From: an uncultured Lachnospiraceae bacterium
Lineage (GTDB): Bacteria; Bacillota; Clostridia; Lachnospirales; Lachnospiraceae
Length of the DNA: 64,000 nt
NCBI GenBank assembly: GCA_947174505.1
Contig: CAMWJF010000002.1
Coordinates: 1-64,000 of the forward strand
Reading direction: 5' to 3'
Below, in pieces: positions 1 to 64,000 of this stretch. A program made the position numbers and the translations under genes. The number at the start of each line of letters is the position of its first letter. Within the stretch, counting starts at the first letter, position 1. Below the pieces are notes generated by a model. That model saw only the letters and a list, made by a program, of their open reading frames with translations, was not told the DNA's origin and ran no database searches.

Positions 1-36
1 TATTTGTCAAGGTCCGCGGAGTAAATCCCTTCGGGA

Positions 37-144
37 TTAACTCCTGAAGAATGCTTCGCATTCTTCGTCTCGCGCGTCTGTGTATCGGCGCATCTGTTTA
101 GATTAACTTCGGATTTAACTCCTGAAGAATGCTCCGCATTCTTC
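37..144. repeat. Two copies of a 30-bp repeat containing a GAAGAATGC hairpin
   Basis: A 30-bp unit beginning TTAACTCCTGAAGAATGC occurs at 37..66 and again at 115..144 with a single base change in the loop. Each unit contains a perfect 9-bp inverted repeat (GAAGAATGC / GCATTCTTC) with a 3-nt loop. The stretch lies downstream of a minus-strand tRNA and has no open reading frame. It resembles dispersed intergenic palindromic repeats; function unknown. Confidence 0.7.
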
Positions 145-310
145 TGTGCTGTGTCAGTACGTCACCGACGCAACGGATTTATACTAACACAACCATTTCA
201 CATCGTCAACCCCTTTTTTTAATTTTTCAAAAATTTATTTTTATGAACCATTTTGAAAATTAAAAACCGGGAAAAAAAAGAAATCTCAATCTCTTAAGAT
301 TCTTTTTAAA

Positions 311-398
311 CGGAGAAAGAGGGATTTGAACCCTCGCGCCGCGTAAGCGACCTACACCCTTAGCAGGGGCGCCTCTTCAGCCTCTTGAGTATTTCTCC
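311..398 (-). tRNA. tRNA-Ser (anticodon GCT)
   Basis: The minus strand folds as a class II tRNA of 88 nt. The acceptor stem is GGAGAAA/TTTCTCC with discriminator G. The anticodon arm is CGCCC-CTGCTAA-GGGTG, giving anticodon GCT for serine AGC/AGU codons. There is a long variable arm (GTAGGTCGC...GCGGCGC) and a T-arm containing GGTTCAAATCC. The 3' CCA is not encoded. These are direct sequence features of tRNA-Ser. Confidence 0.95.
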
Positions 399-602
399 AC
401 AGTCTGAACTATTCCTCTACCAAATATATAGTTCCGCGTTTCCACAACGCAAAGTAATTATACATAAGGAAATTTTGTTTGTCAATGCCTTTTCGAGGAT
501 TCCTTCTCAAAAAATCCATCTACAAATTATATTCCCAATCATGGGCTGCATCATACCCTTACCGTCACAGCAGTAAATACTTCCATCCGCACGGATAACC
601 TT

Positions 603-1154
603 CTATAAGCTGCAGTACTCCTTAATCGCCGTTTCATATAAATTCTGCCCCGTGGAATCAATTACTACAATCACCGGGAAGTTTTCGACTTCAAGTTTAC
701 GGATCGCCTCCGTCCCCAGATCGTCATAGGCAATCACCTCCGACGCCTTGACAGAACCGGCCAGAAGTGCGCCCGCGCCTCCTACCGCCGCAAAATACAC
801 TGCACCGTTTCTGACAATCGCCTCTTTCACCGCTTCCGAGCGTTTTCCCTTTCCGATCATGCCTGTCAGACCCAGATCCAAAAGGGCCGGCGTATACTTA
901 TCCATGCGGCTGGCTGTAGTGGGTCCCGCGGAACCGATCGGCCGTCCTTCCCTTGCCGGGGACGGCCCCATATAATAAATAATATTATCCTTCATCTCGA
1001 GAGGCAGCTCTTCACCCCTTTCCAGCGCCTCGTACATTCTCTTATGCGCCGCATCACGCGCGGTATAAATCGTGCCTGTAAGGTACACATAGTCTCCCGC
1101 CCGCAGTTCTTTCGCTGTCTCTTTATCTATAGGCGCTTTTATATGTCGTTCCAT
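603..1154 (-). CDS. Fumarate hydratase class I, beta subunit (Fe-S hydro-lyase beta)
   Basis: This 183-aa protein matches the C-terminal (beta) half of class I fumarases and tartrate dehydratases, which interconvert malate and fumarate with a [4Fe-4S] cluster held by the alpha subunit. Family landmarks are the early 'AGDYVYLTGTIYTARDAAH' segment, 'YMGPSPAREGRPIGSAGPTT' and 'GMIGKGKRS'. The alpha subunit lies upstream on the same strand, separated by about 160 bp, so the pair likely forms a heteromeric enzyme. Tartrate dehydratase cannot be excluded because the families share these motifs. Confidence 0.9.
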   Translation of the reverse strand: MERHIKAPIDKETAKELRAGDYVYLTGTIYTARDAAHKRMYEALERGEELPLEMKDNIIYYMGPSPAREGRPIGSAGPTTASRMDKYTPALLDLGLTGMIGKGKRSEAVKEAIVRNGAVYFAAVGGAGALLAGSVKASEVIAYDDLGTEAIRKLEVENFPVIVVIDSTGQNLYETAIKEYCSL

Positions 1155-1313
1155 ACGTTTTGACCTTTCTTTTCACTCCCCGTCGAATAAAGGGGAAATA
1201 AATAGATATTGTGTTTACCCGAAACAAAAACACTACATCTATTATATTATAGAAGAAATACGTTTCAAAATTTATAAAAACAGGATCCGGTATGCCGTAT
1301 CGCCAACACCGCT

Positions 1314-2156
1314 TTACAGCACACGCACTGCATGTCTGTTCACATGACAGCAGATGTTAACCGCCACGGGCAGTCCCGCTATATGTGTGGGGTAGGTTTC
1401 TATATTAACCGCCAGCGCTGTCGTCGTACCGCCAAGTCCTCCCGGGCCAATTCCTGTTCTGTTAATCTGCGAGAGCATTTCCTCTTCCAGCTCCCTGACG
1501 TATGGAATCTCCGACCGTTCATCGAGAGATCTTGTGAGTGCCTGTTTCGCCATCAGCGCACATTTCTCAAAGGTGCCGCCGATTCCCACACCCACCACCA
1601 TAGGCGGGCAGGCATTTGGGCCTGCGTCCCTCACAGCCGTCAGGATTGCATCCTTCACTCCCTCCACACCGTCAGCGGGTTTCAGCATAAACACCCTGCT
1701 CATATTCTCACTGCCAAAGCCCTTTGGCGCCACCGTAATCTTAACCTGGTTCCCCGGAACAATTTCACTGTGTATCACCGCCGGCGTATTATCCTTCGTG
1801 TTTTCGCGGATTAGAGGGTCGCCCACAACAGATTTGCGCAGATAACCGCTCGTATAGCCCTGCCGCACGCCTTCATTGACTGCTTCGGTCAGATCCCCTC
1901 CCTCAAAGTGTACATCCTGCCCTATTTCCAGAAATACCACCGTCATTCCCGTATCCTGACAGATCGGGATCATATCTTTCCCGGCAATCTTCAGATTATC
2001 CTGCAGCTGTCCCAGAATCTGTTTCCCCAGCGCCGATTCCTCCGTCTGCGCCGCACATTTCATCGCCCGCTCCATATCCGCAGAGAGAAAGTGGTTCGCT
2101 TCTATACACATTTCTTTGATGTTCCGGGTCACTTCTTCCGCCGCTATCGTCCGCAT
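1314..2156 (-). CDS. Fumarate hydratase class I, alpha subunit
   Basis: This 280-aa protein is the Fe-S-binding N-terminal half of the class I fumarase family. Three conserved cysteines expected to ligate the cluster are visible: in 'PICQDTGM' (about residue 64), 'GPNACPPMVVGVGIGG' (about 183) and 'EKCALMAKQAL' (about 198). It is paired with the beta subunit just downstream. The distance between the genes is larger than usual and AT-rich, so the beta gene may have its own promoter. L(+)-tartrate dehydratase alpha is the alternative reading. Confidence 0.9.
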   Translation of the reverse strand: MRTIAAEEVTRNIKEMCIEANHFLSADMERAMKCAAQTEESALGKQILGQLQDNLKIAGKDMIPICQDTGMTVVFLEIGQDVHFEGGDLTEAVNEGVRQGYTSGYLRKSVVGDPLIRENTKDNTPAVIHSEIVPGNQVKITVAPKGFGSENMSRVFMLKPADGVEGVKDAILTAVRDAGPNACPPMVVGVGIGGTFEKCALMAKQALTRSLDERSEIPYVRELEEEMLSQINRTGIGPGGLGGTTTALAVNIETYPTHIAGLPVAVNICCHVNRHAVRVL

Positions 2157-2255
2157 ATTCCCTCCGTCTGCTACTCGTTCAACCCGCGCCCATTCGCAAA
2201 ACCGCGTCTACAACGCCTCCGCCGCTCCGCAGCTTTTTTTGCTCTGATTGAACTA

Positions 2256-2660
2256 TTATTCAACAATCTGTCTTCTGACTTCCTCAAGTTCCTCAGACTC
2301 AACCTCCTGCGGTTTCCAGCCAATCTTCTGTCCGTCCGCGCTGTAACGCGGTATTAAGTGGAGATGAAAATGAAACACCGTCTGTCCTGCGAGATCACCA
2401 TTGTTCTGCACCAGATTAAATCCTTCGCATCCGAGCTTTTCCCGCATCTTAACCATCATTCTCTTAGCCAGTTTCATTACCTCGCCAGCGCTCTCCTCCG
2501 GCAGCTCAAAGAGATCTCTGTAGTGGTCTTTGGGCAAAATTAAAGCATGCCCTTTAGTCGCCGGACCCTGATCCAGAATGACACGGAACTTTTCATCCTC
2601 GTATAATGTTTTTGCTGAAACCTCTCCATTTGCAATTTTACAAAAAATACAATTATCCAC
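2256..2660 (-). CDS. HIT family nucleotide-binding protein
   Basis: This 134-aa histidine-triad protein carries the HFHLHL triad near residue 97 and the N-terminal zinc-type 'CIFCKI' segment typical of HinT-like hydrolases, which cleave nucleoside phosphoramidates and related adducts. The start is taken as GTG at 2660, preceded by CGGAGGAGC at good spacing and giving the usual family start V/M-DNCIFCKI. The upstream ATG would place the ribosome-binding site inside the coding region. It is an ordinary housekeeping gene here. Confidence 0.9.
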   Translation of the reverse strand: MDNCIFCKIANGEVSAKTLYEDEKFRVILDQGPATKGHALILPKDHYRDLFELPEESAGEVMKLAKRMMVKMREKLGCEGFNLVQNNGDLAGQTVFHFHLHLIPRYSADGQKIGWKPQEVESEELEEVRRQIVE

Positions 2661-2727
2661 TTTCCAGCTCCTCCGTTTCATAAAACCGCTTTTTATTATA
2701 CATATTTATAAGATGGGAATCCGGGAC

Positions 2728-3726
2728 TCAGCCCGCCCCGAACTGCAGTACCTGGTCAAGCGAACGCAGTACCTTAAAGTCACCCTTCATTTTCATATCT
2801 CCCGCCATAAAGGAAGTCTGGAAGCTCGTTCTCCCCGAAACAATGTCCGCAAAAGACGCGCGGTCAAGCTGTATCTCCACATCCACGCGACCGCCCTCCC
2901 CATAATGACAGTCAAGATTCGCACCATCAATCACAATCATAAGCGGCGTCTTTTTCTCCTCAATCACCACTTTAAAGCCAGCCGCGAATCCCGGCTGCGG
3001 TACAAAATGCTGACGGATCTCCTCAACAAACTCCGTGGTATCCTCTTTCTCGCTGCTGCCCATCATATCCCGGAACAGACTTGCAAGCTCCTGAATATCC
3101 GCCTTCTGCCGCTGCACATAACTGTCATCCGCCACATACTGGGAAAGCTGTTCAGACTCCTGCGGCGTAAAATTAACGCTCTTCGTGATCGCCACCTTCT
3201 GCTTTACAGCCTGATTGCTCGCAGGCAGGCAGGGCATTTTCTGGTTGATCGTGCGGTAAAGGTTCTCCGCCTTTTTTTCAATAATCCTGATATAATCCCC
3301 GTTCTCCTCCAGAAGCGACGTGTCCGCAATATAACCGCAAAGTCCGCTGCAGGGAAGGCCTCCGAGAAATTCCCACGCCGTTGCAAGGTTCAGCTTACAC
3401 TCCTGCTCCCCGTAAGTGGTGGACATGACAATCGGACACATATAAATGCGGCTGATTTTTTCTTTATCACCGTAAAGCCAGCAGGCGTCCAGAAACAACT
3501 GCATATAGCCGCCGATTCCATACCACTCCAGCGTCGTTGCCAAAATCACGCCGTCTGCATTTTTCAAAGTCTGGGGGAGCGTGGGAATGCTGTTTTTCTG
3601 CTCGTAAAGGTAGAAGACCTCCACTGTCACACGAAGCTCCTCCAGCACTTCCTTCATCTTCTTTATCACAAACAGCGTGGGATCATCCATAAGTCCCCTT
3701 CCGCCATAATAGATATTGATCTGCAT
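2728..3726 (-). CDS. Flavodoxin-like NAD(P)H oxidoreductase fused to an SCP2 sterol-carrier-like domain
   Basis: A 332-aa protein. The N-terminal half begins 'MQINIYYGGRGLMDD' and contains 'LATTLEWYGIGGYMQLFLD', the pattern of flavodoxin/NADPH-dependent FMN reductase folds. The C-terminal roughly 110 residues ('FKVVIEEKKTPLMIVIDG...FMAGDMKMKGDF') match SCP2-type lipid-binding domains. The ATG at 3726 is chosen because GGAAAGAG lies upstream at proper spacing; the longer frame lacks one. The physiological substrate cannot be read from the sequence. Confidence 0.75.
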   Translation of the reverse strand: MQINIYYGGRGLMDDPTLFVIKKMKEVLEELRVTVEVFYLYEQKNSIPTLPQTLKNADGVILATTLEWYGIGGYMQLFLDACWLYGDKEKISRIYMCPIVMSTTYGEQECKLNLATAWEFLGGLPCSGLCGYIADTSLLEENGDYIRIIEKKAENLYRTINQKMPCLPASNQAVKQKVAITKSVNFTPQESEQLSQYVADDSYVQRQKADIQELASLFRDMMGSSEKEDTTEFVEEIRQHFVPQPGFAAGFKVVIEEKKTPLMIVIDGANLDCHYGEGGRVDVEIQLDRASFADIVSGRTSFQTSFMAGDMKMKGDFKVLRSLDQVLQFGAG

Positions 3727-3742
3727 AAGACTCTTTCCTTTC

Positions 3743-4789
3743 TCATTTATGGTGGGAAAACACCTGTACTTTCTTACATGCCGCAATAACAGCCGCCGCC
3801 GTGAAGCCCATCAAAACGCCGCCCACATGAGCCGCATTATTCACCCCTGCGCTGGTAAATCCGCAGTAAAGCGAAAAGGCAATCGCAAAGGCCACCCTGC
3901 CCGCCGTCATGGATTCCAGCTTTCCACGATGCACCATAACCAGAAACAGTAGCGCGCCCTCCACGCCGAAAACGGCGCCGCTCGCACCCGCCGAGCTTCC
4001 ATAGGCATTCGTAAAAAGCTCATATCCCATGGAAAAAATGTTTCCCGCAAGCCCCGAGAGTACATAAAGCGCCATATAGGGAACCGCCCCCAGCCTGCGC
4101 TCCACAATCGCTCCCACATAATATAGAACAATCATGTTACTGAAAAGATGCTCCACATTCCAGTGCAAAAACATACTTGTAAACAGGCGGAACCATTCCC
4201 CCCGCCAAAGCGCCGTTACACTGAACGCACCCTTATTATATAACATGTCTCCCGTAAATGTACATATCAGAAATATAATTACATTCACCGCCACCAGAAT
4301 GATGCTGACCCACGATAACGCCCGCCAGTTTATCTTTCTTGCCGGATCAGCAGCCGGTTCCGTCTCCGCCACACGCTCCTGTGTCAGCGCAAACAGATAC
4401 TCCTCCAGAATTTCCTTCCAGCCGTAAAAATCCGCCGCCTGGGTTTCATGGATCAACAGCCTGTATTCCCGCGAATCAATAATCCAGCAGAATCGGTCTT
4501 CTTCACAGAGCCTTCTCGCCTTCTCCGTATCATCACATAAAATCAGCGTCATAACATGGACTTCCCGCTCACCTCTGTCGCGGAAGAATGATTCTATCTG
4601 CTCTCTCAGATGCGTATACTGGTCTTTTGAAATATAGAGTCCCTGCCTGTAGTCAATCACATGGAGCACGGTAATTCCCTGCACCTCCCTGTGACAGTAA
4701 AAATTGAACTCAGGCAGATTAGACGGTATCTTGCCATAGCCCTGCCCGGCGAACAGATTTTCCAGTCGTTCCAGCGTTAAAATATTCAT
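3743..4789 (-). CDS. Rhomboid family intramembrane serine protease
   Basis: A 348-aa protein with a soluble N-terminal domain of about 170 residues followed by six or more hydrophobic segments. The catalytic serine is in 'GASGAVFG' and the histidine in 'NNAAHVGGVLMG', the Ser-His dyad of rhomboids that cleave transmembrane substrates within the membrane. The 'EHLFSNM' segment is also typical. The long cytoplasmic extension is unusual compared with minimal rhomboids but is seen in Firmicutes. It ends close to the flavodoxin/SCP2 gene, suggesting co-transcription. Confidence 0.9.
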   Translation of the reverse strand: MNILTLERLENLFAGQGYGKIPSNLPEFNFYCHREVQGITVLHVIDYRQGLYISKDQYTHLREQIESFFRDRGEREVHVMTLILCDDTEKARRLCEEDRFCWIIDSREYRLLIHETQAADFYGWKEILEEYLFALTQERVAETEPAADPARKINWRALSWVSIILVAVNVIIFLICTFTGDMLYNKGAFSVTALWRGEWFRLFTSMFLHWNVEHLFSNMIVLYYVGAIVERRLGAVPYMALYVLSGLAGNIFSMGYELFTNAYGSSAGASGAVFGVEGALLFLVMVHRGKLESMTAGRVAFAIAFSLYCGFTSAGVNNAAHVGGVLMGFTAAAVIAACKKVQVFSHHK

Positions 4790-4834
4790 GAGAAAAGAGT
4801 ATCATTTTCGGTAGGGGATGTCAAACAGAACAGC

Positions 4835-5455
4835 TTAATCATATAAAGTTTCCCAGATTTCTGAACGCATTGCATCAAAGCACATTTCTATCTGTTCTCT
4901 GTTGCTTTTTTCTTCTGCAAGGCAGGGCAGCTCATCCAGTCCAAAATAATCAAAGCCTGTCGTTTCAATATTGGGAATGAACTCGCCGCCTGTCACCTCA
5001 CACTGCATAAATATTTTACACACTTTATAAGCATAAATTGGCAGATTGTGTTTTTCCCTGTCCTGAACGGCAATAATCCGCCTGACTGTAACGTCAAGTC
5101 CCGCCTCTTCCCTGACCTCTTTTATCGTATTTTCCATGACGGAAACATTCACGTCCACCCAGCCGCCTGGCAATGCCCATGTACCGTTTGCTTCATGCAC
5201 GAGCAATATTTTCCCCTCTTTAAATATGGCCGCCCGCGTATCTATTTTAGGGGTCTGGTATCCCACGTCGCCACAGAATAAATCCTTTACTTTTTCAAGC
5301 GGTATATCTGTCTGTAAGCTGACCATTTCTGCCGATATTTCCCTGATGCGCTCATACCTTTCCAGCTCATATCTATCTTTACAGTAAAACAATCCCGCCT
5401 GCGCCAGACTCTGCAGCTCGACCGCCCACTGCAGCCATTTTTCGTTTTTGTCCAT
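4835..5455 (-). CDS. NUDIX hydrolase with N-terminal NUDIX-associated domain
   Basis: A 206-aa protein with a NUDIX box 'GGWVDVNVSVMENTIKEVREEAGL' spanning roughly residues 97-120, including the REVxEExG metal-binding core. NUDIX enzymes hydrolyse nucleoside diphosphates linked to another moiety; ADP-sugars are common substrates of proteins with this kind of N-terminal extension. The first 60 residues form a helical domain like NUDIX_N. Substrate not predictable. Confidence 0.88.
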   Translation of the reverse strand: MDKNEKWLQWAVELQSLAQAGLFYCKDRYELERYERIREISAEMVSLQTDIPLEKVKDLFCGDVGYQTPKIDTRAAIFKEGKILLVHEANGTWALPGGWVDVNVSVMENTIKEVREEAGLDVTVRRIIAVQDREKHNLPIYAYKVCKIFMQCEVTGGEFIPNIETTGFDYFGLDELPCLAEEKSNREQIEMCFDAMRSEIWETLYD

Positions 5456-5550
5456 AGTATTATCCCTTTCATATCTGATTTTATCCAGTATAACATTTTC
5501 AGTTTCGAAGAGACAAGCGCATATCCGAAAGCTGCGGAATGTCTGGAAAT

Positions 5551-7017
5551 CTATCTATAGCAGTAATTCAATTTCCCAAACCGTATCTCATCTCCCGGCT
5601 CGATCTCAACAGTTTCCTGCGGCTGCATCCGAAGACCGTTGCGGTATGTACCGTTTGTGGAATTCATATCGGTAAGCTGTATCGCATCTCCCACCCTCTC
5701 GAATCTGGCGTGAATCCGGCTGACAGAGTCGTCATCCAGAATACAGTCCACACAGCCCGCCATCTTCCCTACCGTGAATGGAAATTTGGTCAGTTCAATA
5801 TGTTTCTTATTTTTCTTATCCAGCGCATACAATTTATATTCCACCGTCCTTGCACTGTCAAAAAAGACAGTGTTGCCATAGTTTCCCTCTTCTTCCGCCA
5901 CATTATCCCTATTTCTCACAGACGCAGGCCAGTCAGTCTCCCTGTCCCTGCTCAGTACATGTTCCAGCGAAACCGGTTGCTCCCTGTTCTGTACATATTC
6001 CGAAGGCACCGTCCCCTGCGCCGTTACATACAGATCGTTCATTTCCTCCGAAAAATTTTTCTCCGTTTCTCCCTCTTTTGCCTTGCCCTTCCGCCCTTTC
6101 TTTGCACTGCCTTTCAGAATACCCGCAAGACCCGCAATCAGACAGACACCCAACAGCGCGCCGCATCCGAGAAGCGTCATAATCTCCTCATCCGACAGCT
6201 CATAGGATCCGTAAATATACAGGATGCCCGCAATTCCCAACGCTGAAAACACTGCGACAAACAAAGAAAACGGACTTTTTCTTTTTGCGGGCGCAGCCTC
6301 ACTCTCTTTATCCTCCCAAAAAGCAGACCCATCCTCCTGCAAATCGTGCCCACCTGTCCGTGCATGGACCGGCCCCGCTTTTTCGCCCCCGGAAGATACA
6401 TTGCCGGGAAGCAGAAAGATATCCCCCTGCCGCTCGCCAGGCTCTTTCATCTCCTTTTTCGACTGCTCCCTGCACTCCTCCGATTCTCCCAAAATCTGCA
6501 GTGCATCCCACAGAGAAAAACCGCCGTCCTCCGCTCTCTCATAAATCTGATAGACACAGTCTGTCAGACGCTCATCCTTACTGTCCATATGCTCCAGCAG
6601 ATAATCCATAAGCGCCTCATAGGGCCTGTCTTCTTCATAATCCGGATAATAGAGTCCGATATATTTTTTACGCGACAGATCATAAAAGATATATTCCGGT
6701 AAAAATACCAGTCGTGTCTCATCCATAAAATAGTCGCCGACTCTGCAATACATGCTGTAAAGCTGTTCAAACAGCTCCCTGATCTGGCGGTAAGTCATCT
6801 GCCTGTCCCGGTACAGGCTTTCCATTGTCGTTCTGGAACTGATATCATAATAAAAATAAGTCATACCGTTCACATGCCGCATGGAACAGCGCAGAATTTC
6901 TTCTATTTTATTGGAAGTAAGCTGTCTGCACTGATAGCTTTTCTCCGGCTGTCTGTTTTTGCACGGTAAAATCATGTAACTGTGTCTATAATCCCTGAAA
7001 TATTTTGCATCAAGCAT
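5551..7017 (-). CDS. DUF6382 / FHA-domain protein of the Tad locus
   Basis: A 488-aa protein. The first about 200 residues resemble the DUF6382 domain. Near residues 275-325 are two hydrophobic segments, and the C-terminal about 90 residues form an FHA domain with 'VSRIHARFERVGD...DMNSTNGTYRNG', the signature for phosphothreonine peptide recognition. The start ATG at 7017 has GAAGGGAG upstream; the longer frame overlaps the preceding gene. It is the last gene of the Tad cluster, so it probably links pilus assembly to Ser/Thr kinase signalling; that role is inference. Confidence 0.75.
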   Translation of the reverse strand: MLDAKYFRDYRHSYMILPCKNRQPEKSYQCRQLTSNKIEEILRCSMRHVNGMTYFYYDISSRTTMESLYRDRQMTYRQIRELFEQLYSMYCRVGDYFMDETRLVFLPEYIFYDLSRKKYIGLYYPDYEEDRPYEALMDYLLEHMDSKDERLTDCVYQIYERAEDGGFSLWDALQILGESEECREQSKKEMKEPGERQGDIFLLPGNVSSGGEKAGPVHARTGGHDLQEDGSAFWEDKESEAAPAKRKSPFSLFVAVFSALGIAGILYIYGSYELSDEEIMTLLGCGALLGVCLIAGLAGILKGSAKKGRKGKAKEGETEKNFSEEMNDLYVTAQGTVPSEYVQNREQPVSLEHVLSRDRETDWPASVRNRDNVAEEEGNYGNTVFFDSARTVEYKLYALDKKNKKHIELTKFPFTVGKMAGCVDCILDDDSVSRIHARFERVGDAIQLTDMNSTNGTYRNGLRMQPQETVEIEPGDEIRFGKLNYCYR

Positions 7018-7103
7018 CTGTATCTCCCTTCTGGTTTTCTCCTTGCATAGCGCCCTACACCGCTGCGGCTTCAACATGCGCAAAGCAGTTCCTCCATTAT
7101 CTG

Positions 7104-7550
7104 TTACTCCGAAAACACACTTCCTATCATCCTGCATCTGCGTATCGTCTTTGTAGGGCTGATAATCTGTGCCTTTGCCCGGGTGCGGATGTTCCAGCCC
7201 GCTTTTCCGTGCATGGTAAACAACTTCCGGATTGGCACTTTCACCCGGCACTCCCCGGTCACACTTGTTGTATTCCCGTTTCTATCCACCGTGCCCTGCA
7301 CCTTTCCCACACCGAAATACTTCTTACCAAACTGTTTCTGCATGTTCGCGCTTATGTAAGGCACCACCTGTCCCTCATCCTTCTGGATACTCCCCCGGAA
7401 GCAGATCGTATAGGCGTCCTGAAAGAGCACACATTTGTCGTAGGAATAAAAGGATAAATAGATTAACAGAACAAACAGAAACAACGTCCATGTAATAAGA
7501 AAAGAAGCCTCCAGCGTCATATATCCTTTCGCTGTTTTTTTCAAAAGCAT
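7104..7550 (-). CDS. TadE-like pseudopilin
   Basis: A 148-aa protein starting 'MLLKKTAKGYMTLEASFLITWTLF', i.e. a short basic leader followed by the T-x-E-A/F hydrophobic segment seen in TadE/TadF minor pilins. The GGGGGTGGTGGT region lies just upstream of the chosen ATG, and the start overlaps the end of the prepilin peptidase gene. It probably helps assemble Flp pili at the membrane. Confidence 0.65.
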   Translation of the reverse strand: MLLKKTAKGYMTLEASFLITWTLFLFVLLIYLSFYSYDKCVLFQDAYTICFRGSIQKDEGQVVPYISANMQKQFGKKYFGVGKVQGTVDRNGNTTSVTGECRVKVPIRKLFTMHGKAGWNIRTRAKAQIISPTKTIRRCRMIGSVFSE

Positions 7551-7972
7551 ACCACCACCCCCATTCCCAAAAGCAGAAACGGCAGAAAAGGAATTTCCCG
7601 GTCGCGCTTTACTTTTCCGGCTGCCAGCAGTACTACCGCCGCCGCTGACTCCGCCATAAGCCCGAAAAACAGAATCAGAAAGCATCGATAAACGCCCATA
7701 AACAGACCAATCATCAAAAGCACCCATCCGTCGCCGTATCCAACCTTCTCCTCCGTCAGAAAACTAAGCAGGAAAAATCCCGCTCCGGGTATGAGACAAA
7801 GCAACACCGCCATAAGGCTAGTCTCTCCCATCATCCCGCCTATGCGAAGACCTGCCGCCGTCAGCATCCCCAGCCACACGACAGCCAGCGGAACCTGCCT
7901 GCTGCATCCGTCAAACACAGCGCAGACCGCCAGAAACAGAAATAATACAATTTCTATCCACATTTGGAGCAC
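7541..7972 (-). CDS. A24 prepilin peptidase (TadV/CpaA-like), distal copy
   Basis: A 143-aa polytopic membrane protein with the aspartyl protease motif 'GYGDGW' (the GxGD motif) and an N-terminal aspartate in 'VFDGCSRQVPL'. These are the two catalytic aspartates of type IV prepilin peptidases that trim Flp/TadE leaders. It overlaps both neighbouring Tad genes. A second prepilin peptidase is encoded at the other end of the same operon (50760..51317), so the locus has two. Confidence 0.85.
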   Translation of the reverse strand: MLQMWIEIVLFLFLAVCAVFDGCSRQVPLAVVWLGMLTAAGLRIGGMMGETSLMAVLLCLIPGAGFFLLSFLTEEKVGYGDGWVLLMIGLFMGVYRCFLILFFGLMAESAAAVVLLAAGKVKRDREIPFLPFLLLGMGVVVCF

Positions 7973-8883
7973 CTCCCTCTTGCACCAGCCTCTGACAGGG
8001 GTACGGTATAAATCGTCCTTTTCAGTCCCGGGCAGTCCAGCCGCTTATGATAACTGCTGCCGTAGCTTGTAATGTACACCTGATTTCCGCCCCCGGCTGC
8101 CCCGCAGGAACCGCATGGAACATATTTTGCGCCGGACGCATTGCGCCTGTCAGGAACAGACTGCGCAGACACCGTCTCTATCTTCGGATTCAAATAGCTG
8201 CAGCTCCTGTCCATATGATAGGCTGTCCCCGTTTTTGTGATATACACCATGGGGTCTTCTTCCGCGCTGCCGTTCACCGTCCCGGCGGCGTCATATCCCG
8301 TCCATGCCCTGCCATAGTAACGCTGCGACACCGAAAAGCCGTCGAATCCCATCAGACCCGCAAAGGGTCTGACCCGGTAGGATATTTTCAGGTCAATGAT
8401 ATCCTCCGCTCCCATCACTGATGAGCCGACGAAAGACAGCCCTCCCGCGCCTCCCTTCACACAGGAATGATCCAGATAGGATCTGCCCACATATTCCACA
8501 ATCTGTCCTCTGGCGTACCCTTCCGTAACCATCACGCCGGAAAGTCCGTCCGGCAGCATATCCCCCACCGTATTTTCATATGCATATCCTGCAAAAGCCA
8601 GCCTGTTCCCTACCTGATGCAGGGCTGCGTTAATCCGGCTCTGCGTCCCTATCATGTTCACCGCAAAAAGAATGTTGAGCACCGCAAAAAGGAAAAACGG
8701 CAGGGCAAAGGCAGCCTCCAGCGTCATGGACCCTCTCCTGCGGGAGAGGATAAAAGATGCCCCCTTTAGCAATCTGTGCTCAAATGGAAGTATGCGACTA
8801 CCTTGATGTGCTTCAAGATATGCCCGGAGAGAATGTGCTGTCGATTTTTTGAATTTTAGGTTTCGTGATCGCAAAAAGGGCAT
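7954..8883 (-). CDS. TadE-like protein with extended cysteine-containing ectodomain
   Basis: A 309-aa protein. After a basic leader comes 'GSMTLEAAFALPFFLFAVLNILF', the TadE-type membrane anchor. The extracytoplasmic part ends in two similar repeats, 'VYITKTGTAYHMDRSCSYLNP' and 'VYITSYGSSYHKRLDCPGLK', each followed by a CxxC (PCGSCG and RCSKCG). This gives eight or so cysteines in pairs and suggests a disulfide or metal-stabilised tip. A GGGAGG box sits 9 nt before the ATG. Confidence 0.7.
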   Translation of the reverse strand: MPFLRSRNLKFKKSTAHSLRAYLEAHQGSRILPFEHRLLKGASFILSRRRGSMTLEAAFALPFFLFAVLNILFAVNMIGTQSRINAALHQVGNRLAFAGYAYENTVGDMLPDGLSGVMVTEGYARGQIVEYVGRSYLDHSCVKGGAGGLSFVGSSVMGAEDIIDLKISYRVRPFAGLMGFDGFSVSQRYYGRAWTGYDAAGTVNGSAEEDPMVYITKTGTAYHMDRSCSYLNPKIETVSAQSVPDRRNASGAKYVPCGSCGAAGGGNQVYITSYGSSYHKRLDCPGLKRTIYTVPLSEAGARGRCSKCG

Positions 8884-8901
8884 CTTTTATCACCTCCCGC
8901 A

Positions 8902-10338
8902 TTAATAGAATCCATATCTTCTTGTCATTTCGTAGGAATAGCCGAAGCGGCTTGTCACCTCCAAATGTGCCTGATAGGTGTCAAAGCAGCCGTCCAGCCG
9001 AAAACCGGCATTGCCGGGCGTCTGACGGATATCCATTTCCATGATATCCATGGCCCGTTCTGTCCGGGTTTCCGCATCCTGCAAAAAGACCATAATCTGC
9101 AGGTATTCCTTATAATTGAGTCCGTTTCCCCCGGAATCCTCCGAGAGACTTCCCCTCACGTTCTTAAGACAGTTAATTCCTGTTTTCCAGTCGGCGGCCG
9201 TTTTAAAAATAGGAACCCTGCCGCCGCCAAGCAGTGTTTTGACGTCCTGCAGACTCTCCACATAAGCCCATGCAAAGAGAATCGTATACTTGACCGGCTC
9301 CGCCAGTGCAGGCATAAGCATCACCGCCGTGAGCGCTGTTGCCAAAACCTGCGCCTCCGCCACCTTCGCGTTATCCGAAAGAAGATACAGCATATTTGCC
9401 GCCTCCCGCCAGAGCAAAAGCTTTTTAGCCACCTGTTCCAGATTCTGCCAGTCCGTATCCCTGCCTGCCAGAATATATTCCATCTGGTATTTTAGGAGCG
9501 ACTTGTCCATCTCCGCACCATAATAACCGCATTTTTCAAACAGATACATTTGAAATACCAGCTCGTTCGGCCCGCCGCCTGCCTCTACCGCATCCGCACA
9601 AAGACCCGTACCCGCCATCCGGCCGGAGCGGTAGGAAATATAATCTCCCAAATCCACCTTTACCGCGGAAACCGCGGACGGGTTCTCCAGCACAAGGTTT
9701 AACACCCCGCTGCTTCTTGTGGCGTTGACAGGATCCGCCGGATTATTAAGCGGCACTTTCTCCGTCTTACCATCCTCCGTCTCCCTCTCCGGCAGACCGA
9801 TGGATGCAATCTGCGACTCATACTCCTGCCGCCACGCCGCCACATCCTTTGTGTCAATTCCGGCTCCCTGCAGCAGGCCGATATTGGCGCTGAGCTTATC
9901 CAGAACCGCACCCAGCGGATAATCTCCCATATAATCGGTAATCTGCCTTTTCAGCACCGCACCGTTATCATCCGATGCGACAGAATACGCCGGAATTTCC
10001 ACCATACCCATATCCATCGCCAGAAAATCCCTGCTGCCAAACAGATTTTTACCCTCTCCCGGACGGCAGTTTTTCTGTGCAAACCTGCGCAGATGCGCCT
10101 CCGTTTTCGCGATTTCGGGGTGGGAACCGCCGTAAGAAGTATCTACAAACAGAAGGTCATACTGTTTCAAAAGCTCTCTGTGGTATTCAGCCAGAACGGA
10201 ATTCATACCGATATCCGTCACACATTCAAATTTCATGCGGATGGCACTGATCCGTGCCCCTTCTATTACCGTGAATACAAGGGACAGGATCAATGTGAGG
10301 GATAAGGATAAAAATACCGTTATGTATCCCCGCCTCAT
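8902..10338 (-). CDS. DUF5702 family Tad-locus membrane protein
   Basis: A 478-aa protein with an N-terminal membrane anchor ('GYITVFLSLSLTLILSLVFT') followed by a large extracytoplasmic region. The 'EGARISAIR...AEYHRELLKQYDLLFVDTSYG' segment is characteristic of DUF5702 proteins found in Firmicute tad loci. Its ATG overlaps the stop of the Flp pilin gene. Probably a minor pilin or assembly component, analogous to TadG; function not established. Confidence 0.75.
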   Translation of the reverse strand: MRRGYITVFLSLSLTLILSLVFTVIEGARISAIRMKFECVTDIGMNSVLAEYHRELLKQYDLLFVDTSYGGSHPEIAKTEAHLRRFAQKNCRPGEGKNLFGSRDFLAMDMGMVEIPAYSVASDDNGAVLKRQITDYMGDYPLGAVLDKLSANIGLLQGAGIDTKDVAAWRQEYESQIASIGLPERETEDGKTEKVPLNNPADPVNATRSSGVLNLVLENPSAVSAVKVDLGDYISYRSGRMAGTGLCADAVEAGGGPNELVFQMYLFEKCGYYGAEMDKSLLKYQMEYILAGRDTDWQNLEQVAKKLLLWREAANMLYLLSDNAKVAEAQVLATALTAVMLMPALAEPVKYTILFAWAYVESLQDVKTLLGGGRVPIFKTAADWKTGINCLKNVRGSLSEDSGGNGLNYKEYLQIMVFLQDAETRTERAMDIMEMDIRQTPGNAGFRLDGCFDTYQAHLEVTSRFGYSYEMTRRYGFY

Positions 10339-10535
10339 TCCATTACCGTGTTGCTGTCTTTGGTAATCTTTTCAAAGACCTTCTCCACCAGCTCACGAAG
10401 CTGTGTCTTGAAGATAATCACCAGACCGATCAGCACCACAATAATCAGAATGATTTCCACTGTGCCCATGCCTTCCTCCTCCCGCAGGAAGTCTCCGAAC
10501 CCTTTGAGCCGTCTGTTTTCTCTTTTCTTTAGCAT
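10335..10535 (-). CDS. Flp-type IVb pilin
   Basis: A 66-aa protein with a basic leader, then 'EEGMGTVEIILIIVVLIGLVIIF', the short type IVb pilin signature with a glycine-rich processing site, glutamate at +5-like position and a single hydrophobic helix. This is the likely major Flp subunit. It has a strong AAGGAGG ribosome-binding site, fitting high expression, and sits between tadC and the DUF5702 gene. Confidence 0.8.
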   Translation of the reverse strand: MLKKRENRRLKGFGDFLREEEGMGTVEIILIIVVLIGLVIIFKTQLRELVEKVFEKITKDSNTVME

Positions 10536-10631
10536 GTCTGTTTCCTCCTTTTGCTGTTTTCTTTTTTGTTACCTTGTTACAGCCGCCTTTTCAGGCCGGC
10601 ATCATATCTGTCCGGTTGCCGGACTCATACG

Positions 10632-12083
10632 TCAGTTTAAAGTAAATGAAAAATATGCCGGTATCATAATAATCACCATAACCACACAGAGCATCATCAT
10701 CATTGGCAAAAGCAGTTTTGTACCCGCCTCCTCTCCCAGCTTTTTCGCCAGATTCTTCCGCTCCGCAAAGGCATGATCCGCTTCCTGCCTGAGTATCCGC
10801 AAAAGGTCATTGCTGCCCTTTCTGATGTTCTGCGAAAGCAGCGCAGACAGTTTCATGTATGCCTGCACCTGACACCGTTTTCCAAAATGTGCGTAAGCCT
10901 CCGTCTCTGACCTGCCGCCCTGCAGTTCATAGCAGGTCAATAATATTTCCTCGTATACATATTTCTTTTTCCCCTCCTTCTGTTTTTTATAGTCCTCCCC
11001 CATCTTTAAAAAGGCGTTTCGAACCGTCATACCTGCACCCATATAGAGCGCCAGCTTATTGACAATTTCAGGATAGGCCAAAAGCAGTTCCCGCTTTCTC
11101 GCCTCCAGCTTCTGGTCCAGTTCCCTGCCCCTCCCCCAGTAGAGCACACCCGCCGCGAACAGTACCAGGAGCAGAAAATAGCCGCTGCTGTCCTCTATGA
11201 TCTCACTCCAGATAACAGGCTCCGTACCAATCCGCTCCGGCAGCGCCATAACCTCCCCGCTTCTGCTGCTCTCATCCCTCTCCCGAAGCAGTTCCTCCAT
11301 CCGCGCCCGAAGCGCCTCCTCAGGCGTGTAAATAATCGGATTGATCTGCACGGGAAACTGCAGCTCCCGAAACCACTCTTCATAGCGAAACACAGCCGTC
11401 AGTGTAACTACTTCACTGCCCGTCAGTTCCTCATTATGTACCGTCCCGTCCGTATGGATCAGGGAATAGGAGTCGCTCTCCCAGCTGATCTGAAAAGGAT
11501 AGCCTTCCAGAGCCGGAACCAGATCCAAATCACTGCGCACCTCTTCCAAACAGGCATTCCCTCCCAGGATCACCCCCGGAAGAAGCGCTGCCGCCTCCGC
11601 ATAACTTATTTCCAGCTCTTCCTCCGTGAGTCTGCGCTCCTCCAAAAGATATTCAAAAATTTCTTCCTGTACCCCCGGAATCTCCGCCTTCAGCCCCACC
11701 TCAACGTCTCCCTCCCCGTAGGCATTTCTGGAAAGATAGCCGCCACCGACCAGCTTGGCCGCGCTGTGGGCGCTGAACCAGGCTGCCAGACAGAAAAGAT
11801 CCCCCACAAACACCACCATGAGTAAAAGTGCATACAATGAAAGATAATGCTCCCGAATCTGTTTTTCCGCCGCAATTTCCGGCTGCAGGGTTTTTAACTT
11901 TTCCCCAAGCTGCCTTATATAAAGCGCCCTTTTCCAGTCTCCCCTAGTGCTCCTCTTTTGCCGCTCCTGCTGTTTCCGGAAAATACGGGCCGCCATTTTT
12001 TGAAACGGATTTCCCTTTTCCCCCAAAGACAGGAGAAACAAAATCAGATAAACTGCTAAAATAAGCAAATAAACATAAACCAT
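10632..12083 (-). CDS. tadC: TadC, type II/IV secretion inner-membrane platform protein
   Basis: A 483-aa protein with several transmembrane segments. The C-terminal third ('LYMGAGMTVRNAFLKM...ELQGGRSETEAYAHFGKRC...LSALLSQNIRKGSNDLL') is the T2SSF domain of TadC. Chosen start ATG at 12083 follows AAAAAGGAG. It pairs with tadB directly upstream; the two form the platform that the CpaF ATPase drives. A periplasmic insert of about 200 residues near residues 80-310 is longer than in proteobacterial TadC. Confidence 0.82.
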   Translation of the reverse strand: MVYVYLLILAVYLILFLLSLGEKGNPFQKMAARIFRKQQERQKRSTRGDWKRALYIRQLGEKLKTLQPEIAAEKQIREHYLSLYALLLMVVFVGDLFCLAAWFSAHSAAKLVGGGYLSRNAYGEGDVEVGLKAEIPGVQEEIFEYLLEERRLTEEELEISYAEAAALLPGVILGGNACLEEVRSDLDLVPALEGYPFQISWESDSYSLIHTDGTVHNEELTGSEVVTLTAVFRYEEWFRELQFPVQINPIIYTPEEALRARMEELLRERDESSRSGEVMALPERIGTEPVIWSEIIEDSSGYFLLLVLFAAGVLYWGRGRELDQKLEARKRELLLAYPEIVNKLALYMGAGMTVRNAFLKMGEDYKKQKEGKKKYVYEEILLTCYELQGGRSETEAYAHFGKRCQVQAYMKLSALLSQNIRKGSNDLLRILRQEADHAFAERKNLAKKLGEEAGTKLLLPMMMMLCVVMVIIMIPAYFSFTLN

Positions 12084-12144
12084 CACACACTCCTTTTTCC
12101 ACTTCAATTATGGCGGCACAGACATAAATGAAGCAGGCATTTTT

Positions 12145-12903
12145 TCATACTTCAATCTCCACAATTCTCCTTGAAACCAGATATGCCGCGCCGTAAAAGA
12201 GCAGGCATACCGTCATCACCGCCACGCCTACAAGGTTATGGTAAAGCACATCAAAAAATCCACGCGATGTCGTTCCGATATAGAAAATAATCAAAAAGGG
12301 CACCATATTCATAATTTTCTGCTCCATTTTTCTGGCCCCGACCATAAGCTGGATCTCCTTATCCGTCTCGATCTTCTGCCCGATCACCCCGGCCGTCTTT
12401 TCCAGAATTTCCGTAAGATTGCCGCCGCTTCTTTTTGCGATCAGGAAGACATCCGCAAACTGCATAATATCTGGTACGCGGCTTCTCACTCCCAGATCGT
12501 ACAGCAGTTTTTCCAGAATCATATTATTTTCCAGTCCACGCAGCATATGACGTACTTCCAGGCAGACCGGGCTGTCAGCCCCGTAAAGCAGCTCCACATC
12601 GCGGTAGGATTCCCGCATGGCGTTTTCTATGGAATATCCGGCCTTGACATTTGCAGAAAGCGCCAGCACCAGATCCTTAAACTGTAAGCTCAGTTCCTGC
12701 CTGCGCTTTTTCGCCATATCCCTTTTCTTCTCTCTTATAAAAAGAACAAAAACGGGAAGGAGTAAAATACAGGCCAGCCACGACCGATAGAAAAAATATC
12801 CGATCACCGCCACCAGAACCACGCCTTCCAGCGAGGCAAGCGCCCCCTCCTTCAGGGAAAAGTGATATTCAGCATAATCCGGCGGCCTGTAGCTTTTCGA
12901 CAT
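12145..12903 (-). CDS. tadB: TadB, Tad pilus inner-membrane platform protein
   Basis: A 252-aa protein with the T2SSF fold: two N-terminal membrane segments, 'LVLALSANVKAGYSIENAMRES', 'FADVFLIAKRSGGNLTEIL', and two C-terminal segments. ATG 12903 is preceded by AAAGGAG; the gene overlaps the 3' end of cpaF by about 35 bp, indicating translational coupling. Because the mobile element separates this gene from the operon's upstream part, its expression now depends on read-through or a promoter in the element. Confidence 0.85.
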   Translation of the reverse strand: MSKSYRPPDYAEYHFSLKEGALASLEGVVLVAVIGYFFYRSWLACILLLPVFVLFIREKKRDMAKKRRQELSLQFKDLVLALSANVKAGYSIENAMRESYRDVELLYGADSPVCLEVRHMLRGLENNMILEKLLYDLGVRSRVPDIMQFADVFLIAKRSGGNLTEILEKTAGVIGQKIETDKEIQLMVGARKMEQKIMNMVPFLIIFYIGTTSRGFFDVLYHNLVGVAVMTVCLLFYGAAYLVSRRIVEIEV

Positions 12904-13267
12904 AGGCAAGCTCTCCTTTCTTTTGAAGCGAGCCGAGGATTTTTCCTCCGCCCGTCTCTTTCTCCTCCTGAAAACAGTAAAGCGGACTTAAAATAATTTC
13001 CCCATCTTCAAAACCGCACACCTCCACAATTTCTAACACCTTCCTCGTTTTATCCCGCAGACGCCCCAGATGGACAATGATGTCAATACCCGAGGCGATC
13101 TGCTGCCTGATGGCCTCCAGCGGAATCTCCATTCCCATCAGAATCATATTTTCCAGACGGCTTAGCATATCCCGCGAACCGTTGGCATGTCCCGTGGACA
13201 TGGAACCGTCGTGCCCCGTATTCAGACACTGCATCATATCGAATGCTTCTCCTCCGCGCACCTCTCC
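12869..13267 (-). pseudogene. cpaF: cpaF (tadA) 3' fragment, C-terminal 132 codons
   Basis: This fragment encodes GE-VRGGEAFDMMQCLNTGHDGS followed by 'STGHANGSRDMLSRLENM', the C-terminal part of CpaF/TadA secretion ATPases starting inside the Walker B motif and containing the His box. It is the direct continuation of the 5' part at 48939..49760: joined at the AACGAT repeat, the two give 274 + 132 = 406 codons with no frameshift. The fragment has no start signal of its own except an internal GTG at 13261. It is therefore an interrupted rather than a decayed gene. Confidence 0.93.
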
Positions 13268-13282
13268 AACGATGAATCTGGA
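13268..13282. repeat. Left junction: core AACGAT plus terminal inverted repeat
   Basis: The core AACGAT (13268..13273) also occurs at the right junction (48939..48944). Immediately inside, AATCTGGA (13275..13282) is the exact reverse complement of TCCAGATT (48930..48937) at the right end. The arrangement of a short shared core flanked by inverted recombinase arms is what tyrosine-recombinase elements leave behind. Confidence 0.85.
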
Positions 13283-13290
13283 GTTTTAAG

Positions 13291-13384
13291 GATGTGTTGC
13301 TGATGTTGCTCTAGTAAAAGGTAAACATGATATCTCGGTATATTGAACCGACATTGAGGTATGTTGCCGATGTGTTGCTGATGT
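13291..13384 (+). repeat. Two direct copies of GATGTGTTGCTGATGT near the left end
   Basis: The 16-bp sequence GATGTGTTGCTGATGT occurs at 13291..13306 and 13369..13384, with further partial copies of ATGTTGC in between (for example 13303..13309 and 13361..13367). They lie 18 to 111 bp from the core. At the opposite end, GGCAAC-t-GTTGCC (48875..48887) shares the GTTGC motif. These are plausible accessory binding sites for the recombinases. Confidence 0.7.
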
Positions 13385-13405
13385 AAGGTAGTAGCAAATA
13401 TCGGC

Positions 13406-13434
13406 TTTTCAAGGCATTATTTGAGGTATATAAT
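13406..13434 (+). promoter_or_regulatory. Putative sigma-A promoter of the left-end DUF6262 gene
   Basis: TATAAT at 13429..13434 is a perfect -10 box; TTTTCA at 13406..13411 is a weak -35 at 17-bp spacing. It sits 37 bp before the ATG of the 13471 gene, directly after the repeat cluster, so recombinase binding to the repeats could affect its expression. Confidence 0.5.
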
Positions 13435-13470
13435 GTTATTCATCAATTACATTCAAGGAGATAACCAGCC

Positions 13471-14022
13471 ATGTCAGAATTAACAGATAAAAGTACATCT
13501 AACTCCAAGAAAAAGGAAACAGAGTTGAAAGAAGTCGTTAGGAAGATGTTAGCCGCAGGTATTCCAATAACTTCCGCAGAGATTGAACGGCAATCAGGTC
13601 TTAGCCATTCATTTGTATATAAACCCGAAATGCAAAAGTTTATAAAGGAGCAGAAAGAAAAACAGAAAAAAGATGATTTAAGAGTAGATGTTGAATTGCA
13701 GAATTTCAATCTCCATACAAAACTTATGGCTTCTTATATATTTGCATACTCTCTTTTAGATGAGCAGGAAGAATTTTACAAAACTGCAATAGCAGAATTG
13801 AAGGACAGAGATAAACCTTTTGTAATCAATAATGGCTCTGATTCTGTCATAAAGTTTATCTGTCAAATATTATCCGAAGAAACTGACCCATCTAAAATAG
13901 ATAAACTACTCAATAAATTTAAAGTATGTTTTTCGGAAAGCATCCCTGATTGGAAAGAACAACTATTAGAAAAATTAGATAAATGTCTCGCTAAGGACAT
14001 ATTGGAAAAGAAATATAAATAG
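13471..14022 (+). CDS. DUF6262/TnpC-like protein at the left end
   Basis: A 183-aa protein. Residues 20-60 ('VRKMLAAGIPITSAEIERQSGLSHSFVYKPEMQKFIKEQ') follow the same pattern as the right-end small protein ('ARVCELADVHRSYFTKHPEMRRLL'), a helix-turn-helix typical of Tn554 TnpC/DUF6262 proteins. The rest is helical without recognised motifs. ATG preceded by AAGGAGA. It reads inward from the left end and ends at a bidirectional terminator. Likely a DNA-binding accessory factor for transposition; family assignment is by pattern only. Confidence 0.6.
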   Translation: MSELTDKSTSNSKKKETELKEVVRKMLAAGIPITSAEIERQSGLSHSFVYKPEMQKFIKEQKEKQKKDDLRVDVELQNFNLHTKLMASYIFAYSLLDEQEEFYKTAIAELKDRDKPFVINNGSDSVIKFICQILSEETDPSKIDKLLNKFKVCFSESIPDWKEQLLEKLDKCLAKDILEKKYK

Positions 14023-14038
14023 CACTGCATAATATAGT

Positions 14039-14072
14039 AAGAGGTATGGAATCAAAATTTTCCATACCTCTT
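14039..14072. terminator. Bidirectional intrinsic terminator
   Basis: A perfect 12-bp stem AAGAGGTATGGA / TCCATACCTCTT with a 10-nt loop lies between the convergent genes 13471 (+) and 14071 (-), touching the stop codon of the latter. Confidence 0.8.
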
Positions 14073-14766
14073 ATTTCACTGAACGGTGACATTCTGTTAA
14101 ATTATATCTTTTCAGGTCAGAAGCCAACACTATTATTTCTGCTTCATTTCTTGTATTGAAATAACAGAATGCATCTTCTTTATCAACTACACACTCATAT
14201 ACACAGGAATTATGGCTTTCGCATCTATCCGCATACCAAAAAGCCACCTTTTTGTTCAAAGTCCATGAAAACCCACATTTGTATGCTGGGCTACTTACTC
14301 CACGGTATACAACTACCTGGTCAGGTAGTTCGCTAAATATCTTTTGTTCTCTTTTATTCATTAGATAACTTTTATCTGCTTTATTGAACCACGCTTCAAG
14401 CTCTACTTCTGGTATCTCTTTCCCGCCATGCGCAAACCAAGAGAGTGCTAACATTTCTGCAAAGTCTTTGTCGGACAGATATTGATTAATGTCATTAAAG
14501 AACGCCATTCTGTACGATGGTCTTATTAATGAAAAAATAGAGTACACATTCTTACGATGTATAATATCTTCTTTACATTGTTCCTGCCACTGAAGGTATT
14601 TTTCTGTATCTTGAAATATATTAAACGGCTTATCTGTATCTATGCCATTAATTACAGGAGTGTCTATGTATGGATGCCGACACACGTTGAATCCTTCTAC
14701 TATTTTCGGCTCCGTATAAATAAGCTGTATTGCTTTATCTTTTACAATACTCAGATTTGTCTTCAT
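14071..14766 (-). CDS. Putative ADP-ribosyltransferase-fold protein
   Basis: A 231-aa protein whose C-terminal half shows the order of motifs of R-S-E class ADP-ribosyltransferases: 'QVVVYRGVSSP' (Arg), 'GFSWTLNKKVAFWYADR' (Ser-x-Thr followed by the ARTT-preceding helix) and 'TRNEAEIIV' (ExE). The N-terminal half is unrecognised. If active it would transfer ADP-ribose from NAD+ to a protein or nucleic acid. ATG at 14766 is favoured by GGGAGAGG 9 nt upstream. No signal peptide; no obvious antitoxin is adjacent. Fold assignment is motif-based and needs structure prediction. Confidence 0.5.
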   Translation of the reverse strand: MKTNLSIVKDKAIQLIYTEPKIVEGFNVCRHPYIDTPVINGIDTDKPFNIFQDTEKYLQWQEQCKEDIIHRKNVYSIFSLIRPSYRMAFFNDINQYLSDKDFAEMLALSWFAHGGKEIPEVELEAWFNKADKSYLMNKREQKIFSELPDQVVVYRGVSSPAYKCGFSWTLNKKVAFWYADRCESHNSCVYECVVDKEDAFCYFNTRNEAEIIVLASDLKRYNLTECHRSVK

Positions 14767-14838
14767 TTTCACTGCCTCTCCCATGCTTCTATTTTATATG
14801 CTACATTTGTCGATGGCAACATGTAATCTATCATCATG

Positions 14839-14849
14839 AAACCAAGTGA
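14839..14849 (+). promoter_or_regulatory. Box A: AAACCAAGTGA
   Basis: This 11-bp box recurs at 24620..24630 and, with one change, at 36180..36190, always on the plus strand inside the element. Here and at 24620 the similarity extends about 35 bp further (AAACAG, CTTT, TCAAT, AAAA in the same order). It precedes an AT-rich promoter-like stretch and a structured noncoding region. Likely a shared regulatory site or part of a repeated promoter module. Confidence 0.5.
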
Positions 14850-14899
14850 ACACCTAAACAGGCTTTCTATCAATAAAATGTTTTCGTAAAATAATAATA

Positions 14900-15160
14900 T
14901 AGAGTGAAAGTTAAAAATCCTTTGCTTTATTATCAACACTGATAATGTCGGAAGGAATCTGCCATTCAGATGGGCGGGAGTAATTAACTTACTAAGTGAA
15001 TTAAAAAGTGATTAGTTTATATTTTAATTGTGGCTACTTCTTTCCGACTAAGATGTTGATTCTAAGTAACTTATTATAGTCAATTTCTCAAAACCCTAAC
15101 AATTCTTTTTTTGCTATATCTTCCTTCTTAAGCTGTCTTTTTACAAGGCAGCTTTTTTAT
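14900..15160 (+). ncRNA. Candidate structured noncoding RNA A
   Basis: No plausible ORF. Two nested perfect 7-bp helices enclose about 88 nt: ATCAACA (14932..14938) with TGTTGAT (15054..15060), and GTCGGAA (14947..14953) with TTCCGAC (15042..15048). A plus-strand intrinsic terminator follows: AAGCTGTCTT / AAGGCAGCTT at 15130..15154 with a T-run. Together with box A upstream this looks like a transcript of 200-270 nt. The 5' end is a guess. Function unknown. Confidence 0.45.
15130..15160 (+). terminator. Intrinsic terminator overlapping the 3' end of the serine recombinase gene
   Basis: Stem AAGCTGTCTT / AAGGCAGCTT (one G-U pair), loop TTTAC, followed by TTTTT on the plus strand. It overlaps the last codons of the minus-strand gene 15141..15716, and terminates the plus-strand candidate RNA. 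Confidence 0.7.
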
Positions 15161-15716
15161 TTCTTTTAGCTCTTTGTAAGGTGCTCTTGCTGATTCCAGT
15201 CATGGATTCTACTTGCTTATAAGAGTGGCCTTCCAATAATTCTACGGCATGGGTTAGCTGCGCTTTAGAATATTTTTTTGGTCTTCCATCCCTAAAGCCT
15301 TCCCTGGTTTTTGCAATTTCCTTCCCTGCCTGACACCTTTCTATAATTTGGTTTTTTTCAAACTCCGCAAATGCAAGCAAAACAGTATATATAAGCCTTC
15401 CCATGCTGGTATCTTCTATCAATCCCATGTTCAGGATATGTATACTCACGCCTTTATCAAGAAGTTTATCTATGTACCCTAATCCTACTCTGACGCTCCT
15501 GCAAAATCTATCCAATTTTGCACAGACGATGATATCTCCTGCCTGTACCTTTTCTAATAGTTCTGAAAAAATTGGACGTTCTTCTCCGCCTGTATATGCT
15601 TCAACAATAATTTGGGCATCTGGATATCTCGCAAGAATTTGTGCTTGCTGGTCTTCAATAGAGTTCCCATCCGCATATTGCTTTTTCGTAGATACACGAC
15701 AACAACCATAAACCAT
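15141..15716 (-). CDS. Serine recombinase (resolvase/invertase family)
   Basis: A 191-aa small serine recombinase. The catalytic serine is in '[10 protein letters not shown]' (residue 8); further catalytic-domain landmarks are '[12 protein letters not shown]' and '[21 protein letters not shown]'. The C-terminus has a resolvase helix-turn-helix '[22 protein letters not shown]'. ATG 15716 is chosen because GGAGGTAAAGAT precedes it and it yields the canonical N-terminus. It could resolve cointegrates or invert DNA. It is distinct from the tyrosine recombinases at the right end. Confidence 0.9.
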
Positions 15717-16003
15717 ATCTTTACCTCCACAAATAATATAGGAGCAGGTTTCCACATATCCTGCTCCTTCGGTGCAATTATATCTAATTTGTTTCTGTAA
15801 ACGCAATATTACTATGGTTACTTTTGACCTGACTTTTGACTACCCTAAACCTCTTATATTTGCAGTACTCCATAACTGTATTCAAAAGGGTTAAGTTTTG
15901 AACAATATTTTTTTCAAAAATTTACTCATACGAAAATTTTTTCAACAATCTGTATTTATTGTTAAGCTTACCTTTCTTAATGAACGCCTAACTTATCAAA
16001 GAC
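15717..16003. other. Intergenic region upstream of the serine recombinase
   Basis: About 290 bp, AT-rich, no credible ORF. It contains a close repeat of ACTTTTGAC (15820s and 15832-15840), separated by a few bases, which could be part of a recombinase binding (res) site, but no clear inverted-repeat dimer sites were recognised. Confidence 0.3.
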
Positions 16004-17476
16004 TTATACATTATGCTGATGCAACGCTCTATCAATCAAAACTCCTGCGAGCTCATCATTTAAAATTTCAAACATTTTAATATCAGTGTTCTTATGAATA
16101 TATATTTCTATTCTATTTTGTTCATTGTCTATTTTTTCAATCAAAAAATGCCATATTTGTCGCGTAATTGGTAATGAAATTGTTACTTTTTCATTTAAGA
16201 TAATATTAAATTTGTCTTCTTCTTTTTGAACACTAACCCAAAGGCATCCACCCAAATCCTGTATATCATTTGTTTCATCTAAATGAATTTCTAATATTTG
16301 TAGTCCAATATCATATTTTTTAATAAATATTCCATCAGATATCTTAATCTCTTCATTAACTTCTTGTTCGTTTATCTCATAGGTTGCTTTAATAACCTTT
16401 TGATTTTGTATTTCTCTAATGACATCAAAAATCAACGAGAATTTATCACTTCTAATACTGTCAAATGGTTTCTTACTCTTTGAAATATTTTCTGCAAAAT
16501 TATTTTTTGATAATGCAATATTAGTACATTCTTTTTTTATTTTATATATATTTTCGTCGCAAATTTCTATATTTTCAGGTACTAGAAATACATTATCATC
16601 AATTATATGATTGGGGGGATTATTCTTTAATTTCTTGTATTGTGTATTAAATATTCTTGGCTTATTCTTCAATTTACCTGTTTCATCATTAAATTCATCG
16701 TTTATATATAATCTACGTTTATTCTCATCATATGTCTTAATTTCTTCATCTGTATAGTAATTTTCAATACTAATTAAAGGAGTTTTTTCCCTAAATTCAG
16801 GAACAGGTAAAATAAGAGAAAATACATTATTTCCCCAAGAAACAAAACTTTCCCCAGCATGTTTTTTATTAATTTCTTTATCATCTGAATCAAAGATAAA
16901 AACCTTGATTCCAGCACTGTAAAAAAGCTTAGTATAATTAAGAATATCCATTAATTTATTATTTCCCATTTGCAAATCATCTTCATACTCAAAAAAATCA
17001 AAATTAATATCATTATATAAATTTTGACTTTGAAAAACAGTTAAAGCATGTTTCAGATGTTTCCAATCAGTTTTTCCTTCTGTTATAATTAAATTTCGTT
17101 CTGATTCTAGAATTTCGTTCAAACGTCTCATTAATGTTGGCAAATACTTTTTTATATAGATTCGTGTAAAATTACCTCCTACTTTAATTTGAATATATAA
17201 TTCATCCTTTTTATATGTCATTTGATATGAAACAACATATTTTTTATCAAAAACCAATCTATCATTATCTTCTTCTCCGTATATTAATATAGTAGAAGAA
17301 TCTTCAGATATATTTTTTACTTTAAATTTTGTATAAATGGCTATCTGCTCCTCTATTCTCTCATTAGCAAAATTATCATTTATATTTTTTATATAAATCC
17401 ACATTCCATTTAATGATTTTAAATAATCTATAGCTGCTTTTTCATCAACAACCTCCATCCTGATATCTATCTCCAT
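16004..17476 (-). CDS. TOPRIM-domain protein, putative nuclease
   Basis: A 490-aa protein. The TOPRIM signature is visible: 'NLIITEGKTDWKHL' (catalytic Glu, about residue 132) and 'KVFIFDSDDKEI' (DxD, about residue 195), as in OLD-family and DUF4435-type proteins. Unlike OLD or GajA nucleases there is no ABC-type ATPase domain; the flanking regions are unrecognised. ATG 17476 has AAGGAG upstream. It is the last gene of a minus-strand group with a PD-(D/E)XK-like nuclease gene; a role in phage defence is inferred from context. Confidence 0.6.
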   Translation of the reverse strand: MEIDIRMEVVDEKAAIDYLKSLNGMWIYIKNINDNFANERIEEQIAIYTKFKVKNISEDSSTILIYGEEDNDRLVFDKKYVVSYQMTYKKDELYIQIKVGGNFTRIYIKKYLPTLMRRLNEILESERNLIITEGKTDWKHLKHALTVFQSQNLYNDINFDFFEYEDDLQMGNNKLMDILNYTKLFYSAGIKVFIFDSDDKEINKKHAGESFVSWGNNVFSLILPVPEFREKTPLISIENYYTDEEIKTYDENKRRLYINDEFNDETGKLKNKPRIFNTQYKKLKNNPPNHIIDDNVFLVPENIEICDENIYKIKKECTNIALSKNNFAENISKSKKPFDSIRSDKFSLIFDVIREIQNQKVIKATYEINEQEVNEEIKISDGIFIKKYDIGLQILEIHLDETNDIQDLGGCLWVSVQKEEDKFNIILNEKVTISLPITRQIWHFLIEKIDNEQNRIEIYIHKNTDIKMFEILNDELAGVLIDRALHQHNV

Positions 17477-17590
17477 TTTGTACACTCCTTACTATATTTT
17501 TATTATCTAATCTTTTAATCTGTATTTAGCTGCACACTTCACTAAACAAGACATATTTTTAATCTTTTCTTTCGCATAAGCACTCCTATA

Positions 17591-18556
17591 TCAATACTCT
17601 TTCGATAATGATTTTTTATCCATATTAAACTGTTGGTAATATACTGGAATATTATATCTGCTCCGCATCCCTATCAGATATTGCATATCTTGTTGAGTAA
17701 TTTCCAATGCGGTTACAATTATAAGTTTGTCGGCATTATTTTTGTTTGGGTAATGATTGTATTCCAAAAGTTGCCCCAATGCCTGCCTTATAGCCAATTT
17801 TACAGTGTCCGCCGTTTTCAATTCAAAATATATCTTATTACCCTGTGAGTCTACAGCCTGAATATCAACAAAATCCTTATCTGTTACAACATCAGTATAG
17901 CCTTTACATTTCAAATACTTCACCATCTCATTTGAAAGGCTGTTATGCTTCAGCGTCATTACGTATTCAGATTTGACTGCTTCCACATCTCCTGTTTTCT
18001 TCTGTATCAAAATATCTGCAACATGGTCTAAATACCCAGGAAGCGTTTTTACATATCTGTTATCAATCTCAATGTCAGCTAATGGTATGTCGCTTTCAGG
18101 ATGCGCACGAAGGTATTTATCAATCATTGGCTTTTCATGCGTAACAAAATCCGCCAGAGTTTCAATGTAAGTCATATTAGCAGGATAATACCATTTCCAT
18201 TTATTTTTATTTGGCAAAAATTCCTCAAACTTCTTGCCCGTGTCCTCTATCATATCTTTAATTGCAAGAATATAGGGCAATTTCTCTGGGTTGTTCCGAC
18301 AAGACAGGGTAATAGATACTTCTCCTGATGTGTTGCAGTCCCAGTTAATCAGATAAATTTTGTCAACTATATCTGTCTTATTCCAGAATGAAATCACAAT
18401 ATAATCGTCATTACCACGGAAATACATTCCTTTATCAAGCCTGCCGTTATTATTTATTTTTCTCGGCACAAAGTAAAAATTATCATGCTCTAGCTGCCAT
18501 TTCAAAAGAAAATCCAGACAATTTCTGTGCATTTCAATGATGTCTAATTTACTCAT
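17591..18556 (-). CDS. Putative PD-(D/E)XK-fold nuclease with N-terminal unknown domain
   Basis: A 321-aa protein. The C-terminal 120 residues contain 'DKDFVDIQAVDSQGNKIYFELKTADTVKLAIRQALGQLLEYNHY': an acidic residue, a beta-hairpin, an E-L-K core and a downstream Q-x3-Y-like motif, the layout of PD-(D/E)XK endonucleases. The N-terminal 200 residues are unrecognised. Start ATG at 18556 has GAGAGAAG upstream. It lies between the membrane pair and the TOPRIM gene on the same strand. Restriction-like activity is inferred, not shown. Confidence 0.6.
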   Translation of the reverse strand: MSKLDIIEMHRNCLDFLLKWQLEHDNFYFVPRKINNNGRLDKGMYFRGNDDYIVISFWNKTDIVDKIYLINWDCNTSGEVSITLSCRNNPEKLPYILAIKDMIEDTGKKFEEFLPNKNKWKWYYPANMTYIETLADFVTHEKPMIDKYLRAHPESDIPLADIEIDNRYVKTLPGYLDHVADILIQKKTGDVEAVKSEYVMTLKHNSLSNEMVKYLKCKGYTDVVTDKDFVDIQAVDSQGNKIYFELKTADTVKLAIRQALGQLLEYNHYPNKNNADKLIIVTALEITQQDMQYLIGMRSRYNIPVYYQQFNMDKKSLSKEY

Positions 18557-18616
18557 TGCTTCTCTCAACCTGTATATCAAAATTCTACATCTTACAAATA
18601 TATCATTGTTTATATT

Positions 18617-19642
18617 CTAAACAAGCTCGTCAATATTTCTCCAAAATGATACTACGACAAAATTTCCTTTCTTCGGCGGTATATCATGGTATCTCTTTTT
18701 TCCATACAACTTACGAAGCGCATTGTCGATTTCACACTTCATTTCAAACAAGTATTGATTATACACAACTTTTGCACGTTCCTTTTTTTCCACTGAAAAT
18801 ATAGAATCCTGTATATCCTGTATAAAATGAAGCATCATAGGTTTATTTCCCTCAGACGCCTTTTGATATTCTCTAAAATGGTAACTTACCTCATTAATTT
18901 TGGCAACAATTTCCCTATTTCTACTGTACATCTTTTTATACAATACTTCTTTACGATATTTATTGCCAAACAAAAAATCTATCTTGCCAATAGAAAATGT
19001 TAGTTCCCGACAATTAACTTTATCGTTTAGATTAATATACTGCTTCATAACAGCGTCAATTTCTTTATCATATTTTTGAATTATTCGTGTAAATTCTGCA
19101 TCCAAATACTCCCCCTTTGTACTTGGATTTTGAAATTCTTTCCTTACTTCTTCATTTAACGTATTTTTCCATAGCCACTCCTTAATCTGCGTTACCACAT
19201 CAGAATCAGGAACTATATGCTCCCCATTATAAATATATCCCTGATTTTTGTTTCCTAAGACAGATTCTATTGGTTTTCTCCACTGCTCTGCGTAATATCC
19301 TTGCAATAATTCTATAGGTATATCAATATCCAAATATTTCATATTGTAGAAGTCAGCACAAAAGTTTATGGTATCTGATATATAATCTTCCAGAGCAGTC
19401 TCTCTTTCCACCCTGTATTCAGCAATACTGATTAGCAATGTTACGATAGAACTTGTAAAGGTTCCTGAACTGATTACAATAAAAAAATTCTTCCACACAC
19501 TTAAAGATGTATCCGACATAAAAGACATTATCCAATTTATAAAACAAGCGCCATACAAACGGAAATTCAATATTGAAAAGATGAGTACGCTCACTCCCAT
19601 TATAATAAGCGATACAATTATTGACCATTTTTTACTTCTCAT
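18617..19642 (-). CDS. Membrane protein, two N-terminal transmembrane helices
   Basis: A 341-aa protein of unknown family. Hydrophobic segments at about residues 8-30 and 50-70 are followed by a long charged cytoplasmic region rich in Lys/Glu with coiled-coil-like stretches. The start overlaps the end of the SH3-domain gene by 11 bp (GTGGATGAGAAGTAA), so the two are probably translated together and may form a complex. No catalytic motif seen. Confidence 0.6.
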   Translation of the reverse strand: MRSKKWSIIVSLIIMGVSVLIFSILNFRLYGACFINWIMSFMSDTSLSVWKNFFIVISSGTFTSSIVTLLISIAEYRVERETALEDYISDTINFCADFYNMKYLDIDIPIELLQGYYAEQWRKPIESVLGNKNQGYIYNGEHIVPDSDVVTQIKEWLWKNTLNEEVRKEFQNPSTKGEYLDAEFTRIIQKYDKEIDAVMKQYINLNDKVNCRELTFSIGKIDFLFGNKYRKEVLYKKMYSRNREIVAKINEVSYHFREYQKASEGNKPMMLHFIQDIQDSIFSVEKKERAKVVYNQYLFEMKCEIDNALRKLYGKKRYHDIPPKKGNFVVVSFWRNIDELV

Positions 19643-20552
19643 CCACTTTATCTTCCTCTATTTTTTCACTCTCTTCTGTATCTTCTTCATTTTGTTCTAT
19701 TAATTTTAAGTTTTTCTTGGCTACATATCCTTCTTGCTTAACACCATTTTCATCGGTAAAGGAAACCTTATAATAATAATTTGTATTTTCAATAATAACA
19801 GCTTCAACGCCCTCTTTGATTTGGCAGATAACTTCTGCTCCCTTTTGCGGCAATTCCTTTACATTACTCACCACCCATGTCGTAACAGGCAATCCTACAT
19901 TTTGTTGAAAGTATGGTTGCAAAAAATTTGAATATAAAAAGCAAATCATCTCCCATATTATAAAATATTTTACTATCTTTTTTTCTGACCACTCTTTTAT
20001 CCTTTGCTGAAATCCTTGAGGGTTGTTAATTTGTTCGTTAATGGCTTCTTTGACTTCCTCTGTACTTAAATCATCGTCAACCTCTAAATTATCTCCTTCA
20101 CCTTCTTGAACTGCTTTGTATGTAGCATCTACAACATCTTTCAGGTTTTTAAATGAGCAAGTTTCCGATGCTTTATACATGGAAGAGAATATTTTTGAAA
20201 AATCAATTTCTCTAATTTTTTCTATCTGCTCTGTATGAATATCTGATACTAATCCAATCATGCTTTTCAAAGAATCATATGATGTAGTAATATTGCTATC
20301 CAGATATCCCTTCAATGGTTGGGATATTTCATTTGCCATAATTGCAAGTTCTTTAGAAAAATTATCTGAAGGACATAGAACTGCTACACCTTTTGCCGCT
20401 CTACTGACATCATCTGACAATACTTTAAAAGATGCTCTGGTTGGTTCTACAGATGGCATAATAACCTTATTTATTTCCTTTACTGAATCTGCCAAAGTCC
20501 TATAAGGATTTGTATATCTAGTGTTCCTTCTCTTAGATTTTCTTCTACTCAT
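19632..20552 (-). CDS. Membrane-anchored protein with C-terminal SH3-like domain
   Basis: A 306-aa protein: basic N-terminus, helical region, one hydrophobic segment around residues 195-215 ('FIIWEMICFLYSNFL'), then an SH3b-like domain ('LPVTTWVVSNVKELPQKGAEVICQIKEGVEAVII...YVAKKNLKLI') and an acidic tail. ATG 20552 follows GAAAGGGG; an upstream TTG in frame lies within that site. Partner of the overlapping membrane protein downstream. Role unknown; in a defence-like neighbourhood it might be a membrane-acting effector or sensor. Confidence 0.55.
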   Translation of the reverse strand: MSRRKSKRRNTRYTNPYRTLADSVKEINKVIMPSVEPTRASFKVLSDDVSRAAKGVAVLCPSDNFSKELAIMANEISQPLKGYLDSNITTSYDSLKSMIGLVSDIHTEQIEKIREIDFSKIFSSMYKASETCSFKNLKDVVDATYKAVQEGEGDNLEVDDDLSTEEVKEAINEQINNPQGFQQRIKEWSEKKIVKYFIIWEMICFLYSNFLQPYFQQNVGLPVTTWVVSNVKELPQKGAEVICQIKEGVEAVIIENTNYYYKVSFTDENGVKQEGYVAKKNLKLIEQNEEDTEESEKIEEDKVDEK

Positions 20553-20752
20553 AATATCCCCTTTCTTCAATCACCTAGCTAATGTATTATCAGATTTCTC
20601 ATAATTACCAACAACTGTTCAAAATCCTTTCTATCGGCATAGTTTTAGTCTATCCAACGTCTTTCAGCACTTTTCTATCTTTCTTCTGCTTTTTGCAAAA
20701 ATATATTTTTATGTTCTAAATAACATCCGTCATAAGCACCTCTAAACAAGTC

Positions 20753-20785
20753 ACAGCCTTATAATTCATATAATTATAAGGCTGT
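20753..20785 (-). terminator. Perfect 14-bp hairpin after the helicase gene
   Basis: ACAGCCTTATAATT and its exact reverse complement are separated by a 5-nt loop, 8 bp beyond the helicase stop codon. The following T-run is weak. It suggests that PIN-helicase and the SH3/membrane/nuclease/TOPRIM genes are separate transcription units. Confidence 0.6.
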
Positions 20786-20792
20786 CAAGCAA

Positions 20793-22892
20793 TCATTCAT
20801 CTTCCAACAACATTTTCATTAATTCTTCTTTCGTTGATACCCCCATAATTTCCATCATTAGTTGTAGATTTTTCATCGGCTTGCCTGCTGCTTTTGCTTT
20901 TGCCACCTTGTTTCTAGCATCCTGGATTGACTTCAATGTCTGCTCATCCAAATCACTATTATTGAGAACCATCTGTTTGCGTTCTCCTTCTGTTGGGTAA
21001 TGGTCAAAATGCAGTTTAAATTCATTGTTTCTAATTTGCTCAAACTCTTTACAAAGACTTTTCATTTCTTCGCCATACCCCATTACTCTAACCCAACCTT
21101 TACTTCTGGTAATGGCTGTAAACAGCGCGTTTCTGTCACTTCTAGGCACTAATGAATTGATACATCTTTGTGCATTGAGAATATAGACCATGAAAGTTTC
21201 ATTGCCTTTAGCCCTGAAAACACTTGTGTAAACAATAGAATCATCTCTGAAAAAGTCTTCTGGATTTAATGAACCTGCCATGTGTATAGACAAATCCCCC
21301 TGATAGCCACTTTCCAAATTTATCATAGTCATTATGCTGGCTCTGTTTGTAAGACTACCAATAGCATCCATATCAATAATCATAATATCAGAAGGTAACA
21401 GTCTCTCCTTTTCAATATCATCTTTCAAAAACTGAATTAACGCTTTCTTTAAATCATCAAAACTTTCATATGATAAAAAGTCAATAATTTCATTTTTATC
21501 TACCTTCAACAGTTCAGGACTTGTTCTGGGTGTCCTATATAAAGTTACTTCTTCGTCATCTACTATCTTCTTGGAACTTTCATAACCTATTGCAGTCCAT
21601 ACATCAGGTGACCCAGGCATCTGCAATGGCAAATCATGCCCCTCTCGATACATACCCATGCCAATCGCATGAGCCGTCACGATTACAGGACTTTGGTTTC
21701 GATAGCAGACTGTAAGCGGCGTATCATTTTGAATTTCTTCACCAAATATCTTTTGTGGTGTCGGCATTGTTTCTTCATTAAGTTGCTGCAATTCATCATA
21801 AGCGTAAACCAATCGCTTATCACTGCCCAATACCTTCAGGCATAGGGATAGGAAGTTTTTGTCAAAATCCTGTGCTTCATCAATCAAGATGCAGTCATAC
21901 ATTTTCTCCATGTCAGGAACTTGCTTGATTACTTCTTCACACGCTTTTGAAAACGCCCTGTTCTTGCCATACTTAGTTTTGGCTTCCGTAAAATTAAGAG
22001 GTGTTATGCCATGATGTTTACAAACATTATAGTATACACCTGGAGCAGTAGCAGACCCCCATGAGTGCATTACTTTTATTTTTTCTTTGTCGTACTCTTC
22101 CCCATCATTCTTATCTGCATAAAATTTACCAATATACCTGACGAGCTGCTCTTTCAATGCCCTAGTTGAATAAGTTATTACTATCGTCCATTCCCTGTGT
22201 GCCATAAATGTTTCAACAGCTTTTCTTGCCAGTACAACAGTTTTTCCTGAACCTGCCATCCCTCTTATTCTTTGAATACCTGCCATATCCCCTAAAATTG
22301 CATCCATTTGAGCATGGTCATATTTTTCAATCAAAGCATTTGCCTCATTGATTTTATATGCCTTTGTTCCAGGCACAGCTCCTTTACGTTCTTTTCGTAC
22401 ATTCAGTCCATATGCTTCCTGAATGGCAGAAAGAATAGCATCATAATCAAAGTCTGAAAACTGCTCCTGTTCCTTATTTTCCTTTATAAAATTTTTGACA
22501 TCATCTACTGAAAACGCAATAGCGCAATCCTCTATAGGATTTATTTTTTCCGTTGAATAAGTAATGGAATGGAACTCAAATTTTAATTCCTTTTTTTCCC
22601 TTAAAGCTGGTACACGCATAAATTTTTCCTTTACGCGGCAATAAATGTCATATTGAACGTCATCATAGCTGGGGACAGGAATAGTCAATACATTAAAAAT
22701 GAACACACCTATCTTGGTTATTAAAGCCATATCTACAGATGTTTTTTCATTTGTCACTTTATTAAAATATATTGGATAGCCTAAATATGCCTCCCCCTGT
22801 ACACGTGGATATGCCGTATTAAAATCATGCACTATACCTTCTAAAATATCTTTGATATTTTCATCCAAATCCCTACAAGTCACATTTAACAT
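20793..22892 (-). CDS. Superfamily 1 (UvrD-like) helicase with N-terminal NERD nuclease-related domain
   Basis: A 699-aa protein. The first about 110 residues ('GEAYLGYPIYFNKVTNEKTSVDMALITKIGVFIFNV') fit a NERD-like domain. The helicase core has Walker A 'GMAGSGKT' (about residue 220), Walker B 'ILIDEAQDF' (about 340), motif III/IV-like 'LVYAYDELQQ' and a C-terminal 'VFRAKGNE' with 'FTAITRSKGWVRV' (motifs V-VI). It is 15 bp downstream of the PIN gene. NERD helicases act in DNA processing and several anti-phage systems; here the function is inferred from context. Confidence 0.85.
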   Translation of the reverse strand: MLNVTCRDLDENIKDILEGIVHDFNTAYPRVQGEAYLGYPIYFNKVTNEKTSVDMALITKIGVFIFNVLTIPVPSYDDVQYDIYCRVKEKFMRVPALREKKELKFEFHSITYSTEKINPIEDCAIAFSVDDVKNFIKENKEQEQFSDFDYDAILSAIQEAYGLNVRKERKGAVPGTKAYKINEANALIEKYDHAQMDAILGDMAGIQRIRGMAGSGKTVVLARKAVETFMAHREWTIVITYSTRALKEQLVRYIGKFYADKNDGEEYDKEKIKVMHSWGSATAPGVYYNVCKHHGITPLNFTEAKTKYGKNRAFSKACEEVIKQVPDMEKMYDCILIDEAQDFDKNFLSLCLKVLGSDKRLVYAYDELQQLNEETMPTPQKIFGEEIQNDTPLTVCYRNQSPVIVTAHAIGMGMYREGHDLPLQMPGSPDVWTAIGYESSKKIVDDEEVTLYRTPRTSPELLKVDKNEIIDFLSYESFDDLKKALIQFLKDDIEKERLLPSDIMIIDMDAIGSLTNRASIMTMINLESGYQGDLSIHMAGSLNPEDFFRDDSIVYTSVFRAKGNETFMVYILNAQRCINSLVPRSDRNALFTAITRSKGWVRVMGYGEEMKSLCKEFEQIRNNEFKLHFDHYPTEGERKQMVLNNSDLDEQTLKSIQDARNKVAKAKAAGKPMKNLQLMMEIMGVSTKEELMKMLLEDE

Positions 22893-22907
22893 AATATCTT
22901 CCTCTCA

Positions 22908-24314
22908 TTAATGCCTATAATAATCCTCTAAAGTATCATTCATTTCAGCTCTTGCATCCTGTTCTCTTTCTTGCATAATTTCCCATGCATCTCGACATGA
23001 AAGAACTTCATAAGAAAAATCTTCTACAGACAATCCATCTTCATCCAAATTTCTTAAATCTCTTTGTATTTGAATCACTAGATTTCCTATTATTTCCACA
23101 TCACCGAGCCAGAAAAGTTGTTCCTCTTCTCTTCTGCTAATCTCTGCAAAAAAAGGCTCCGATGATACTATCACATCATAAAATGCTGTTTCCCCATCAT
23201 CATCATAGTGAAGTGAAATTTCTTCAATATAAAAATCATAAATTTCAATATCTGGAGTGTCTATATTATAAAAATCAGGATTTATATCTTCCCATTCAAT
23301 TTCCTTTGCACTGGCAGCTATTTGGTCTTCAATCTCGTCCCTATACTTTCCATATAGCAACCTTCGCACATATGATTCATACTCCAATTCAAGTGTAGTT
23401 TTTATGTCGCATATTTTATAGTAATCCGAAAATAATTCATAAAATTGTGATAATGTCAAAAATTCAATCTTATCACTTCCCGTTGTCGCCACATATTCCT
23501 GCTTCAACTCTTCTCTCATGCCGTCAGGTATTCTATTGTCCTGCTCTCCCTTTAAATTCCACCAATCTTCCTTAACATCATTGGTCAGAAAAATAATCTT
23601 TTCCCCTCCTGTTAAATTCTTCCCAATTTCTAAAATTTCTTTCCAGATAAATAAATCGCCAAACTTTTTTATCCTATCTTTGAATCCGTCCACTTGACTA
23701 TTTTTTTTCGTTTCCTTATTTGTCCCTTGCTCTTTTTCTTTATCTTTCTCCTCATCCATATACCCAGGGGGCATCCTATACTTGAACCTAAATTCTCCTT
23801 CTTTTATGTATTCAAGCAGTCTAATAATAGTAATTTCAGCCATAATTCTTTCGTTATCTCTCCAAAACTGAATTATCTGCTCAACATTCGCTTGTTGCGC
23901 ATTTTTGTTCTGCTTTTCTGATGATAAAGAATTTCCATACGCAGTAATTTCCTGCGCCGCTTTATCTAAGCAAGTATTGATTTTTGTTTCCAAATCATTA
24001 CAATTAGGAAATTCATATTTACGACTTTCAGATATATTTTTCCCCAATTTCCCTTTCAGCTCTGTAACTTGCTTTTTTAAATTTTTAGTAAAGTTATCAT
24101 ACTTTCTATCAATTTTCGCCTGTTCCTCATCTTTATGCGTCATATATTCCTTATATACGCGACTTGGTATAATCATCTTATTTTTTACCTTATTCAATAA
24201 ATCAACAATATTCTGATTCGTATTAAAAGAACATTTATACAAAAATAAAAGTACATTTGTATCAGGCACAATAACCAGCTTATCTATAATTCCTGCTATA
24301 TCACTTTTCTCCAT
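22908..24314 (-). CDS. PIN-domain protein (DUF4935-like), putative RNase
   Basis: A 468-aa protein. N-terminal 'LVIVPDTNVLLFLYKC' carries the first PIN aspartate (about residue 19), 'IIPSRVYKEYMTHK' the following acidic/helix region, and 'IIFLTNDVKEDWW' (about residue 240) the distal acidic residues; the long insert between them is typical of DUF4935. The C-terminal 180 residues are unrecognised. ATG 24314 has GGAGG at 6-nt spacing; an earlier ATG overlaps that site. First gene of a unit with the NERD helicase, with no evident antitoxin. Confidence 0.75.
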   Translation of the reverse strand: MEKSDIAGIIDKLVIVPDTNVLLFLYKCSFNTNQNIVDLLNKVKNKMIIPSRVYKEYMTHKDEEQAKIDRKYDNFTKNLKKQVTELKGKLGKNISESRKYEFPNCNDLETKINTCLDKAAQEITAYGNSLSSEKQNKNAQQANVEQIIQFWRDNERIMAEITIIRLLEYIKEGEFRFKYRMPPGYMDEEKDKEKEQGTNKETKKNSQVDGFKDRIKKFGDLFIWKEILEIGKNLTGGEKIIFLTNDVKEDWWNLKGEQDNRIPDGMREELKQEYVATTGSDKIEFLTLSQFYELFSDYYKICDIKTTLELEYESYVRRLLYGKYRDEIEDQIAASAKEIEWEDINPDFYNIDTPDIEIYDFYIEEISLHYDDDGETAFYDVIVSSEPFFAEISRREEEQLFWLGDVEIIGNLVIQIQRDLRNLDEDGLSVEDFSYEVLSCRDAWEIMQEREQDARAEMNDTLEDYYRH

Positions 24315-24619
24315 GTTCATCCTCCATGCTGAAAAAGTATCTTAATGACCATTTATCCAATGTCGATTCTATAACAACTATATTTAGTCTTTTTCTGTAA
24401 ACCCTTCATATCATATTCTGATTACAGATACTATTAGAATAGTCTCGCACAACATGGCCATGACCTGTTTGCTGAAATAGCCAATATCAAGTTTATAATA
24501 CCATAAATAATACCCAATATATACATAAATTATATTTTAACTTCAAAGCATTGTTGAAAATACATATTAATACACCATCTAAATGTGCTATATCATATCC
24601 ATTGTTAGTCTGACGTTTC

Positions 24620-24673
24620 AAACCAAGTGAGCAGACAAAACAGCTTTTTTCAATCAAAACGCTTAGATATAAT
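24620..24673 (+). promoter_or_regulatory. Box B AAACCAAGTGA followed by a TATAAT promoter element
   Basis: Identical to box A at 14839..14849. A perfect -10 hexamer TATAAT lies at 24668..24673; the -35 region is only T-rich (24645..24650). The downstream region is noncoding and ends in an intrinsic terminator, so this is probably the promoter of candidate RNA B. Confidence 0.5.
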
Positions 24674-24679
24674 TAATAT

Positions 24680-24857
24680 GTACCGTAATACGAAGGAGGT
24701 GACAACTATGTAACGTAGCTTAAAACCAATTTTCTTTCTTTTTTCTGTACTGATGAATCACTCTAAAACTATGTTTATATATGTTACTTAATACGTTAGA
24801 TGTTTTAAGCTACTATCACGTATACTTTAACTGTCCTGAACGTCAGGGCAGTTTTTG
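24680..24857 (+). ncRNA. Candidate noncoding RNA B with a start-stop minimal ORF
   Basis: A strong Shine-Dalgarno GAAGGAGGTGACAACT leads to ATG followed directly by TAA (24708..24713), a two-codon start-stop unit. Next comes a perfect 12-bp long-range inverted repeat, GTAGCTTAAAAC (24715..24726) with GTTTTAAGCTAC (24802..24813), then a terminator at 24829..24857. No ORF of credible length. The start-stop could trap ribosomes or gate folding of the helix. Function unknown. Confidence 0.5.
24829..24857 (+). terminator. Intrinsic terminator of candidate RNA B
   Basis: Stem AACTGTCCTGA / TCAGGGCAGTT with a 3-nt loop (one G-U pair), followed by TTTGTTTTT on the plus strand. Confidence 0.8.
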
Positions 24858-24881
24858 TTTTTCATAAATTATTCTCAACAG

Positions 24882-24919
24882 AAAAACCTTATTGGCTTTT
24901 TGTTCCAATAAGGTTTTTT
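24882..24919. terminator. Bidirectional terminator of the small CAP protein gene
   Basis: Perfect 13-bp stem AAAACCTTATTGG / CCAATAAGGTTTT with a 9-nt loop, just beyond the stop codon of 24922..25524 on the minus strand; U-rich on either strand. Confidence 0.85.
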
Positions 24920-24921
24920 CT

Positions 24922-25524
24922 TTAATCTTCATAACCAAATAGCTGTACGGCTGTATCGCCATATTCTGTGCATCTGGTTCCGACACCGATTAATGTATAC
25001 TGACTCCAGAGTATATTTTCTCTATGTCCTTCAGAACCCATCCACCTTGACACAAATTCTTCTCCTGATGCGTGCGGGCCTCGTGCTATGTTCTCTCCAC
25101 GGATTAAGTCACCAAGTACATAGCATTTTGTTCCGTCGGGTCTTACATGGTCAAAATCAGTGATGATTTCCTCTGCCCTTACATCGGCTGCTTCCGCAAG
25201 TTCGTCGCTCCAGATTAATTTTGGCAGACCAGCTTTAACTCTTTCTGCATTTGTTGCTTCAAAGATTTCCTTTCTCATGCCAACGCATAGGCTGTCTGCG
25301 TTCTGGGATGCGTCTTCTGCTTCTGCATTGAGTGTCTCCCTTTTTTCTTCATTTTCGGCGTCAGTTTCACTGGAAACTATTATATCCTGTGATAGCCCAG
25401 CTTCTTCTTTTATGATAACTGCACTATTACTAGGAAGTTCCCTGGCTTTTCCTCCTTCCTTGTTTTCTACACAAACGGCAGTGGCAATAGCCAGCCCCAT
25501 GAGTAAAATAAGTTTTTTCTTCAT
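24922..25524 (-). CDS. Secreted CAP/SCP-domain protein
   Basis: A 200-aa protein with a signal peptide (MKKKLILLMGLAIATAVC...), an acidic low-complexity linker and a CAP domain from about residue 85: 'IFEATNAERVKAGLPKLIWSDELAEAADVRAEEI', 'LIRGENIARG', 'WMGSEGHRENIL' and 'GTRCTEYGDTAVQLFGY'. CAP domains occur in extracellular proteins of Firmicutes. A second CAP domain is found in the giant protein at 26572, so the element carries two. GGAAGGTGGAG upstream of ATG. Confidence 0.88.
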   Translation of the reverse strand: MKKKLILLMGLAIATAVCVENKEGGKARELPSNSAVIIKEEAGLSQDIIVSSETDAENEEKRETLNAEAEDASQNADSLCVGMRKEIFEATNAERVKAGLPKLIWSDELAEAADVRAEEIITDFDHVRPDGTKCYVLGDLIRGENIARGPHASGEEFVSRWMGSEGHRENILWSQYTLIGVGTRCTEYGDTAVQLFGYED

Positions 25525-26024
25525 TTCTCCACCTTCCTTCTTATTTAATACTTAAATCTTAAAATAAGAAAATCAGGAATCAAAACAATAAACCCATTTA
25601 AAACCACGTGCACCGCTGTTTAAGATATCCATTATTAAAAAACAGGCAGTAAATCTTATTAAAGACTTGCCGCCTGCTTCAAAAACACTTCATATATATT
25701 GTGTACTGCATATTGTTGAAAATATCCTAAAGCATTGTTGGTCTGCTAATATAATGGTCTGCCCAGAAATTCAACGCCTTAGAAGATTAGACGCGTACTG
25801 TATGCGTTTAAAATATCAAATAGTCTTCATTTCTATATCCGCCAATCAACATCATGCGTACACTTTCTTTAATAATCAATTATCCATTACTACGACCTCC
25901 AAATAAGATAAATTTTGATATCTTATAAAAAGATAATTGCTTACAAGTAAATTGTATCAGTATAAAAGAGCCAGGGCAAACATATCTATACCCTGACCTA
26001 GTTTAAACAACCTTCAGTTATGCA
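25525..26024. other. Noncoding stretch with a minus-strand terminator-like hairpin
   Basis: About 500 bp without a convincing gene. The minus strand has an imperfect hairpin near 25640..25682 (CAGGCGGCAAGTC / GATTTACTGCCTG, loop of 8 nt) followed by TTTTTT, probably terminating a transcript that comes from the XRE regulator gene. A 79-codon plus-strand frame at 25667..25906 lacks a ribosome-binding site and overlaps the hairpin; not accepted. Confidence 0.4.
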
Positions 26025-26249
26025 TCATGTATTGGCTTCTGTGTCCGACTCATCTTTCTCATATACCACAACATCCTCTACCTTGCAGTCCAATATCTCG
26101 CACAGCCGTTCAACTGTAGACAAAGTAACATTTCTATTGTGTTTTAATTTATCTATCATGCTCCTGCTCACTTTATGCTTGTTTATCAGTGCATAAATAG
26201 AAACACTCTTTTCTTTCATAGTTTTCCACAACGGGGCAAATGACATCAT
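26025..26249 (-). CDS. XRE/Cro-type transcriptional regulator
   Basis: A 74-aa single-domain HTH protein: 'SIYALINKHKVSRSMIDKLKHNRNVTLSTVERLCEILDCKVEDVV' is the full Cro/CI fold with the typical 'LC-x-IL-x-C-x-x-x-D' ending. AGAGGAG lies 10 nt before the ATG. It is transcribed divergently from the giant surface protein gene 320 bp away, and could control it or the box A/B/C promoters; that link is a guess. Confidence 0.85.
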   Translation of the reverse strand: MMSFAPLWKTMKEKSVSIYALINKHKVSRSMIDKLKHNRNVTLSTVERLCEILDCKVEDVVVYEKDESDTEANT

Positions 26250-26571
26250 GACATATATTCTCCTCTTATTTCCCTAATTATATTGTCACGAGCAAGGGAA
26301 TAAAATTCTCATGATAGAGACAATCTCTCTATCATGAGAACATTTTGATAGACAGAAATAATAAAACGTAGTAGAATAAAGTTGGAAATCCCCCATACTT
26401 CTGCATGTTTAAATGTACATGACAAACACGTATTGCAGATTATGGATGAGATAGATTGAAGGGACATGGTTTGACAACAGTTACTACTTAGGAAATGTAT
26501 TCTGGATAAATTAACATATAAGTGTAAGTGTTATTATATTTAAGTTTTATTTTAGGAAGGAGGAGATTTAG
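26250..26571. other. Divergent intergenic region between XRE gene and giant surface protein
   Basis: About 320 bp, AT-rich. It contains an inverted repeat TTCTCATGATAGAGA / TCTCTATCATGAGAA near 26308..26342 (around 14 bp per arm, loop of few bases), a good candidate operator for the adjacent XRE regulator. The plus-strand gene has AGGAAGGAGGAG as ribosome-binding site. Confidence 0.55.
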
Positions 26572-29500
26572 ATGAAAAGAGTAAAGTATTTTTTAATGAC
26601 TGTGATTGTGTTTGCCCTTTTTACTATGACAGTAAATGCAGCAGATGTAATCACTATCAGCCAGACAAAAGCAACCGTCAATATTGGCGATACTGTAGAG
26701 CTGTCGGTTGAAGGAACTGACAGGATGCCGACATGGACATCCTACAATGCGAATATCGCAAAAGTAGATAAGTTTGGCAAGGTGACAGCGGTACGCAAAG
26801 GCAGTACCAAAGTCCGCGTGAGGGTTGGCTTATCCTCAAAACTATGTACCGTTACAGTCGTGGATTCGTCCATAAAGCTAAATAAGAAAGAAGCAACAAT
26901 CTACCACGGCGGCACATCGGTGAATACCATCCAGTTGAAAGCCACGGTAAAGGGTGCATCCAAGAATGCCACATGGGAAAGTTCTGACCCTGATGTAGCT
27001 ATTGTTGATGCAAACGGTAAAGTGACATCTGTTTCAGCAGGAACAACATTTATTACAGCTACGGCAAACGGCAAGAGCGCATCCTGCCCTGTAACAGTAA
27101 AGGAAAGCGGCATTTCTCTAAACATGGACAACCTGCACGTCAGCACAAAGGGAACTGGAAGTTCCATCAAAGTGACGCCAACCATTATTGGCTCCAAAAA
27201 GAATGTCAAGTGGGAAACTTCCGATAAGACTGTTGCTACTGTATCAGGCGGCAAAGTTACTGGAAAGAAAACAGGGACGGCTACCATTACTGCTACTGCA
27301 AATGGTGTTTCGGCATCCTGTAACGTTACCGTCACAGAGGGGCTTATATCCATCAATGAAGAAAAAATCCTGCTCTATGCAGGTGGCCTGAAGGCAGACA
27401 CAAAACAGTTAAAGACCAATGCGGCAAAGAAGGATGTCGTCACATGGAGTTCTTCAGATATGAATGTTGCAACGGTAAACGACAAAGGCCTGGTAACACC
27501 TGTGGCCGCAGGAACTGCTATTGTCAGTGTAGAATGTGGCGGCAAGACAGATACCTGTGTCGTAACCGTAAAACAGACAGCAACAAATATCCATGAGGAT
27601 TCCATACAGCTTAAGACCAAGGGGACAAATAAGACCTATGCTCTGAATAAGCAGATTGTCGGTAAGACAGCATCTGTAAAGTGGACAACTTCTGATAAGA
27701 ATATTGCTACTGTATCAGGCGGCAAGGTTACTGGAAAGAAGGCAGGAACAGCTACCATTACGGCTACAGCAAACGGTGTTTCTGATACAGTTACAGTAAA
27801 TGTAGCTGATTTTGACCCTACCATTAAGTTGAATCAACAGGAATATACGCTTTACACGATAAAAGGCAACTCGATTACTTTAAAAGCTACCGTTGATGGT
27901 TCTTCAAAAGCTGTCACTTGGGCAAGTTCAGATACTTCCGTTGCGACAGTAACGAATAAAGGCAAGGTTACTGCTATAGGTGCTGGAACGGCAACGATAT
28001 CAGCTTCAGCAAACGGCGTTACTGCTGAATGTATTGTTGATGTAACGGAAAGTTCAGTTGTTCTGGATAATTACTCTATTTCCCTTGATAAAGGCGAAAA
28101 GGCTACGATTGGATATGATGTAATAGGCACAAGCCAGACTGTAAAATGGGCAACTACCAACAGCAAGATTGCTTCAGTAAGCAAGGGCATTATTACAGCA
28201 AAAAATTACGGCGTAACAGATATAAAGGTAACAGCTAACGGCGTAACTTCAATCTGTCATGTGAATGTAACAAACTGTAAGCATCAGTATGATGATGGTG
28301 TTATAACAGCAGCTCCTACTTGCGGCACAGAGGGTTCTAAGACCTTTACCTGTATTTTGTGTGGAGATACTTATGTAGAGATAATCCCCACAACAGGAAA
28401 ACACAATTTTACATGGGTAGCCGTTAAGGACTCAGATTGTGTTATAAATGGAACTAAGGAGTACAAGTGCAGCGAATGTGAATATACAGAAAAGGAAGAT
28501 ATTATTCCTGCTCTTGGACACGATTGGTCTGATTGGGTTACGGTCGTTACCCCGACAGAAGAAGCTCCAGGTGTAAAGATAAGAGCCTGTAGTCGATGCA
28601 AACTTGAAGAAAAGGTAGAAATTCCTTGGTCTGACCATGTACATGATTACAGCTTTGATACCAAAGTAGTAGAGCCTGACTGTATAAATGATGGCGCAAC
28701 CATTCATTTCTGTATGTGCGGCGATTCCTATACAGAAAATGTTGTAAAGGCACTTGGACATGACTTTACAATATGGTCTGTAATAAAAGAAGCTACTTTT
28801 AACGAAAGTGGTTTGAAAATGAGAACCTGTACCAGATGTAAGTTTGAAGAAACAGAGATTATCCCTGTACTTACACATGAACATGATTTTGTTATGGCAG
28901 ATACAGTGGCTCCTACCTGCACAAAAGATGGCTACACTGAATACAAGTGTTCTGTATGCGGTGAGCTTCGACAGGATAATATCATTCCTGCAAAGGGACA
29001 TGATTATGTCGATACAGTTGTTGAGCCTACATGTGATGACAATGGATATACTGAACGCATCTGCTCTGCATGTGGTGACACCACCTACACTGACCAAAAG
29101 AACGCATTAGGACACGAAGCAAGTGATTGGATATTAATAAGTGAATCCTGTTATGGTTCAACGTATGAAAAACATTGCATCAGATGTGACAAATTTATGG
29201 AGCAGAAACGAATTGATGGGGCTGGTCATAATTATGAAACAGTAATCACTATCGAACCAAACTGCCAGCAGAAGGGCTTGAAACAGAAAAAATGTACTGT
29301 ATGCGGCGATGTCGCACAGGAATGGGAACTGGATGGAACCCACATTTATTCTGAATGGGAAACGACCAAGGACCCCGCTGAAGGCGTACACAAGACCAGA
29401 AATGATTTTGGAACAAGAGTATGTCATTGTACTGTATGCGGTAAGACTGTAGAAGAATCAATTGTAAGAATCGCAATTGCGGATGGACAGTCAAAAGAAG

Positions 29501-30414
29501 TATATGGTATCTTCCTTGACAATGAAACAAAAACTACCCTTGATATGGTCAATAACCTGCGCGCGACTGAGAAGAATCTCAAGGGCTACCAGTGGCAAGA
29601 AAAGTACGAGGATTTGTGTTACATCAGAGCCGCAGAACTTTCATACAGTTATAGCCATGACCGCCCAGGCGGAGGAGCCAGATGTGTAGAAATGCCTGAT
29701 GGTTCTGCTGAAATGCTTGGGGAAAATATCGCAAGAGGACAAGATTCTGCCGAAGAGGTATTCCATGACTGGGATTTGTCGCCTGGGCACCACGCAAATA
29801 TGGTTAATGAATGGTGTGAAAATTATTGCTGCAAAGGATTCATGGTGGATAATACAGATTTATTCCCATACCATTTATGGGTGCAGTTGTTCGGCGGATA
29901 TAGGGATGAAGACGACAGATATATCAAGACAGATGAAAACGGAGAAAATCCCGACAACACTGACAAAAAAGATGAAACAGGCAACAACAGCGGAACAGAG
30001 GACGATGGTGAAGATACAGGCAATGGCGAGGATAATGATGATGATGAAAAAGAAGCGATATTTACCATAAAATATGCCGTTGCAGGTATGGCAGATGCTA
30101 ACGAATACAAGCTGGGTGATATCGCAACAATCCTTGATTACACTGGAGGAGTTCCTGACACTATGGAATTTATCGGCTGGGGAACAGATTATACTGATAC
30201 GACTCCATCTTATCAGCCTGGTGAACAGATTGAAATGACAGCTTCCTTAAGACTTGTTCCTATCCTTGTAAATAAAGAAACAGGGGAAGGCGGAGACCAT
30301 GAAACCTCTGGCTCTACAGGAACCATTACACCTGAGTCTGACGGAAAAAACTCTAATACACAGAATGATAATGATTCAGTCGAAATTACTGAAACGCTTG
30401 AAAGCACAGAATAA
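26572..30414 (+). CDS. Giant secreted protein: seven BIG2-like repeats, cysteine-rich repeats, CAP domain
   Basis: A 1280-aa protein with signal peptide (residues 1-24). Residues 26-572 hold about seven Ig-like BIG2 repeats, each with a 'W.SSD...ATV...GKVT...AGTATITATANG' core. Residues 573-960 are repeats with paired cysteines (CSVCGE..., CSACGDT..., CTVCGD) separated by 'PALGHDWSDW'-like strands. A CAP domain lies at about 992-1111 ('SYSHDRPGGG', 'LGENIARG', 'SPGHHANMV'). Then an acidic linker and an InlB-B-like segment. No LPXTG motif or C-terminal anchor, so it is secreted or held non-covalently. Adhesion or wall remodelling is inferred. Confidence 0.88.
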   Translation: MKRVKYFLMTVIVFALFTMTVNAADVITISQTKATVNIGDTVELSVEGTDRMPTWTSYNANIAKVDKFGKVTAVRKGSTKVRVRVGLSSKLCTVTVVDSSIKLNKKEATIYHGGTSVNTIQLKATVKGASKNATWESSDPDVAIVDANGKVTSVSAGTTFITATANGKSASCPVTVKESGISLNMDNLHVSTKGTGSSIKVTPTIIGSKKNVKWETSDKTVATVSGGKVTGKKTGTATITATANGVSASCNVTVTEGLISINEEKILLYAGGLKADTKQLKTNAAKKDVVTWSSSDMNVATVNDKGLVTPVAAGTAIVSVECGGKTDTCVVTVKQTATNIHEDSIQLKTKGTNKTYALNKQIVGKTASVKWTTSDKNIATVSGGKVTGKKAGTATITATANGVSDTVTVNVADFDPTIKLNQQEYTLYTIKGNSITLKATVDGSSKAVTWASSDTSVATVTNKGKVTAIGAGTATISASANGVTAECIVDVTESSVVLDNYSISLDKGEKATIGYDVIGTSQTVKWATTNSKIASVSKGIITAKNYGVTDIKVTANGVTSICHVNVTNCKHQYDDGVITAAPTCGTEGSKTFTCILCGDTYVEIIPTTGKHNFTWVAVKDSDCVINGTKEYKCSECEYTEKEDIIPALGHDWSDWVTVVTPTEEAPGVKIRACSRCKLEEKVEIPWSDHVHDYSFDTKVVEPDCINDGATIHFCMCGDSYTENVVKALGHDFTIWSVIKEATFNESGLKMRTCTRCKFEETEIIPVLTHEHDFVMADTVAPTCTKDGYTEYKCSVCGELRQDNIIPAKGHDYVDTVVEPTCDDNGYTERICSACGDTTYTDQKNALGHEASDWILISESCYGSTYEKHCIRCDKFMEQKRIDGAGHNYETVITIEPNCQQKGLKQKKCTVCGDVAQEWELDGTHIYSEWETTKDPAEGVHKTRNDFGTRVCHCTVCGKTVEESIVRIAIADGQSKEVYGIFLDNETKTTLDMVNNLRATEKNLKGYQWQEKYEDLCYIRAAELSYSYSHDRPGGGARCVEMPDGSAEMLGENIARGQDSAEEVFHDWDLSPGHHANMVNEWCENYCCKGFMVDNTDLFPYHLWVQLFGGYRDEDDRYIKTDENGENPDNTDKKDETGNNSGTEDDGEDTGNGEDNDDDEKEAIFTIKYAVAGMADANEYKLGDIATILDYTGGVPDTMEFIGWGTDYTDTTPSYQPGEQIEMTASLRLVPILVNKETGEGGDHETSGSTGTITPESDGKNSNTQNDNDSVEITETLESTE

Positions 30415-30423
30415 TATAAAGCC

Positions 30424-30470
30424 AAAAAAACAGAGGGCTGCCAGAAATGACAGTCCTCTGTTTTTTAGTT
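30424..30470. terminator. Bidirectional terminator between the two giant surface protein genes
   Basis: Stem AAAAAACAGAGGGCTG / CAGTCCTCTGTTTTTT with a short loop, followed by T-runs on both strands; sits between convergent genes ending at 30414 and 30496. Confidence 0.85.
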
Positions 30471-30495
30471 TAAAAAGTTTAGAAAGTTTATTAAA

Positions 30496-33400
30496 TTAAT
30501 TTCCGCTACCCACTATTATATCTGGCGTTTCAAGAAAAGAATCATTTTTTGAGTCTTCTATAACACTATTCGTCTCTTCTGATTCATCTTCAATAATAGA
30601 AGTTGATTCCTCTGTATCCTGTTCCTCCTCAGCATCCATAGCATCCTCTGTACTTTCAATTACAGAAGTGTCTATTTCAGTTGTTTCTTCCTCTTCGGGC
30701 AATTCAGCGCTTACTGGGTCTGAAACTGCTTTATTGAAATAATTACGCATCACGAGTTTTTCAACTACGGAAACATCCCTATCCTCTGGAAGTTCTATAT
30801 ATCCACCGACAATCCTTTTTGCTAAAGGCGCCTTAAAGTAGTTATTGATAGACTTCCTAGACTGATAATATTCTGTTTTCTTCTCAAGCTCTATATTAAC
30901 TATTCCCCAAGAATCTTCAGGAACATGGTCGATTACCAGATAGTATTTCCCATCTTCATATGTAATGTACACATTGTCTGTGTTGTCTGAAATATGGATA
31001 TCCGTAAGTTCATACTTGGATTCATTTACATCTATTTCATATTTACCTGAAGGTATGTGCTTAATTATCTCTCCAAGTTCTGAGACACATAAGTTATATT
31101 CGTCTCCATTATATCCAGGGCCATACTGGACATTCACATCCTCAGGTGATTCTGTGATATAGAAATCCAGCATTTTAAGTACAACTTCTACTTTATCCTC
31201 AGTGTTCGTAACTACTGTGATTGTATTGTCTCTTTCGTCCCCTGGTACAATAGGGATTATCGAGCCATCAATCTCAATATAGTTTGTGAAATGAAGTTTT
31301 TCATATTCACCCATATTCTCGTCAGTATGGATGTCATATAAAGGATAAATAACACCATCTTTTACATAGTTGCTGACGATTTTCTCTACAGCAGTATATT
31401 CATATGGCACAGGTTCCCCATCGACATATTTATACTTAGGCAACTTGATAAACTTGTAAGTATTATCATTCATTGCATCTACCGTAATAGTATAATGTTC
31501 TCCATTTACCATAAAAGGCTTGCCATCCTGGTACAGTTCAATCGTAACTGTACTTGGCCTTAATCCCAGCTTGTTTCCAGAATCAACCCAATGGATAGCC
31601 CCGCCAACTGTAAATCCTTCTGGTGGGCCATCAGGTTCCGTAGTATTATCCAATACATTATAGATATCATATCCATTTTGCGTAGTTACATACTTGCTTT
31701 CTGGATATTCAAGACTCATTACACTGGAAGGGTTTTTAATGTCTACTGTTGCGTCTAAATCATACATCCTGACATCGTATGTATATGGATTTCCAGCGCT
31801 GTCATATGCAGGCATATCTAGAAATTCAAAGTGGTTTATATCTCCTGATGTACTCAATATAATTGGCTCGATATCTTTTGTTCCAGATGCTGTAACCACA
31901 CTGGCTACAGGTATGCCGTTCTGGAAAATAACTATCTTCACCTCGTCAGGACGTGTACCATAAGCATTATGGGCATCTGTCCAGTTTACAGTTCCAGAGA
32001 TATCTTTTGACAGCCATCTAAAGCATCTGTAAACAGTAGCACCATTAGTATCCACTGTAGCAGTTGTATATCCATCAATTCCAGCTATGAGAGCATAATT
32101 CTTATAGTATGCGTTATCCGTCGTGGAAGCACCTATATCAATACCTTTTACAGAAGAACCATAAGGTTTTGACGCAGTTGACCTTCCCAACTCTTTCCCG
32201 TTTATGGAGCCTACTACATCTATGTAGGTAACTGTATAATTGTTTCTTGTATAGTAATAATTTACAACAGTAGTGCCATTAGCCGCTATCATTACAGTCT
32301 GGACAGCAGGACTTGTGAAGCCTATATATGTTTTTACAGCAGGACTTTGATTAGAGCCTATTGTAACATTTTCAATCGTCTGCCTATCTGCTGTAGCTTC
32401 CGTATAGTTATACGCATCGTGCGTTGCCGCATTTCCGCCTATATTCTGTTTCCAGTGTTTTACAGTGTAATAAGTTGTATCTGGTTCCCAGATAGCATAC
32501 AGTGTTAAATCTGCATTGGTTGAGTAACTTGCACCTGCTGCATACTTAGTACCTGTTCCATCGGCCTTAGTGTTCCATTCTTTGAATCTGTAGGCAGTTT
32601 TTGTAAAATCATTGCTTCTTAGTGAAAGATTAATTCCACCAATTTTCACTTGATTAGAAGTGCTTCCACCTGTATTACCATTACCATTGTAAATAACGTC
32701 ATATGCATACCACGGCAAAGTATATTGTTGAATGTTTGATGCAGTTTTACTTTGTCCTTCATATATACCACCAGATACTTTATAGTCTGCGTGTACATTA
32801 TTGGTGACAATGGGGTTATATGTGCCTTTTGAGGTCATTGTTCCAATCTTATATGCATCAGTCAACTTAACATAGAATGTATAGCTTTTTGATTCTTTAC
32901 CCATCGTACCTATATTTACAGATACATTTTGACCACTGTTCGTCACTCCACTTGACCACACATGTGATGAATCCTTATATGGCACCCAGTTTGACTGGAT
33001 AACGCTTGTCAGTACAGTGTTGTAAATGGAAGACGTTGACATCGAAACAACTTGCTTCAAGAAATCTGTCATTGCAGCTTCCAAGTCCGCGGAAGGGAAG
33101 TCAATAAATAAATCTTGTCCATACATTGTTGTGTTAATCATTTTGAGATATTCCGTTGTCTCTCCTGAATCTTCAACACATATTCCTATAGACCATATTT
33201 CATCTGCAGCAGCTTTAAGTATTTTTGACAATGGAGTAATGTAACTTGTCTGTGCATTAGCGGCGCCATCACTGATGAATACGACATAAGTATTCCTGTC
33301 AGCACCACCGCTTGCTCCATAAGTAACTCCTCCTGCAGTTACTGATGATTCTGCACCTCTCATTTGCATCACATTCAAAGCAGCAATAATTCCTAATCTA

Positions 33401-35322
33401 TAATTTGTATTACTTCCACTTGCTGTTGCAATTCTTGCCCCACCAGCATTTGCTTTCAGGTCAGCAATCTTTGTGCTTATAGTGGATTTGTCTTTTGTAA
33501 AATCTAAATAGCAATAACCGCCACTAGAGTCATCAGTTCCATCACTATTTGTATCAATATTTCCTCTAAAATGTACAATAGCAATTCTGTTTTCGGCATT
33601 TACTTCCATTATTGTATCTGCAAATTTTTGTAATGCATTTTTAGCTGTTGTCATTTTAGAAACGCCATTTACTTTACTATCCATGGAGCCTGTCGTATCA
33701 AGGATAACTATATAGTCTTTCCCTTCATTTGCTGTAGCAGGTGAAGCACTGATGTTCATAGTTACTTTACCAATACCACCAGACGTAGGGAAGTAATTAT
33801 TATCCTCTACTACTGACTGTGACACAGATACACTAGGAAGCCCTGCACTTGCACCAGAAGTAAATCCTCCAAAACGGAATGCATATTCTCCAACTGTACC
33901 TGATAATGAGGCATCAAAAGCCGCATAAGCAAATGCATTTTTGGTGTTAAGTTTTTTACAACCTTCAAACGCATAAGCACCTATTGAAGTTACGTTTGAG
34001 CCTGAAATATCAACTTTTGAAATATTGGGGCATCCCTGGAACATATTTGCGTATATATTAGTTAAACTACTGCCTATTTTTAATGTAGTAAGGCCAGTAT
34101 GCCCTTTAAATGCATAATTGTGACCTGAAATATTACTATTAATGGTAAGCGTAGTCAAAGGGGTTGTTCCTCTGAATGTATTATAACCAAGAGTTGTTAC
34201 ACCTGTTCCTAATGTTACAGTAGCAAGAGAAGAACAATTATAAAACGCATAATCTTCAATAGTTATCACTGAATTTGGCACTGTAATCGCAGTTAATGCT
34301 GTACACCCATAAAAAGCATTATTTCCAATAGTAATACATTTTGAACCTGATGCAAAAGTAATGGTCTTTAAACTTGTACATCCATCAAATGCATTATTCC
34401 CTATTGATGTACATTTCGCAGGTATTGTAATGCTAGTTATAGCAGTATTACCTTTAATAAAATTATTAGGAATCTTGGTAACACCTGAGCCTATTGCTAC
34501 ACTTGCTATTTGCTTGTTTACAAATACATCATTTAAAGCCACAGAGTCACTTGTTGCATTGTATGTAAGCCTTGTAGCTAAAGGTGCATTGTAGAAAGCA
34601 TTAGAGCCAATACTTGTTACTCCTGTTCCAATAGTTAATGTATTTAAAGATGTACATCCATAAAAAGCACTACTTCCGATAGTTGTAACTGAGTTAGGGA
34701 TAGCTACTGTACTTAATGTAGAACAATTCTGGAATGCAGATGTTCCTATTGATGTACATGTTGATGTAGCTGTAAATATAAGGGTCTTTGCAGAAGAACA
34801 CCCATAGAATGCATTATTACCTATTTTAGTAACTTTATTACCAATGGTAATACTTGTAGCAGAACTTGCTCCACTAAATGCATTATTATTAATTGTGGTA
34901 ACATTGTTACCAACAGTAATTTTTCCATATGGCGAACATATCTTGCTTGACCCATTTCCAACTGCTGTTACTTTTAAAGTATAAGTTTTATATGCAGTAT
35001 CACTACTGGATTTGTACTTTACTTTAACAGTTGAAGGAATTGTACAATTACCAGAATTATTACAAATATTATAATTCGTAATAGTTGCTATATTACTGTC
35101 ATTTGCTGCAGTCTTACTTGTATCCCCTATTGTATAAGTAAAATCATAATAATCCTGCGTATCACTTCCATTATTTGGGTCATATGTTGCACTTCCAGTA
35201 GTAGTGGTCCTTTCACTAATACTTTCTGCGGCCTCAACATTAATATTTTGTGCACAAAAAATGAAAATAAATGCAAGTACACCAAATACATACCTCAATA
35301 TATTCTTTCCTAATTGTTTCAT
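30496..35322 (-). CDS. Giant surface protein: BspA-type leucine-rich repeats, VWA domain, InlB and Cna-B-like modules
   Basis: A 1608-aa protein with signal peptide ending at about residue 31. Residues 90-500 are BspA/LRR_5 repeats ('SIGSNAFYGCTSL' type). A von Willebrand A domain at about 530-770 has the MIDAS 'DTTGSMDSK'. An InlB-B-type repeat ('LTLYAIWEPD') is near 950, and Cna-B-like beta modules ('SGTVNWTDAHNAYGTRP', 'GGAIHWVDSGNKLGLRP') follow. The tail is Glu/Ser-rich with no LPXTG. The composition is that of a pilus-tip or host-adhesion protein. Convergent with the 1280-aa protein. Confidence 0.88.
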   Translation of the reverse strand: MKQLGKNILRYVFGVLAFIFIFCAQNINVEAAESISERTTTTGSATYDPNNGSDTQDYYDFTYTIGDTSKTAANDSNIATITNYNICNNSGNCTIPSTVKVKYKSSSDTAYKTYTLKVTAVGNGSSKICSPYGKITVGNNVTTINNNAFSGASSATSITIGNKVTKIGNNAFYGCSSAKTLIFTATSTCTSIGTSAFQNCSTLSTVAIPNSVTTIGSSAFYGCTSLNTLTIGTGVTSIGSNAFYNAPLATRLTYNATSDSVALNDVFVNKQIASVAIGSGVTKIPNNFIKGNTAITSITIPAKCTSIGNNAFDGCTSLKTITFASGSKCITIGNNAFYGCTALTAITVPNSVITIEDYAFYNCSSLATVTLGTGVTTLGYNTFRGTTPLTTLTINSNISGHNYAFKGHTGLTTLKIGSSLTNIYANMFQGCPNISKVDISGSNVTSIGAYAFEGCKKLNTKNAFAYAAFDASLSGTVGEYAFRFGGFTSGASAGLPSVSVSQSVVEDNNYFPTSGGIGKVTMNISASPATANEGKDYIVILDTTGSMDSKVNGVSKMTTAKNALQKFADTIMEVNAENRIAIVHFRGNIDTNSDGTDDSSGGYCYLDFTKDKSTISTKIADLKANAGGARIATASGSNTNYRLGIIAALNVMQMRGAESSVTAGGVTYGASGGADRNTYVVFISDGAANAQTSYITPLSKILKAAADEIWSIGICVEDSGETTEYLKMINTTMYGQDLFIDFPSADLEAAMTDFLKQVVSMSTSSIYNTVLTSVIQSNWVPYKDSSHVWSSGVTNSGQNVSVNIGTMGKESKSYTFYVKLTDAYKIGTMTSKGTYNPIVTNNVHADYKVSGGIYEGQSKTASNIQQYTLPWYAYDVIYNGNGNTGGSTSNQVKIGGINLSLRSNDFTKTAYRFKEWNTKADGTGTKYAAGASYSTNADLTLYAIWEPDTTYYTVKHWKQNIGGNAATHDAYNYTEATADRQTIENVTIGSNQSPAVKTYIGFTSPAVQTVMIAANGTTVVNYYYTRNNYTVTYIDVVGSINGKELGRSTASKPYGSSVKGIDIGASTTDNAYYKNYALIAGIDGYTTATVDTNGATVYRCFRWLSKDISGTVNWTDAHNAYGTRPDEVKIVIFQNGIPVASVVTASGTKDIEPIILSTSGDINHFEFLDMPAYDSAGNPYTYDVRMYDLDATVDIKNPSSVMSLEYPESKYVTTQNGYDIYNVLDNTTEPDGPPEGFTVGGAIHWVDSGNKLGLRPSTVTIELYQDGKPFMVNGEHYTITVDAMNDNTYKFIKLPKYKYVDGEPVPYEYTAVEKIVSNYVKDGVIYPLYDIHTDENMGEYEKLHFTNYIEIDGSIIPIVPGDERDNTITVVTNTEDKVEVVLKMLDFYITESPEDVNVQYGPGYNGDEYNLCVSELGEIIKHIPSGKYEIDVNESKYELTDIHISDNTDNVYITYEDGKYYLVIDHVPEDSWGIVNIELEKKTEYYQSRKSINNYFKAPLAKRIVGGYIELPEDRDVSVVEKLVMRNYFNKAVSDPVSAELPEEEETTEIDTSVIESTEDAMDAEEEQDTEESTSIIEDESEETNSVIEDSKNDSFLETPDIIVGSGN

Positions 35323-35932
35323 TTTCTAACTCCTCTTTTTGCAAAAGCATTCGTATATTTTTTTACTGATAAAATATCATTTATATACAGTGACCTTGCT
35401 TTCAATTTTTTATTATCCAAGAAATGATATAAAAAAAGACTTCCAGATTCAATAGTTCTGGCAGTCTTTTGAACTTTATAGAAACACTGTTTAGATACAG
35501 CAGGACGAATGCCATTATTAAAAGAACATCCATAAGCAGCATACGAATTTTCCTGCCACAATATATTATTACATCTATCAACTCAAATCCCAAAATCATG
35601 TTCTGTCTATATCTTTCTTTTTCAAATATACAAATTTTGAAGTTATAATTTATATAGAAGATAAACAGCATATCTCCCTGGCTGTAGCAACATATAAAAC
35701 ATATTAGGCTGATTAATACGCATTTTTGATTTATACTCATATATCACGCTTAATGCCGCTTTATACGTATTAGCACTGAATATACGCATATATTACGCAT
35801 TATTATTCTATACGCATTATCTATGACAAACTGTATAAACTCCCATAATACCCATTGCTGAATAAAACATAAATCTTCATTTATATTGACTAAAATCATG
35901 TTCACGATGACGCTACAATATTATATGAAGAA
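35323..35932. other. AT-rich intergenic region with terminator hairpin and TACGCAT repeats
   Basis: No well-supported gene; minus-strand frames of 80 and 112 codons (35319..35561, 35402..35740) lack ribosome-binding sites and family features. A hairpin AAAGACTTCCAGA / TTCTGGCAGTCTTT is at 35435..35470. TACGCAT occurs at 35717, 35783, 35794 and 35811, an iteron-like cluster, about 120 bp before the large hairpin at 35933. Confidence 0.5.
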
Positions 35933-35990
35933 CCTGTTTACCTCCCCTATATGGGCGCCAATCGGCGCCTATATAGGGGAGGTAAACAGG
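35933..35990. repeat. 27-bp near-perfect inverted repeat (large hairpin)
   Basis: Arms at 35933..35959 and 35964..35990 are complementary at 26 of 27 positions, the exception being a possible G-U pair, with loop AATC. The arm starts CCTGTTTACCTCCCC and ends GGGCGCC. It is the most GC-rich stretch in an AT-rich intergenic region and has no flanking T-run, so it is not a simple terminator. A replication/transfer origin or recombination site is possible. Confidence 0.85.
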
Positions 35991-36179
35991 GATACATCAT
36001 AAATATGGACACACGAAATTATATCTGCTAAACCCACCAAACCTTATTTTGGTGCTTTTTTATATCTTCATGCTTTATATTGCCGCCGAACTGCATTAAT
36101 GTGTAATACTGCTCACACCATAATATTTGTATACCGACAGACTCTTTTTTGATTTTCTATCTTTTTGAGAGACATATCC

Positions 36180-36190
36180 AAACCAAGTCA
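36180..36190 (+). promoter_or_regulatory. Box C: AAACCAAGTCA
   Basis: Ten of eleven bases match boxes A and B. It lies about 80 bp before the structured leader of the 36537 gene on the same strand. Confidence 0.45.
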
Positions 36191-36271
36191 GACGCTTATC
36201 CATCTTGATTTACAAATTTGTGTGAATTACAATTTAGGTACAAGTTAATATTATAAAGTTATTTAAAGGTT

Positions 36272-36424
36272 GGGGGAGCTTTTATTCCCCTAGCCGCAAA
36301 CATAATGGGGCTTATCAATTTCTAGCGGCACATTGATAAACCACAAAAACCTACAAGCCGTTTTAATGACTTAAACTATCAGCAGGCCAATCGGCAAGCT
36401 GAGAACTAAGCAACGGAAAGGAGG
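36272..36424 (+). ncRNA. Candidate structured leader RNA C upstream of a tyrosine recombinase
   Basis: Dense pairing in a noncoding stretch: TTATCAAT (36312..36319) / ATTGATAA (36332..36339) is a perfect 8-bp hairpin whose loop contains GCGGC, complementary to GCCGC at 36293..36297, giving a potential pseudoknot. Then nested helices CCGTT/AACGG, CTTA/TAAG, CAGC/GCTG and GCC/GGC (36358..36416) close on AATC. A GGAGG at 36420 directly follows the stem. The architecture is riboswitch-like, but no known class was recognised. Confidence 0.45.
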
Positions 36425-36536
36425 ATTTTGATTTAACAAGAACTGAATAGTACATCTATAAATTCTTATTATCAAAAAAACTTTTCAACACATGTACTCT
36501 GATATCCTCTTTTCCCAGTGAAAGGAGGTGAAACAA

Positions 36537-37442
36537 ATGGGCAAAAAAGCCAATTTTAAGAGAGAGTACACACAAATGCTCCAGGCGCATGATTGCAGGG
36601 GGCAAAGCAAACATGCTGCTAAGATGGAAAATCTAAAAGCAGCAAAAGAAAACAATACTCCATATCAACCTGTGCGTGGTATCTACAGCACAGCGACACT
36701 GGACACCTATAAAAAAGCGTGTTCACAGTTCAGCAATTTTCTAAGGGAAACACATCCAGAAGTCAAAAGATTCCGTGATGGACAACAGTATATTGCAGAA
36801 TGGCTTACATCAATGGAAAATTCTCACAGTGCATGGACACTTACAACATATGCAGAAGGTGTATGTTGTGCCTATTCTATCCAGAAATCAGACATTGATT
36901 TTAAATTCCCACAAAGAAAAAGAGAAAACATTATACGTTCAAGAGATAAACTTTCCCAAAGGGATTCTGCTCCCAAATATGCGGATGCAAAGCTGTTTTG
37001 TACAGCCACAGGTGCCCGCAGAGGTGGAATAACTAAGGTAAGGAAAGAAGATATCCGACAGCGTGACGATGGTACTTATGAAGTTTTTTTCAGGGAAAAG
37101 AACAATATGTGTGGATGGAGACAGGTGCTTCCAGAATATCAAGAAGAAGTTTTAAGGATTTTTAGAGAAAGCCCTGGATATAAAATGCCTAACGGCGAAA
37201 TAAGGCTGTTCCCCAAATCTGCACTTCCACAAGAATTACACAGTTGCCGTGCAGAATATTGTTGCAGGCTGTATGAGTATTATGAAAATCAAAATACCTT
37301 TAGTACAGGTGAAATTTACTATTGCAGAGGCAATATGAAAGGACTGTCTTTTGATAAAGGCATCCTTGCCGAATGTTCAAAGCAAATGTTCCATAGCAGA
37401 CTGGACGTAATCGTTTCTAATTATCTGTATATGTTCAAATAG
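36537..37442 (+). CDS. Divergent tyrosine recombinase/integrase-like protein
   Basis: A 301-aa protein with an N-terminal SAM-like/core-binding region ('STATLDTYKKACSQFSNFLRE') and a compact catalytic domain: Arg in 'TATGARRGGITKV', 'LHSCRAEYC' (HxxR-like), 'MFHSRLDVIVSNYLYMF' (His and Tyr at 10-residue distance). The catalytic box sequences are divergent from the three right-end recombinases. ATG 36537 is preceded by AAAGGAGG at 8 nt. First gene of the plus-strand module leading to SSB and RadC; may be a replication- or integration-related recombinase. Confidence 0.65.
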   Translation: MGKKANFKREYTQMLQAHDCRGQSKHAAKMENLKAAKENNTPYQPVRGIYSTATLDTYKKACSQFSNFLRETHPEVKRFRDGQQYIAEWLTSMENSHSAWTLTTYAEGVCCAYSIQKSDIDFKFPQRKRENIIRSRDKLSQRDSAPKYADAKLFCTATGARRGGITKVRKEDIRQRDDGTYEVFFREKNNMCGWRQVLPEYQEEVLRIFRESPGYKMPNGEIRLFPKSALPQELHSCRAEYCCRLYEYYENQNTFSTGEIYYCRGNMKGLSFDKGILAECSKQMFHSRLDVIVSNYLYMFK

Positions 37443-37482
37443 CAAGTAATAATCTCTGTAATCTAAAGGAAAGGAGGTAGAA

Positions 37483-37863
37483 ATGGCAAAGACATCTTTG
37501 TCTGAACTTCAAATCAACAGAGTGAATGAACTTGCTTTTGATATATGGAATCTAATATTGGCAATTCAGCCAGAAGAAAATGAAATCCCAGAATTTCTAA
37601 AGAATGTAAATAAGAAAGCAGAGTATGCCATGAAAAATGCCATAGCATTAGCCTTACGCATAATTTACATTCCAGATTCCACATATGCTGACGATTTTGA
37701 AGCCTTGATATTTTTCCTGGCAGTCAGATATGAGTATTACAGGCAACAGATATTATCAGGAACCACAAACAGATTCGTAGGAAGACTTTTTGCTGAATTA
37801 GGCAGTGCATTCCTGCGAATACATGAAATGGAAACTGAAAAACTTATTCACTCAAAAAAATAA
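37483..37863 (+). CDS. Hypothetical protein, 126 aa
   Basis: Real gene by context: AAAGGAGG ribosome-binding site, AT-rich codon use like neighbours, 40 bp after the recombinase gene and 21 bp before the DUF5688 gene. Sequence is helical and charged, no recognised domain. Part of the plus-strand module. Confidence 0.6.
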   Translation: MAKTSLSELQINRVNELAFDIWNLILAIQPEENEIPEFLKNVNKKAEYAMKNAIALALRIIYIPDSTYADDFEALIFFLAVRYEYYRQQILSGTTNRFVGRLFAELGSAFLRIHEMETEKLIHSKK

Positions 37864-37884
37864 AATAAAGAAAGGCGAAGGAAG

Positions 37885-39419
37885 ATGGATAAATTAAGTT
37901 TAGCGGCAAATGAAATTGTACGTTCTGTACAGAAAAGGCTTGGAGATGAATATAAAGTCAAACTCCAAAACGTACCCAAAAATAACAATCTGATGCTAAC
38001 AGGAATTATCATACAGAAAGATGGAAAAAATCTTCTCCCCACCATCTATATAGATGAGGAAATAGATAAGTATCTTATGAATCTGTGTTCGCTGGAAAGC
38101 ATTACAAATAAGATTATCAAAAAATATTTCCAATGTGACCAAAGTGAAGATTATGGTGTATCTTCGTTCACGGATTTTAATTGGGCAAAAGGCAGGCTTA
38201 TCTGCTATCTGGTAAACACTTCATTAAATTCAAATCTTTTGAAGGATATCCCCTCTATTCCCTTTTTCGACTTATCAGTAGTTTTTCGTGTAACCTTAGA
38301 ACCGCAGCCTGGTGAGGGCATTCCATCCATTCTTGTTACAAATAAACATTTGAAGGTGTGGGGAATAGACAAAGAAACACTTTATGAGGTTGCTAAGGAG
38401 AACACGCCGAAGCTACTGCCTGTTAATATGGTAAAACTTAGTGAAGTGGCTAAGAATGTGATGTTGGAAAATAACATGATTCCTAAAGAACCAGAGGAGC
38501 TGGACATCCCAGATATAAATATGTACGCTCTTACCAATCAGAAGTATTGGTTAGGAAGTTACTGTATCAATTACCCTGGTATATTATCTGCTCTTGCAGA
38601 AGAAGAAAATGCCAATCTGTACATACTTCCTTCCTCAATTCATGAAAGTGCGACCCGTTTCGCCGCATAAATTAACAAAGGGCGAGGGTTGCAATTAGTT
38701 ATTCTAGTTGTAACAACAACTTATTTTCCGAGAGGTGGAATGACGGGGTAACGCCTTGAAACGCCTCCTTTGATACTCCGAATAGCGCCTTACAGTTGCA
38801 TATGTAAGGGGTTATAAGCTCGGTGAAGTCGGCTGAGAGCCATCCTAACGTGTAATGACGAGGAAATGCGAACCAGAGGTGGTCGAGTGGATGATAGGCC
38901 GGAAGTCTATAAAATATCTATGGCGAGAATGTTGTCTATACAGGGACAACTGGCGAACTCTTGAATGAAAGGGTCTAAAGTATCGGGTATGCAGAAATGC
39001 ATATATGACGTAGCGTCAGGTAAGTGTGGGTGAGTAAAACATTCGTTATGAAAATCCATTGCTAAGCTGATTAGTGAAGGATTGTGGAACGAAAAAGCGC
39101 TGAAAAAGACCAATGGTTATCGAGTTCTAGTCGGTAATGCCATTATTGAGTAAATAGGTTTAATTTGATGGAGCGCCGTATGAGGTGAAAGTCTCACGTA
39201 CGGTGCGGAGCGGGGGAAAAGGTGGAAAGTAGAGGAATACTTCTACTCAAACCTTACCTATCGCTATCTATTATTACTCCTGATTTAAGCGGCACTTCTC
39301 TGGAAAAATTAAAAGACACTGTTTATCAAGTCAATAAGACTTCACTTCCAGAAGAACAGCTTCTGTCATATAGCGTCTATTATTTCTCACGGGAAACCCA
39401 AGAAATCACACAATTATAA
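37885..39419 (+). CDS. DUF5688 family protein, interrupted by a group II intron
   Basis: Exon 1 is 37885..38647 (763 nt) and exon 2 is 39268..39419 (152 nt); together 915 nt, 304 aa. Exon 1 ends '...NLYILPSSIHE', and exon 2 continues 'TIITPDLSGTSLEKLKDTVYQVNKTSLPEEQLL', which matches the expected C-terminus of DUF5688 proteins (SSIHE followed by a hydrophobic stretch and PD). Without splicing, translation ends after 261 aa with a short foreign tail (SATRFAA). DUF5688 proteins are common in Lachnospiraceae mobile elements; their function is unknown. SSB begins 11 bp downstream. Confidence 0.85.
38648..39267 (+). ncRNA. ORF-less group II intron (620 nt)
   Basis: The 5' end is GTGCGACCC, the GUGYG consensus. 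Domain V is recognisable at about 39171..39208 (GCCGTATGAG, GAAA tetraloop at 39187..39190, CTCACGTACGGT), and a domain VI-like stem with AAGGT/ACCTT follows, with a candidate branch adenosine at 39260, 7 nt before the 3' end CTAT (39267). No reverse transcriptase/maturase is encoded in domain IV. Splice positions were set by restoration of the DUF5688 frame (763 + 152 = 915 nt). It must splice alone or use a maturase supplied in trans. Confidence 0.9.
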
Positions 39420-39430
39420 GGAGGATAGCC

Positions 39431-39811
39431 ATGAACAATGTAATTTTAAGAGGCAGATTAACAGCAGACCCAGAGGTGCGTATCACACAGGACGAAAAAC
39501 CCACCACGATTGCAAGGTTTTCACTTGCAGTCCAGGACAGGACAAAGAGAGACGATAATGGTAATTATCCCGCTGACTTCATTAAGATAGTCGCTTTTAA
39601 CTCCATTGCGAATAATATTTCACAATTTACCTCAAAGGGAAGTGAAATAATTGTTATGGGGCGCTTACATACTTATTCATACAAGAATAAGAATGAACAG
39701 ACAGTCTACATGACGGAAGTAATCACAGAGAAGCTGGAATTTGTGGCAAACTGCCGCAAAACAGAAATAGAGATTCCTGATATCCCTGATGAAGAACTTC
39801 CATTTCGATAG
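39431..39811 (+). CDS. ssb: Single-stranded DNA-binding protein
   Basis: A 126-aa OB-fold SSB: 'MNNVILRGRLTADPEVR', 'TIARFSLAVQDR', 'DFIKIVAFNSIANNISQFTSKGSEIIVMGRLHTYSY', then the acidic C-terminal peptide 'DIPDEELPFR', close to the usual DDDIPF tip that recruits partner proteins but with one extra terminal Arg. AAGGAGG ribosome-binding site. Typical of elements that pass through a single-stranded intermediate or replicate. Confidence 0.9.
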   Translation: MNNVILRGRLTADPEVRITQDEKPTTIARFSLAVQDRTKRDDNGNYPADFIKIVAFNSIANNISQFTSKGSEIIVMGRLHTYSYKNKNEQTVYMTEVITEKLEFVANCRKTEIEIPDIPDEELPFR

Positions 39812-39823
39812 GGGGTATAGACA

Positions 39824-40102
39824 ATGCTACAAGGAACAATCATCTACAATGAGCAGGAACGAAGTGGTAAATATGAATGGAATGGGATTCCTACATATAT
39901 GACCTGCGGATTCAGAGAAACGTTTGGTGATGAAGCTGACGAAATTTTAGTCGCTTCCATTGCCATTATCCTGAAGAACCATCCTGCTGATGCTGATTAC
40001 TTCCAGACTTTTAGATATAAATATCCTGATGGAGAAGAAATTAAGTTCTGGGTAATCAACGATATAGACCACATCACCGCATTGCTCCCATCTGAATATT
40101 AA
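39824..40102 (+). CDS. Hypothetical small protein (possibly DUF960-like)
   Basis: A 92-aa protein; 'PTYMTCGFRETFGDEADEILVASIAIILKN...DYFQTFRYKY' resembles the ordering of DUF960 proteins (Y-x-T-x-G, then D-Y-x-Q-x-F) but similarity is weak. AGGGGG ribosome-binding site, 12 bp after ssb, so probably translated from the same mRNA. Function unknown. Confidence 0.5.
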   Translation: MLQGTIIYNEQERSGKYEWNGIPTYMTCGFRETFGDEADEILVASIAIILKNHPADADYFQTFRYKYPDGEEIKFWVINDIDHITALLPSEY

Positions 40103-40117
40103 GGAAGGGGGACGTCT

Positions 40118-40588
40118 ATGAAATGGTTTTCGGAAGTCAGCAGCATCGACAATCTACGCAATATCTATAAAAAGCTCTTAGTCAGATATCACCCTGACAA
40201 CAATCCAGATTCAGATACTACCCACATAATGCAGGAAATCAATTTAGAGTATGACCAGCTTTTAAAGCAATTTCAGCAATCTTCTGATTATAAGGAAACA
40301 GTTTCAGAAGATGAATTGAAATCTGTGCTAAATGAAGTTGTAAAGCTGAAAGCCAACATTACGATTGAGTTGATTGGAACATGGATATGGATTAAGGGAG
40401 ATACCTACCCCATCAAAACAAGATTAAAGGAACTAGGATTCAGATGGGCATCTAAGAAAGGTATGTGGTGCTGGGGTACAATGGCGCATAGCTGCCGCAA
40501 AACAATGGATATGTCATACATAAGGCATAAGTATGGCTCCACGGTATACAGCAGGGAACAGCAAAATGACCCTGTGTACATCAACTAA
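40118..40588 (+). CDS. J-domain protein
   Basis: A 156-aa protein with an N-terminal J domain: 'IDNLRNIYKKLLVRYHPDNNPDSDTTHIMQEINLEYDQLL', including the HPD tripeptide that stimulates DnaK ATPase. The C-terminal half ('LELIGTWIWIKGDTYPIKTRLKELGFRWASKKGMWCWG'-type segment) is a motif seen in phage and element J proteins, with no zinc fingers. AAGGAAGGGGG ribosome-binding site. Confidence 0.85.
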   Translation: MKWFSEVSSIDNLRNIYKKLLVRYHPDNNPDSDTTHIMQEINLEYDQLLKQFQQSSDYKETVSEDELKSVLNEVVKLKANITIELIGTWIWIKGDTYPIKTRLKELGFRWASKKGMWCWGTMAHSCRKTMDMSYIRHKYGSTVYSREQQNDPVYIN

Positions 40589-40635
40589 AAACTGAATATG
40601 GAACTAATCTAAGCAAACGAAGGAGGAAAATGATT

Positions 40636-42180
40636 ATGATTAGAACGACCTTGAACTGGACAGTTAAGAACCTCAAAACAATGTATGATGAAAAAGATAC
40701 ATTATCTTTTGACCACCCCATCCAGAGGCAATCTTCGCAATGGGACAACGAACAGCAGAGCCTACTTATCCACAGTATGCTTGCAAATTTCCCTGTTCCC
40801 TCTGTGTATGTTCACAAAATGGAAAGCGTCGAATCTGACGGTAAAGGGAAACACACATACAGCTACTCTGTTTTGGACGGCAAACAGCGTATGACGACTG
40901 TTTTCAGTTTCATCAATGGAGAATTTTCTTTATCTGAAAATATCCCTGATGTGGAGATTGAAGGCGAAGTTTATGAAATCGCTGGGCGATACTTTGAAGA
41001 TTTGGATGAAGATGTACAGCAGGAAATCCTGCGATTCAAATTCAACATCCAGTCGTTTGAAGATGTAACAGACGAAGTAATTGAAGATATTTTCTTCAGG
41101 TTGAACAATTCCACTCCCTTGACGAAACCACAGAAATCGAGGCCCTTGATGGGTGTGGAAAACAGTATCTTCGTCAATGAAATTCTTGCAGGAAGATTTT
41201 TCAGGGAAAAATGCTGCTTTACACCAAAACAGCTCAAGAACTCAGACGATATGTGTACGCTGCTCCAGAGCATGATGTTGCTGGATAGCAAATATCGCGG
41301 TTATGAGTATACTACTATCGCAGCCGATGTCGTTTCCCTCCAGTACAGCAAGTACATCAATGGGAATTATCCTACTGAGTGCAAGGACAGGCTTAAAAAA
41401 ATCATCGGCTTCTTGGATAATGTTTTCTACATGAAGGACAAGAACCTGAAGAAAGTCAATATCCCCATCCTTTTCCTTATCGCGGACGAAGCACTGGAGC
41501 AGTCAGTTACAGGCATAAATTTCCGCAGGTGGTTCACGCATTTCTTTGAGAACTGCAAGGAAGAATATGGACAGTATTGCTCTAGTGGCTCTGTAAAGAA
41601 GGAAAAGACATTAGGCAGAATCAATGTCATGCAGGAAAGTTTTCGCAGCTACTTTAAGATACAGGAAACCAGCGAATCCTCTAAAGGAGAAGCTGATGAA
41701 TCCACAGGAAGTGTTACCGACACAACCTTTCCCGCAGAGATTGACACTGGAACAGACAACCTTTCCGAAGCAGAACCTACAGACGGCAGTACCGCCGAAC
41801 AGGAACCTGTTAAAGAATCTGATGTCGAATCACAGGAATCAGAAGCAGGCGTTGATACACAAGAGCTTGACAGCGAATCAGCGCAAAAATCTGATGAAGA
41901 ATCTTCAGAAGATATGGAAATCCCTGAAAAACATGAATTTACTGAAACTGCGGACAACTCCGCAGTACAGGAAACTGATGATGCAGAGGACACCACGGAG
42001 CAGGATTCGGAAGAATACGCTGAACAGGAAGGAGCTGACGGAAATGATGATTCAAATTTTGAAGATGCTCCTACTACAGAAGATGTTGACGGCGAAGTAT
42101 CAAGCGGGCGCGAAGGTTTTGCCGTAAACAACAGTTTTTTTGGCACAATGGCCGCTAAGTTCCACAGCTTAGTTGTGTAA
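40636..42180 (+). CDS. DUF262 (ParB/Srx-fold) protein with acidic tail
   Basis: A 514-aa protein. The N-terminal 120 residues have the DUF262 signature 'IQRQSSQWDNEQQSLLIHSMLANFPVPSVYV' and 'YSVLDGKQRMTTVFSFI', as in the GmrS part of GmrSD and in other NTPase/nuclease-like proteins; no HNH (DUF1524) half is present. About residues 345-500 are an acidic, Ser/Thr/Glu-rich disordered tail. ATG 40636 is chosen for spacing from AAGGAGG; 40630 is possible. Followed by an intrinsic terminator. Confidence 0.8.
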   Translation: MIRTTLNWTVKNLKTMYDEKDTLSFDHPIQRQSSQWDNEQQSLLIHSMLANFPVPSVYVHKMESVESDGKGKHTYSYSVLDGKQRMTTVFSFINGEFSLSENIPDVEIEGEVYEIAGRYFEDLDEDVQQEILRFKFNIQSFEDVTDEVIEDIFFRLNNSTPLTKPQKSRPLMGVENSIFVNEILAGRFFREKCCFTPKQLKNSDDMCTLLQSMMLLDSKYRGYEYTTIAADVVSLQYSKYINGNYPTECKDRLKKIIGFLDNVFYMKDKNLKKVNIPILFLIADEALEQSVTGINFRRWFTHFFENCKEEYGQYCSSGSVKKEKTLGRINVMQESFRSYFKIQETSESSKGEADESTGSVTDTTFPAEIDTGTDNLSEAEPTDGSTAEQEPVKESDVESQESEAGVDTQELDSESAQKSDEESSEDMEIPEKHEFTETADNSAVQETDDAEDTTEQDSEEYAEQEGADGNDDSNFEDAPTTEDVDGEVSSGREGFAVNNSFFGTMAAKFHSLVV

Positions 42181-42196
42181 TACCATAATTATATCT

Positions 42197-42226
42197 GAGG
42201 GCAGTTTTTTTATCTGCCCTCTTTTT
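42197..42226 (+). terminator. Intrinsic terminator after the DUF262 gene
   Basis: GAGGGCAG / CTGCCCTC stem with a T-rich 9-nt loop followed by TTTTT; lies between the DUF262 and RadC genes. Confidence 0.85.
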
Positions 42227-42242
42227 GAAAGGAGATTCCATA

Positions 42243-42710
42243 ATGAGGATAAATACATATTCGACACATATTAATCAGGATGGGCAAAATATCTTGGTAA
42301 AAGAAAGCACTGTAAATTATACAAGTGTCAAGATGCTTTCTTCGCCAGAGAAAATTGTTGAAATTATGCAAGAAGTCTTTAACCTCAACAAATTCAGTGA
42401 GGAATATGTCTACATGATAGCCCTGAACAGTAAATGTTCACCCATAGGATTTTTCCAAGTGAGCCACGGGACTGTATATACAAGTCTATTGCAACCACGG
42501 GAAGTTCTCATAAGGGCCTTGCTTGTAGGAGCAACAGGAATCATCATCTGTCATAACCACCCAAGCGGATATCCAATTCCAAGTGAAATGGATATAAAAG
42601 TAACAGCCAAGCTAAAGGAAGCGTGTGAACTAATTGGCGTTATCTTATACGACCATATAATTATTGGTAACGATTCCTATCTGAGCTTTCAAGAAGCAAA
42701 GTTATTATAA
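42243..42710 (+). CDS. RadC-like JAB-domain protein
   Basis: A 155-aa protein equal to the JAB/MPN core of RadC: 'EEYVYMIALNSKCSPIGFFQVSHGT', 'REVLIRALLVGATGIIICHNHPSGYPIPSEMDIKVTAKL' with the HxH-x7-S-x2-D metal-binding motif (HNHPSG...EMD). The N-terminal HhH part of chromosomal RadC is absent, as usual for element-borne copies. ATG 42243 follows AAAGGAG. Of interest because classical Tn554 targets the chromosomal radC gene; this element instead carries a radC-like gene. Confidence 0.9.
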   Translation: MRINTYSTHINQDGQNILVKESTVNYTSVKMLSSPEKIVEIMQEVFNLNKFSEEYVYMIALNSKCSPIGFFQVSHGTVYTSLLQPREVLIRALLVGATGIIICHNHPSGYPIPSEMDIKVTAKLKEACELIGVILYDHIIIGNDSYLSFQEAKLL

Positions 42711-42720
42711 GTCATTACGC

Positions 42721-43362
42721 TTATTGTTCTGCTTTTAGTCTGTTATACTCTGCTTTCAATTCCTGTACTCTTTTGTATTTTTCAAATACTAATTTTTCCA
42801 TCCCATTTATATCAAGTGATACAAAGTCACGATGGATATAGCGCTGCCCTAAAAAAGAAAACATTGCTTGTGCTGGTTCTAAGGCTTTTTCATGGAAGTT
42901 TTCATTTACCATTCCGCTATCATATAAGTCATCTATCAGAACAGCAAATTTATCATCTGCGCCAAGAATAAGGTCTTTTATCCCTTTAAGCACTTTTGCT
43001 TCAAGCGCATCAAAATTATGGATATCACCTTTATCCAACAGTATTTTTGCTTCTTTATACTTAGGGCTTTCCTTTACTTTGCTGGTTTCCTCAACAGGAT
43101 AAAACAAACCTAGCATCTCAATCAAGTCGTTAAAGATATAGTCGTAATGTGTTAACATGCCTTTGCCTACACCTGTACGCTTCATAAGTTGTGTCTGGGA
43201 CAAAGGAATATTGTTAGCTACCATCCTGTCAAGTTCTTTTATCAATTTGACTTCATTTGTTTGTACTTCCAGTGTTTCTTCCTGGTACACATCATCTTCA
43301 TTGTAATGTGTCTTTCTTGTTATATCATCCAGAATTTCTGGTGTTCTGAACATCACAGTCAT
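42721..43362 (-). CDS. Hypothetical HTH-containing protein, 213 aa
   Basis: A minus-strand gene convergent with radC and divergent from tnpA. 'NIPLSQTQLMKRTGVGKGMLTHYDYIFNDLIEML' looks like a helix-turn-helix; the C-terminus ('VFEKYKRVQELKAEYNRLKAE') is coiled-coil. ATG has GGGGGTGAAC upstream. Its position 260 bp from tnpA, reading away, suggests a regulator of transposition, but the family was not recognised. Confidence 0.6.
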   Translation of the reverse strand: MTVMFRTPEILDDITRKTHYNEDDVYQEETLEVQTNEVKLIKELDRMVANNIPLSQTQLMKRTGVGKGMLTHYDYIFNDLIEMLGLFYPVEETSKVKESPKYKEAKILLDKGDIHNFDALEAKVLKGIKDLILGADDKFAVLIDDLYDSGMVNENFHEKALEPAQAMFSFLGQRYIHRDFVSLDINGMEKLVFEKYKRVQELKAEYNRLKAEQ

Positions 43363-43620
43363 ATGTTCACCCCCAATAATGTCAAGATACCACAAACACT
43401 GACCGCAGGCAATTATTTTTTGTAACTATTGGCATACACCGCTGTATTTCAACAAGAAACTATATCTATTGAAATACACTTGTGTATTTATACAAGATAT
43501 TGTGTTTTATGCTGCCTGTTTTTTCAAAGCACTTGAAGCCGTGGCAAAATTCATAAAACGCGATATCGTAAAATTAGAATTTTTAATCAAGCATTTTTAT
43601 GAGAAAGGAGGTACTCAGAT

Positions 43621-44817
43621 ATGGAAATGCACAAATGTGAAACAAAATCAGGAAAAACATTCTTTATGCCTATAGACAATGATGGCAAGGTTATTGAACC
43701 AGTATTTTTATATCTGAAACACCTCGCTATCAATAACAGCAGTAAAAATACAATTCGCCAGAACTGCCTTAACCTGTTAGCGTTTTGGCAGTATCTTAAA
43801 GACAATGACTTTGACTACATAGAATTTGTCGGAAAGAAAAGCGAAACCTGCAAAGGCGCCTATGAAAACCTGGTGGATTACAAATTACACCTGCTATATC
43901 CCACGTTGGGAGATAACATCATTCCTATCGGGGGATTAGTTCCCGTCAGGAAGGAAAGCACCGTAAACCAGATGCTTTCATCTGTAGTAAGTTTTTACAG
44001 GTTTCTTTCTGATTCTGATATTGTAGGAACGCTACCTGTGATACAACAGATGAACAATTTACAGCATACGCACAGCATGTTAAGCCAGATGTTCATGAAA
44101 AAGAAAAAGGCAGTAAAAAGTCTCTTAACATCCAAAGTGCCAGAAGAAGAACTCAGGTATATATCAGAAGAAGAATTTGATAAATGCTGGGATGCCTGCA
44201 CTTCCAGAAGGAATAGGATTATCATAGGGCTTATGTTCTATGGCGGATTTCGCGTCTCTGAGGTCGTTGGTGTCAACTTAGAAGACTTAAGAGATATCGC
44301 TAATAACGTAATACATATTACACGCAGAGATGACCATGATAACACTGATGCAGCAGTCAAATATGATTCTGTCGGGCCTGTTGTAATTACAAACAGGCTG
44401 AGAGATGAGATTGTTGACTATCTAAATGAAGATTTAAAGGATGTTGATACAAATTACCTGATTATAAATTTTAAAGGTGAAAATCCTGGCAGTGCCATGA
44501 AAACAGATACTATAAGGAAAATGATTAAAAGGCTTGGGAAAAAAGTTGGCATATCTGACTTACACCCGCATGCCTTCAGGCATGGATGCGCCATGAGGAT
44601 GTTAAGAGCAGATATAGATATGATGAAAATAAGCAATGTGCTTCGCCATAAAAATATCCAGACAACAGCAGAAACTTATGCAAAATATGACCTGTCCGAC
44701 AAGATAAGGGTACAGAAAGAGCTTTCTGAAAAGCTGAATGAGGATTTTGCACCACTGGATATTGATTTTAAGGCATTGGCAGAGGCATTAAGAGAGGATG
44801 ATGATGATAATGAATAA
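43621..44817 (+). CDS. tnpA: Tyrosine recombinase TnpA-like
   Basis: A 398-aa tyrosine recombinase: catalytic Arg in 'MFYGGFRVSEVVGV', HxxR in 'HPHAFRHGCAMRML', and 'VLRHKNIQTTAETYAKYDL' with the third His and nucleophile Tyr. The N-terminal 140 residues are a core-binding domain. Acidic C-terminus (REDDDDNE) overlaps the start of the next recombinase. AAAGGAGG ribosome-binding site. Matches TnpA of Tn554-type elements in size and order. Confidence 0.9.
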   Translation: MEMHKCETKSGKTFFMPIDNDGKVIEPVFLYLKHLAINNSSKNTIRQNCLNLLAFWQYLKDNDFDYIEFVGKKSETCKGAYENLVDYKLHLLYPTLGDNIIPIGGLVPVRKESTVNQMLSSVVSFYRFLSDSDIVGTLPVIQQMNNLQHTHSMLSQMFMKKKKAVKSLLTSKVPEEELRYISEEEFDKCWDACTSRRNRIIIGLMFYGGFRVSEVVGVNLEDLRDIANNVIHITRRDDHDNTDAAVKYDSVGPVVITNRLRDEIVDYLNEDLKDVDTNYLIINFKGENPGSAMKTDTIRKMIKRLGKKVGISDLHPHAFRHGCAMRMLRADIDMMKISNVLRHKNIQTTAETYAKYDLSDKIRVQKELSEKLNEDFAPLDIDFKALAEALREDDDDNE

Positions 44818-46555
44818 AGCACAGATTACTGATTTTAACATTAAAAGTTTCTTTAGGGGATGTGTCTGGAATTTCAGGGAATATCCTGACAAAGAGATTG
44901 CGGAGCATTTTTCCCACAAAAAAAATTACATCCTTGACCTGTCAGGGATTGTCGGGACAACGCTTTTTAGTGACATAAAAGACATATTTATCTGTATGTT
45001 TGCAAACGGTGAACCTTATACATATAAGTCAAAGGCGTTTCCCCAGACATTATTTATTCATGAATTTATGCTCCAATATGGATATAAGGATTTCTCCCAT
45101 ATAGACGATGCAGACAGGGCTGATAGTGAATGGCAAAATTTTTGGCAGGACAAAGCGAAAGTAAATCTTCATGACCTGCAATATGTTATCTCCAACTGTA
45201 AATTTATTCTGAAAGAGTTTAGGGATACAAGGACAGGACTTAACAGGAATTTTTGGCGTTTATCTGATATGAATATAAATGATGAACGCCTGAATAAATC
45301 TAAAGACCGTGTTGTTATCAACTTTTGGAACATAGAAAATGCAGAAAATAGGGAACTTTTGAAATTATGGATTCAACATTTAATCGGCGGAACTGAATTA
45401 GCATACTCAACTATTTATAATCGTTTTTCCCTGATGGCTATGTTTATATCCTTTTTGGGTAATAAATCCCTATTGGATGTAAACCACACGGATATAGAAA
45501 ACTACCGCAGTCAGGCAAAGATAAGCACTGGCAAGAACAATCATTTAATAGGTAATCTGAATGAGTTTTACAAATATCTTCAGGTAAAAGGCAGATATAG
45601 TGGGAAAATCCCCGTAAGTAAACAGGATATGATGGCAGATGCCCCTAAGTATATCAAAACCAGTGTATCAGATTACACAATAGTGGAAATCTTTAAACAC
45701 CTACATCTGCTATCTGAAACTTATATGCTTATGTACCTTATCAATCTGTTTACAGGCATTAGGACAAGCGATATCTGCCAGTTGAGGACAGACTGCTTAT
45801 TTGAAAATGAGCATGGATATTTCCTTGCCCATGACTGCCAAAAGATGCAAGACGTTGGGGCAATTCCTATCTGCAAAGAATTGTATGACATGATTAGGGA
45901 AAGAATAACCTGGGCTAATGACAATGAGTATGAATATCTGTTTCCCTCCGAAAAAGATAGAAAATTGCCATACAATTCGCAAACCTACAGAAATAAAATG
46001 CAGAGAATTATGAAGGAATGGGGTATCAAAAATCCTGATGGCACACCTTACCATTTTACTACGCATTCCTATCGACATACGATAGCGACTACGCTGGCAA
46101 AAATGGGAATGCCTTCGGCACTTATACAAATTGGTGTATTACACCACACAGAGATTAATATGTCGAGACATTACATAGAAGATGACGCCGACAGCCAGCT
46201 ACAAACTATAAACGAAACAGGGCTGAATATCTCAGGAAATACAGAAATTATAATTGCTTCTGATGATACAGTCCTATCTAACGGCTTCTGTGGTATGCCT
46301 GCAAAGATTCATTGTAACAAACTTGGTGCCTGTCTAAACTGCGAATATTTCAGGACAAGTCTAAAATTCCTTGAAGTACATGAACAGCACCTTGAAAATC
46401 TGAACAAACAGATAACATATTTTAAGGCAAACGGCTATACACAGAACTTGGCTTTTGCAGAAAAAGAGAAAGCCAAATTAGAACTGATAATCAAAAAGCT
46501 GCATGAATTGAAAGGAGAATGTGAAAATGAAAACAGCTTTATTACAACAGAATAA
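44798..46555 (+). CDS. tnpB: Tyrosine recombinase TnpB-like (first)
   Basis: A 585-aa tyrosine recombinase: 'NLFTGIRTSDICQLRTD' (Arg), 'TTHSYRHTIATTLAKMG' (HxxR), 'VLHHTEINMSRHYIED' (His, Tyr). A C-terminal cysteine cluster 'GFCGMPAKIHCNKLGACLNC' resembles the zinc-binding region of TnpB. Overlaps tnpA by 20 bp and the next gene by about 30 bp. Several ATG codons are clustered at 44798..44812; 44804 or 44810 are possible starts downstream of AGAGAGG. Confidence 0.9.
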   Translation: MMMIMNKAQITDFNIKSFFRGCVWNFREYPDKEIAEHFSHKKNYILDLSGIVGTTLFSDIKDIFICMFANGEPYTYKSKAFPQTLFIHEFMLQYGYKDFSHIDDADRADSEWQNFWQDKAKVNLHDLQYVISNCKFILKEFRDTRTGLNRNFWRLSDMNINDERLNKSKDRVVINFWNIENAENRELLKLWIQHLIGGTELAYSTIYNRFSLMAMFISFLGNKSLLDVNHTDIENYRSQAKISTGKNNHLIGNLNEFYKYLQVKGRYSGKIPVSKQDMMADAPKYIKTSVSDYTIVEIFKHLHLLSETYMLMYLINLFTGIRTSDICQLRTDCLFENEHGYFLAHDCQKMQDVGAIPICKELYDMIRERITWANDNEYEYLFPSEKDRKLPYNSQTYRNKMQRIMKEWGIKNPDGTPYHFTTHSYRHTIATTLAKMGMPSALIQIGVLHHTEINMSRHYIEDDADSQLQTINETGLNISGNTEIIIASDDTVLSNGFCGMPAKIHCNKLGACLNCEYFRTSLKFLEVHEQHLENLNKQITYFKANGYTQNLAFAEKEKAKLELIIKKLHELKGECENENSFITTE

Positions 46556-48350
46556 TCTTATTGATTTTGGCTTAGTTTCCCCTTATAACAACGATATTTG
46601 GAATATATGTGAGTGGGATATCTACAAAAATGCCACCGAAAACTATAAGGCAAACTGGAAAGCTCGCTCAAACATCATGAATAATAATATGGATTTTTCA
46701 CTTTGTAAAAATGAAACTATCAGGGAAGAATTAAAATATTTTGCTTTTTATCTCCTGAACATAAAGAAAATATCCATCTCTACCTTTGCAGAATACGTTG
46801 ACAGATTTAAACTGCTCTTCGCTTTCGTAAATGACAGGCAGTACCAATCAATATTGGACATTGATACAGTTGACTATGAGCGATATATAGCTATTAACCA
46901 TAAGGCTGTGATAGATGACGGCACTGTACTGAATGGGCAGGAATTAGTTCCATCAAAAAGGCGTAACCGACTAATTGCTTTCCTAGATTATTTCAAAAAG
47001 ATAATCTATCAATACATAGAGTCTGCCAAACCTGTTTATGAGAGAGAGGTTTGGAACTGGAAAGATATTGCACCTGATGAGCCAGGCACTTCTAATTTGA
47101 TATTTTTCGACATAGAACAGCCCATTATGAAGCAGTCGATAAAAGATTTTCTAAAAGACAAGCTATCCAACTGCGCTATGAAAACTGCCCACAGATATTT
47201 AGATGACATTAAGATTTTTTGCAGTTGGCTGTATGTATATGATAGTAGCATTACTTCATTCAAGGATGTGACAAGAGATATCTTAGAAGACTATTTCCTG
47301 TTTCTCAGGGTTGAGTCAAGATTTTCACAGAATAAGGTTAATTTGAATATCCTCAATCTGTCAGTGCTATTTGAATATGGGATTGTTACATGTGATAACA
47401 GGTTTCCTGATGATATCCTTTTTCTGACAGATGATTATTGCTTTAAAACTGTACATAGAGCTGATTTTTACACGAATGAGGAAGTGGCTGCTATCTTTTC
47501 AATGGTTGAATATCTTCCAAAAATATATGGAAGGATTTTATTAGTGCTGCATCACACAGGAATGAGGATAGGTGAAGTTTTACGACTGCCGATTGACTGC
47601 CTGAAATATAAGGATGGGACACCATATCTAGCAGTATATATGTATAAGACAAAAAGATATAATAGTATCGCTATAGACGATTATGTACATCAGATAATCA
47701 GTAGGGAAATTAGCAGGACACAAAAGCACTTCTCTAATGCAAAATATGTGTTTGTAAACAGTAGTGGCAATGCTTTTACTCACAGCACTTTTACTAAGAC
47801 AATAAAAAAGTGTGTCGCAGAACACAATATTTTAGGAAGAGATGGTAAACTGCTTGATTTTAGAACTCACAGATTCAGGGCGACAAAGGCAACATATTTA
47901 ATTAACGCTGGTCATGACCCCAGGAGTGCTGCCGATATGTTGGGGCAAAGCTGCTTGTCTTCTCTTTCCTACTACGCTGTTGCAACGAATCAAAGTTTAC
48001 AGAAACATATGCAGGAATACTTGAAGAAGGAATCCATCTTAATCAATTCTATTGGTCAGGTGGATGAAAACGTCATTGAAGATTACGAAAATGCCCATCC
48101 TTTGTGCAATGGATGGTGTTGCAAGCCTATTGAATTAGGCGTATGCGATAAGATTAATGCTTGCCTGACCTGCTCACTGTTCAAACCTTCTATGGAGCAT
48201 CTTACTACATACAGGTTACAGCTTTCAGAGATTGAATCTTCTCTTTCTGTAGCCAATGAAAATGGATTCACACGAATGGCTGAACAATGCGAAAAGGAAA
48301 AGGCCGCGTTGGAAAATATTATTAAAGGATTGGAGGAAAGACTACTATGA
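46527..48350 (+). CDS. Tyrosine recombinase TnpB-like (second)
   Basis: A 607-aa tyrosine recombinase: 'LHHTGMRIGEVLRLPID' (Arg), 'RTHRFRATKATYLINAG' (HxxR), and 'MLGQSCLSSLSYYAVA' where the usual third histidine is Gln and the nucleophile Tyr is retained. A cysteine cluster 'GWCCKPIELGVCDKINACLTC' follows. ATG 46527 has AAAGGAG. Classical Tn554 has only one TnpB, so this is an extra family member; the trio recalls RIT-type recombinase triplets. Confidence 0.88.
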   Translation: MKTALLQQNNLIDFGLVSPYNNDIWNICEWDIYKNATENYKANWKARSNIMNNNMDFSLCKNETIREELKYFAFYLLNIKKISISTFAEYVDRFKLLFAFVNDRQYQSILDIDTVDYERYIAINHKAVIDDGTVLNGQELVPSKRRNRLIAFLDYFKKIIYQYIESAKPVYEREVWNWKDIAPDEPGTSNLIFFDIEQPIMKQSIKDFLKDKLSNCAMKTAHRYLDDIKIFCSWLYVYDSSITSFKDVTRDILEDYFLFLRVESRFSQNKVNLNILNLSVLFEYGIVTCDNRFPDDILFLTDDYCFKTVHRADFYTNEEVAAIFSMVEYLPKIYGRILLVLHHTGMRIGEVLRLPIDCLKYKDGTPYLAVYMYKTKRYNSIAIDDYVHQIISREISRTQKHFSNAKYVFVNSSGNAFTHSTFTKTIKKCVAEHNILGRDGKLLDFRTHRFRATKATYLINAGHDPRSAADMLGQSCLSSLSYYAVATNQSLQKHMQEYLKKESILINSIGQVDENVIEDYENAHPLCNGWCCKPIELGVCDKINACLTCSLFKPSMEHLTTYRLQLSEIESSLSVANENGFTRMAEQCEKEKAALENIIKGLEERLL

Positions 48351-48769
48351 ACAGAAATACTAAACCTATGAACGAATATAATGTCAACAGAGGCAAGACT
48401 ACAAGAGAAAGAGTTATCGCAGCTATTGAACAATGTAAAGCGGAGAAAGACATATCTACCGCCAGAGTTTGTGAACTGGCAGACGTACATAGGTCTTACT
48501 TCACAAAACACCCAGAAATGCGTAGGTTATTAGATACTGCTAAAGGTATTGTAAACAGAACGATTAAAAAGAGACAGCAGAATGAAAATAGCAAAGATGT
48601 TATTATAAAGTCATTGCAGATTAAAAATGCTGCCTTAGAAAAAGAAAATCATACATTAAGTGACTATACAAAATATAAAACTATGTATGAGTCTAAATGT
48701 GAAGAAGTGGAAAAATTAAAAAATCAGCTCAATCAGAAATATATTGAGTCTGGTATTTTGAACTTCTGA
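48347..48769 (+). CDS. tnpC: TnpC/DUF6262-like protein
   Basis: A 140-aa protein. HTH-like N-terminal region 'RVIAAIEQCKAEKDISTARVCELADVHRSYFTKHPEMRRLL', C-terminal coiled coil ('IKSLQIKNAALEKENHTLSDY'). Its ATG overlaps the stop of the second tnpB (ATGA), with GGAGG upstream. In Tn554, TnpC modulates orientation and efficiency of transposition; here it occupies the same position. Only about 170 bp from the right end. Confidence 0.8.
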   Translation: MNRNTKPMNEYNVNRGKTTRERVIAAIEQCKAEKDISTARVCELADVHRSYFTKHPEMRRLLDTAKGIVNRTIKKRQQNENSKDVIIKSLQIKNAALEKENHTLSDYTKYKTMYESKCEEVEKLKNQLNQKYIESGILNF

Positions 48770-48775
48770 CTTATG

Positions 48776-48810
48776 AAGGTGGAGTGTAAAAACTCTGCCT
48801 TTTTCTTTTT
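48776..48810 (+). terminator. Terminator after the transposase module
   Basis: Imperfect stem AAGGTGGAGT / ACTCTGCCTT with 6-nt loop, followed by TTTTCTTTTT. Confidence 0.65.
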
Positions 48811-48874
48811 CATGAAGTTGTGTAGAAAATGATTATTTTGTAAAAAATCCAGTAAAATCAATGGATTACACTAT

Positions 48875-48944
48875 GGCAACTGTTGCCCATGTAAAACCCT
48901 TGTAAATACTGGGGCACTGGGTTCGGTAGTCCAGATTTAACGAT
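48875..48944. repeat. Right end: GGCAAC-GTTGCC palindrome, terminal inverted repeat and core
   Basis: GGCAAC-t-GTTGCC (48875..48887) is a perfect palindrome sharing GTTGCC/GTTGC with the left-end repeats. TCCAGATT (48930..48937) is the reverse complement of the left-end AATCTGGA, and AACGAT (48939..48944) is the core that is also at the left junction. Right of 48944 the cpaF 5' reading frame continues. Confidence 0.85.
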
Positions 48945-49760
48945 AATTCGATCAGGCCTCATTCGCAAAGACGTTTTTATCAGGTCTCTTATCGTGATCT
49001 CCCGGCACCCTTCCACGTTCGCGTTTCTCGTCTCCATACGAACGATATTCGGTATATTCCTGATCTGCAGCTCCGCGCTGTCCTCTATCGTGATGATCCT
49101 CTCCTCAGCGGGAATATAGTTGGACAGTGCGTTTAAAAATGTGGTTTTCCCGGATCCCGTCCCGCCGCTGATGAAGATATTGTATTTCGCCCGCACAAGT
49201 CTGCTCAGCCATTCGCATACATTCTCCGTGACAGAACCGAAAGACACCAGATCTTCCATGGTAATCGGCTTGTCGGGAAACCGCCTGATCGTGACGATGG
49301 GACCGTTTAACGCCACGGGATTCAGTACCACATTGACGCGGGCACCGTTCTCCAGTCTGGCGTCCACAATCGGCGACGCCTCATTGACTACCCTGTTGCA
49401 GTCAGATACAATCTGCTGTATCACATTGTGCAGCTTCTCCCCGCTGTCAAAGCGAAGCCCGCTCTCTATAAGCCTGCCGTTCCGTTCAATGAAAATCCTG
49501 TCCGGCCCGTTAATCATAATCTCCGTAATCTGCGGATCATCCACCAGCTCCTGCAATACGTCCAGCTTGCGCACCGCATGGAAAAGCTCTTTCCTGAGCC
49601 TGCCGCGCTCCGATAGGGACAAAGGCGTTTCCCTGCCCTCCCTGACAAGCATTTCGTCTATCAGCTCCCGGATTTCCTCGTCGCTGCTCTCCCGGGAATA
49701 GTCAATACTCTCCAGAAGCCTTTCCTTTAAAATTTTTCGTCTCTCCTCCGCATTACCCAT
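48939..49760 (-). pseudogene. cpaF: cpaF (tadA) 5' fragment, N-terminal 274 codons
   Basis: This fragment encodes the N-terminal and Walker A part of the secretion ATPase CpaF: 'FISGGTGSGKTTFLNALSNYIP' (about residue 200), 'EERIITIEDSAELQIRN' (Asp box) and 'LIKTSLRMRPDRIIV', where the element begins. Read through into the element it gains 26 foreign codons before a stop (48858). It therefore lacks the Walker B glutamate and His box and cannot be a working ATPase. Overlaps the tadZ stop by 8 bp. Confidence 0.93.
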
Positions 49761-50763
49761 AAATGTCCTCTTTTATGATAGATTTCACATATCCCGCCAG
49801 CTCTCCGTGCGTCATCATATCCAGGCTGTCCGGCAGCTCCTGAAAAATCGGAAAGCGGCATTTAACGGTTTTTTCAGAGATTTCCCCCAGTTCCCCCTGC
49901 TGCAGCATCAGTTCGTACTGTCTGAGCTTTGCCTGTGCAAAGGGGTCTTCCCTTGTGATGGTATAAATCTTCTGACAGCTTTTTAGCAGGTCAAACAGCC
50001 CGTCTATCCCGTCATCCAGATCCAGAATCATATATTCGTACTCACCGATCGCCGCTATATCCCTGCAAAGAGCCAGCCACTGTTCCCCCGGTACCTCCTT
50101 GATTCCCAGCGAATACTGCATGGGCGGTATGTAATCCAGTCCCCCCGCATTCTGGATGATTGTGGGCAGCCGCAAGGCCAGCTTTTCCCTTGCACTCTGG
50201 AAGTAGTACATGACGTCAAGCATGTCTGTCTGGTATTCCCGCCGCAAAAGCTCTCCTAGGCCGGAATACATTTCAAAATTCAGGTACATTGTCTTGTGCT
50301 CCTTCGCCAGAAGCTGCCCGAGGGAAAGGGCGAAGGATGTCTGTAAGCACCTTTTTACCGGCGAATAAATACCGATCATTTTAGCTGCTACGTCCGTCAC
50401 TTCCGGGCAGTCTTTCCATCCGCTGCCGTCCGCAATCGCATTTAACATTTCCTGCACCACCATCTCCGGGCTCTGGTATTTGCTGATGCAGCGCATATCA
50501 TCCTGCACTGCTTCGTCGCTTTCCTGCAGAATAAACATCTGCGTTACCTGTTCCCTGATATACGCTTCCTTGAGCAGCCGCCATGCGCTCTCAGCGATGA
50601 GAAGAATCTCGATCTCCTCCCTTCCCGCAAATTTTTCCAGTTCCTCCACCGCCGTAAACAAATGCAGCGTATAGGGGAGCTTTACCTTTTCCAGAAGATA
50701 CTCCGCCATGCGGAAAGCATATCCCTCCTCCGTATCACAGATTGCCATAATTTTATGTGTCAA
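49753..50763 (-). CDS. tadZ: TadZ/CpaE-like pilus localisation protein
   Basis: A 336-aa protein: N-terminal receiver-like region ('MAICDTEEGYAFRMAEYL...LHLFTAVEELEKF') and a MinD/ParA-like domain with a degenerate P-loop ('IGIYSPVKRCLQTSFALSLGQLL') and 'YMILDLDDG'. Such atypical ATPases position the Tad machine. TTG start at 50763 is proposed: AGGAGG at 6-7 nt, and TTGA overlaps the stop of the upstream peptidase gene. ATG at 50748 is the alternative. Confidence 0.75.
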   Translation of the reverse strand: MTHKIMAICDTEEGYAFRMAEYLLEKVKLPYTLHLFTAVEELEKFAGREEIEILLIAESAWRLLKEAYIREQVTQMFILQESDEAVQDDMRCISKYQSPEMVVQEMLNAIADGSGWKDCPEVTDVAAKMIGIYSPVKRCLQTSFALSLGQLLAKEHKTMYLNFEMYSGLGELLRREYQTDMLDVMYYFQSAREKLALRLPTIIQNAGGLDYIPPMQYSLGIKEVPGEQWLALCRDIAAIGEYEYMILDLDDGIDGLFDLLKSCQKIYTITREDPFAQAKLRQYELMLQQGELGEISEKTVKCRFPIFQELPDSLDMMTHGELAGYVKSIIKEDIYG

Positions 50764-51317
50764 AATAATCCTCCTATCCTGCACACCGCACTGAACAGAA
50801 TCGGCACCGCAAAGTGGATTTTGTTTTTACAGTAGGTGTGATAATCCTGTTTTAAGTCTTCGCCGTAAATTTTCCAATGTCCTGTCCGCCAGACGTCATG
50901 CAGATAGGAAAAGAAATACCGAAATCTCTCCCTTCCATTTCTCTCCGCAGACAGTTTTACAAGCGAAAACCCTGCGCCGATCACAAAGGCCCCTGCCAGA
51001 ATGGCCAAAAATTCTCCCACCGCCAGAAAGCTCCCGATCATAACAAACAGTTTCACATCACCCGCCCCGAGTGCGCCTATCATATACAGAGGATACATAA
51101 GCAGAAACGCCAGAAGCACAGATACCAGAATATCCGATAATCCACGGCCGGATAAGATGCCGCCCGAAATGCCGATTGCCATACCTAAAAGAATAAAACC
51201 GTTCGGAACCCTGTCTGTCTTAAGATCTGCAAAAGCCGAAAGCAAAAGCAGGAGAAGCAAAACAGATTGGCAGTAAGTCAGTCCAATAAAACCACCTCCA
51301 CATCCCAAAATAATCAT
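50760..51317 (-). CDS. cpaA: Prepilin peptidase (CpaA/TadV), proximal copy
   Basis: A 185-aa polytopic protein with catalytic aspartates in 'AFADLKTDRVPN' and 'GALGAGDVKLF' (GxGD). It heads the Tad operon on the minus strand; a second, different A24 peptidase is near the other end (7541..7972). The C-terminal 50 residues are hydrophilic then hydrophobic. No clear sigma-A promoter was identified upstream. Confidence 0.85.
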   Translation of the reverse strand: MIILGCGGGFIGLTYCQSVLLLLLLLSAFADLKTDRVPNGFILLGMAIGISGGILSGRGLSDILVSVLLAFLLMYPLYMIGALGAGDVKLFVMIGSFLAVGEFLAILAGAFVIGAGFSLVKLSAERNGRERFRYFFSYLHDVWRTGHWKIYGEDLKQDYHTYCKNKIHFAVPILFSAVCRIGGLF

Positions 51318-51494
51318 TTACAACCATTGACTCAACGAAATAATTGGAAGATCTTCCCGATGCCCTGAAGCGAGAAGCGTGTATTCCGCAGAATGGAATA
51401 GCACATAGAATTTCTTGCGTTGTGATTTGAATTATAACACAATAAAAAATCTTGTCTATAGTTCCACAGGAAAAAAACTAATTTTGTAAATAAC

Positions 51495-51767
51495 TTACAA
51501 AATTTTGAAGAAATGAATGCCGTAAAGTACCGCAACCCCAGGAAATCCAAGGATTCCCGATGTCAAAACCGTAAAGGGATTGATGCCCACCGCCACCTGA
51601 AGCTGCCTTGCCGCCAGCATATAATTAATCGCGTAAATCCCCACCGTTCCCATTACCGCGCGCAGAACAAAATTGACCAGCCATTCTACCTTTCTGCCCA
51701 TTGCGCCTATTGCCAGCACGATCATGCATACCGCCAATATGGTTATTACCCCGCCCATATTATCCAT
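51495..51767 (-). CDS. bofA: BofA, pro-sigma-K processing inhibitor
   Basis: A 90-aa membrane protein: two to three hydrophobic helices with 'FVLRAVMGTVGIYAINYML' and 'AVGINPFTVLTSGILGFPGVAVLYGIHFF', the BofA signature (GINPxT...GxPGxxxLY). BofA restrains the SpoIVFB protease until late sporulation. ATG 51767 follows CGGGGGAT. Supports a spore-forming host. A DUF2508 gene lies divergently adjacent; in Bacillus both are together next to recR, here recR is not seen. Confidence 0.88.
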   Translation of the reverse strand: MDNMGGVITILAVCMIVLAIGAMGRKVEWLVNFVLRAVMGTVGIYAINYMLAARQLQVAVGINPFTVLTSGILGFPGVAVLYGIHFFKIL

Positions 51768-52022
51768 AATCCAATCCCCCGGTCCGCTCCGCCGCCTCAG
51801 CGAAACGTCCCTCCTGCCTGTCTCCCTACAGCATATGAACGAGCTATACATAATATTACATGAATATTTCTGGAAATTTTTACCTAAACTAATGTGAGAA
51901 GAACTTTTAACTGCTCTCAGCAAAGGCTGTTTCGCGGAAAGGTTCTAAATCTCACATGTGAGAATACCAAAAACGGGCATTCTCCGCAACATATTCACAC
52001 AGTCTCGAAAGGAAGGTCCCGT

Positions 52023-52310
52023 ATGAGAATGATTTTCAGGCAGAGCCCCTGTGTACCGGCAGAAAACGAAATTATCGTGGACAGGCAGAAATTGACGTTG
52101 CGGGAGGAGCTGCTCCTTGCCAGAAACGCGCTGGAAAACGCTTACGCCGGCTTCGATAACGCGACGGACCCGGATCTGATCGACTGCTACATCTATGAGC
52201 TGAACGCTGTTATGAAACGGTACAAGTACCTGTTACAAAAGGCAGCGGAAAATGATCCGCTGCCCGAAAAAGAACTTGCAGAGGCTTACCGCCCCTTAAC
52301 TTTCTCATAA
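52023..52310 (+). CDS. DUF2508 (YaaL-like) protein
   Basis: A 95-aa protein, 'LREELLLARNALENAYAGFDNATDPDLIDCYIYELNAVMKRYKYLLQ', fits DUF2508/YaaL, a small helical family encoded next to bofA in many Firmicutes. ATG at 52023 has GAAAGGAAGG upstream. Divergent from bofA. Function not established. Confidence 0.8.
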   Translation: MRMIFRQSPCVPAENEIIVDRQKLTLREELLLARNALENAYAGFDNATDPDLIDCYIYELNAVMKRYKYLLQKAAENDPLPEKELAEAYRPLTFS

Positions 52311-52313
52311 TAA

Positions 52314-52790
52314 TCAGACACAGAAGCCCCTGTTTGCGGCGGGGTCTGCGGCGCTTTCCATCAAATCATTTCTGCCGTAGGTAAGCCCCGCATACACGGT
52401 CTGGGTATTGCCCATAACCGGGCCTGTGGTGTCCTGTCCTTCGATCTGCTTATAGGCCGCCAGAAGCTTATCAAGCACCGGGCGGACATGCTTCAGGCTT
52501 TCCGCATCGCTGTGCAGAGCTGCTTTTGCCACTTCCCTGTTGATATAGAGGTAGAGCTGCAGCAGATTCTGCGCGATCTCATACTCCATATGCAGAGAGT
52601 CCATAAGCTCACACATACAGCCCTGAATCCTGCGGACGGCATTCTTAAGCTCTGTCCTGTCACCTGTCGCCAATGCTTCCTCCGCCTCATCCACATAAAG
52701 CAGCGCCATCTCATACAGAATGGTGATGAGCTGCGTCTTATTCGCCTGCGTAATCCGCAGGGTGTATTCCTGTTTTAATTCCTTGGTCAT
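52314..52790 (-). CDS. fliS: FliS-like flagellin export chaperone
   Basis: A 158-aa helical protein: 'ITQANKTQLITILYEMALLYVDEAEEAL' and 'HMEYEIAQNLLQLYLYINREVAKAAL' fit FliS. FliS keeps flagellin monomeric before export by binding its C-terminus. It lies 80 bp downstream of flagellin on the same strand. The tail beyond residue 130 is longer than in typical FliS. Confidence 0.85.
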   Translation of the reverse strand: MTKELKQEYTLRITQANKTQLITILYEMALLYVDEAEEALATGDRTELKNAVRRIQGCMCELMDSLHMEYEIAQNLLQLYLYINREVAKAALHSDAESLKHVRPVLDKLLAAYKQIEGQDTTGPVMGNTQTVYAGLTYGRNDLMESAADPAANRGFCV

Positions 52791-52870
52791 ATCGCGAATC
52801 TGCCTTTCCTGAGATTTTCAATATTTTAGCATGTCTGCGCTGCAGCCGCCTGTTTTTCCTTTTACGCACG

Positions 52871-54292
52871 CTACTGCAGTAACTGCAGCACCTGTGCGGG
52901 TCTCTCATTCGCCTGCGCCAGCATGGATACTGCCGCCTGGGAAATAACCTGCTCTGTGGTGTACTCCGTCATCTCATCCGCTATGTCCACGTCCATAATC
53001 CGGGAGTAAGAAGCCGTCATGTTCTCATTAGACACAGCCAAATTGTTGACCGTGTGCTCCAGACGATTCTGGTATGCACCAAGTCTGCTTCGCACATCCG
53101 ACACATAGAGAATTGCGCTCTTAATGGTCTTATTCGCATCCGCACACTCTTCTATCGAAGTCATCCGCATATCTTCCATGTTCATCCTGTTCAGGGAGAT
53201 CGTAGGAATGCGTATTGCAAGCTGCTGACCCTCGTTCGCTCCAGTCTGGATATCCATGGAGCCGATACCGGTAATATCAACCTCCAGATTCTGTATAGGC
53301 TTCATAAATCCGCCACCGCCGACAGATACCTCTATAATATCACCAGCCTTCGCCTCTGTCGTATCCGGCCTCGTGCTCACAATGCTCCACTGAAGGCCGG
53401 AAGCAGCATCTGAAATAAGCACGTTGTCTGTTCCGTCCCCATTATCCGTAATTGTTATGGATGCCGTTGGCGGAAAATTTAACGCCCCGGTCTTCGCGTC
53501 ATCAAATGCATCCTCAGTGGCTCCGACATTTAACTGCGGTACCATCTTCCCGGAACCGGGCGGATTCTCCACAATATCATAAGCTACATTAAACTCCGGA
53601 ATCTTGGTGGTAGTGCTATCATCCTCCGGAATCTCAAGCGTCATCTTAAAATCCAAAGGACCTGTAAGCGTAATCTTACTTTTCGTCGTCTCGGAAATCT
53701 CCACCCCCACTGGGAACTCCGTGCCTAATGCTATGTTGGTGGCATCCTTATCAATATTTCCCTTACTATCATAAATGATAGACAATGAATTTATAGAATA
53801 TACTTTTGAAGTAATCTCATCCGAATAATAATCAACCTTAACCCTGTTGTTATTGGTATATCCCCGCAGGTCAAAGGTACCGTCCAGAAGAGTCTGTCCG
53901 TTAAATTCTGTATCTGTAGAAATTCTGGTGATCTCCGCCTTGAGCTGTTTTACCTCCGACTCAAGCGTCATCCGGTCTACCGTGGTGAGCGTTCCCGTCT
54001 CGCCCTTAACTGCCAGCTCGTTCATTCTCTGCAGCATCTCATGCACTTCCGTCAGCGCACCGTCCGCCGTCTCGATTATGGAGATACCGTTCTGGGAACT
54101 CTGGGTCGCCGTACCGATTCCTGTAATCTGCGTATTCATTCTTCTGCCGATGGCATAGCCCGAAGGGTTATCCTTCGATGCAGTTACCTTCAAGCCGGAG
54201 GACAGGCGTTCCAGGGATTTGGACACCCTATTATCCGACGCATTTAATGCATTACTTGCGCGCATTGCCGGCGCATTATAACTAATCTTCAT
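52871..54292 (-). CDS. Flagellin
   Basis: A 473-aa flagellin. D0/D1 N-terminus 'NRVSKSLERLSSGLKVTASKDNPSGYAIGRRM...IETADGALTEVHEMLQRMNELAVKGETGT', C-terminus 'DIADEMTEYTTEQVISQAAVSMLAQANERPAQVLQLLQ'. The variable central domain is about 220 residues. FliS follows and the DUF6240/FliK-like gene precedes by 21 bp. Strong AGGAGG upstream. Surface filament component. Confidence 0.93.
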   Translation of the reverse strand: MKISYNAPAMRASNALNASDNRVSKSLERLSSGLKVTASKDNPSGYAIGRRMNTQITGIGTATQSSQNGISIIETADGALTEVHEMLQRMNELAVKGETGTLTTVDRMTLESEVKQLKAEITRISTDTEFNGQTLLDGTFDLRGYTNNNRVKVDYYSDEITSKVYSINSLSIIYDSKGNIDKDATNIALGTEFPVGVEISETTKSKITLTGPLDFKMTLEIPEDDSTTTKIPEFNVAYDIVENPPGSGKMVPQLNVGATEDAFDDAKTGALNFPPTASITITDNGDGTDNVLISDAASGLQWSIVSTRPDTTEAKAGDIIEVSVGGGGFMKPIQNLEVDITGIGSMDIQTGANEGQQLAIRIPTISLNRMNMEDMRMTSIEECADANKTIKSAILYVSDVRSRLGAYQNRLEHTVNNLAVSNENMTASYSRIMDVDIADEMTEYTTEQVISQAAVSMLAQANERPAQVLQLLQ

Positions 54293-54313
54293 TTCTGTTT
54301 CCTCCTTTATGCT

Positions 54314-57300
54314 TTATGCCGTCAGGGCCGTAATAAACGCTTTCGCAATTCCGTATAGCGCCGCTGTCTGCTGCCCTTCCCCGCCGTTTATATCTTCCTC
54401 TGTGTAATCTCTGCTGTTTACCTCTCTGCCCTGTATAATAACCAGGCCCGTCTTCTCTCCGCCTGCCCCGTTTTCTCCCGAAGCCCCCAGCGCTTTTTCC
54501 AGTTCTTCCCGCCTGCCCTGCAACCAGCTCGTTCCCTCGCCGCTCTCACAGGCAATATAGCCGGATACCTTCTGCTCTCTGAGAGAAAATCTGGCTGTGA
54601 TCTGCCCGAATTCTTCCGTCTGTACCGTAACGTTTACCTTGCCCGTCCCGGTTCCGTGCAGGATTTTTAAATTTATGGCCGTCAGCTCGCCGTTAATCTC
54701 CACGGGAATCTGGTAATTCTCCTCGCGCGAAAGGCTCCCCGCCAGCGCAAGCTGCTTTTTACAGCTCTGTAAGGCACGCAGATCCAGATAATCCTCCGGC
54801 GCGTCCATCGCCTCATCCAGAAGCCCGGAGAAAGTTTCCTGCATCCCCTCATAGGCTTGCTGCGCGCTTTCCTTATCCGTCAGACTCTCTATCAGCGACT
54901 CCGCTTTCCGCTTCCCTTCCGAACTGCCTGCGCCTTCCTCCAAGTCGCGCAGTTTCCGGTACAGTGCGCCCGGTCTTTTCCGAAGTCCGGCTGCCGCTTC
55001 CAGATTGTTGGCCGTCACGGGCTGCCTGTACGCCACAAGCTCCCTCACCACAGCCTCCTCCACATTTTCCAGCCCACGGTAGGATTGTAACTGTTCCTGT
55101 GTATACGCCTGCTCCAAAGAAGCGTCCGCCGTCTGCTGCCGCAGCGCATCCGCAAACTCTTCCATGGTCGTTTCCGCCGCAAAGTTCGTCCCCGCAAGCG
55201 TTTCCGGCTCCAGAGCGTCCGCAATCTGTCCCGCAAGCATGTGGTAATAGCTCTCCGCCTGTTCCGAATCCTGCTGCCTCTGCCCGCTCTCCTGGTTACC
55301 CGGCTCTGTGCTCTCCTGCCCCAGATTCGGGAATCCGCTTAGAATCTGATCGGTGATGGATTTGTTTTTCGCCACGGCATCCACGCCGTCAAAACCGTCG
55401 TCCACCTTATAATCCATTCCCTGTTTTTTGGCGCTGCGCATCGCTGTCAGAAGATTGCTGAAAGAAATTTGCGCCCCTTCCTTCAGGAGACTGCCCACCG
55501 CCGCGTCATCCGACTTTTCCAACTGCCGGAACATGCGGTAAATCCCGATATATGCCTCTCTCTCCTGCTCGCTGACCGCATGGCTCTTTTCTAATTTATA
55601 TAAATATTTGCTGAATTTCTCTTCCCGCGCCGCGTCGTCCACACCGCTCTCATCCAGATACCGATTCAGTTCATCCATCGACATGGTAAGCGGATTCTTT
55701 CCGTCCCGGATCGCCTGTAAGGATACCGCCGGCGTCATTCTGCGGATGGTCTGCTGCAGCTCCATGTCGTATTTCTTCACCGCGTCCATATTGTCATCGG
55801 TGATATCCATACTGTTGTAGCCCAGAATCCGCACTGCTTTGCGGTTCTCCTCGTTCGTCTCAAGACCCATGTCCTTCAGGATATCGTCCACGTTGCGGAA
55901 AGCCTTGCGAATGGAGTCTCCCATATCCGCCCTGGGCGCAGTCATTAATGTTTCATAGGATTCCCTTGCCGCTTCATAGGCGTTTTTGAGTGCCGTGCCG
56001 TTCTTATGTACACTGTCAAGCGTAAAATCTTCCGTGCCGTCAATGTACTGCACAAGCACCGCCGCCGGCAAACGGGGAATTTCCGAAATCTTTGTCTGTA
56101 CTTCCTCGTAAAGCGCCGCTTTTCCGGCTGCCGCCGCCGCGTCGGATTCCCCGAAGAGCTTCTGGTTCTGCTCCTGCTCCAGCTTCTTCAAAGCCTCCAC
56201 CAGCGCCTCCAGCTCCGTCGTATCTATGGAATAGCCGCTGGCCATCAGCTGACGGTTCGCCTCAATGGTCATCATCAGCCTGATTTCTTCCATCTGACGT
56301 CTCTGGGTGACAGCCGCCGGAGCTTCCTGCGTCACACTGCCCGCATCTATCTTTTCCTGCGCCGCGGTCAGATTCCGCAGATTTACTTCCTTGTCCTCTG
56401 CTACCGCCAGATCAACCGCTTCGTCACTGATCCGTCCGTAGTCCTCCATGTAATCGGCCGCCCGTTCCAGACTGCTTCTGCCGTCAGCCAGATTGGCCTC
56501 CCCGGCCTTTTTCCCGTCGGCAATCGCCGCCGCTGCCGCAGATAAAATTTTTTCTCTGTCCCATGGCTGCCCGGCCTGCCCGATCTCATGGAGTTTCTGC
56601 ATCGTCCCTATCGTCAGGGGCACGCCAACGCTGACCAGCCACTGTGCGCTCTCCATGTTTTTATCGTTAATCTCAAGCCCTGCCGCTTCCAGCACGCGCT
56701 CGATCTGTGGACGGAGCTGCTCCCAATTATAGTCTTCCGCCTTCTTCGCATAGTAGCCGGTATCGTCCGTGGCATAATAACCATGCGCCTGCCTCTGGCT
56801 GTCAGTCGCGGCGCTGTGGCCTGCCAGATAGAAATTATCAATCGTCGGCTCCATTCGGTTTTCCACCATATACTTCACGGTACCTTCACCGATTTCCGCC
56901 GTCTGCATGGCTCTCTCAAAGGCTTCCTTCACCGCCCGAACATTTTCTTCGGTAAGCGGAATGTCATGCGCCTGAAACTGTGCGGCAAGCTCCTGCGCAA
57001 AAGCCTGACTCCCCGTAATCTGTTTCAGGGTGTCCGCATCCAGATCGTCGGTGTAACCTACAACCTGCGTGCCGCCTTTGACAAGCTCTGCCTTAATCTT
57101 GTCGACAATGGTGACAACTTCCTCAATCTCCATATCGCCGGGATGATATCCCTCCTGCTGTAAGCGGGAAAAATCTTTCCCGGACATAGTATTAGACATC
57201 ACTGTCATATAGTCCGTCTGCGTGGCCACGTCAATAGCCGCCGCATCCTGCATAACCTCTTCTGCGGTCTTTCCGTGACCCCCGTAAGCGTTGTTATCCA

Positions 57301-57430
57301 TAACTGTGCCAGAAATGTCTAATGCAAAATCACCCGCACGCTCCGTCCTCGTCGTCCGGGTATCCCGATATGCAGTTGTCGCCCTGTCTACATTTTGGTT
57401 TGCGTTACTGTGGTCAAACGTAATCTTCAT
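54314..57430 (-). CDS. Large DUF6240 protein with FliK-like C-terminus
   Basis: A 1038-aa soluble, mostly helical protein without signal peptide. Repeated modules of about 60 residues such as 'NMESAQWLVSVGVPLTIGTMQKLHEIG' and 'LLTAMRSAKKQGMDY' suggest internal repeats. Around residues 920-980, 'LKILHGTGTGKVNVTVQTEEFGQITARFSLREQKVSGYIACES' resembles the C-terminal domain of hook-length control protein FliK. It precedes flagellin in one operon, so a flagellar role is likely. The DUF6240 assignment is by memory of family appearance. Confidence 0.65.
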   Translation of the reverse strand: MKITFDHSNANQNVDRATTAYRDTRTTRTERAGDFALDISGTVMDNNAYGGHGKTAEEVMQDAAAIDVATQTDYMTVMSNTMSGKDFSRLQQEGYHPGDMEIEEVVTIVDKIKAELVKGGTQVVGYTDDLDADTLKQITGSQAFAQELAAQFQAHDIPLTEENVRAVKEAFERAMQTAEIGEGTVKYMVENRMEPTIDNFYLAGHSAATDSQRQAHGYYATDDTGYYAKKAEDYNWEQLRPQIERVLEAAGLEINDKNMESAQWLVSVGVPLTIGTMQKLHEIGQAGQPWDREKILSAAAAAIADGKKAGEANLADGRSSLERAADYMEDYGRISDEAVDLAVAEDKEVNLRNLTAAQEKIDAGSVTQEAPAAVTQRRQMEEIRLMMTIEANRQLMASGYSIDTTELEALVEALKKLEQEQNQKLFGESDAAAAAGKAALYEEVQTKISEIPRLPAAVLVQYIDGTEDFTLDSVHKNGTALKNAYEAARESYETLMTAPRADMGDSIRKAFRNVDDILKDMGLETNEENRKAVRILGYNSMDITDDNMDAVKKYDMELQQTIRRMTPAVSLQAIRDGKNPLTMSMDELNRYLDESGVDDAAREEKFSKYLYKLEKSHAVSEQEREAYIGIYRMFRQLEKSDDAAVGSLLKEGAQISFSNLLTAMRSAKKQGMDYKVDDGFDGVDAVAKNKSITDQILSGFPNLGQESTEPGNQESGQRQQDSEQAESYYHMLAGQIADALEPETLAGTNFAAETTMEEFADALRQQTADASLEQAYTQEQLQSYRGLENVEEAVVRELVAYRQPVTANNLEAAAGLRKRPGALYRKLRDLEEGAGSSEGKRKAESLIESLTDKESAQQAYEGMQETFSGLLDEAMDAPEDYLDLRALQSCKKQLALAGSLSREENYQIPVEINGELTAINLKILHGTGTGKVNVTVQTEEFGQITARFSLREQKVSGYIACESGEGTSWLQGRREELEKALGASGENGAGGEKTGLVIIQGREVNSRDYTEEDINGGEGQQTAALYGIAKAFITALTA

Positions 57431-57477
57431 AAATCTTCCTCATACAAAATGTAGTGTACTTTCTTATGTAATCATAC

Positions 57478-57513
57478 AATAAAGGGCGAATGATTTCTCA
57501 TTCACCCTTTATT
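57478..57513. terminator. Hairpin between the flagellar gene and the Fic fragment
   Basis: AATAAAGGG-C-GAATGA / TCATTC-A-CCCTTTATT, about 15 bp per arm; lies downstream of the Fic fragment on the minus strand. T-run weak. Confidence 0.65.
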
Positions 57514-57534
57514 TCGGCATGGTTTGGCGGTTTC

Positions 57535-57819
57535 TTAACCTTTTTGCGCATTTTCTGTGCGGGCAATCTGTTTCTCCCAGGTTTTCACTGTCTGCTCCCG
57601 CAAAAAATTCCGGAGCGGGTCAAGTTCCTGTCTGGCATCCCACGCCTCCAATGCCGCAAAGTAGTCCCTGCGGTTCTCCTCATGAATAATGATCGGCGGA
57701 TGCTCATGTATAATCAGGAAATAGTTCATCGCCAGACGACCGACACGCCCATTGCCGTCAGCAAAGGGATGAATGTTTTCAAATTTTGCATGAAAATATG
57801 CTGCTGCAGTCAGCGCATC
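57535..57819 (-). pseudogene. Fic-family protein, truncated 5' fragment lost
   Basis: An open segment of 94 codons contains the Fic motif HPFADGNGRVGRL followed by 'NYFLIIHEHPPIIIHEENRRDYFAALEAWDARQ', the C-terminal part of a Fic AMPylase-type protein. Upstream of 'DALTAAAYFH' a stop codon closes the frame and no start or N-terminal Fic sequence is present, so the gene is a remnant. No toxin activity expected. Confidence 0.8.
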
Positions 57820-57927
57820 TTATCTACATTATTTTCAGTTTTTCTGCTCTGACAGCGCACCTGTTACATTTCCCGGCGAGCAGATGATCCACATCGTATA
57901 TCCATTTATTTACTACTTAGATTTTGA

Positions 57928-58125
57928 CATTATTCTGTTGTACCATTTATTCCTAACGCAAACAATCTGCTCCAGCAATTTTTCATATGACTGAATAGAT
58001 ACTGTGCCTCATCATAAACATAATTGCGAAACCCGCCATCCTTACTATTGTCAGTCGAATAGTTCTGAAAATACTCCTTAATTTGTTCCCATATGGATGT
58101 ATCATTTCCATTGTTTTTCATTTTC
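57928..58125. repeat. 198-bp direct repeat, copy 1
   Basis: Nearly identical to 63803..64000 (one base difference seen, giving Lys instead of Asn). Also, GATCCACATCGTATATCC occurs at 57886..57903 and 63766..63783. Indicates duplication of the 3' part of an unknown gene. Confidence 0.9.
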
Positions 58126-58961
58126 TCAAACAATATCTGCAGACCTTGCCGGTACGCTTTCTTTTCCTGCTCCGATTTGTCTATCATACTAAGCTTTAGA
58201 GTATATTTATACTCGTTCGAACGATGAGAATAGAAATTCTTATCAATATGCATTCCCGCAATCACCCTACTAATGGCTTCCATAGGATTATCGTATTCAG
58301 AAATCACCTCGTTATTATGCTGATAATACTTGTCAATTAACTGGTTAAAACCTTCCCGGTATTCTTCCGGCAGCAATCTGTCCGACAAATATCGAAGCGC
58401 TGCTACAGACGATTCCAGTCCTGTTATCGCTTCGCTTTCTGACTGGAAAAATTTATATTTTTCTCTGACTGGACGAACTTCTATCCCCATTATATATTGA
58501 GGCTGGCTCCGGCTCAAACAATCCATCCCATAAGTGATATGTGCCAGAGTATCTTCAAACTGATCCACCTCCTCATCAGTCATACCTGAATAAAAGCCAT
58601 TATTATACAACATTTCACTGAATACCAGCCGCTGATTTACGGTATTTTCCCAAAAAGGATCATCAGGATTCTTATCCTTGGCATTTTCTTTTTTCTGAAT
58701 TTCATTCTTAATAAAAAGGTCTGCACCATCCTGCTTCATCTTTTGAAATCCTTCTTCACTGCAAAGAAGGTCCATACCCTCTTTAGAAATCGACACTTTC
58801 ACTCCTTGATTCTGAAAAACCGATGACTTAAGAGCCTTTTCAACATATGCTGTAGCTTCCTCTGTTTTCTCTTTACTTATGGATATAGTTCTCTGATCCA
58901 GCCCGTTTTTAATACGCTCCGCATATGCTCCCATAAAAATATTCATACCATTTATCTGCAT
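57930..58961 (-). CDS. Hypothetical protein, 343 aa, duplicated in the window
   Basis: Starts 'MQINGMNIFMGAYAERIKNGL' with AGAGGAG upstream of ATG 58961. Soluble, charged and helical; 'ISISKEKTEEATAYVEKALK' and 'VSISKEGMDLL' recall small Lachnospiraceae proteins of unknown function. A second copy of its C-terminus is present at the window end and a fragment resembling its N-terminal region is at about 63700. No known domain was recognised. Confidence 0.7.
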   Translation of the reverse strand: MQINGMNIFMGAYAERIKNGLDQRTISISKEKTEEATAYVEKALKSSVFQNQGVKVSISKEGMDLLCSEEGFQKMKQDGADLFIKNEIQKKENAKDKNPDDPFWENTVNQRLVFSEMLYNNGFYSGMTDEEVDQFEDTLAHITYGMDCLSRSQPQYIMGIEVRPVREKYKFFQSESEAITGLESSVAALRYLSDRLLPEEYREGFNQLIDKYYQHNNEVISEYDNPMEAISRVIAGMHIDKNFYSHRSNEYKYTLKLSMIDKSEQEKKAYRQGLQILFEKMKNNGNDTSIWEQIKEYFQNYSTDNSKDGGFRNYVYDEAQYLFSHMKNCWSRLFALGINGTTE

Positions 58962-59229
58962 CACGGTCTCCTCTTTTATAATAAAACTTTACATTTTAAT
59001 AATAATCTACTTTTGGCTGCGGTTCATAGCCCCCCTGCATAAAATATATTTAATGAACTATAAAAATCAATAGGCCTTCCAGTATTTATATCATAAATCA
59101 AAACATGCTGATTGCCCCTGCAAAATCTACAGAATCTAATTTTCTTGGCGTTGTTCTACCTGTTGTATCGTCGGTTGTGCTCTCATAAGTAGTTTACCAG
59201 TTCATCCTTTGTTTCAACCCGTATGTTCC
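58962..59229. other. Intergenic region with a decayed frame
   Basis: About 270 bp. On the minus strand a stop-bounded frame of about 43 codons contains 'KIRFCRFCRGNQHVLIYDINTG' and ends in 'YAGGL', near 59025..59155, with no start signal; likely the remnant of a gene. Nothing else recognised. Confidence 0.3.
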
Positions 59230-59430
59230 TCAGTTGCGGTATTTCTGCGTCCAGAGAAGAACCGTTCTCCTGTTTATGCCAAGCGCTTCTGCAACAGAAT
59301 CATTTGAAAGGCCATCCGCTTTCAAAAGCAATATTTTGGCACGTTGTATGATGATTGCCAGTGTCATGCCGGATTTTACAAGTTTTTCCTTGTGGTCGGT
59401 TGTATGTAATAAAGGCTTTGGGGTATTCAT
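59230..59430 (-). pseudogene. IS630-type transposase N-terminal remnant
   Basis: 66 codons with 'IIIQRAKILLLKADGLSNDSVAEALGINRRTVLLWTQKYRN', the helix-turn-helix of IS630-type transposases. The DDE catalytic domain is missing, so only a fragment remains. Confidence 0.65.
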
Positions 59431-59711
59431 GGCTATGCCCCTTCCAGCAGTACTGGTTTAAGTATAGAACAAAATATCTAAAAAGTATATTCAAGCAATA
59501 AATGATATACTGGGTTTTTCGTGTCTTTTAGAGTGTCTCACAAATATGCTGACCATCCAAGACGCGGGATTTGACCCTTACTCAGAAAAGAAAGCATCCT
59601 CCCAAAGCCTGAGGCAGCTGTACTGCCATTGTAGCTTCAAATATTCAACAAGTTCTGCCAAAACTTTCTTTTATTAATATCCAACATTTTCTCCTACCTC
59701 AATATTCTGCT

Positions 59712-60428
59712 CTATTCACTAAAAGATAAGGTTACTTTTTCTTTAAACCTATTATGAAGCATATACCTTTTTATCTTACGTAATATTAATAGTGCCATAC
59801 CTGCTGCCATTATCAAGCCCGTTATATCAATATGAGTAATACCAAAAACAGAGATTAAGTAGATAAATAAAGAAATTATAAAACTCATACTCATAAATCC
59901 CATTAGTAAAACTACTTTTATATTTTCCGGTTTTTTTGTGATTAAAAACAAAATATTCATTATATCTGCAAATTGATAAAATATGAGATTAATTATTATT
60001 AAAGCAGCAAATGTCTTAGCACATAAAAAACTCAAACTAATTACTCGTATAAAAGCTAATAACATAATAATGCATAAGTAAAATGTTTCAACTATGACAA
60101 CCACCATAAATTCAGATATTGTTATTAAATTAACTATTCTATCGATTGGTATGCCATTAGCAAGAAACCATTCTATCCTCCTACTTCTTCTTTCCCTGAT
60201 GCATATATTTTCACTAGATAAAATAAAAGCATAAAGCATATTTAGCATAATTAAGGCCAGAACAGCAAAGCTATTAATTAAATTATTGCTATATTCTTTA
60301 TTTATCTCACAATATTGTATTAATGTAATCACTAGCACCATAAACATTAACAAAAAAGTCTGCTTTCTTCCTCTCATTTTTTTTAAAAACAAAAAAATAT
60401 CGGATAAATTGTTACCATAAAACAACAT
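59712..60428 (-). CDS. ABC transporter permease-like membrane protein
   Basis: A 238-aa protein with six hydrophobic segments and no soluble domain, like ABC-2 type permeases of small exporters and immunity systems. It lies 200 bp downstream of the ABC ATPase on the same strand. The ATPase, this protein and a radical-SAM fragment probably belonged to one peptide export locus. Confidence 0.6.
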   Translation of the reverse strand: MLFYGNNLSDIFLFLKKMRGRKQTFLLMFMVLVITLIQYCEINKEYSNNLINSFAVLALIMLNMLYAFILSSENICIRERRSRRIEWFLANGIPIDRIVNLITISEFMVVVIVETFYLCIIMLLAFIRVISLSFLCAKTFAALIIINLIFYQFADIMNILFLITKKPENIKVVLLMGFMSMSFIISLFIYLISVFGITHIDITGLIMAAGMALLILRKIKRYMLHNRFKEKVTLSFSE

Positions 60429-60489
60429 TTATACTCCTCCTCTACCTAAATTCATTGCACGAGAAAAGCTCAAAAAATAAGTGTTTATG

Positions 60490-60672
60490 CTAGAAAGATG
60501 GTGGATTTTCCAACAATAGACGTGCCTTCCAAAAGCTCCGCTGTCCTTTAAAAGGATTCTGAGGATACAAGTTGTCCCTACAAGCACAAAATATTATAAT
60601 GGCTGAAAACATCATGACTGTACAAAATATATCACGTTCCTGATGACAAGAGATCTTCTTTATATTCAACAC
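60490..60672 (-). CDS. Possible short membrane protein between ATPase and permease
   Basis: A 60-codon frame with one hydrophobic stretch ('DIFCTVMMFSAIIIFCACRD') that overlaps the ATPase 3' end by about 40 bp. No clear ribosome-binding site. Could be a truncated permease or a chance frame. Confidence 0.3.
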   Translation of the reverse strand: MLNIKKISCHQERDIFCTVMMFSAIIIFCACRDNLYPQNPFKGQRSFWKARLLLENPPSF

Positions 60673-61303
60673 AATTGTTTTCTACTACCTTGCCATTGTC
60701 CATAATAATCACATTGTCTCTTTTATTAAAACTCCGCAATTCATGGTCGACAACAACAATCCACCTATCTTCATTGTATAATTCTTGAATTAATCTTTCT
60801 CTTATATTGTTATCCAACCCCGAAAAAGGTTCATCTAAAATAATTATTTCCGCGTTGCACAACAATATAATTAAAATTGATAGTTTCCGTTTCATCCCCT
60901 TTGAATATTCTGCAACACTCCTCTCCAGATCATCAAATATATCAAGTATTGTCGCATAATACTTTAGTTTCGAGGAGAATTCTTTCTGTTCCTGTAACTC
61001 CATAAAAAAATATATATTATCCAGACCTGACATTCTAGTATCAAGACAATCATATTCCAACAAAACAGCTATTTCCTTTGATGCATAGGTCAATTCACCC
61101 GAATCTTGTTCGAGCAAACCAGCCAATATTTTTACTAGTGTGCTTTTTCCACATCCATTTTTTCCTACAATCCAATTAAGACAATTACTGTATATCGAAA
61201 AGCTTATCCCTTTAATAATTCTCTGATCATTTATAGATTTTTCTAAATAATTACACCGAATAATTTCTGCTTTACTATTGCTGGAACTTGGTTTCTGAAC
61301 CAT
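60632..61303 (-). CDS. ABC transporter ATP-binding protein
   Basis: A 223-aa ATPase: Walker A 'WIVGKNGCGKSTLVKILAG', Q-loop region, signature 'YSKGMKRKLSI' (SxGxx variant), Walker B 'EIIILDEPFSGLD' and H-loop 'VVVDHE'. Single ATP-binding domain that would pair with the permease downstream. The start overlaps the end of the radical-SAM/SPASM fragment, consistent with one former operon. Confidence 0.85.
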   Translation of the reverse strand: MVQKPSSSNSKAEIIRCNYLEKSINDQRIIKGISFSIYSNCLNWIVGKNGCGKSTLVKILAGLLEQDSGELTYASKEIAVLLEYDCLDTRMSGLDNIYFFMELQEQKEFSSKLKYYATILDIFDDLERSVAEYSKGMKRKLSILIILLCNAEIIILDEPFSGLDNNIRERLIQELYNEDRWIVVVDHELRSFNKRDNVIIMDNGKVVENNCVEYKEDLLSSGT

Positions 61304-61423
61304 TCACATTCTTCTCCTTTCTCGATGCTTTTAATAATTCCTCTTAGAACACAACAGCTACAGAAAAATTGATTTTCACATTTCTCACATTCCCTAGATG
61401 TAACATCAGGAGCTTTTTTGAAA
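61243..61423 (-). pseudogene. C-terminal fragment of a radical SAM/SPASM-type maturase
   Basis: The frame 'PFKKAPDVTSRECEKCENQFFCSCCVLRG...' shows the C-x2-C-x5-C-x-C-C spacing of a SPASM-type auxiliary Fe-S cluster, as in peptide-modifying radical SAM enzymes. The gene is cut at about 61423 by IS5 sequences; its N-terminal radical SAM core is absent. It lies upstream of, and overlaps, the ABC ATPase gene, suggesting a former RiPP locus. Confidence 0.55.
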
Positions 61424-61425
61424 GG

Positions 61426-61903
61426 AACAGGTTGGGCGAAAAAATCTTTGCAGATGTTAATAGACGTCTTGATGAATCCGGACTCATGATGCATGGTGGT
61501 ACGATTGTCAATGCAAGCCTTATCGCTGCACCAAAATCCACCAAAAACCAAGAGGGCAAACGTGACCCGGAAATGCATCAGACCAGGAAAGGCAATGAAT
61601 GGTATTTCGGAATGACTTTCAAAGATAGAGTTTCGAATCAACAAACGCTCTTCCAGTCTCAAGATGGCTGATGATTTCAAAGGCATCAATTGGGACAAGA
61701 AGCCGGAACATGATAAGTCATCTGTCCGCTGTAAGGTTGAGCATGCTTTTCTCATCGCCAAAAACCAGATGGGTTATGCGCAAGTAGCTTATCGTGGGAT
61801 CGGGAAAAACATGAACCGATTCCACGTATTATTTGCCAGTGCCAACCTTTTGATGTGCAGCAGGGCTGGCCGGACCAAAGACTTTCTGGGGTGTATGGCA
61901 TAG
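61426..61903 (+). pseudogene. IS5-family transposase remnant with internal deletion
   Basis: Two frames match IS5-type transposases: 61426..61614 ('LGEKIFADVNRRLDESGLMMHGGTIVNASLIAAPKSTKN...GNEWYFGM') and 61700..61903 ('VRCKVEHAFLIAKNQMGYAQVAYRG...FASANLLM'). The part between, with a further catalytic aspartate, is missing and the frames differ. It is a dead copy that interrupts the radical-SAM fragment. Confidence 0.85.
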
Positions 61904-62160
61904 TGCGCCAATTTGGGAGCAAACGCCTGCAAAATGGGGGATATATCTTAAGAAATCTGAGGTAAATCGCCCTTGATTTGCTTAAAAACTTGGCAAAATG
62001 GGATAATGCTGACAATAAAGTGAATTAATCAGCGTTTCCCTAGAAAGGCAATTCTCAGACAATAAGAATCGCCCACATAAGTGGGAGTTTCTTATTGTCC
62101 TATATGGTTATAAAAGTATTAACTAATGGTAATTTGTATATTTACAGGATAGTAACTGAA
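61904..62160. other. Intergenic region after the IS5 remnant
   Basis: About 255 bp with no gene. It contains the hairpin at 62058..62099 and otherwise nothing recognised. Confidence 0.4.
62058..62099. terminator. Stable hairpin, terminator-like
   Basis: GACAATAAGAA / TTTCTTATTGTC outer stem with an inner CCCAC / GTGGG stem and ATAA loop. It lies downstream of the SH3 protein gene on the minus strand. No long T-run; could instead be an end structure of the IS remnant. Confidence 0.5.
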
Positions 62161-62586
62161 TTATCTACTCAACTGTTTTATATATTGACTTGATACGTAT
62201 CCCCCTATTCTTTTACCTGTGTGACAATCATCACCATATACGTAATCCCATCCGGGCGGACAAGCCGGAGTCACATACGGCATATCAAGAGCAGCTCCGT
62301 TTGCAAACTGTCCAATGACAGAATAGTTTGTTCCCGGTCCGCTACGTACATTGAGATTACCGCCCTCTGTTATTACTACAAACGCAATCCTAGGCTGCAC
62401 CTGCGCAGATGAACCAGCCGGTATATTGGCTAATTCCAATACCTCGGATTTAACTTCACTCTGTTCCTTCATCCTTTCTGACATAACCGGGTTTTCTGCC
62501 GCAAAACAAAGCTGTGAACACATCAGCACACATAATAACGAAGTGGCTAAAAACTTAAGTGATTTTTTCAAATACCCTGTATCCAT
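62161..62586 (-). CDS. Secreted SH3b-domain protein
   Basis: A 141-aa protein with a signal peptide ('LKFLATSLLCVLMCSQLCFAAENP') and a C-terminal bacterial SH3 domain ('GGNLNVRSGPGTNYSVIGQFANGAAL...GGYVSSQYIKQL'). Such domains bind cell-wall peptides. Its start overlaps the end of the lipoprotein gene by 32 bp, so both probably share one mRNA. The ribosome-binding site is weak. Confidence 0.75.
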   Translation of the reverse strand: MDTGYLKKSLKFLATSLLCVLMCSQLCFAAENPVMSERMKEQSEVKSEVLELANIPAGSSAQVQPRIAFVVITEGGNLNVRSGPGTNYSVIGQFANGAALDMPYVTPACPPGWDYVYGDDCHTGKRIGGYVSSQYIKQLSR

Positions 62587-63679
62587 CCTGCATATAACTG
62601 ACTACTCCATTATTGGCACTCAACCTTAAATCTTTACAAAATTTTTCATCTTCAAAAGTTCTACCTATTTCGCTTCCTCCCTCCCATTTTATTTTTACCA
62701 ACGTACAGTCATCTCCGTCTACATAAAATCCAAATATATATTGCTCATCAAAAGTACCATAATTTATATACCTATTGTCGTTTTCCGACATATCATAAAG
62801 AATACTTGGCTCCTCAGTATCCCATTTCTTAAGTAAAATATCATTTTCTAAATCTTTATAAATAATACCCCTGTCACTAATTAATACATCACTTCTACAT
62901 TGATCAAGAGTATCTATTTTCTTCCCTGATTTCGTATCATAAACTGTTATTTCCTTTTTTTGTTCATCAAAATAGAGTAACTTTTGATACTCGAATATCA
63001 TGGTTACATACCCAAATAAAAGATTATTTATATCTGTGTGTGAAATACCACAATTATCTAATATCTGATATACAATGTTATCTCCTTCTTCAATTTCTTC
63101 CAAGTTCGCATCAATAACCTCATAAGCTTCACAAAAATCATATTCAGAGAAGTAAATTATGTTCTGGTGCGCATAAATACTGTTTATACTCCACATAGAT
63201 TCTGTCCAATCCATTAGTTTTTCCTCAAAATGTCTGGTTAAATCCATACGGAAAAATCCTGGGGCCTTTACCAGATCTGAAGGATATCTAATATAATAGA
63301 TATAATCATTATCACAGTTGCCAAACATGACATTGCCTTCAGCTATCTTTTCTTTTGTCAGCAGATCTTTTCTCATTCGTTTAATACCATCTGCATCTGA
63401 AAAATAGAAATAATCGTCATAAAATTTTACAGCATTATAAATATTGTTATTATTATCTTTTATTATCTCTGCCTCAATATAATCATCTGTCTGGTTTTCT
63501 TCTTCAATGTTCAAAGAGGTTTTTTCCAGCTCATTCACCTGTATGGCTTCTTCTATATCCTGTTCATCTGCTAAAGCCAGTGTCTCTTTGTCTTTAACAC
63601 CACAACCACATAAAAAGAGAGAATAGGCAAGTATAATGCACACCGCATATAACAAATATTTTCCTTTAAGTAAACGCAT
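62555..63679 (-). CDS. Lipoprotein with beta-propeller-like (DUF5050-type) domain
   Basis: A 374-aa protein. A signal sequence ends in lipobox 'LFLCGC' (lipidation at about Cys26), followed by an acidic linker. The rest contains repeated 'YYFSDADGIKRMRKDL', 'YIYYIRYPSDL', 'IIYFSEYDF' strands like DUF5050 beta-propellers. ATG 63679 is preceded by GAGGAGG. Likely a surface-anchored sensor or binding protein. Overlaps the SH3-protein gene. Confidence 0.7.
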   Translation of the reverse strand: MRLLKGKYLLYAVCIILAYSLFLCGCGVKDKETLALADEQDIEEAIQVNELEKTSLNIEEENQTDDYIEAEIIKDNNNNIYNAVKFYDDYFYFSDADGIKRMRKDLLTKEKIAEGNVMFGNCDNDYIYYIRYPSDLVKAPGFFRMDLTRHFEEKLMDWTESMWSINSIYAHQNIIYFSEYDFCEAYEVIDANLEEIEEGDNIVYQILDNCGISHTDINNLLFGYVTMIFEYQKLLYFDEQKKEITVYDTKSGKKIDTLDQCRSDVLISDRGIIYKDLENDILLKKWDTEEPSILYDMSENDNRYINYGTFDEQYIFGFYVDGDDCTLVKIKWEGGSEIGRTFEDEKFCKDLRLSANNGVVSYMQDGYRVFEKIT

Positions 63680-63696
63680 ACTTGTGTTCCTCCTCA

Positions 63697-63741
63697 AACT
63701 CCTTGATCCTGAAAATCCGATGAATTAAGAGCCCCTACTTC
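63697..63741 (-). pseudogene. Fragment resembling the N-terminal region of the duplicated unknown gene
   Basis: CTCCTTGATCCTGAAAATCC with GATGAATTAAGAGC following is similar to 58802..58840 in the first copy (protein 'KSSVFQNQGV' versus 'NSSDFQDQGV'). Only about 40 bp remains, joined directly to the copy-2 downstream part, so part of a third copy was lost by deletion. Confidence 0.5.
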
Positions 63742-63802
63742 TTGCAGCTGATCCGGCAAGAGGCTGATCCACATCGTATATCCGCTGGCCACAGAAATTT
63801 AG

Positions 63803-64000
63803 CATTATTCTGTTGTACCATTTATTCCTAACGCAAACAATCTGCTCCAGCAATTTTTCATATGACTGAATAGATACTGTGCCTCATCATAAACATAATT
63901 GCGAAACCCGCCATCCTTACTATTGTCAGTCGAATAGTTCTGAAAATACTCCTTAATTTGTTCCCATATGGATGTATCATTTCCATTGTTGTTCATTTTC
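63803..64000 (-). CDS. Partial second copy of the unknown 343-aa gene (5' end outside the window)
   Basis: Codes the same 63-residue C-terminus 'NDTSIWEQIKEYFQNYSTDN...FALGINGTTE' as the gene at 57930, with stop at 63805. The window ends inside the gene, so completeness cannot be judged; an internal ATG at the edge is not a start. Confidence 0.85.

Follow-up and report, generated by a model that had tools for sequence, protein, structure and literature searches.

A 35.7-kb island splits cpaF, the gene of the Tad pilus ATPase, in the 64,000-nucleotide stretch of an uncultured Lachnospiraceae genome analysed here (hereafter called the window). It is very probably a site-specific integrative island of the broad GInt/Tn554 kind, belonging to a family in which the Tad target is specific to the recombinase clade. 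One family of mobile islands repeatedly lands in Tad pilus genes of gut-type bacteria.

48939..49760, minus strand: 5' part of cpaF, residues 1 to about 274, with the Walker A stretch inside, ending at the 6-bp core
48939..48944, minus strand: right 6-bp core, ATCGTT in the cpaF sense (AACGAT on the plus strand)
13274..48938, no strand assigned: island between the cores, 35.7 kb
13268..13273, minus strand: left 6-bp core, ATCGTT in the cpaF sense (AACGAT on the plus strand)
12869..13273, minus strand: 3' part of cpaF, about residue 273 to 406
12145..12909, minus strand: TadB-like T2SSF gene, open, downstream of the break
10632..12107, minus strand: TadC-like T2SSF gene, open, downstream of the break
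10335..10535, minus strand: Flp pilin gene, intact, whose GMGTVEIILIIVVLIGLV stretch is the site that related islands use

When the cpaF halves of the window sequence were rejoined at the 6-bp core, a single open frame of 406 amino acids was obtained, as the initial annotation had claimed with coordinates that are correct to within the core. Each half on its own matched T2SSE/TadA-type ATPase families, and the island splits the gene within RMRPDRI-IV/GEVRGGEA (the slash marks the break), a stretch which we take to be the Walker B region. Uninterrupted cpaF genes reading RIIVGEVRG are found in two congeners, G060 and G370 (85 and 84 % identity), and because the gene is unbroken in each of these, the halves in the window are one gene and not parts of two different ATPase genes. 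No intact cpaF was found elsewhere in the host's own genome, which has only a PilB-like paralogue with 31 % identity.

The ends, cargo and recombinase operon of the island are as follows.

13274..13284, plus strand: left end arm, GAATCTGGAGT
13291..13384, plus strand: three 16-nt direct repeats near the left end, starting at 13291, 13358 (81 %) and 13369
13471..14022, plus strand: left-end DUF6262 gene, 183 aa
15141..15806, minus strand: cargo, small serine resolvase, 221 aa
20793-22892: helicase-like gene, adjoining the PIN_8 gene
22908..24320, minus strand: cargo, PIN_8-domain protein
26572..30414, plus strand: cargo, Big_2/CAP protein, 1280 aa
30496..35322, minus strand: cargo, LRR/VWA/Cna_B protein, 1608 aa
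39431..39811, plus strand: cargo, single-strand binding protein
40630..42180, plus strand: cargo, GmrSD_N-domain protein
42225..42710, plus strand: cargo, RadC-domain protein
43621..44817, plus strand: TnpA-like tyrosine recombinase, 398 aa
44798..46555, plus strand: TnpB1-like tyrosine recombinase, 585 aa
46521..48350, plus strand: TnpB2-like tyrosine recombinase, 609 aa, 95 % of its length aligning with Tn554-type TnpB at 24 %
48347..48769, plus strand: TnpC-like DUF6262 protein, 140 aa, 28 % identical to Tn554 TnpC
48928..48938, minus strand: right end arm, AAATCTGGACT read inward, with AATCTGGA common to the left arm

The R-H-R-Y residues are present in all three recombinases, with Q replacing the second H in TnpB2. 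Identity to the Tn554 proteins of OL539428.1 is 27 % for TnpA, 24.7 % for TnpB1, 24.2 % for TnpB2 and 28 % for TnpC, and the plasmid collection (best 20 of 228 records) and the phage collection (all 4 records) gave a distant Tn554-type TnpB alone, at about 24 % identity. The arms have 8 bp in common between the two island ends (AATCTGGA); neither a long terminal inverted repeat at the ends nor an inverted 9-mer at the termini was found. The 16-nt direct repeats near the left end are possible accessory binding sites. A left-end DUF6262 gene is also present in the island of G397, and that of G195 has a frame much like it in the same position.

Islands at the same cpaF codon (type 1) were found in three other genomes, G057, G397 and G195 (in G195 from a reading of the island ends), and because these genomes are broken at the window's codon a chance break is excluded. 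The earlier description of a precise, site-specific insertion in a conserved cpaF motif, by an element with tyrosine recombinases, holds. The islands of G057 and G397 are 92.9 % identical over 6588 bp and their TnpA proteins 98 % identical, whereas the host cpaF proteins share 62 %; islands so alike in such hosts demonstrate site-specific horizontal movement. The right ends of the G057, G397 and G195 islands are alike and unlike that of the window island, and both junctions lie on one contig in one of the four type-1 islands, that of the window. No further type-1 relatives were found in IMG/VR, the window's island was the only one of its type in an order-wide sample of 392, and a genome-collection scan gave three loci, two of them on contigs already in the set.

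The island lies in Tad genes in 17 of the 32 genomes with a TnpB2 match, either at Walker B of cpaF, at another site in that gene just before NTGHDGS (type 2) or in the Flp pilin helix. The single target motif of the initial annotation stands for the window; the wider family has two Tad genes as targets, cut at three different sites. For another ten of the 32, the stretches read showed neither a cpaF nor an flp break, and the island family thus has targets besides Tad. Type-2 islands were found in G232, G155, G138 and G239, where TnpA identity is 93-97 % against 51-70 % for cpaF, with both junctions on one contig in G232 (1 contig), G138 (7 contigs) and G239. The G138 island, read whole, contains the recombinase trio and gave no large serine recombinase match; those of G232 and G239 additionally hold a large serine recombinase. 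In 11 genomes the Flp pilin gene is interrupted, each time at the same codons, with both sides on one contig in six, and among four of the 11 TnpA is 98-99 % identical against 45-58 % for cpaF. The target goes with the recombinase clade: on the TnpA tree, with G544 counted as flp, five target labels required four changes, the minimum possible, compared with a shuffled mean of 14.6.

Among the 397 family genomes, a cpaF match was found in 387, and cpaF was recovered in two pieces in at least 16, not counting apparent splits in G192 (frameshift-like), G205 and G266, those ending at contig edges (G134, G260, G377, G197 and G279) and those with one piece found (G042, G173, G200 and G285).

The initial annotation had called the element Tn554-like, which is right for the TnpA, TnpB and TnpC homologues and their order, and does not account for two TnpB-like proteins and three recombinases. 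Homology of TnpA (27 %), TnpB (24-25 %) and TnpC (28 %) and the 6-bp cores are shared with the Tn554 family, whereas Tn554 itself (OL539428.1) has TnpA, a single TnpB and TnpC, and the family targets radC; the window island has two TnpB-like genes, cpaF as target, a length of 35.7 kb and a DUF6262 gene at each end. The operon arrangement, three tyrosine recombinases and a DUF6262/TnpC-like protein, is closest to the gene arrangement described for the GInts. As far as the available part of their description goes (PMC5385486), GInts combine three tyrosine recombinase-type genes with a fourth, GinD/TnpC-like gene in a single operon, and they have a large cargo and high site specificity; Firmicutes examples are mentioned, and the targets named are the 5' end of an ABC transporter gene and ssb. 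In that same text GinC is without some catalytic residues and target genes are expected not to be wholly inactivated, whereas the window trio all keep R-H-R-Y and cpaF is cut in its core.

The SEs, described mainly in Gammaproteobacteria in the accessible portion of PMC10214605, resemble the island in their 6-bp spacer and footprint, tyrosine recombinases with a TnpC-like protein and imperfect inverted ends. They are given there two catalytic recombinases and a Tfp lacking R-H-R-Y; the window operon has no such Tfp. In an SE-type footprint comparison the 6-bp cores fit, and the end with the foreign-looking core was not constant, being the right end in G397 and the left in G195. RIT elements likewise have three tyrosine recombinases in a row, but the archetype, in the same partial source (PMC10214605), has recombinases of 315-410 aa and 34-bp terminal inverted repeats, compared with 398, 585 and 609 aa, short arms with 8 bp in common and a TnpC-like protein in the window island.

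The island would be moved by the three tyrosine recombinases and the TnpC-like helper, with catalysis presumably by the trio. The recombinases are predicted to exchange the 6-bp core, which spans two codons of the cpaF motif RI[IV]GEVRG, and to join the AATCTGGA arms of the island to it. Different recombinase clades read different Tad codons, at cpaF Walker B, in cpaF just before NTGHDGS and in the Flp pilin helix, and one further clade stands beside these three. Tad genes are near-universal in these bacteria, conserved and presumably dispensable and would thus provide a portable landing site, which may be why they are chosen.

The insertion leaves Walker A on one side of the island and the GEVRG and HDGS stretches on the other, and a distance of 35.7 kb now lies between the 5' part of cpaF and the genes tadB and tadC, so that Tad pili should not be made; judged from the gene structure, the carrier has very probably lost its Tad pilus. 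A scan of 13240-13500 revealed no promoter into the 3' part of cpaF, its single match being on the plus strand and at the shuffled mean.

Pilus loss could itself have been selected. Tad pili of other bacteria are a phage receptor, and if the pili are costly in some settings, for instance in that role, islands which destroy them would be favoured and unrelated recombinases would converge on Tad genes. The three sites of the trio islands in two Tad genes agree with this, as do elements with large serine recombinases or alike ends which hit cpaF at further codons, namely RMRP-D with GA in G161, G313, G264 and G173, and TGH in G057 and twice in G157. The large serine recombinase elements cut the same gene at neighbouring codons, but with a recombinase class unrelated to that of the window island. 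The PilB-type ATPase paralogue, in which no match stopping at the GEIR motif (residue 407) was found among the matches listed, also agrees, although that comparison covers the 165 of 397 genomes in which PilB was matched at the limit used. Universality and dispensability would give the same pattern without selection, and selected loss is considered unlikely, if conceivable.

Still less probable is the reversible switch proposed in the initial annotation, in which precise excision in some cells restores cpaF and the pili as phase variation. In its favour, the two cpaF halves have kept open frames, as have the tad genes downstream, and dN/dS of the halves against the congeners (NG86) was 0.03-0.12, similar to the 0.07 between the two intact genes. 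The low values equally fit a recent insertion, however, dS was saturated, and a second dN/dS method was without result in two of five comparisons. The window cores are equal, and their precise recombination would give back an unaltered cpaF sequence, whereas the cores are unequal between the ends in four of seven type-2 islands, two of three fully read type-1 islands and two of four read flp islands, where excision could leave changed codons. Recombination of SE ends regenerates no empty site according to the available text of PMC10214605, and for GInts that of PMC5385486 reports an empty site in some strains only. The switch is not supported: the closest studied elements often regenerate no empty site, and cores are unequal in several islands.

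An assembly artefact or decayed remnant is extremely improbable, for although the host genome is in 151 contigs and the halves lie on different contigs in several relatives, both window junctions are within a single contig of 182 kb, and comparable insertions whose two ends share a contig occur in other genomes, among them a single-contig one. The recombinase frames are also open, with near-identical copies in other genera.

The preferred reading, of an integrative island with clade-specific Tad targets, could be extended, tentatively and with considerable doubt, to a Lachnospiraceae three-recombinase lineage which diversified to three Tad codon stretches and whose spread depends on pilus shut-off, either reversible or protecting against agents which exploit the pilus, as a strategy of the island and not a side effect. 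The target had been put forward as not described before, and in agreement with this no record of the Tad integration targets (the cpaF sites and the Flp pilin) was found in the literature searched, among the matches listed. Among the matches listed, cpaF occurs in PMC10300472 and in one further paper, where it is an entry in a gene table. Tad pili are widespread adhesion machines, and the genomes with split cpaF or flp supply naturally occurring pilus knock-outs with which the role of Tad in the gut can be studied. The islands further offer new integration sites whose 6-bp cores are matched to codons, and several genes of a single nanomachine are used by one mobile family.

The cpaF gene, which encodes the Tad-pilus ATPase, is split in the window (contig C2:1-64000) by a 35.7-kb island of mobile DNA (13274..48938) with the following features:

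48939-48944, minus strand: end of the cpaF 5′ part, with a core of 6 bp (ATCGTT when read along cpaF)
13273, minus strand: start of the cpaF 3′ part, with the same 6-bp core, again ATCGTT along cpaF
Island right end: operon for the tyrosine recombinases TnpA, TnpB1 and TnpB2 (the trio; 398, 585 and 609 amino acids) and a TnpC-like DUF6262 protein of 140 amino acids
Island left end: second DUF6262 gene
26572-30414: cargo, very large protein with surface-type domains (Big_2/CAP)
30496-35322: cargo, very large protein with surface-type domains (LRR/VWA/Cna_B)
Other cargo domains and proteins: RadC, SSB, GmrSD_N, a PIN-domain protein, a helicase-like protein and a small serine resolvase

Each cpaF part matches T2SSE/TadA-type ATPases, and the halves joined in silico form a single frame of 406 residues. 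Two congeners, G060 and G370, have an uninterrupted cpaF (85 and 84 % identity) in which RIIVGEVRG spans the site, and a second intact cpaF was not found in the window's own genome (4.26 Mb, 151 contigs). The halves show no decay and a low dN/dS, which fits a recent insertion and a reversible one equally well.

All three recombinases retain R, H-x-x-R and Y, with Q replacing the second H in TnpB2. TnpA of Tn554 is homologous to the window TnpA (27 %), its TnpB to two window proteins (24.7 and 24.2 %) and its TnpC to the fourth protein of the operon (28 %). The arm AATCTGGA adjoining the core is common to both island ends, at which no longer inverted repeats were found. Three 16-nt direct repeats close to the left end (13291-13384) are possible accessory recombinase sites. 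Most likely, the trio and the TnpC-like protein bring the cpaF codons together with the two ends of the island across the 6-bp core. In the product, Walker A is cut off from the stretches GEVRG and HDGS, the downstream tad genes are displaced by 35.7 kb, and no promoter-like sequence directed into these genes was found near the island left end; taken together, this strongly suggests loss of the Tad pilus.

Recurrent insertion at this codon (type-1), for which the initial annotation had proposed searching public genomes, was found: the same 6 bp of cpaF are broken in G057, G397 and G195, of which G057 and G195 belong to the same family as the window but to different genera. For G195 the evidence consists of the island ends and the left-end gene. 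The right ends of these three islands are alike (ATATATGGAGCAACC...) and that of the window is different. Since the G057 and G397 islands share 92.9 % identity over 6588 bp and 98 % in TnpA, whereas the cpaF 5′ parts share only 62 %, the sequences indicate that the island has been transferred between distant hosts, landing at the identical codon. In the window the two cores of the island are equal, but in G397 and G195 left differs from right, and the foreign-looking core is on opposite ends in these two; G057 contributes one end only to this comparison. The recombinases of G251 have 35-36 % identity, and its contig stops short of any visible target.

A second site (type-2) lies directly before NTGHDGS, where cpaF is broken in seven genomes, with recombinases read in G232, G155, G138 and G239 and ends only in G275, G284 and G183. 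These islands have common arms (TTATATGKAC) and 6-bp cores, which are equal left and right in three of the seven (G138, G275, G284) and unequal in four. The left core of G239, AGGCAT, differs from its right core and equals the core at both ends of G275, and thus looks like the footprint of a former stay in another cpaF. Large serine recombinases inside the islands of G232 (L067 6089-7954) and G239 (L080 4533-6395) are perhaps nested elements. The G138 island, read whole and with the same ends, had no large serine recombinase by the same comparison, and type-2 insertion is therefore credited to the trio.

Trio islands were surveyed with TnpB2 in 397 family genomes (21 genomes reached E 1e-20 or better) and with a three-row profile in an order sample of 392 (19 reached 1e-30); the searches overlap in 8 genomes, giving 32 in total. 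According to the surroundings of the matches, the island is in cpaF in six (G000, the window's genome, and G057, G155, G138, G239 and G232) and in the Flp pilin gene, flp, in 11 (G197, G203, G292, G690, G699, G061, G544, G152, G706, G004 and G374). No break of cpaF or flp was seen within the stretches read in ten (G027, G102, G118, G148, G214, G289, G302, G597, G645 and G691), G302 having TnpB2 alone of the trio; in this count G183 and G251 are unplaced and the surroundings of G704, G497 and G585 are left out. No cpaF was found within 1.5 kb of second matches in G138 (two) and G118 (one). The trio islands at L120, L124, L126-L128 and L131-L134 form a clade of their own, for which neither cpaF nor flp is broken within the stretches read.

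The interrupted pilin gene is located between tadC and a DUF5702 gene, and the break falls in a hydrophobic stretch, between GxxE[IV][IV]LI and VVLIGLV. Both sides are on one contig in six of the 11 (G152, G690, G699, G292, G197, G004); the break is seen from the 5′ side only in G203, G061 and G544 and from the 3′ side only in G706 and G374. For flp islands that were read at both ends and have a clear end, left and right cores agree in G690 and G699 but not in G292 and G197. L079 (G183:C33) carries the 5′ half of a Flp pilin gene, interrupted at the usual codon; the cpaF of this genome is also cut, by a type-2 island.

In a TnpA tree (28 rows, Tn554 outgroup, quick method, long branches flagged), cpaF-A (type-1), cpaF-B (type-2) and the islands labelled 'other' form one group each, and flp accounts for two changes. 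The five target labels required four changes, the minimum possible (shuffled mean 14.6), near-copies among the rows contributing to this clustering. TnpA identity is 93-99 % between hosts with cpaF identities of 45-70 % (the G057/G397 group, the type-2 group and the main flp group); more distant are G061 (57-58 %) and the window (39 %).

Other elements also interrupt cpaF, which was matched in 387 of the 397 family genomes at 1e-30. Re-searching 34 of these, picked mainly for weak or missing matches, and G397, recovered cpaF in two pieces, with the window counted, in at least 16 of 397 (G000, G057, G195, G232, G155, G138, G275, G284, G183, G239, G161, G313, G157, G264, G300, G005), a lower bound given this choice of genomes. 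Large serine recombinases lie beside breaks in G057, G173, G285 and G300, with a partial one in G157. That of G057:C3 (L049 8083-9819, 578 amino acids) directly adjoins the 3′ piece of cpaF, at the codons for TGHDGS, and this cpaF appears to have been struck by two unrelated elements. In G161, G313, G264 and G173 (L057-L063) cpaF is broken at RMRP-D and the crossover has GA; the 3′ pieces start alike in the first three. In G157 (L082, L083, L084) there are two 5′ pieces that each stop at the TGH codons, next to element ends that resemble each other, and one 3′ piece adjoins the C-terminal part of a serine recombinase. Further breaks are near residues 301 (L090, G285), 246 (L091, G200), 226 (L092, G005) and 271 (L064, G042). 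As a control, a PilB-like paralogue matched in 165 of 397 genomes at 1e-90; none of the matches listed ended at the GEIR motif (residue 407), though weak halves could be missed. Contig edges truncate some of these matches (G066, G147, G372), and five end at 488-505, four with frames continuing beyond, which is read as C-terminal divergence.

In excerpts of published descriptions of tyrosine recombinase elements, end-to-end recombination of SEs leaves no empty site (PMC10214605), and the empty site of GInts was found in only some strains (PMC5385486). Among the matches listed in a literature search by title and abstract opening, there were no mobile islands in cpaF or flp. The chemistry and gene set are classed as known, and the target system and the aim of several clades at one machine as new. 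The island brings two very large surface-type proteins while disrupting an adhesion pilus, and its insertion possibly trades one adhesin for another.
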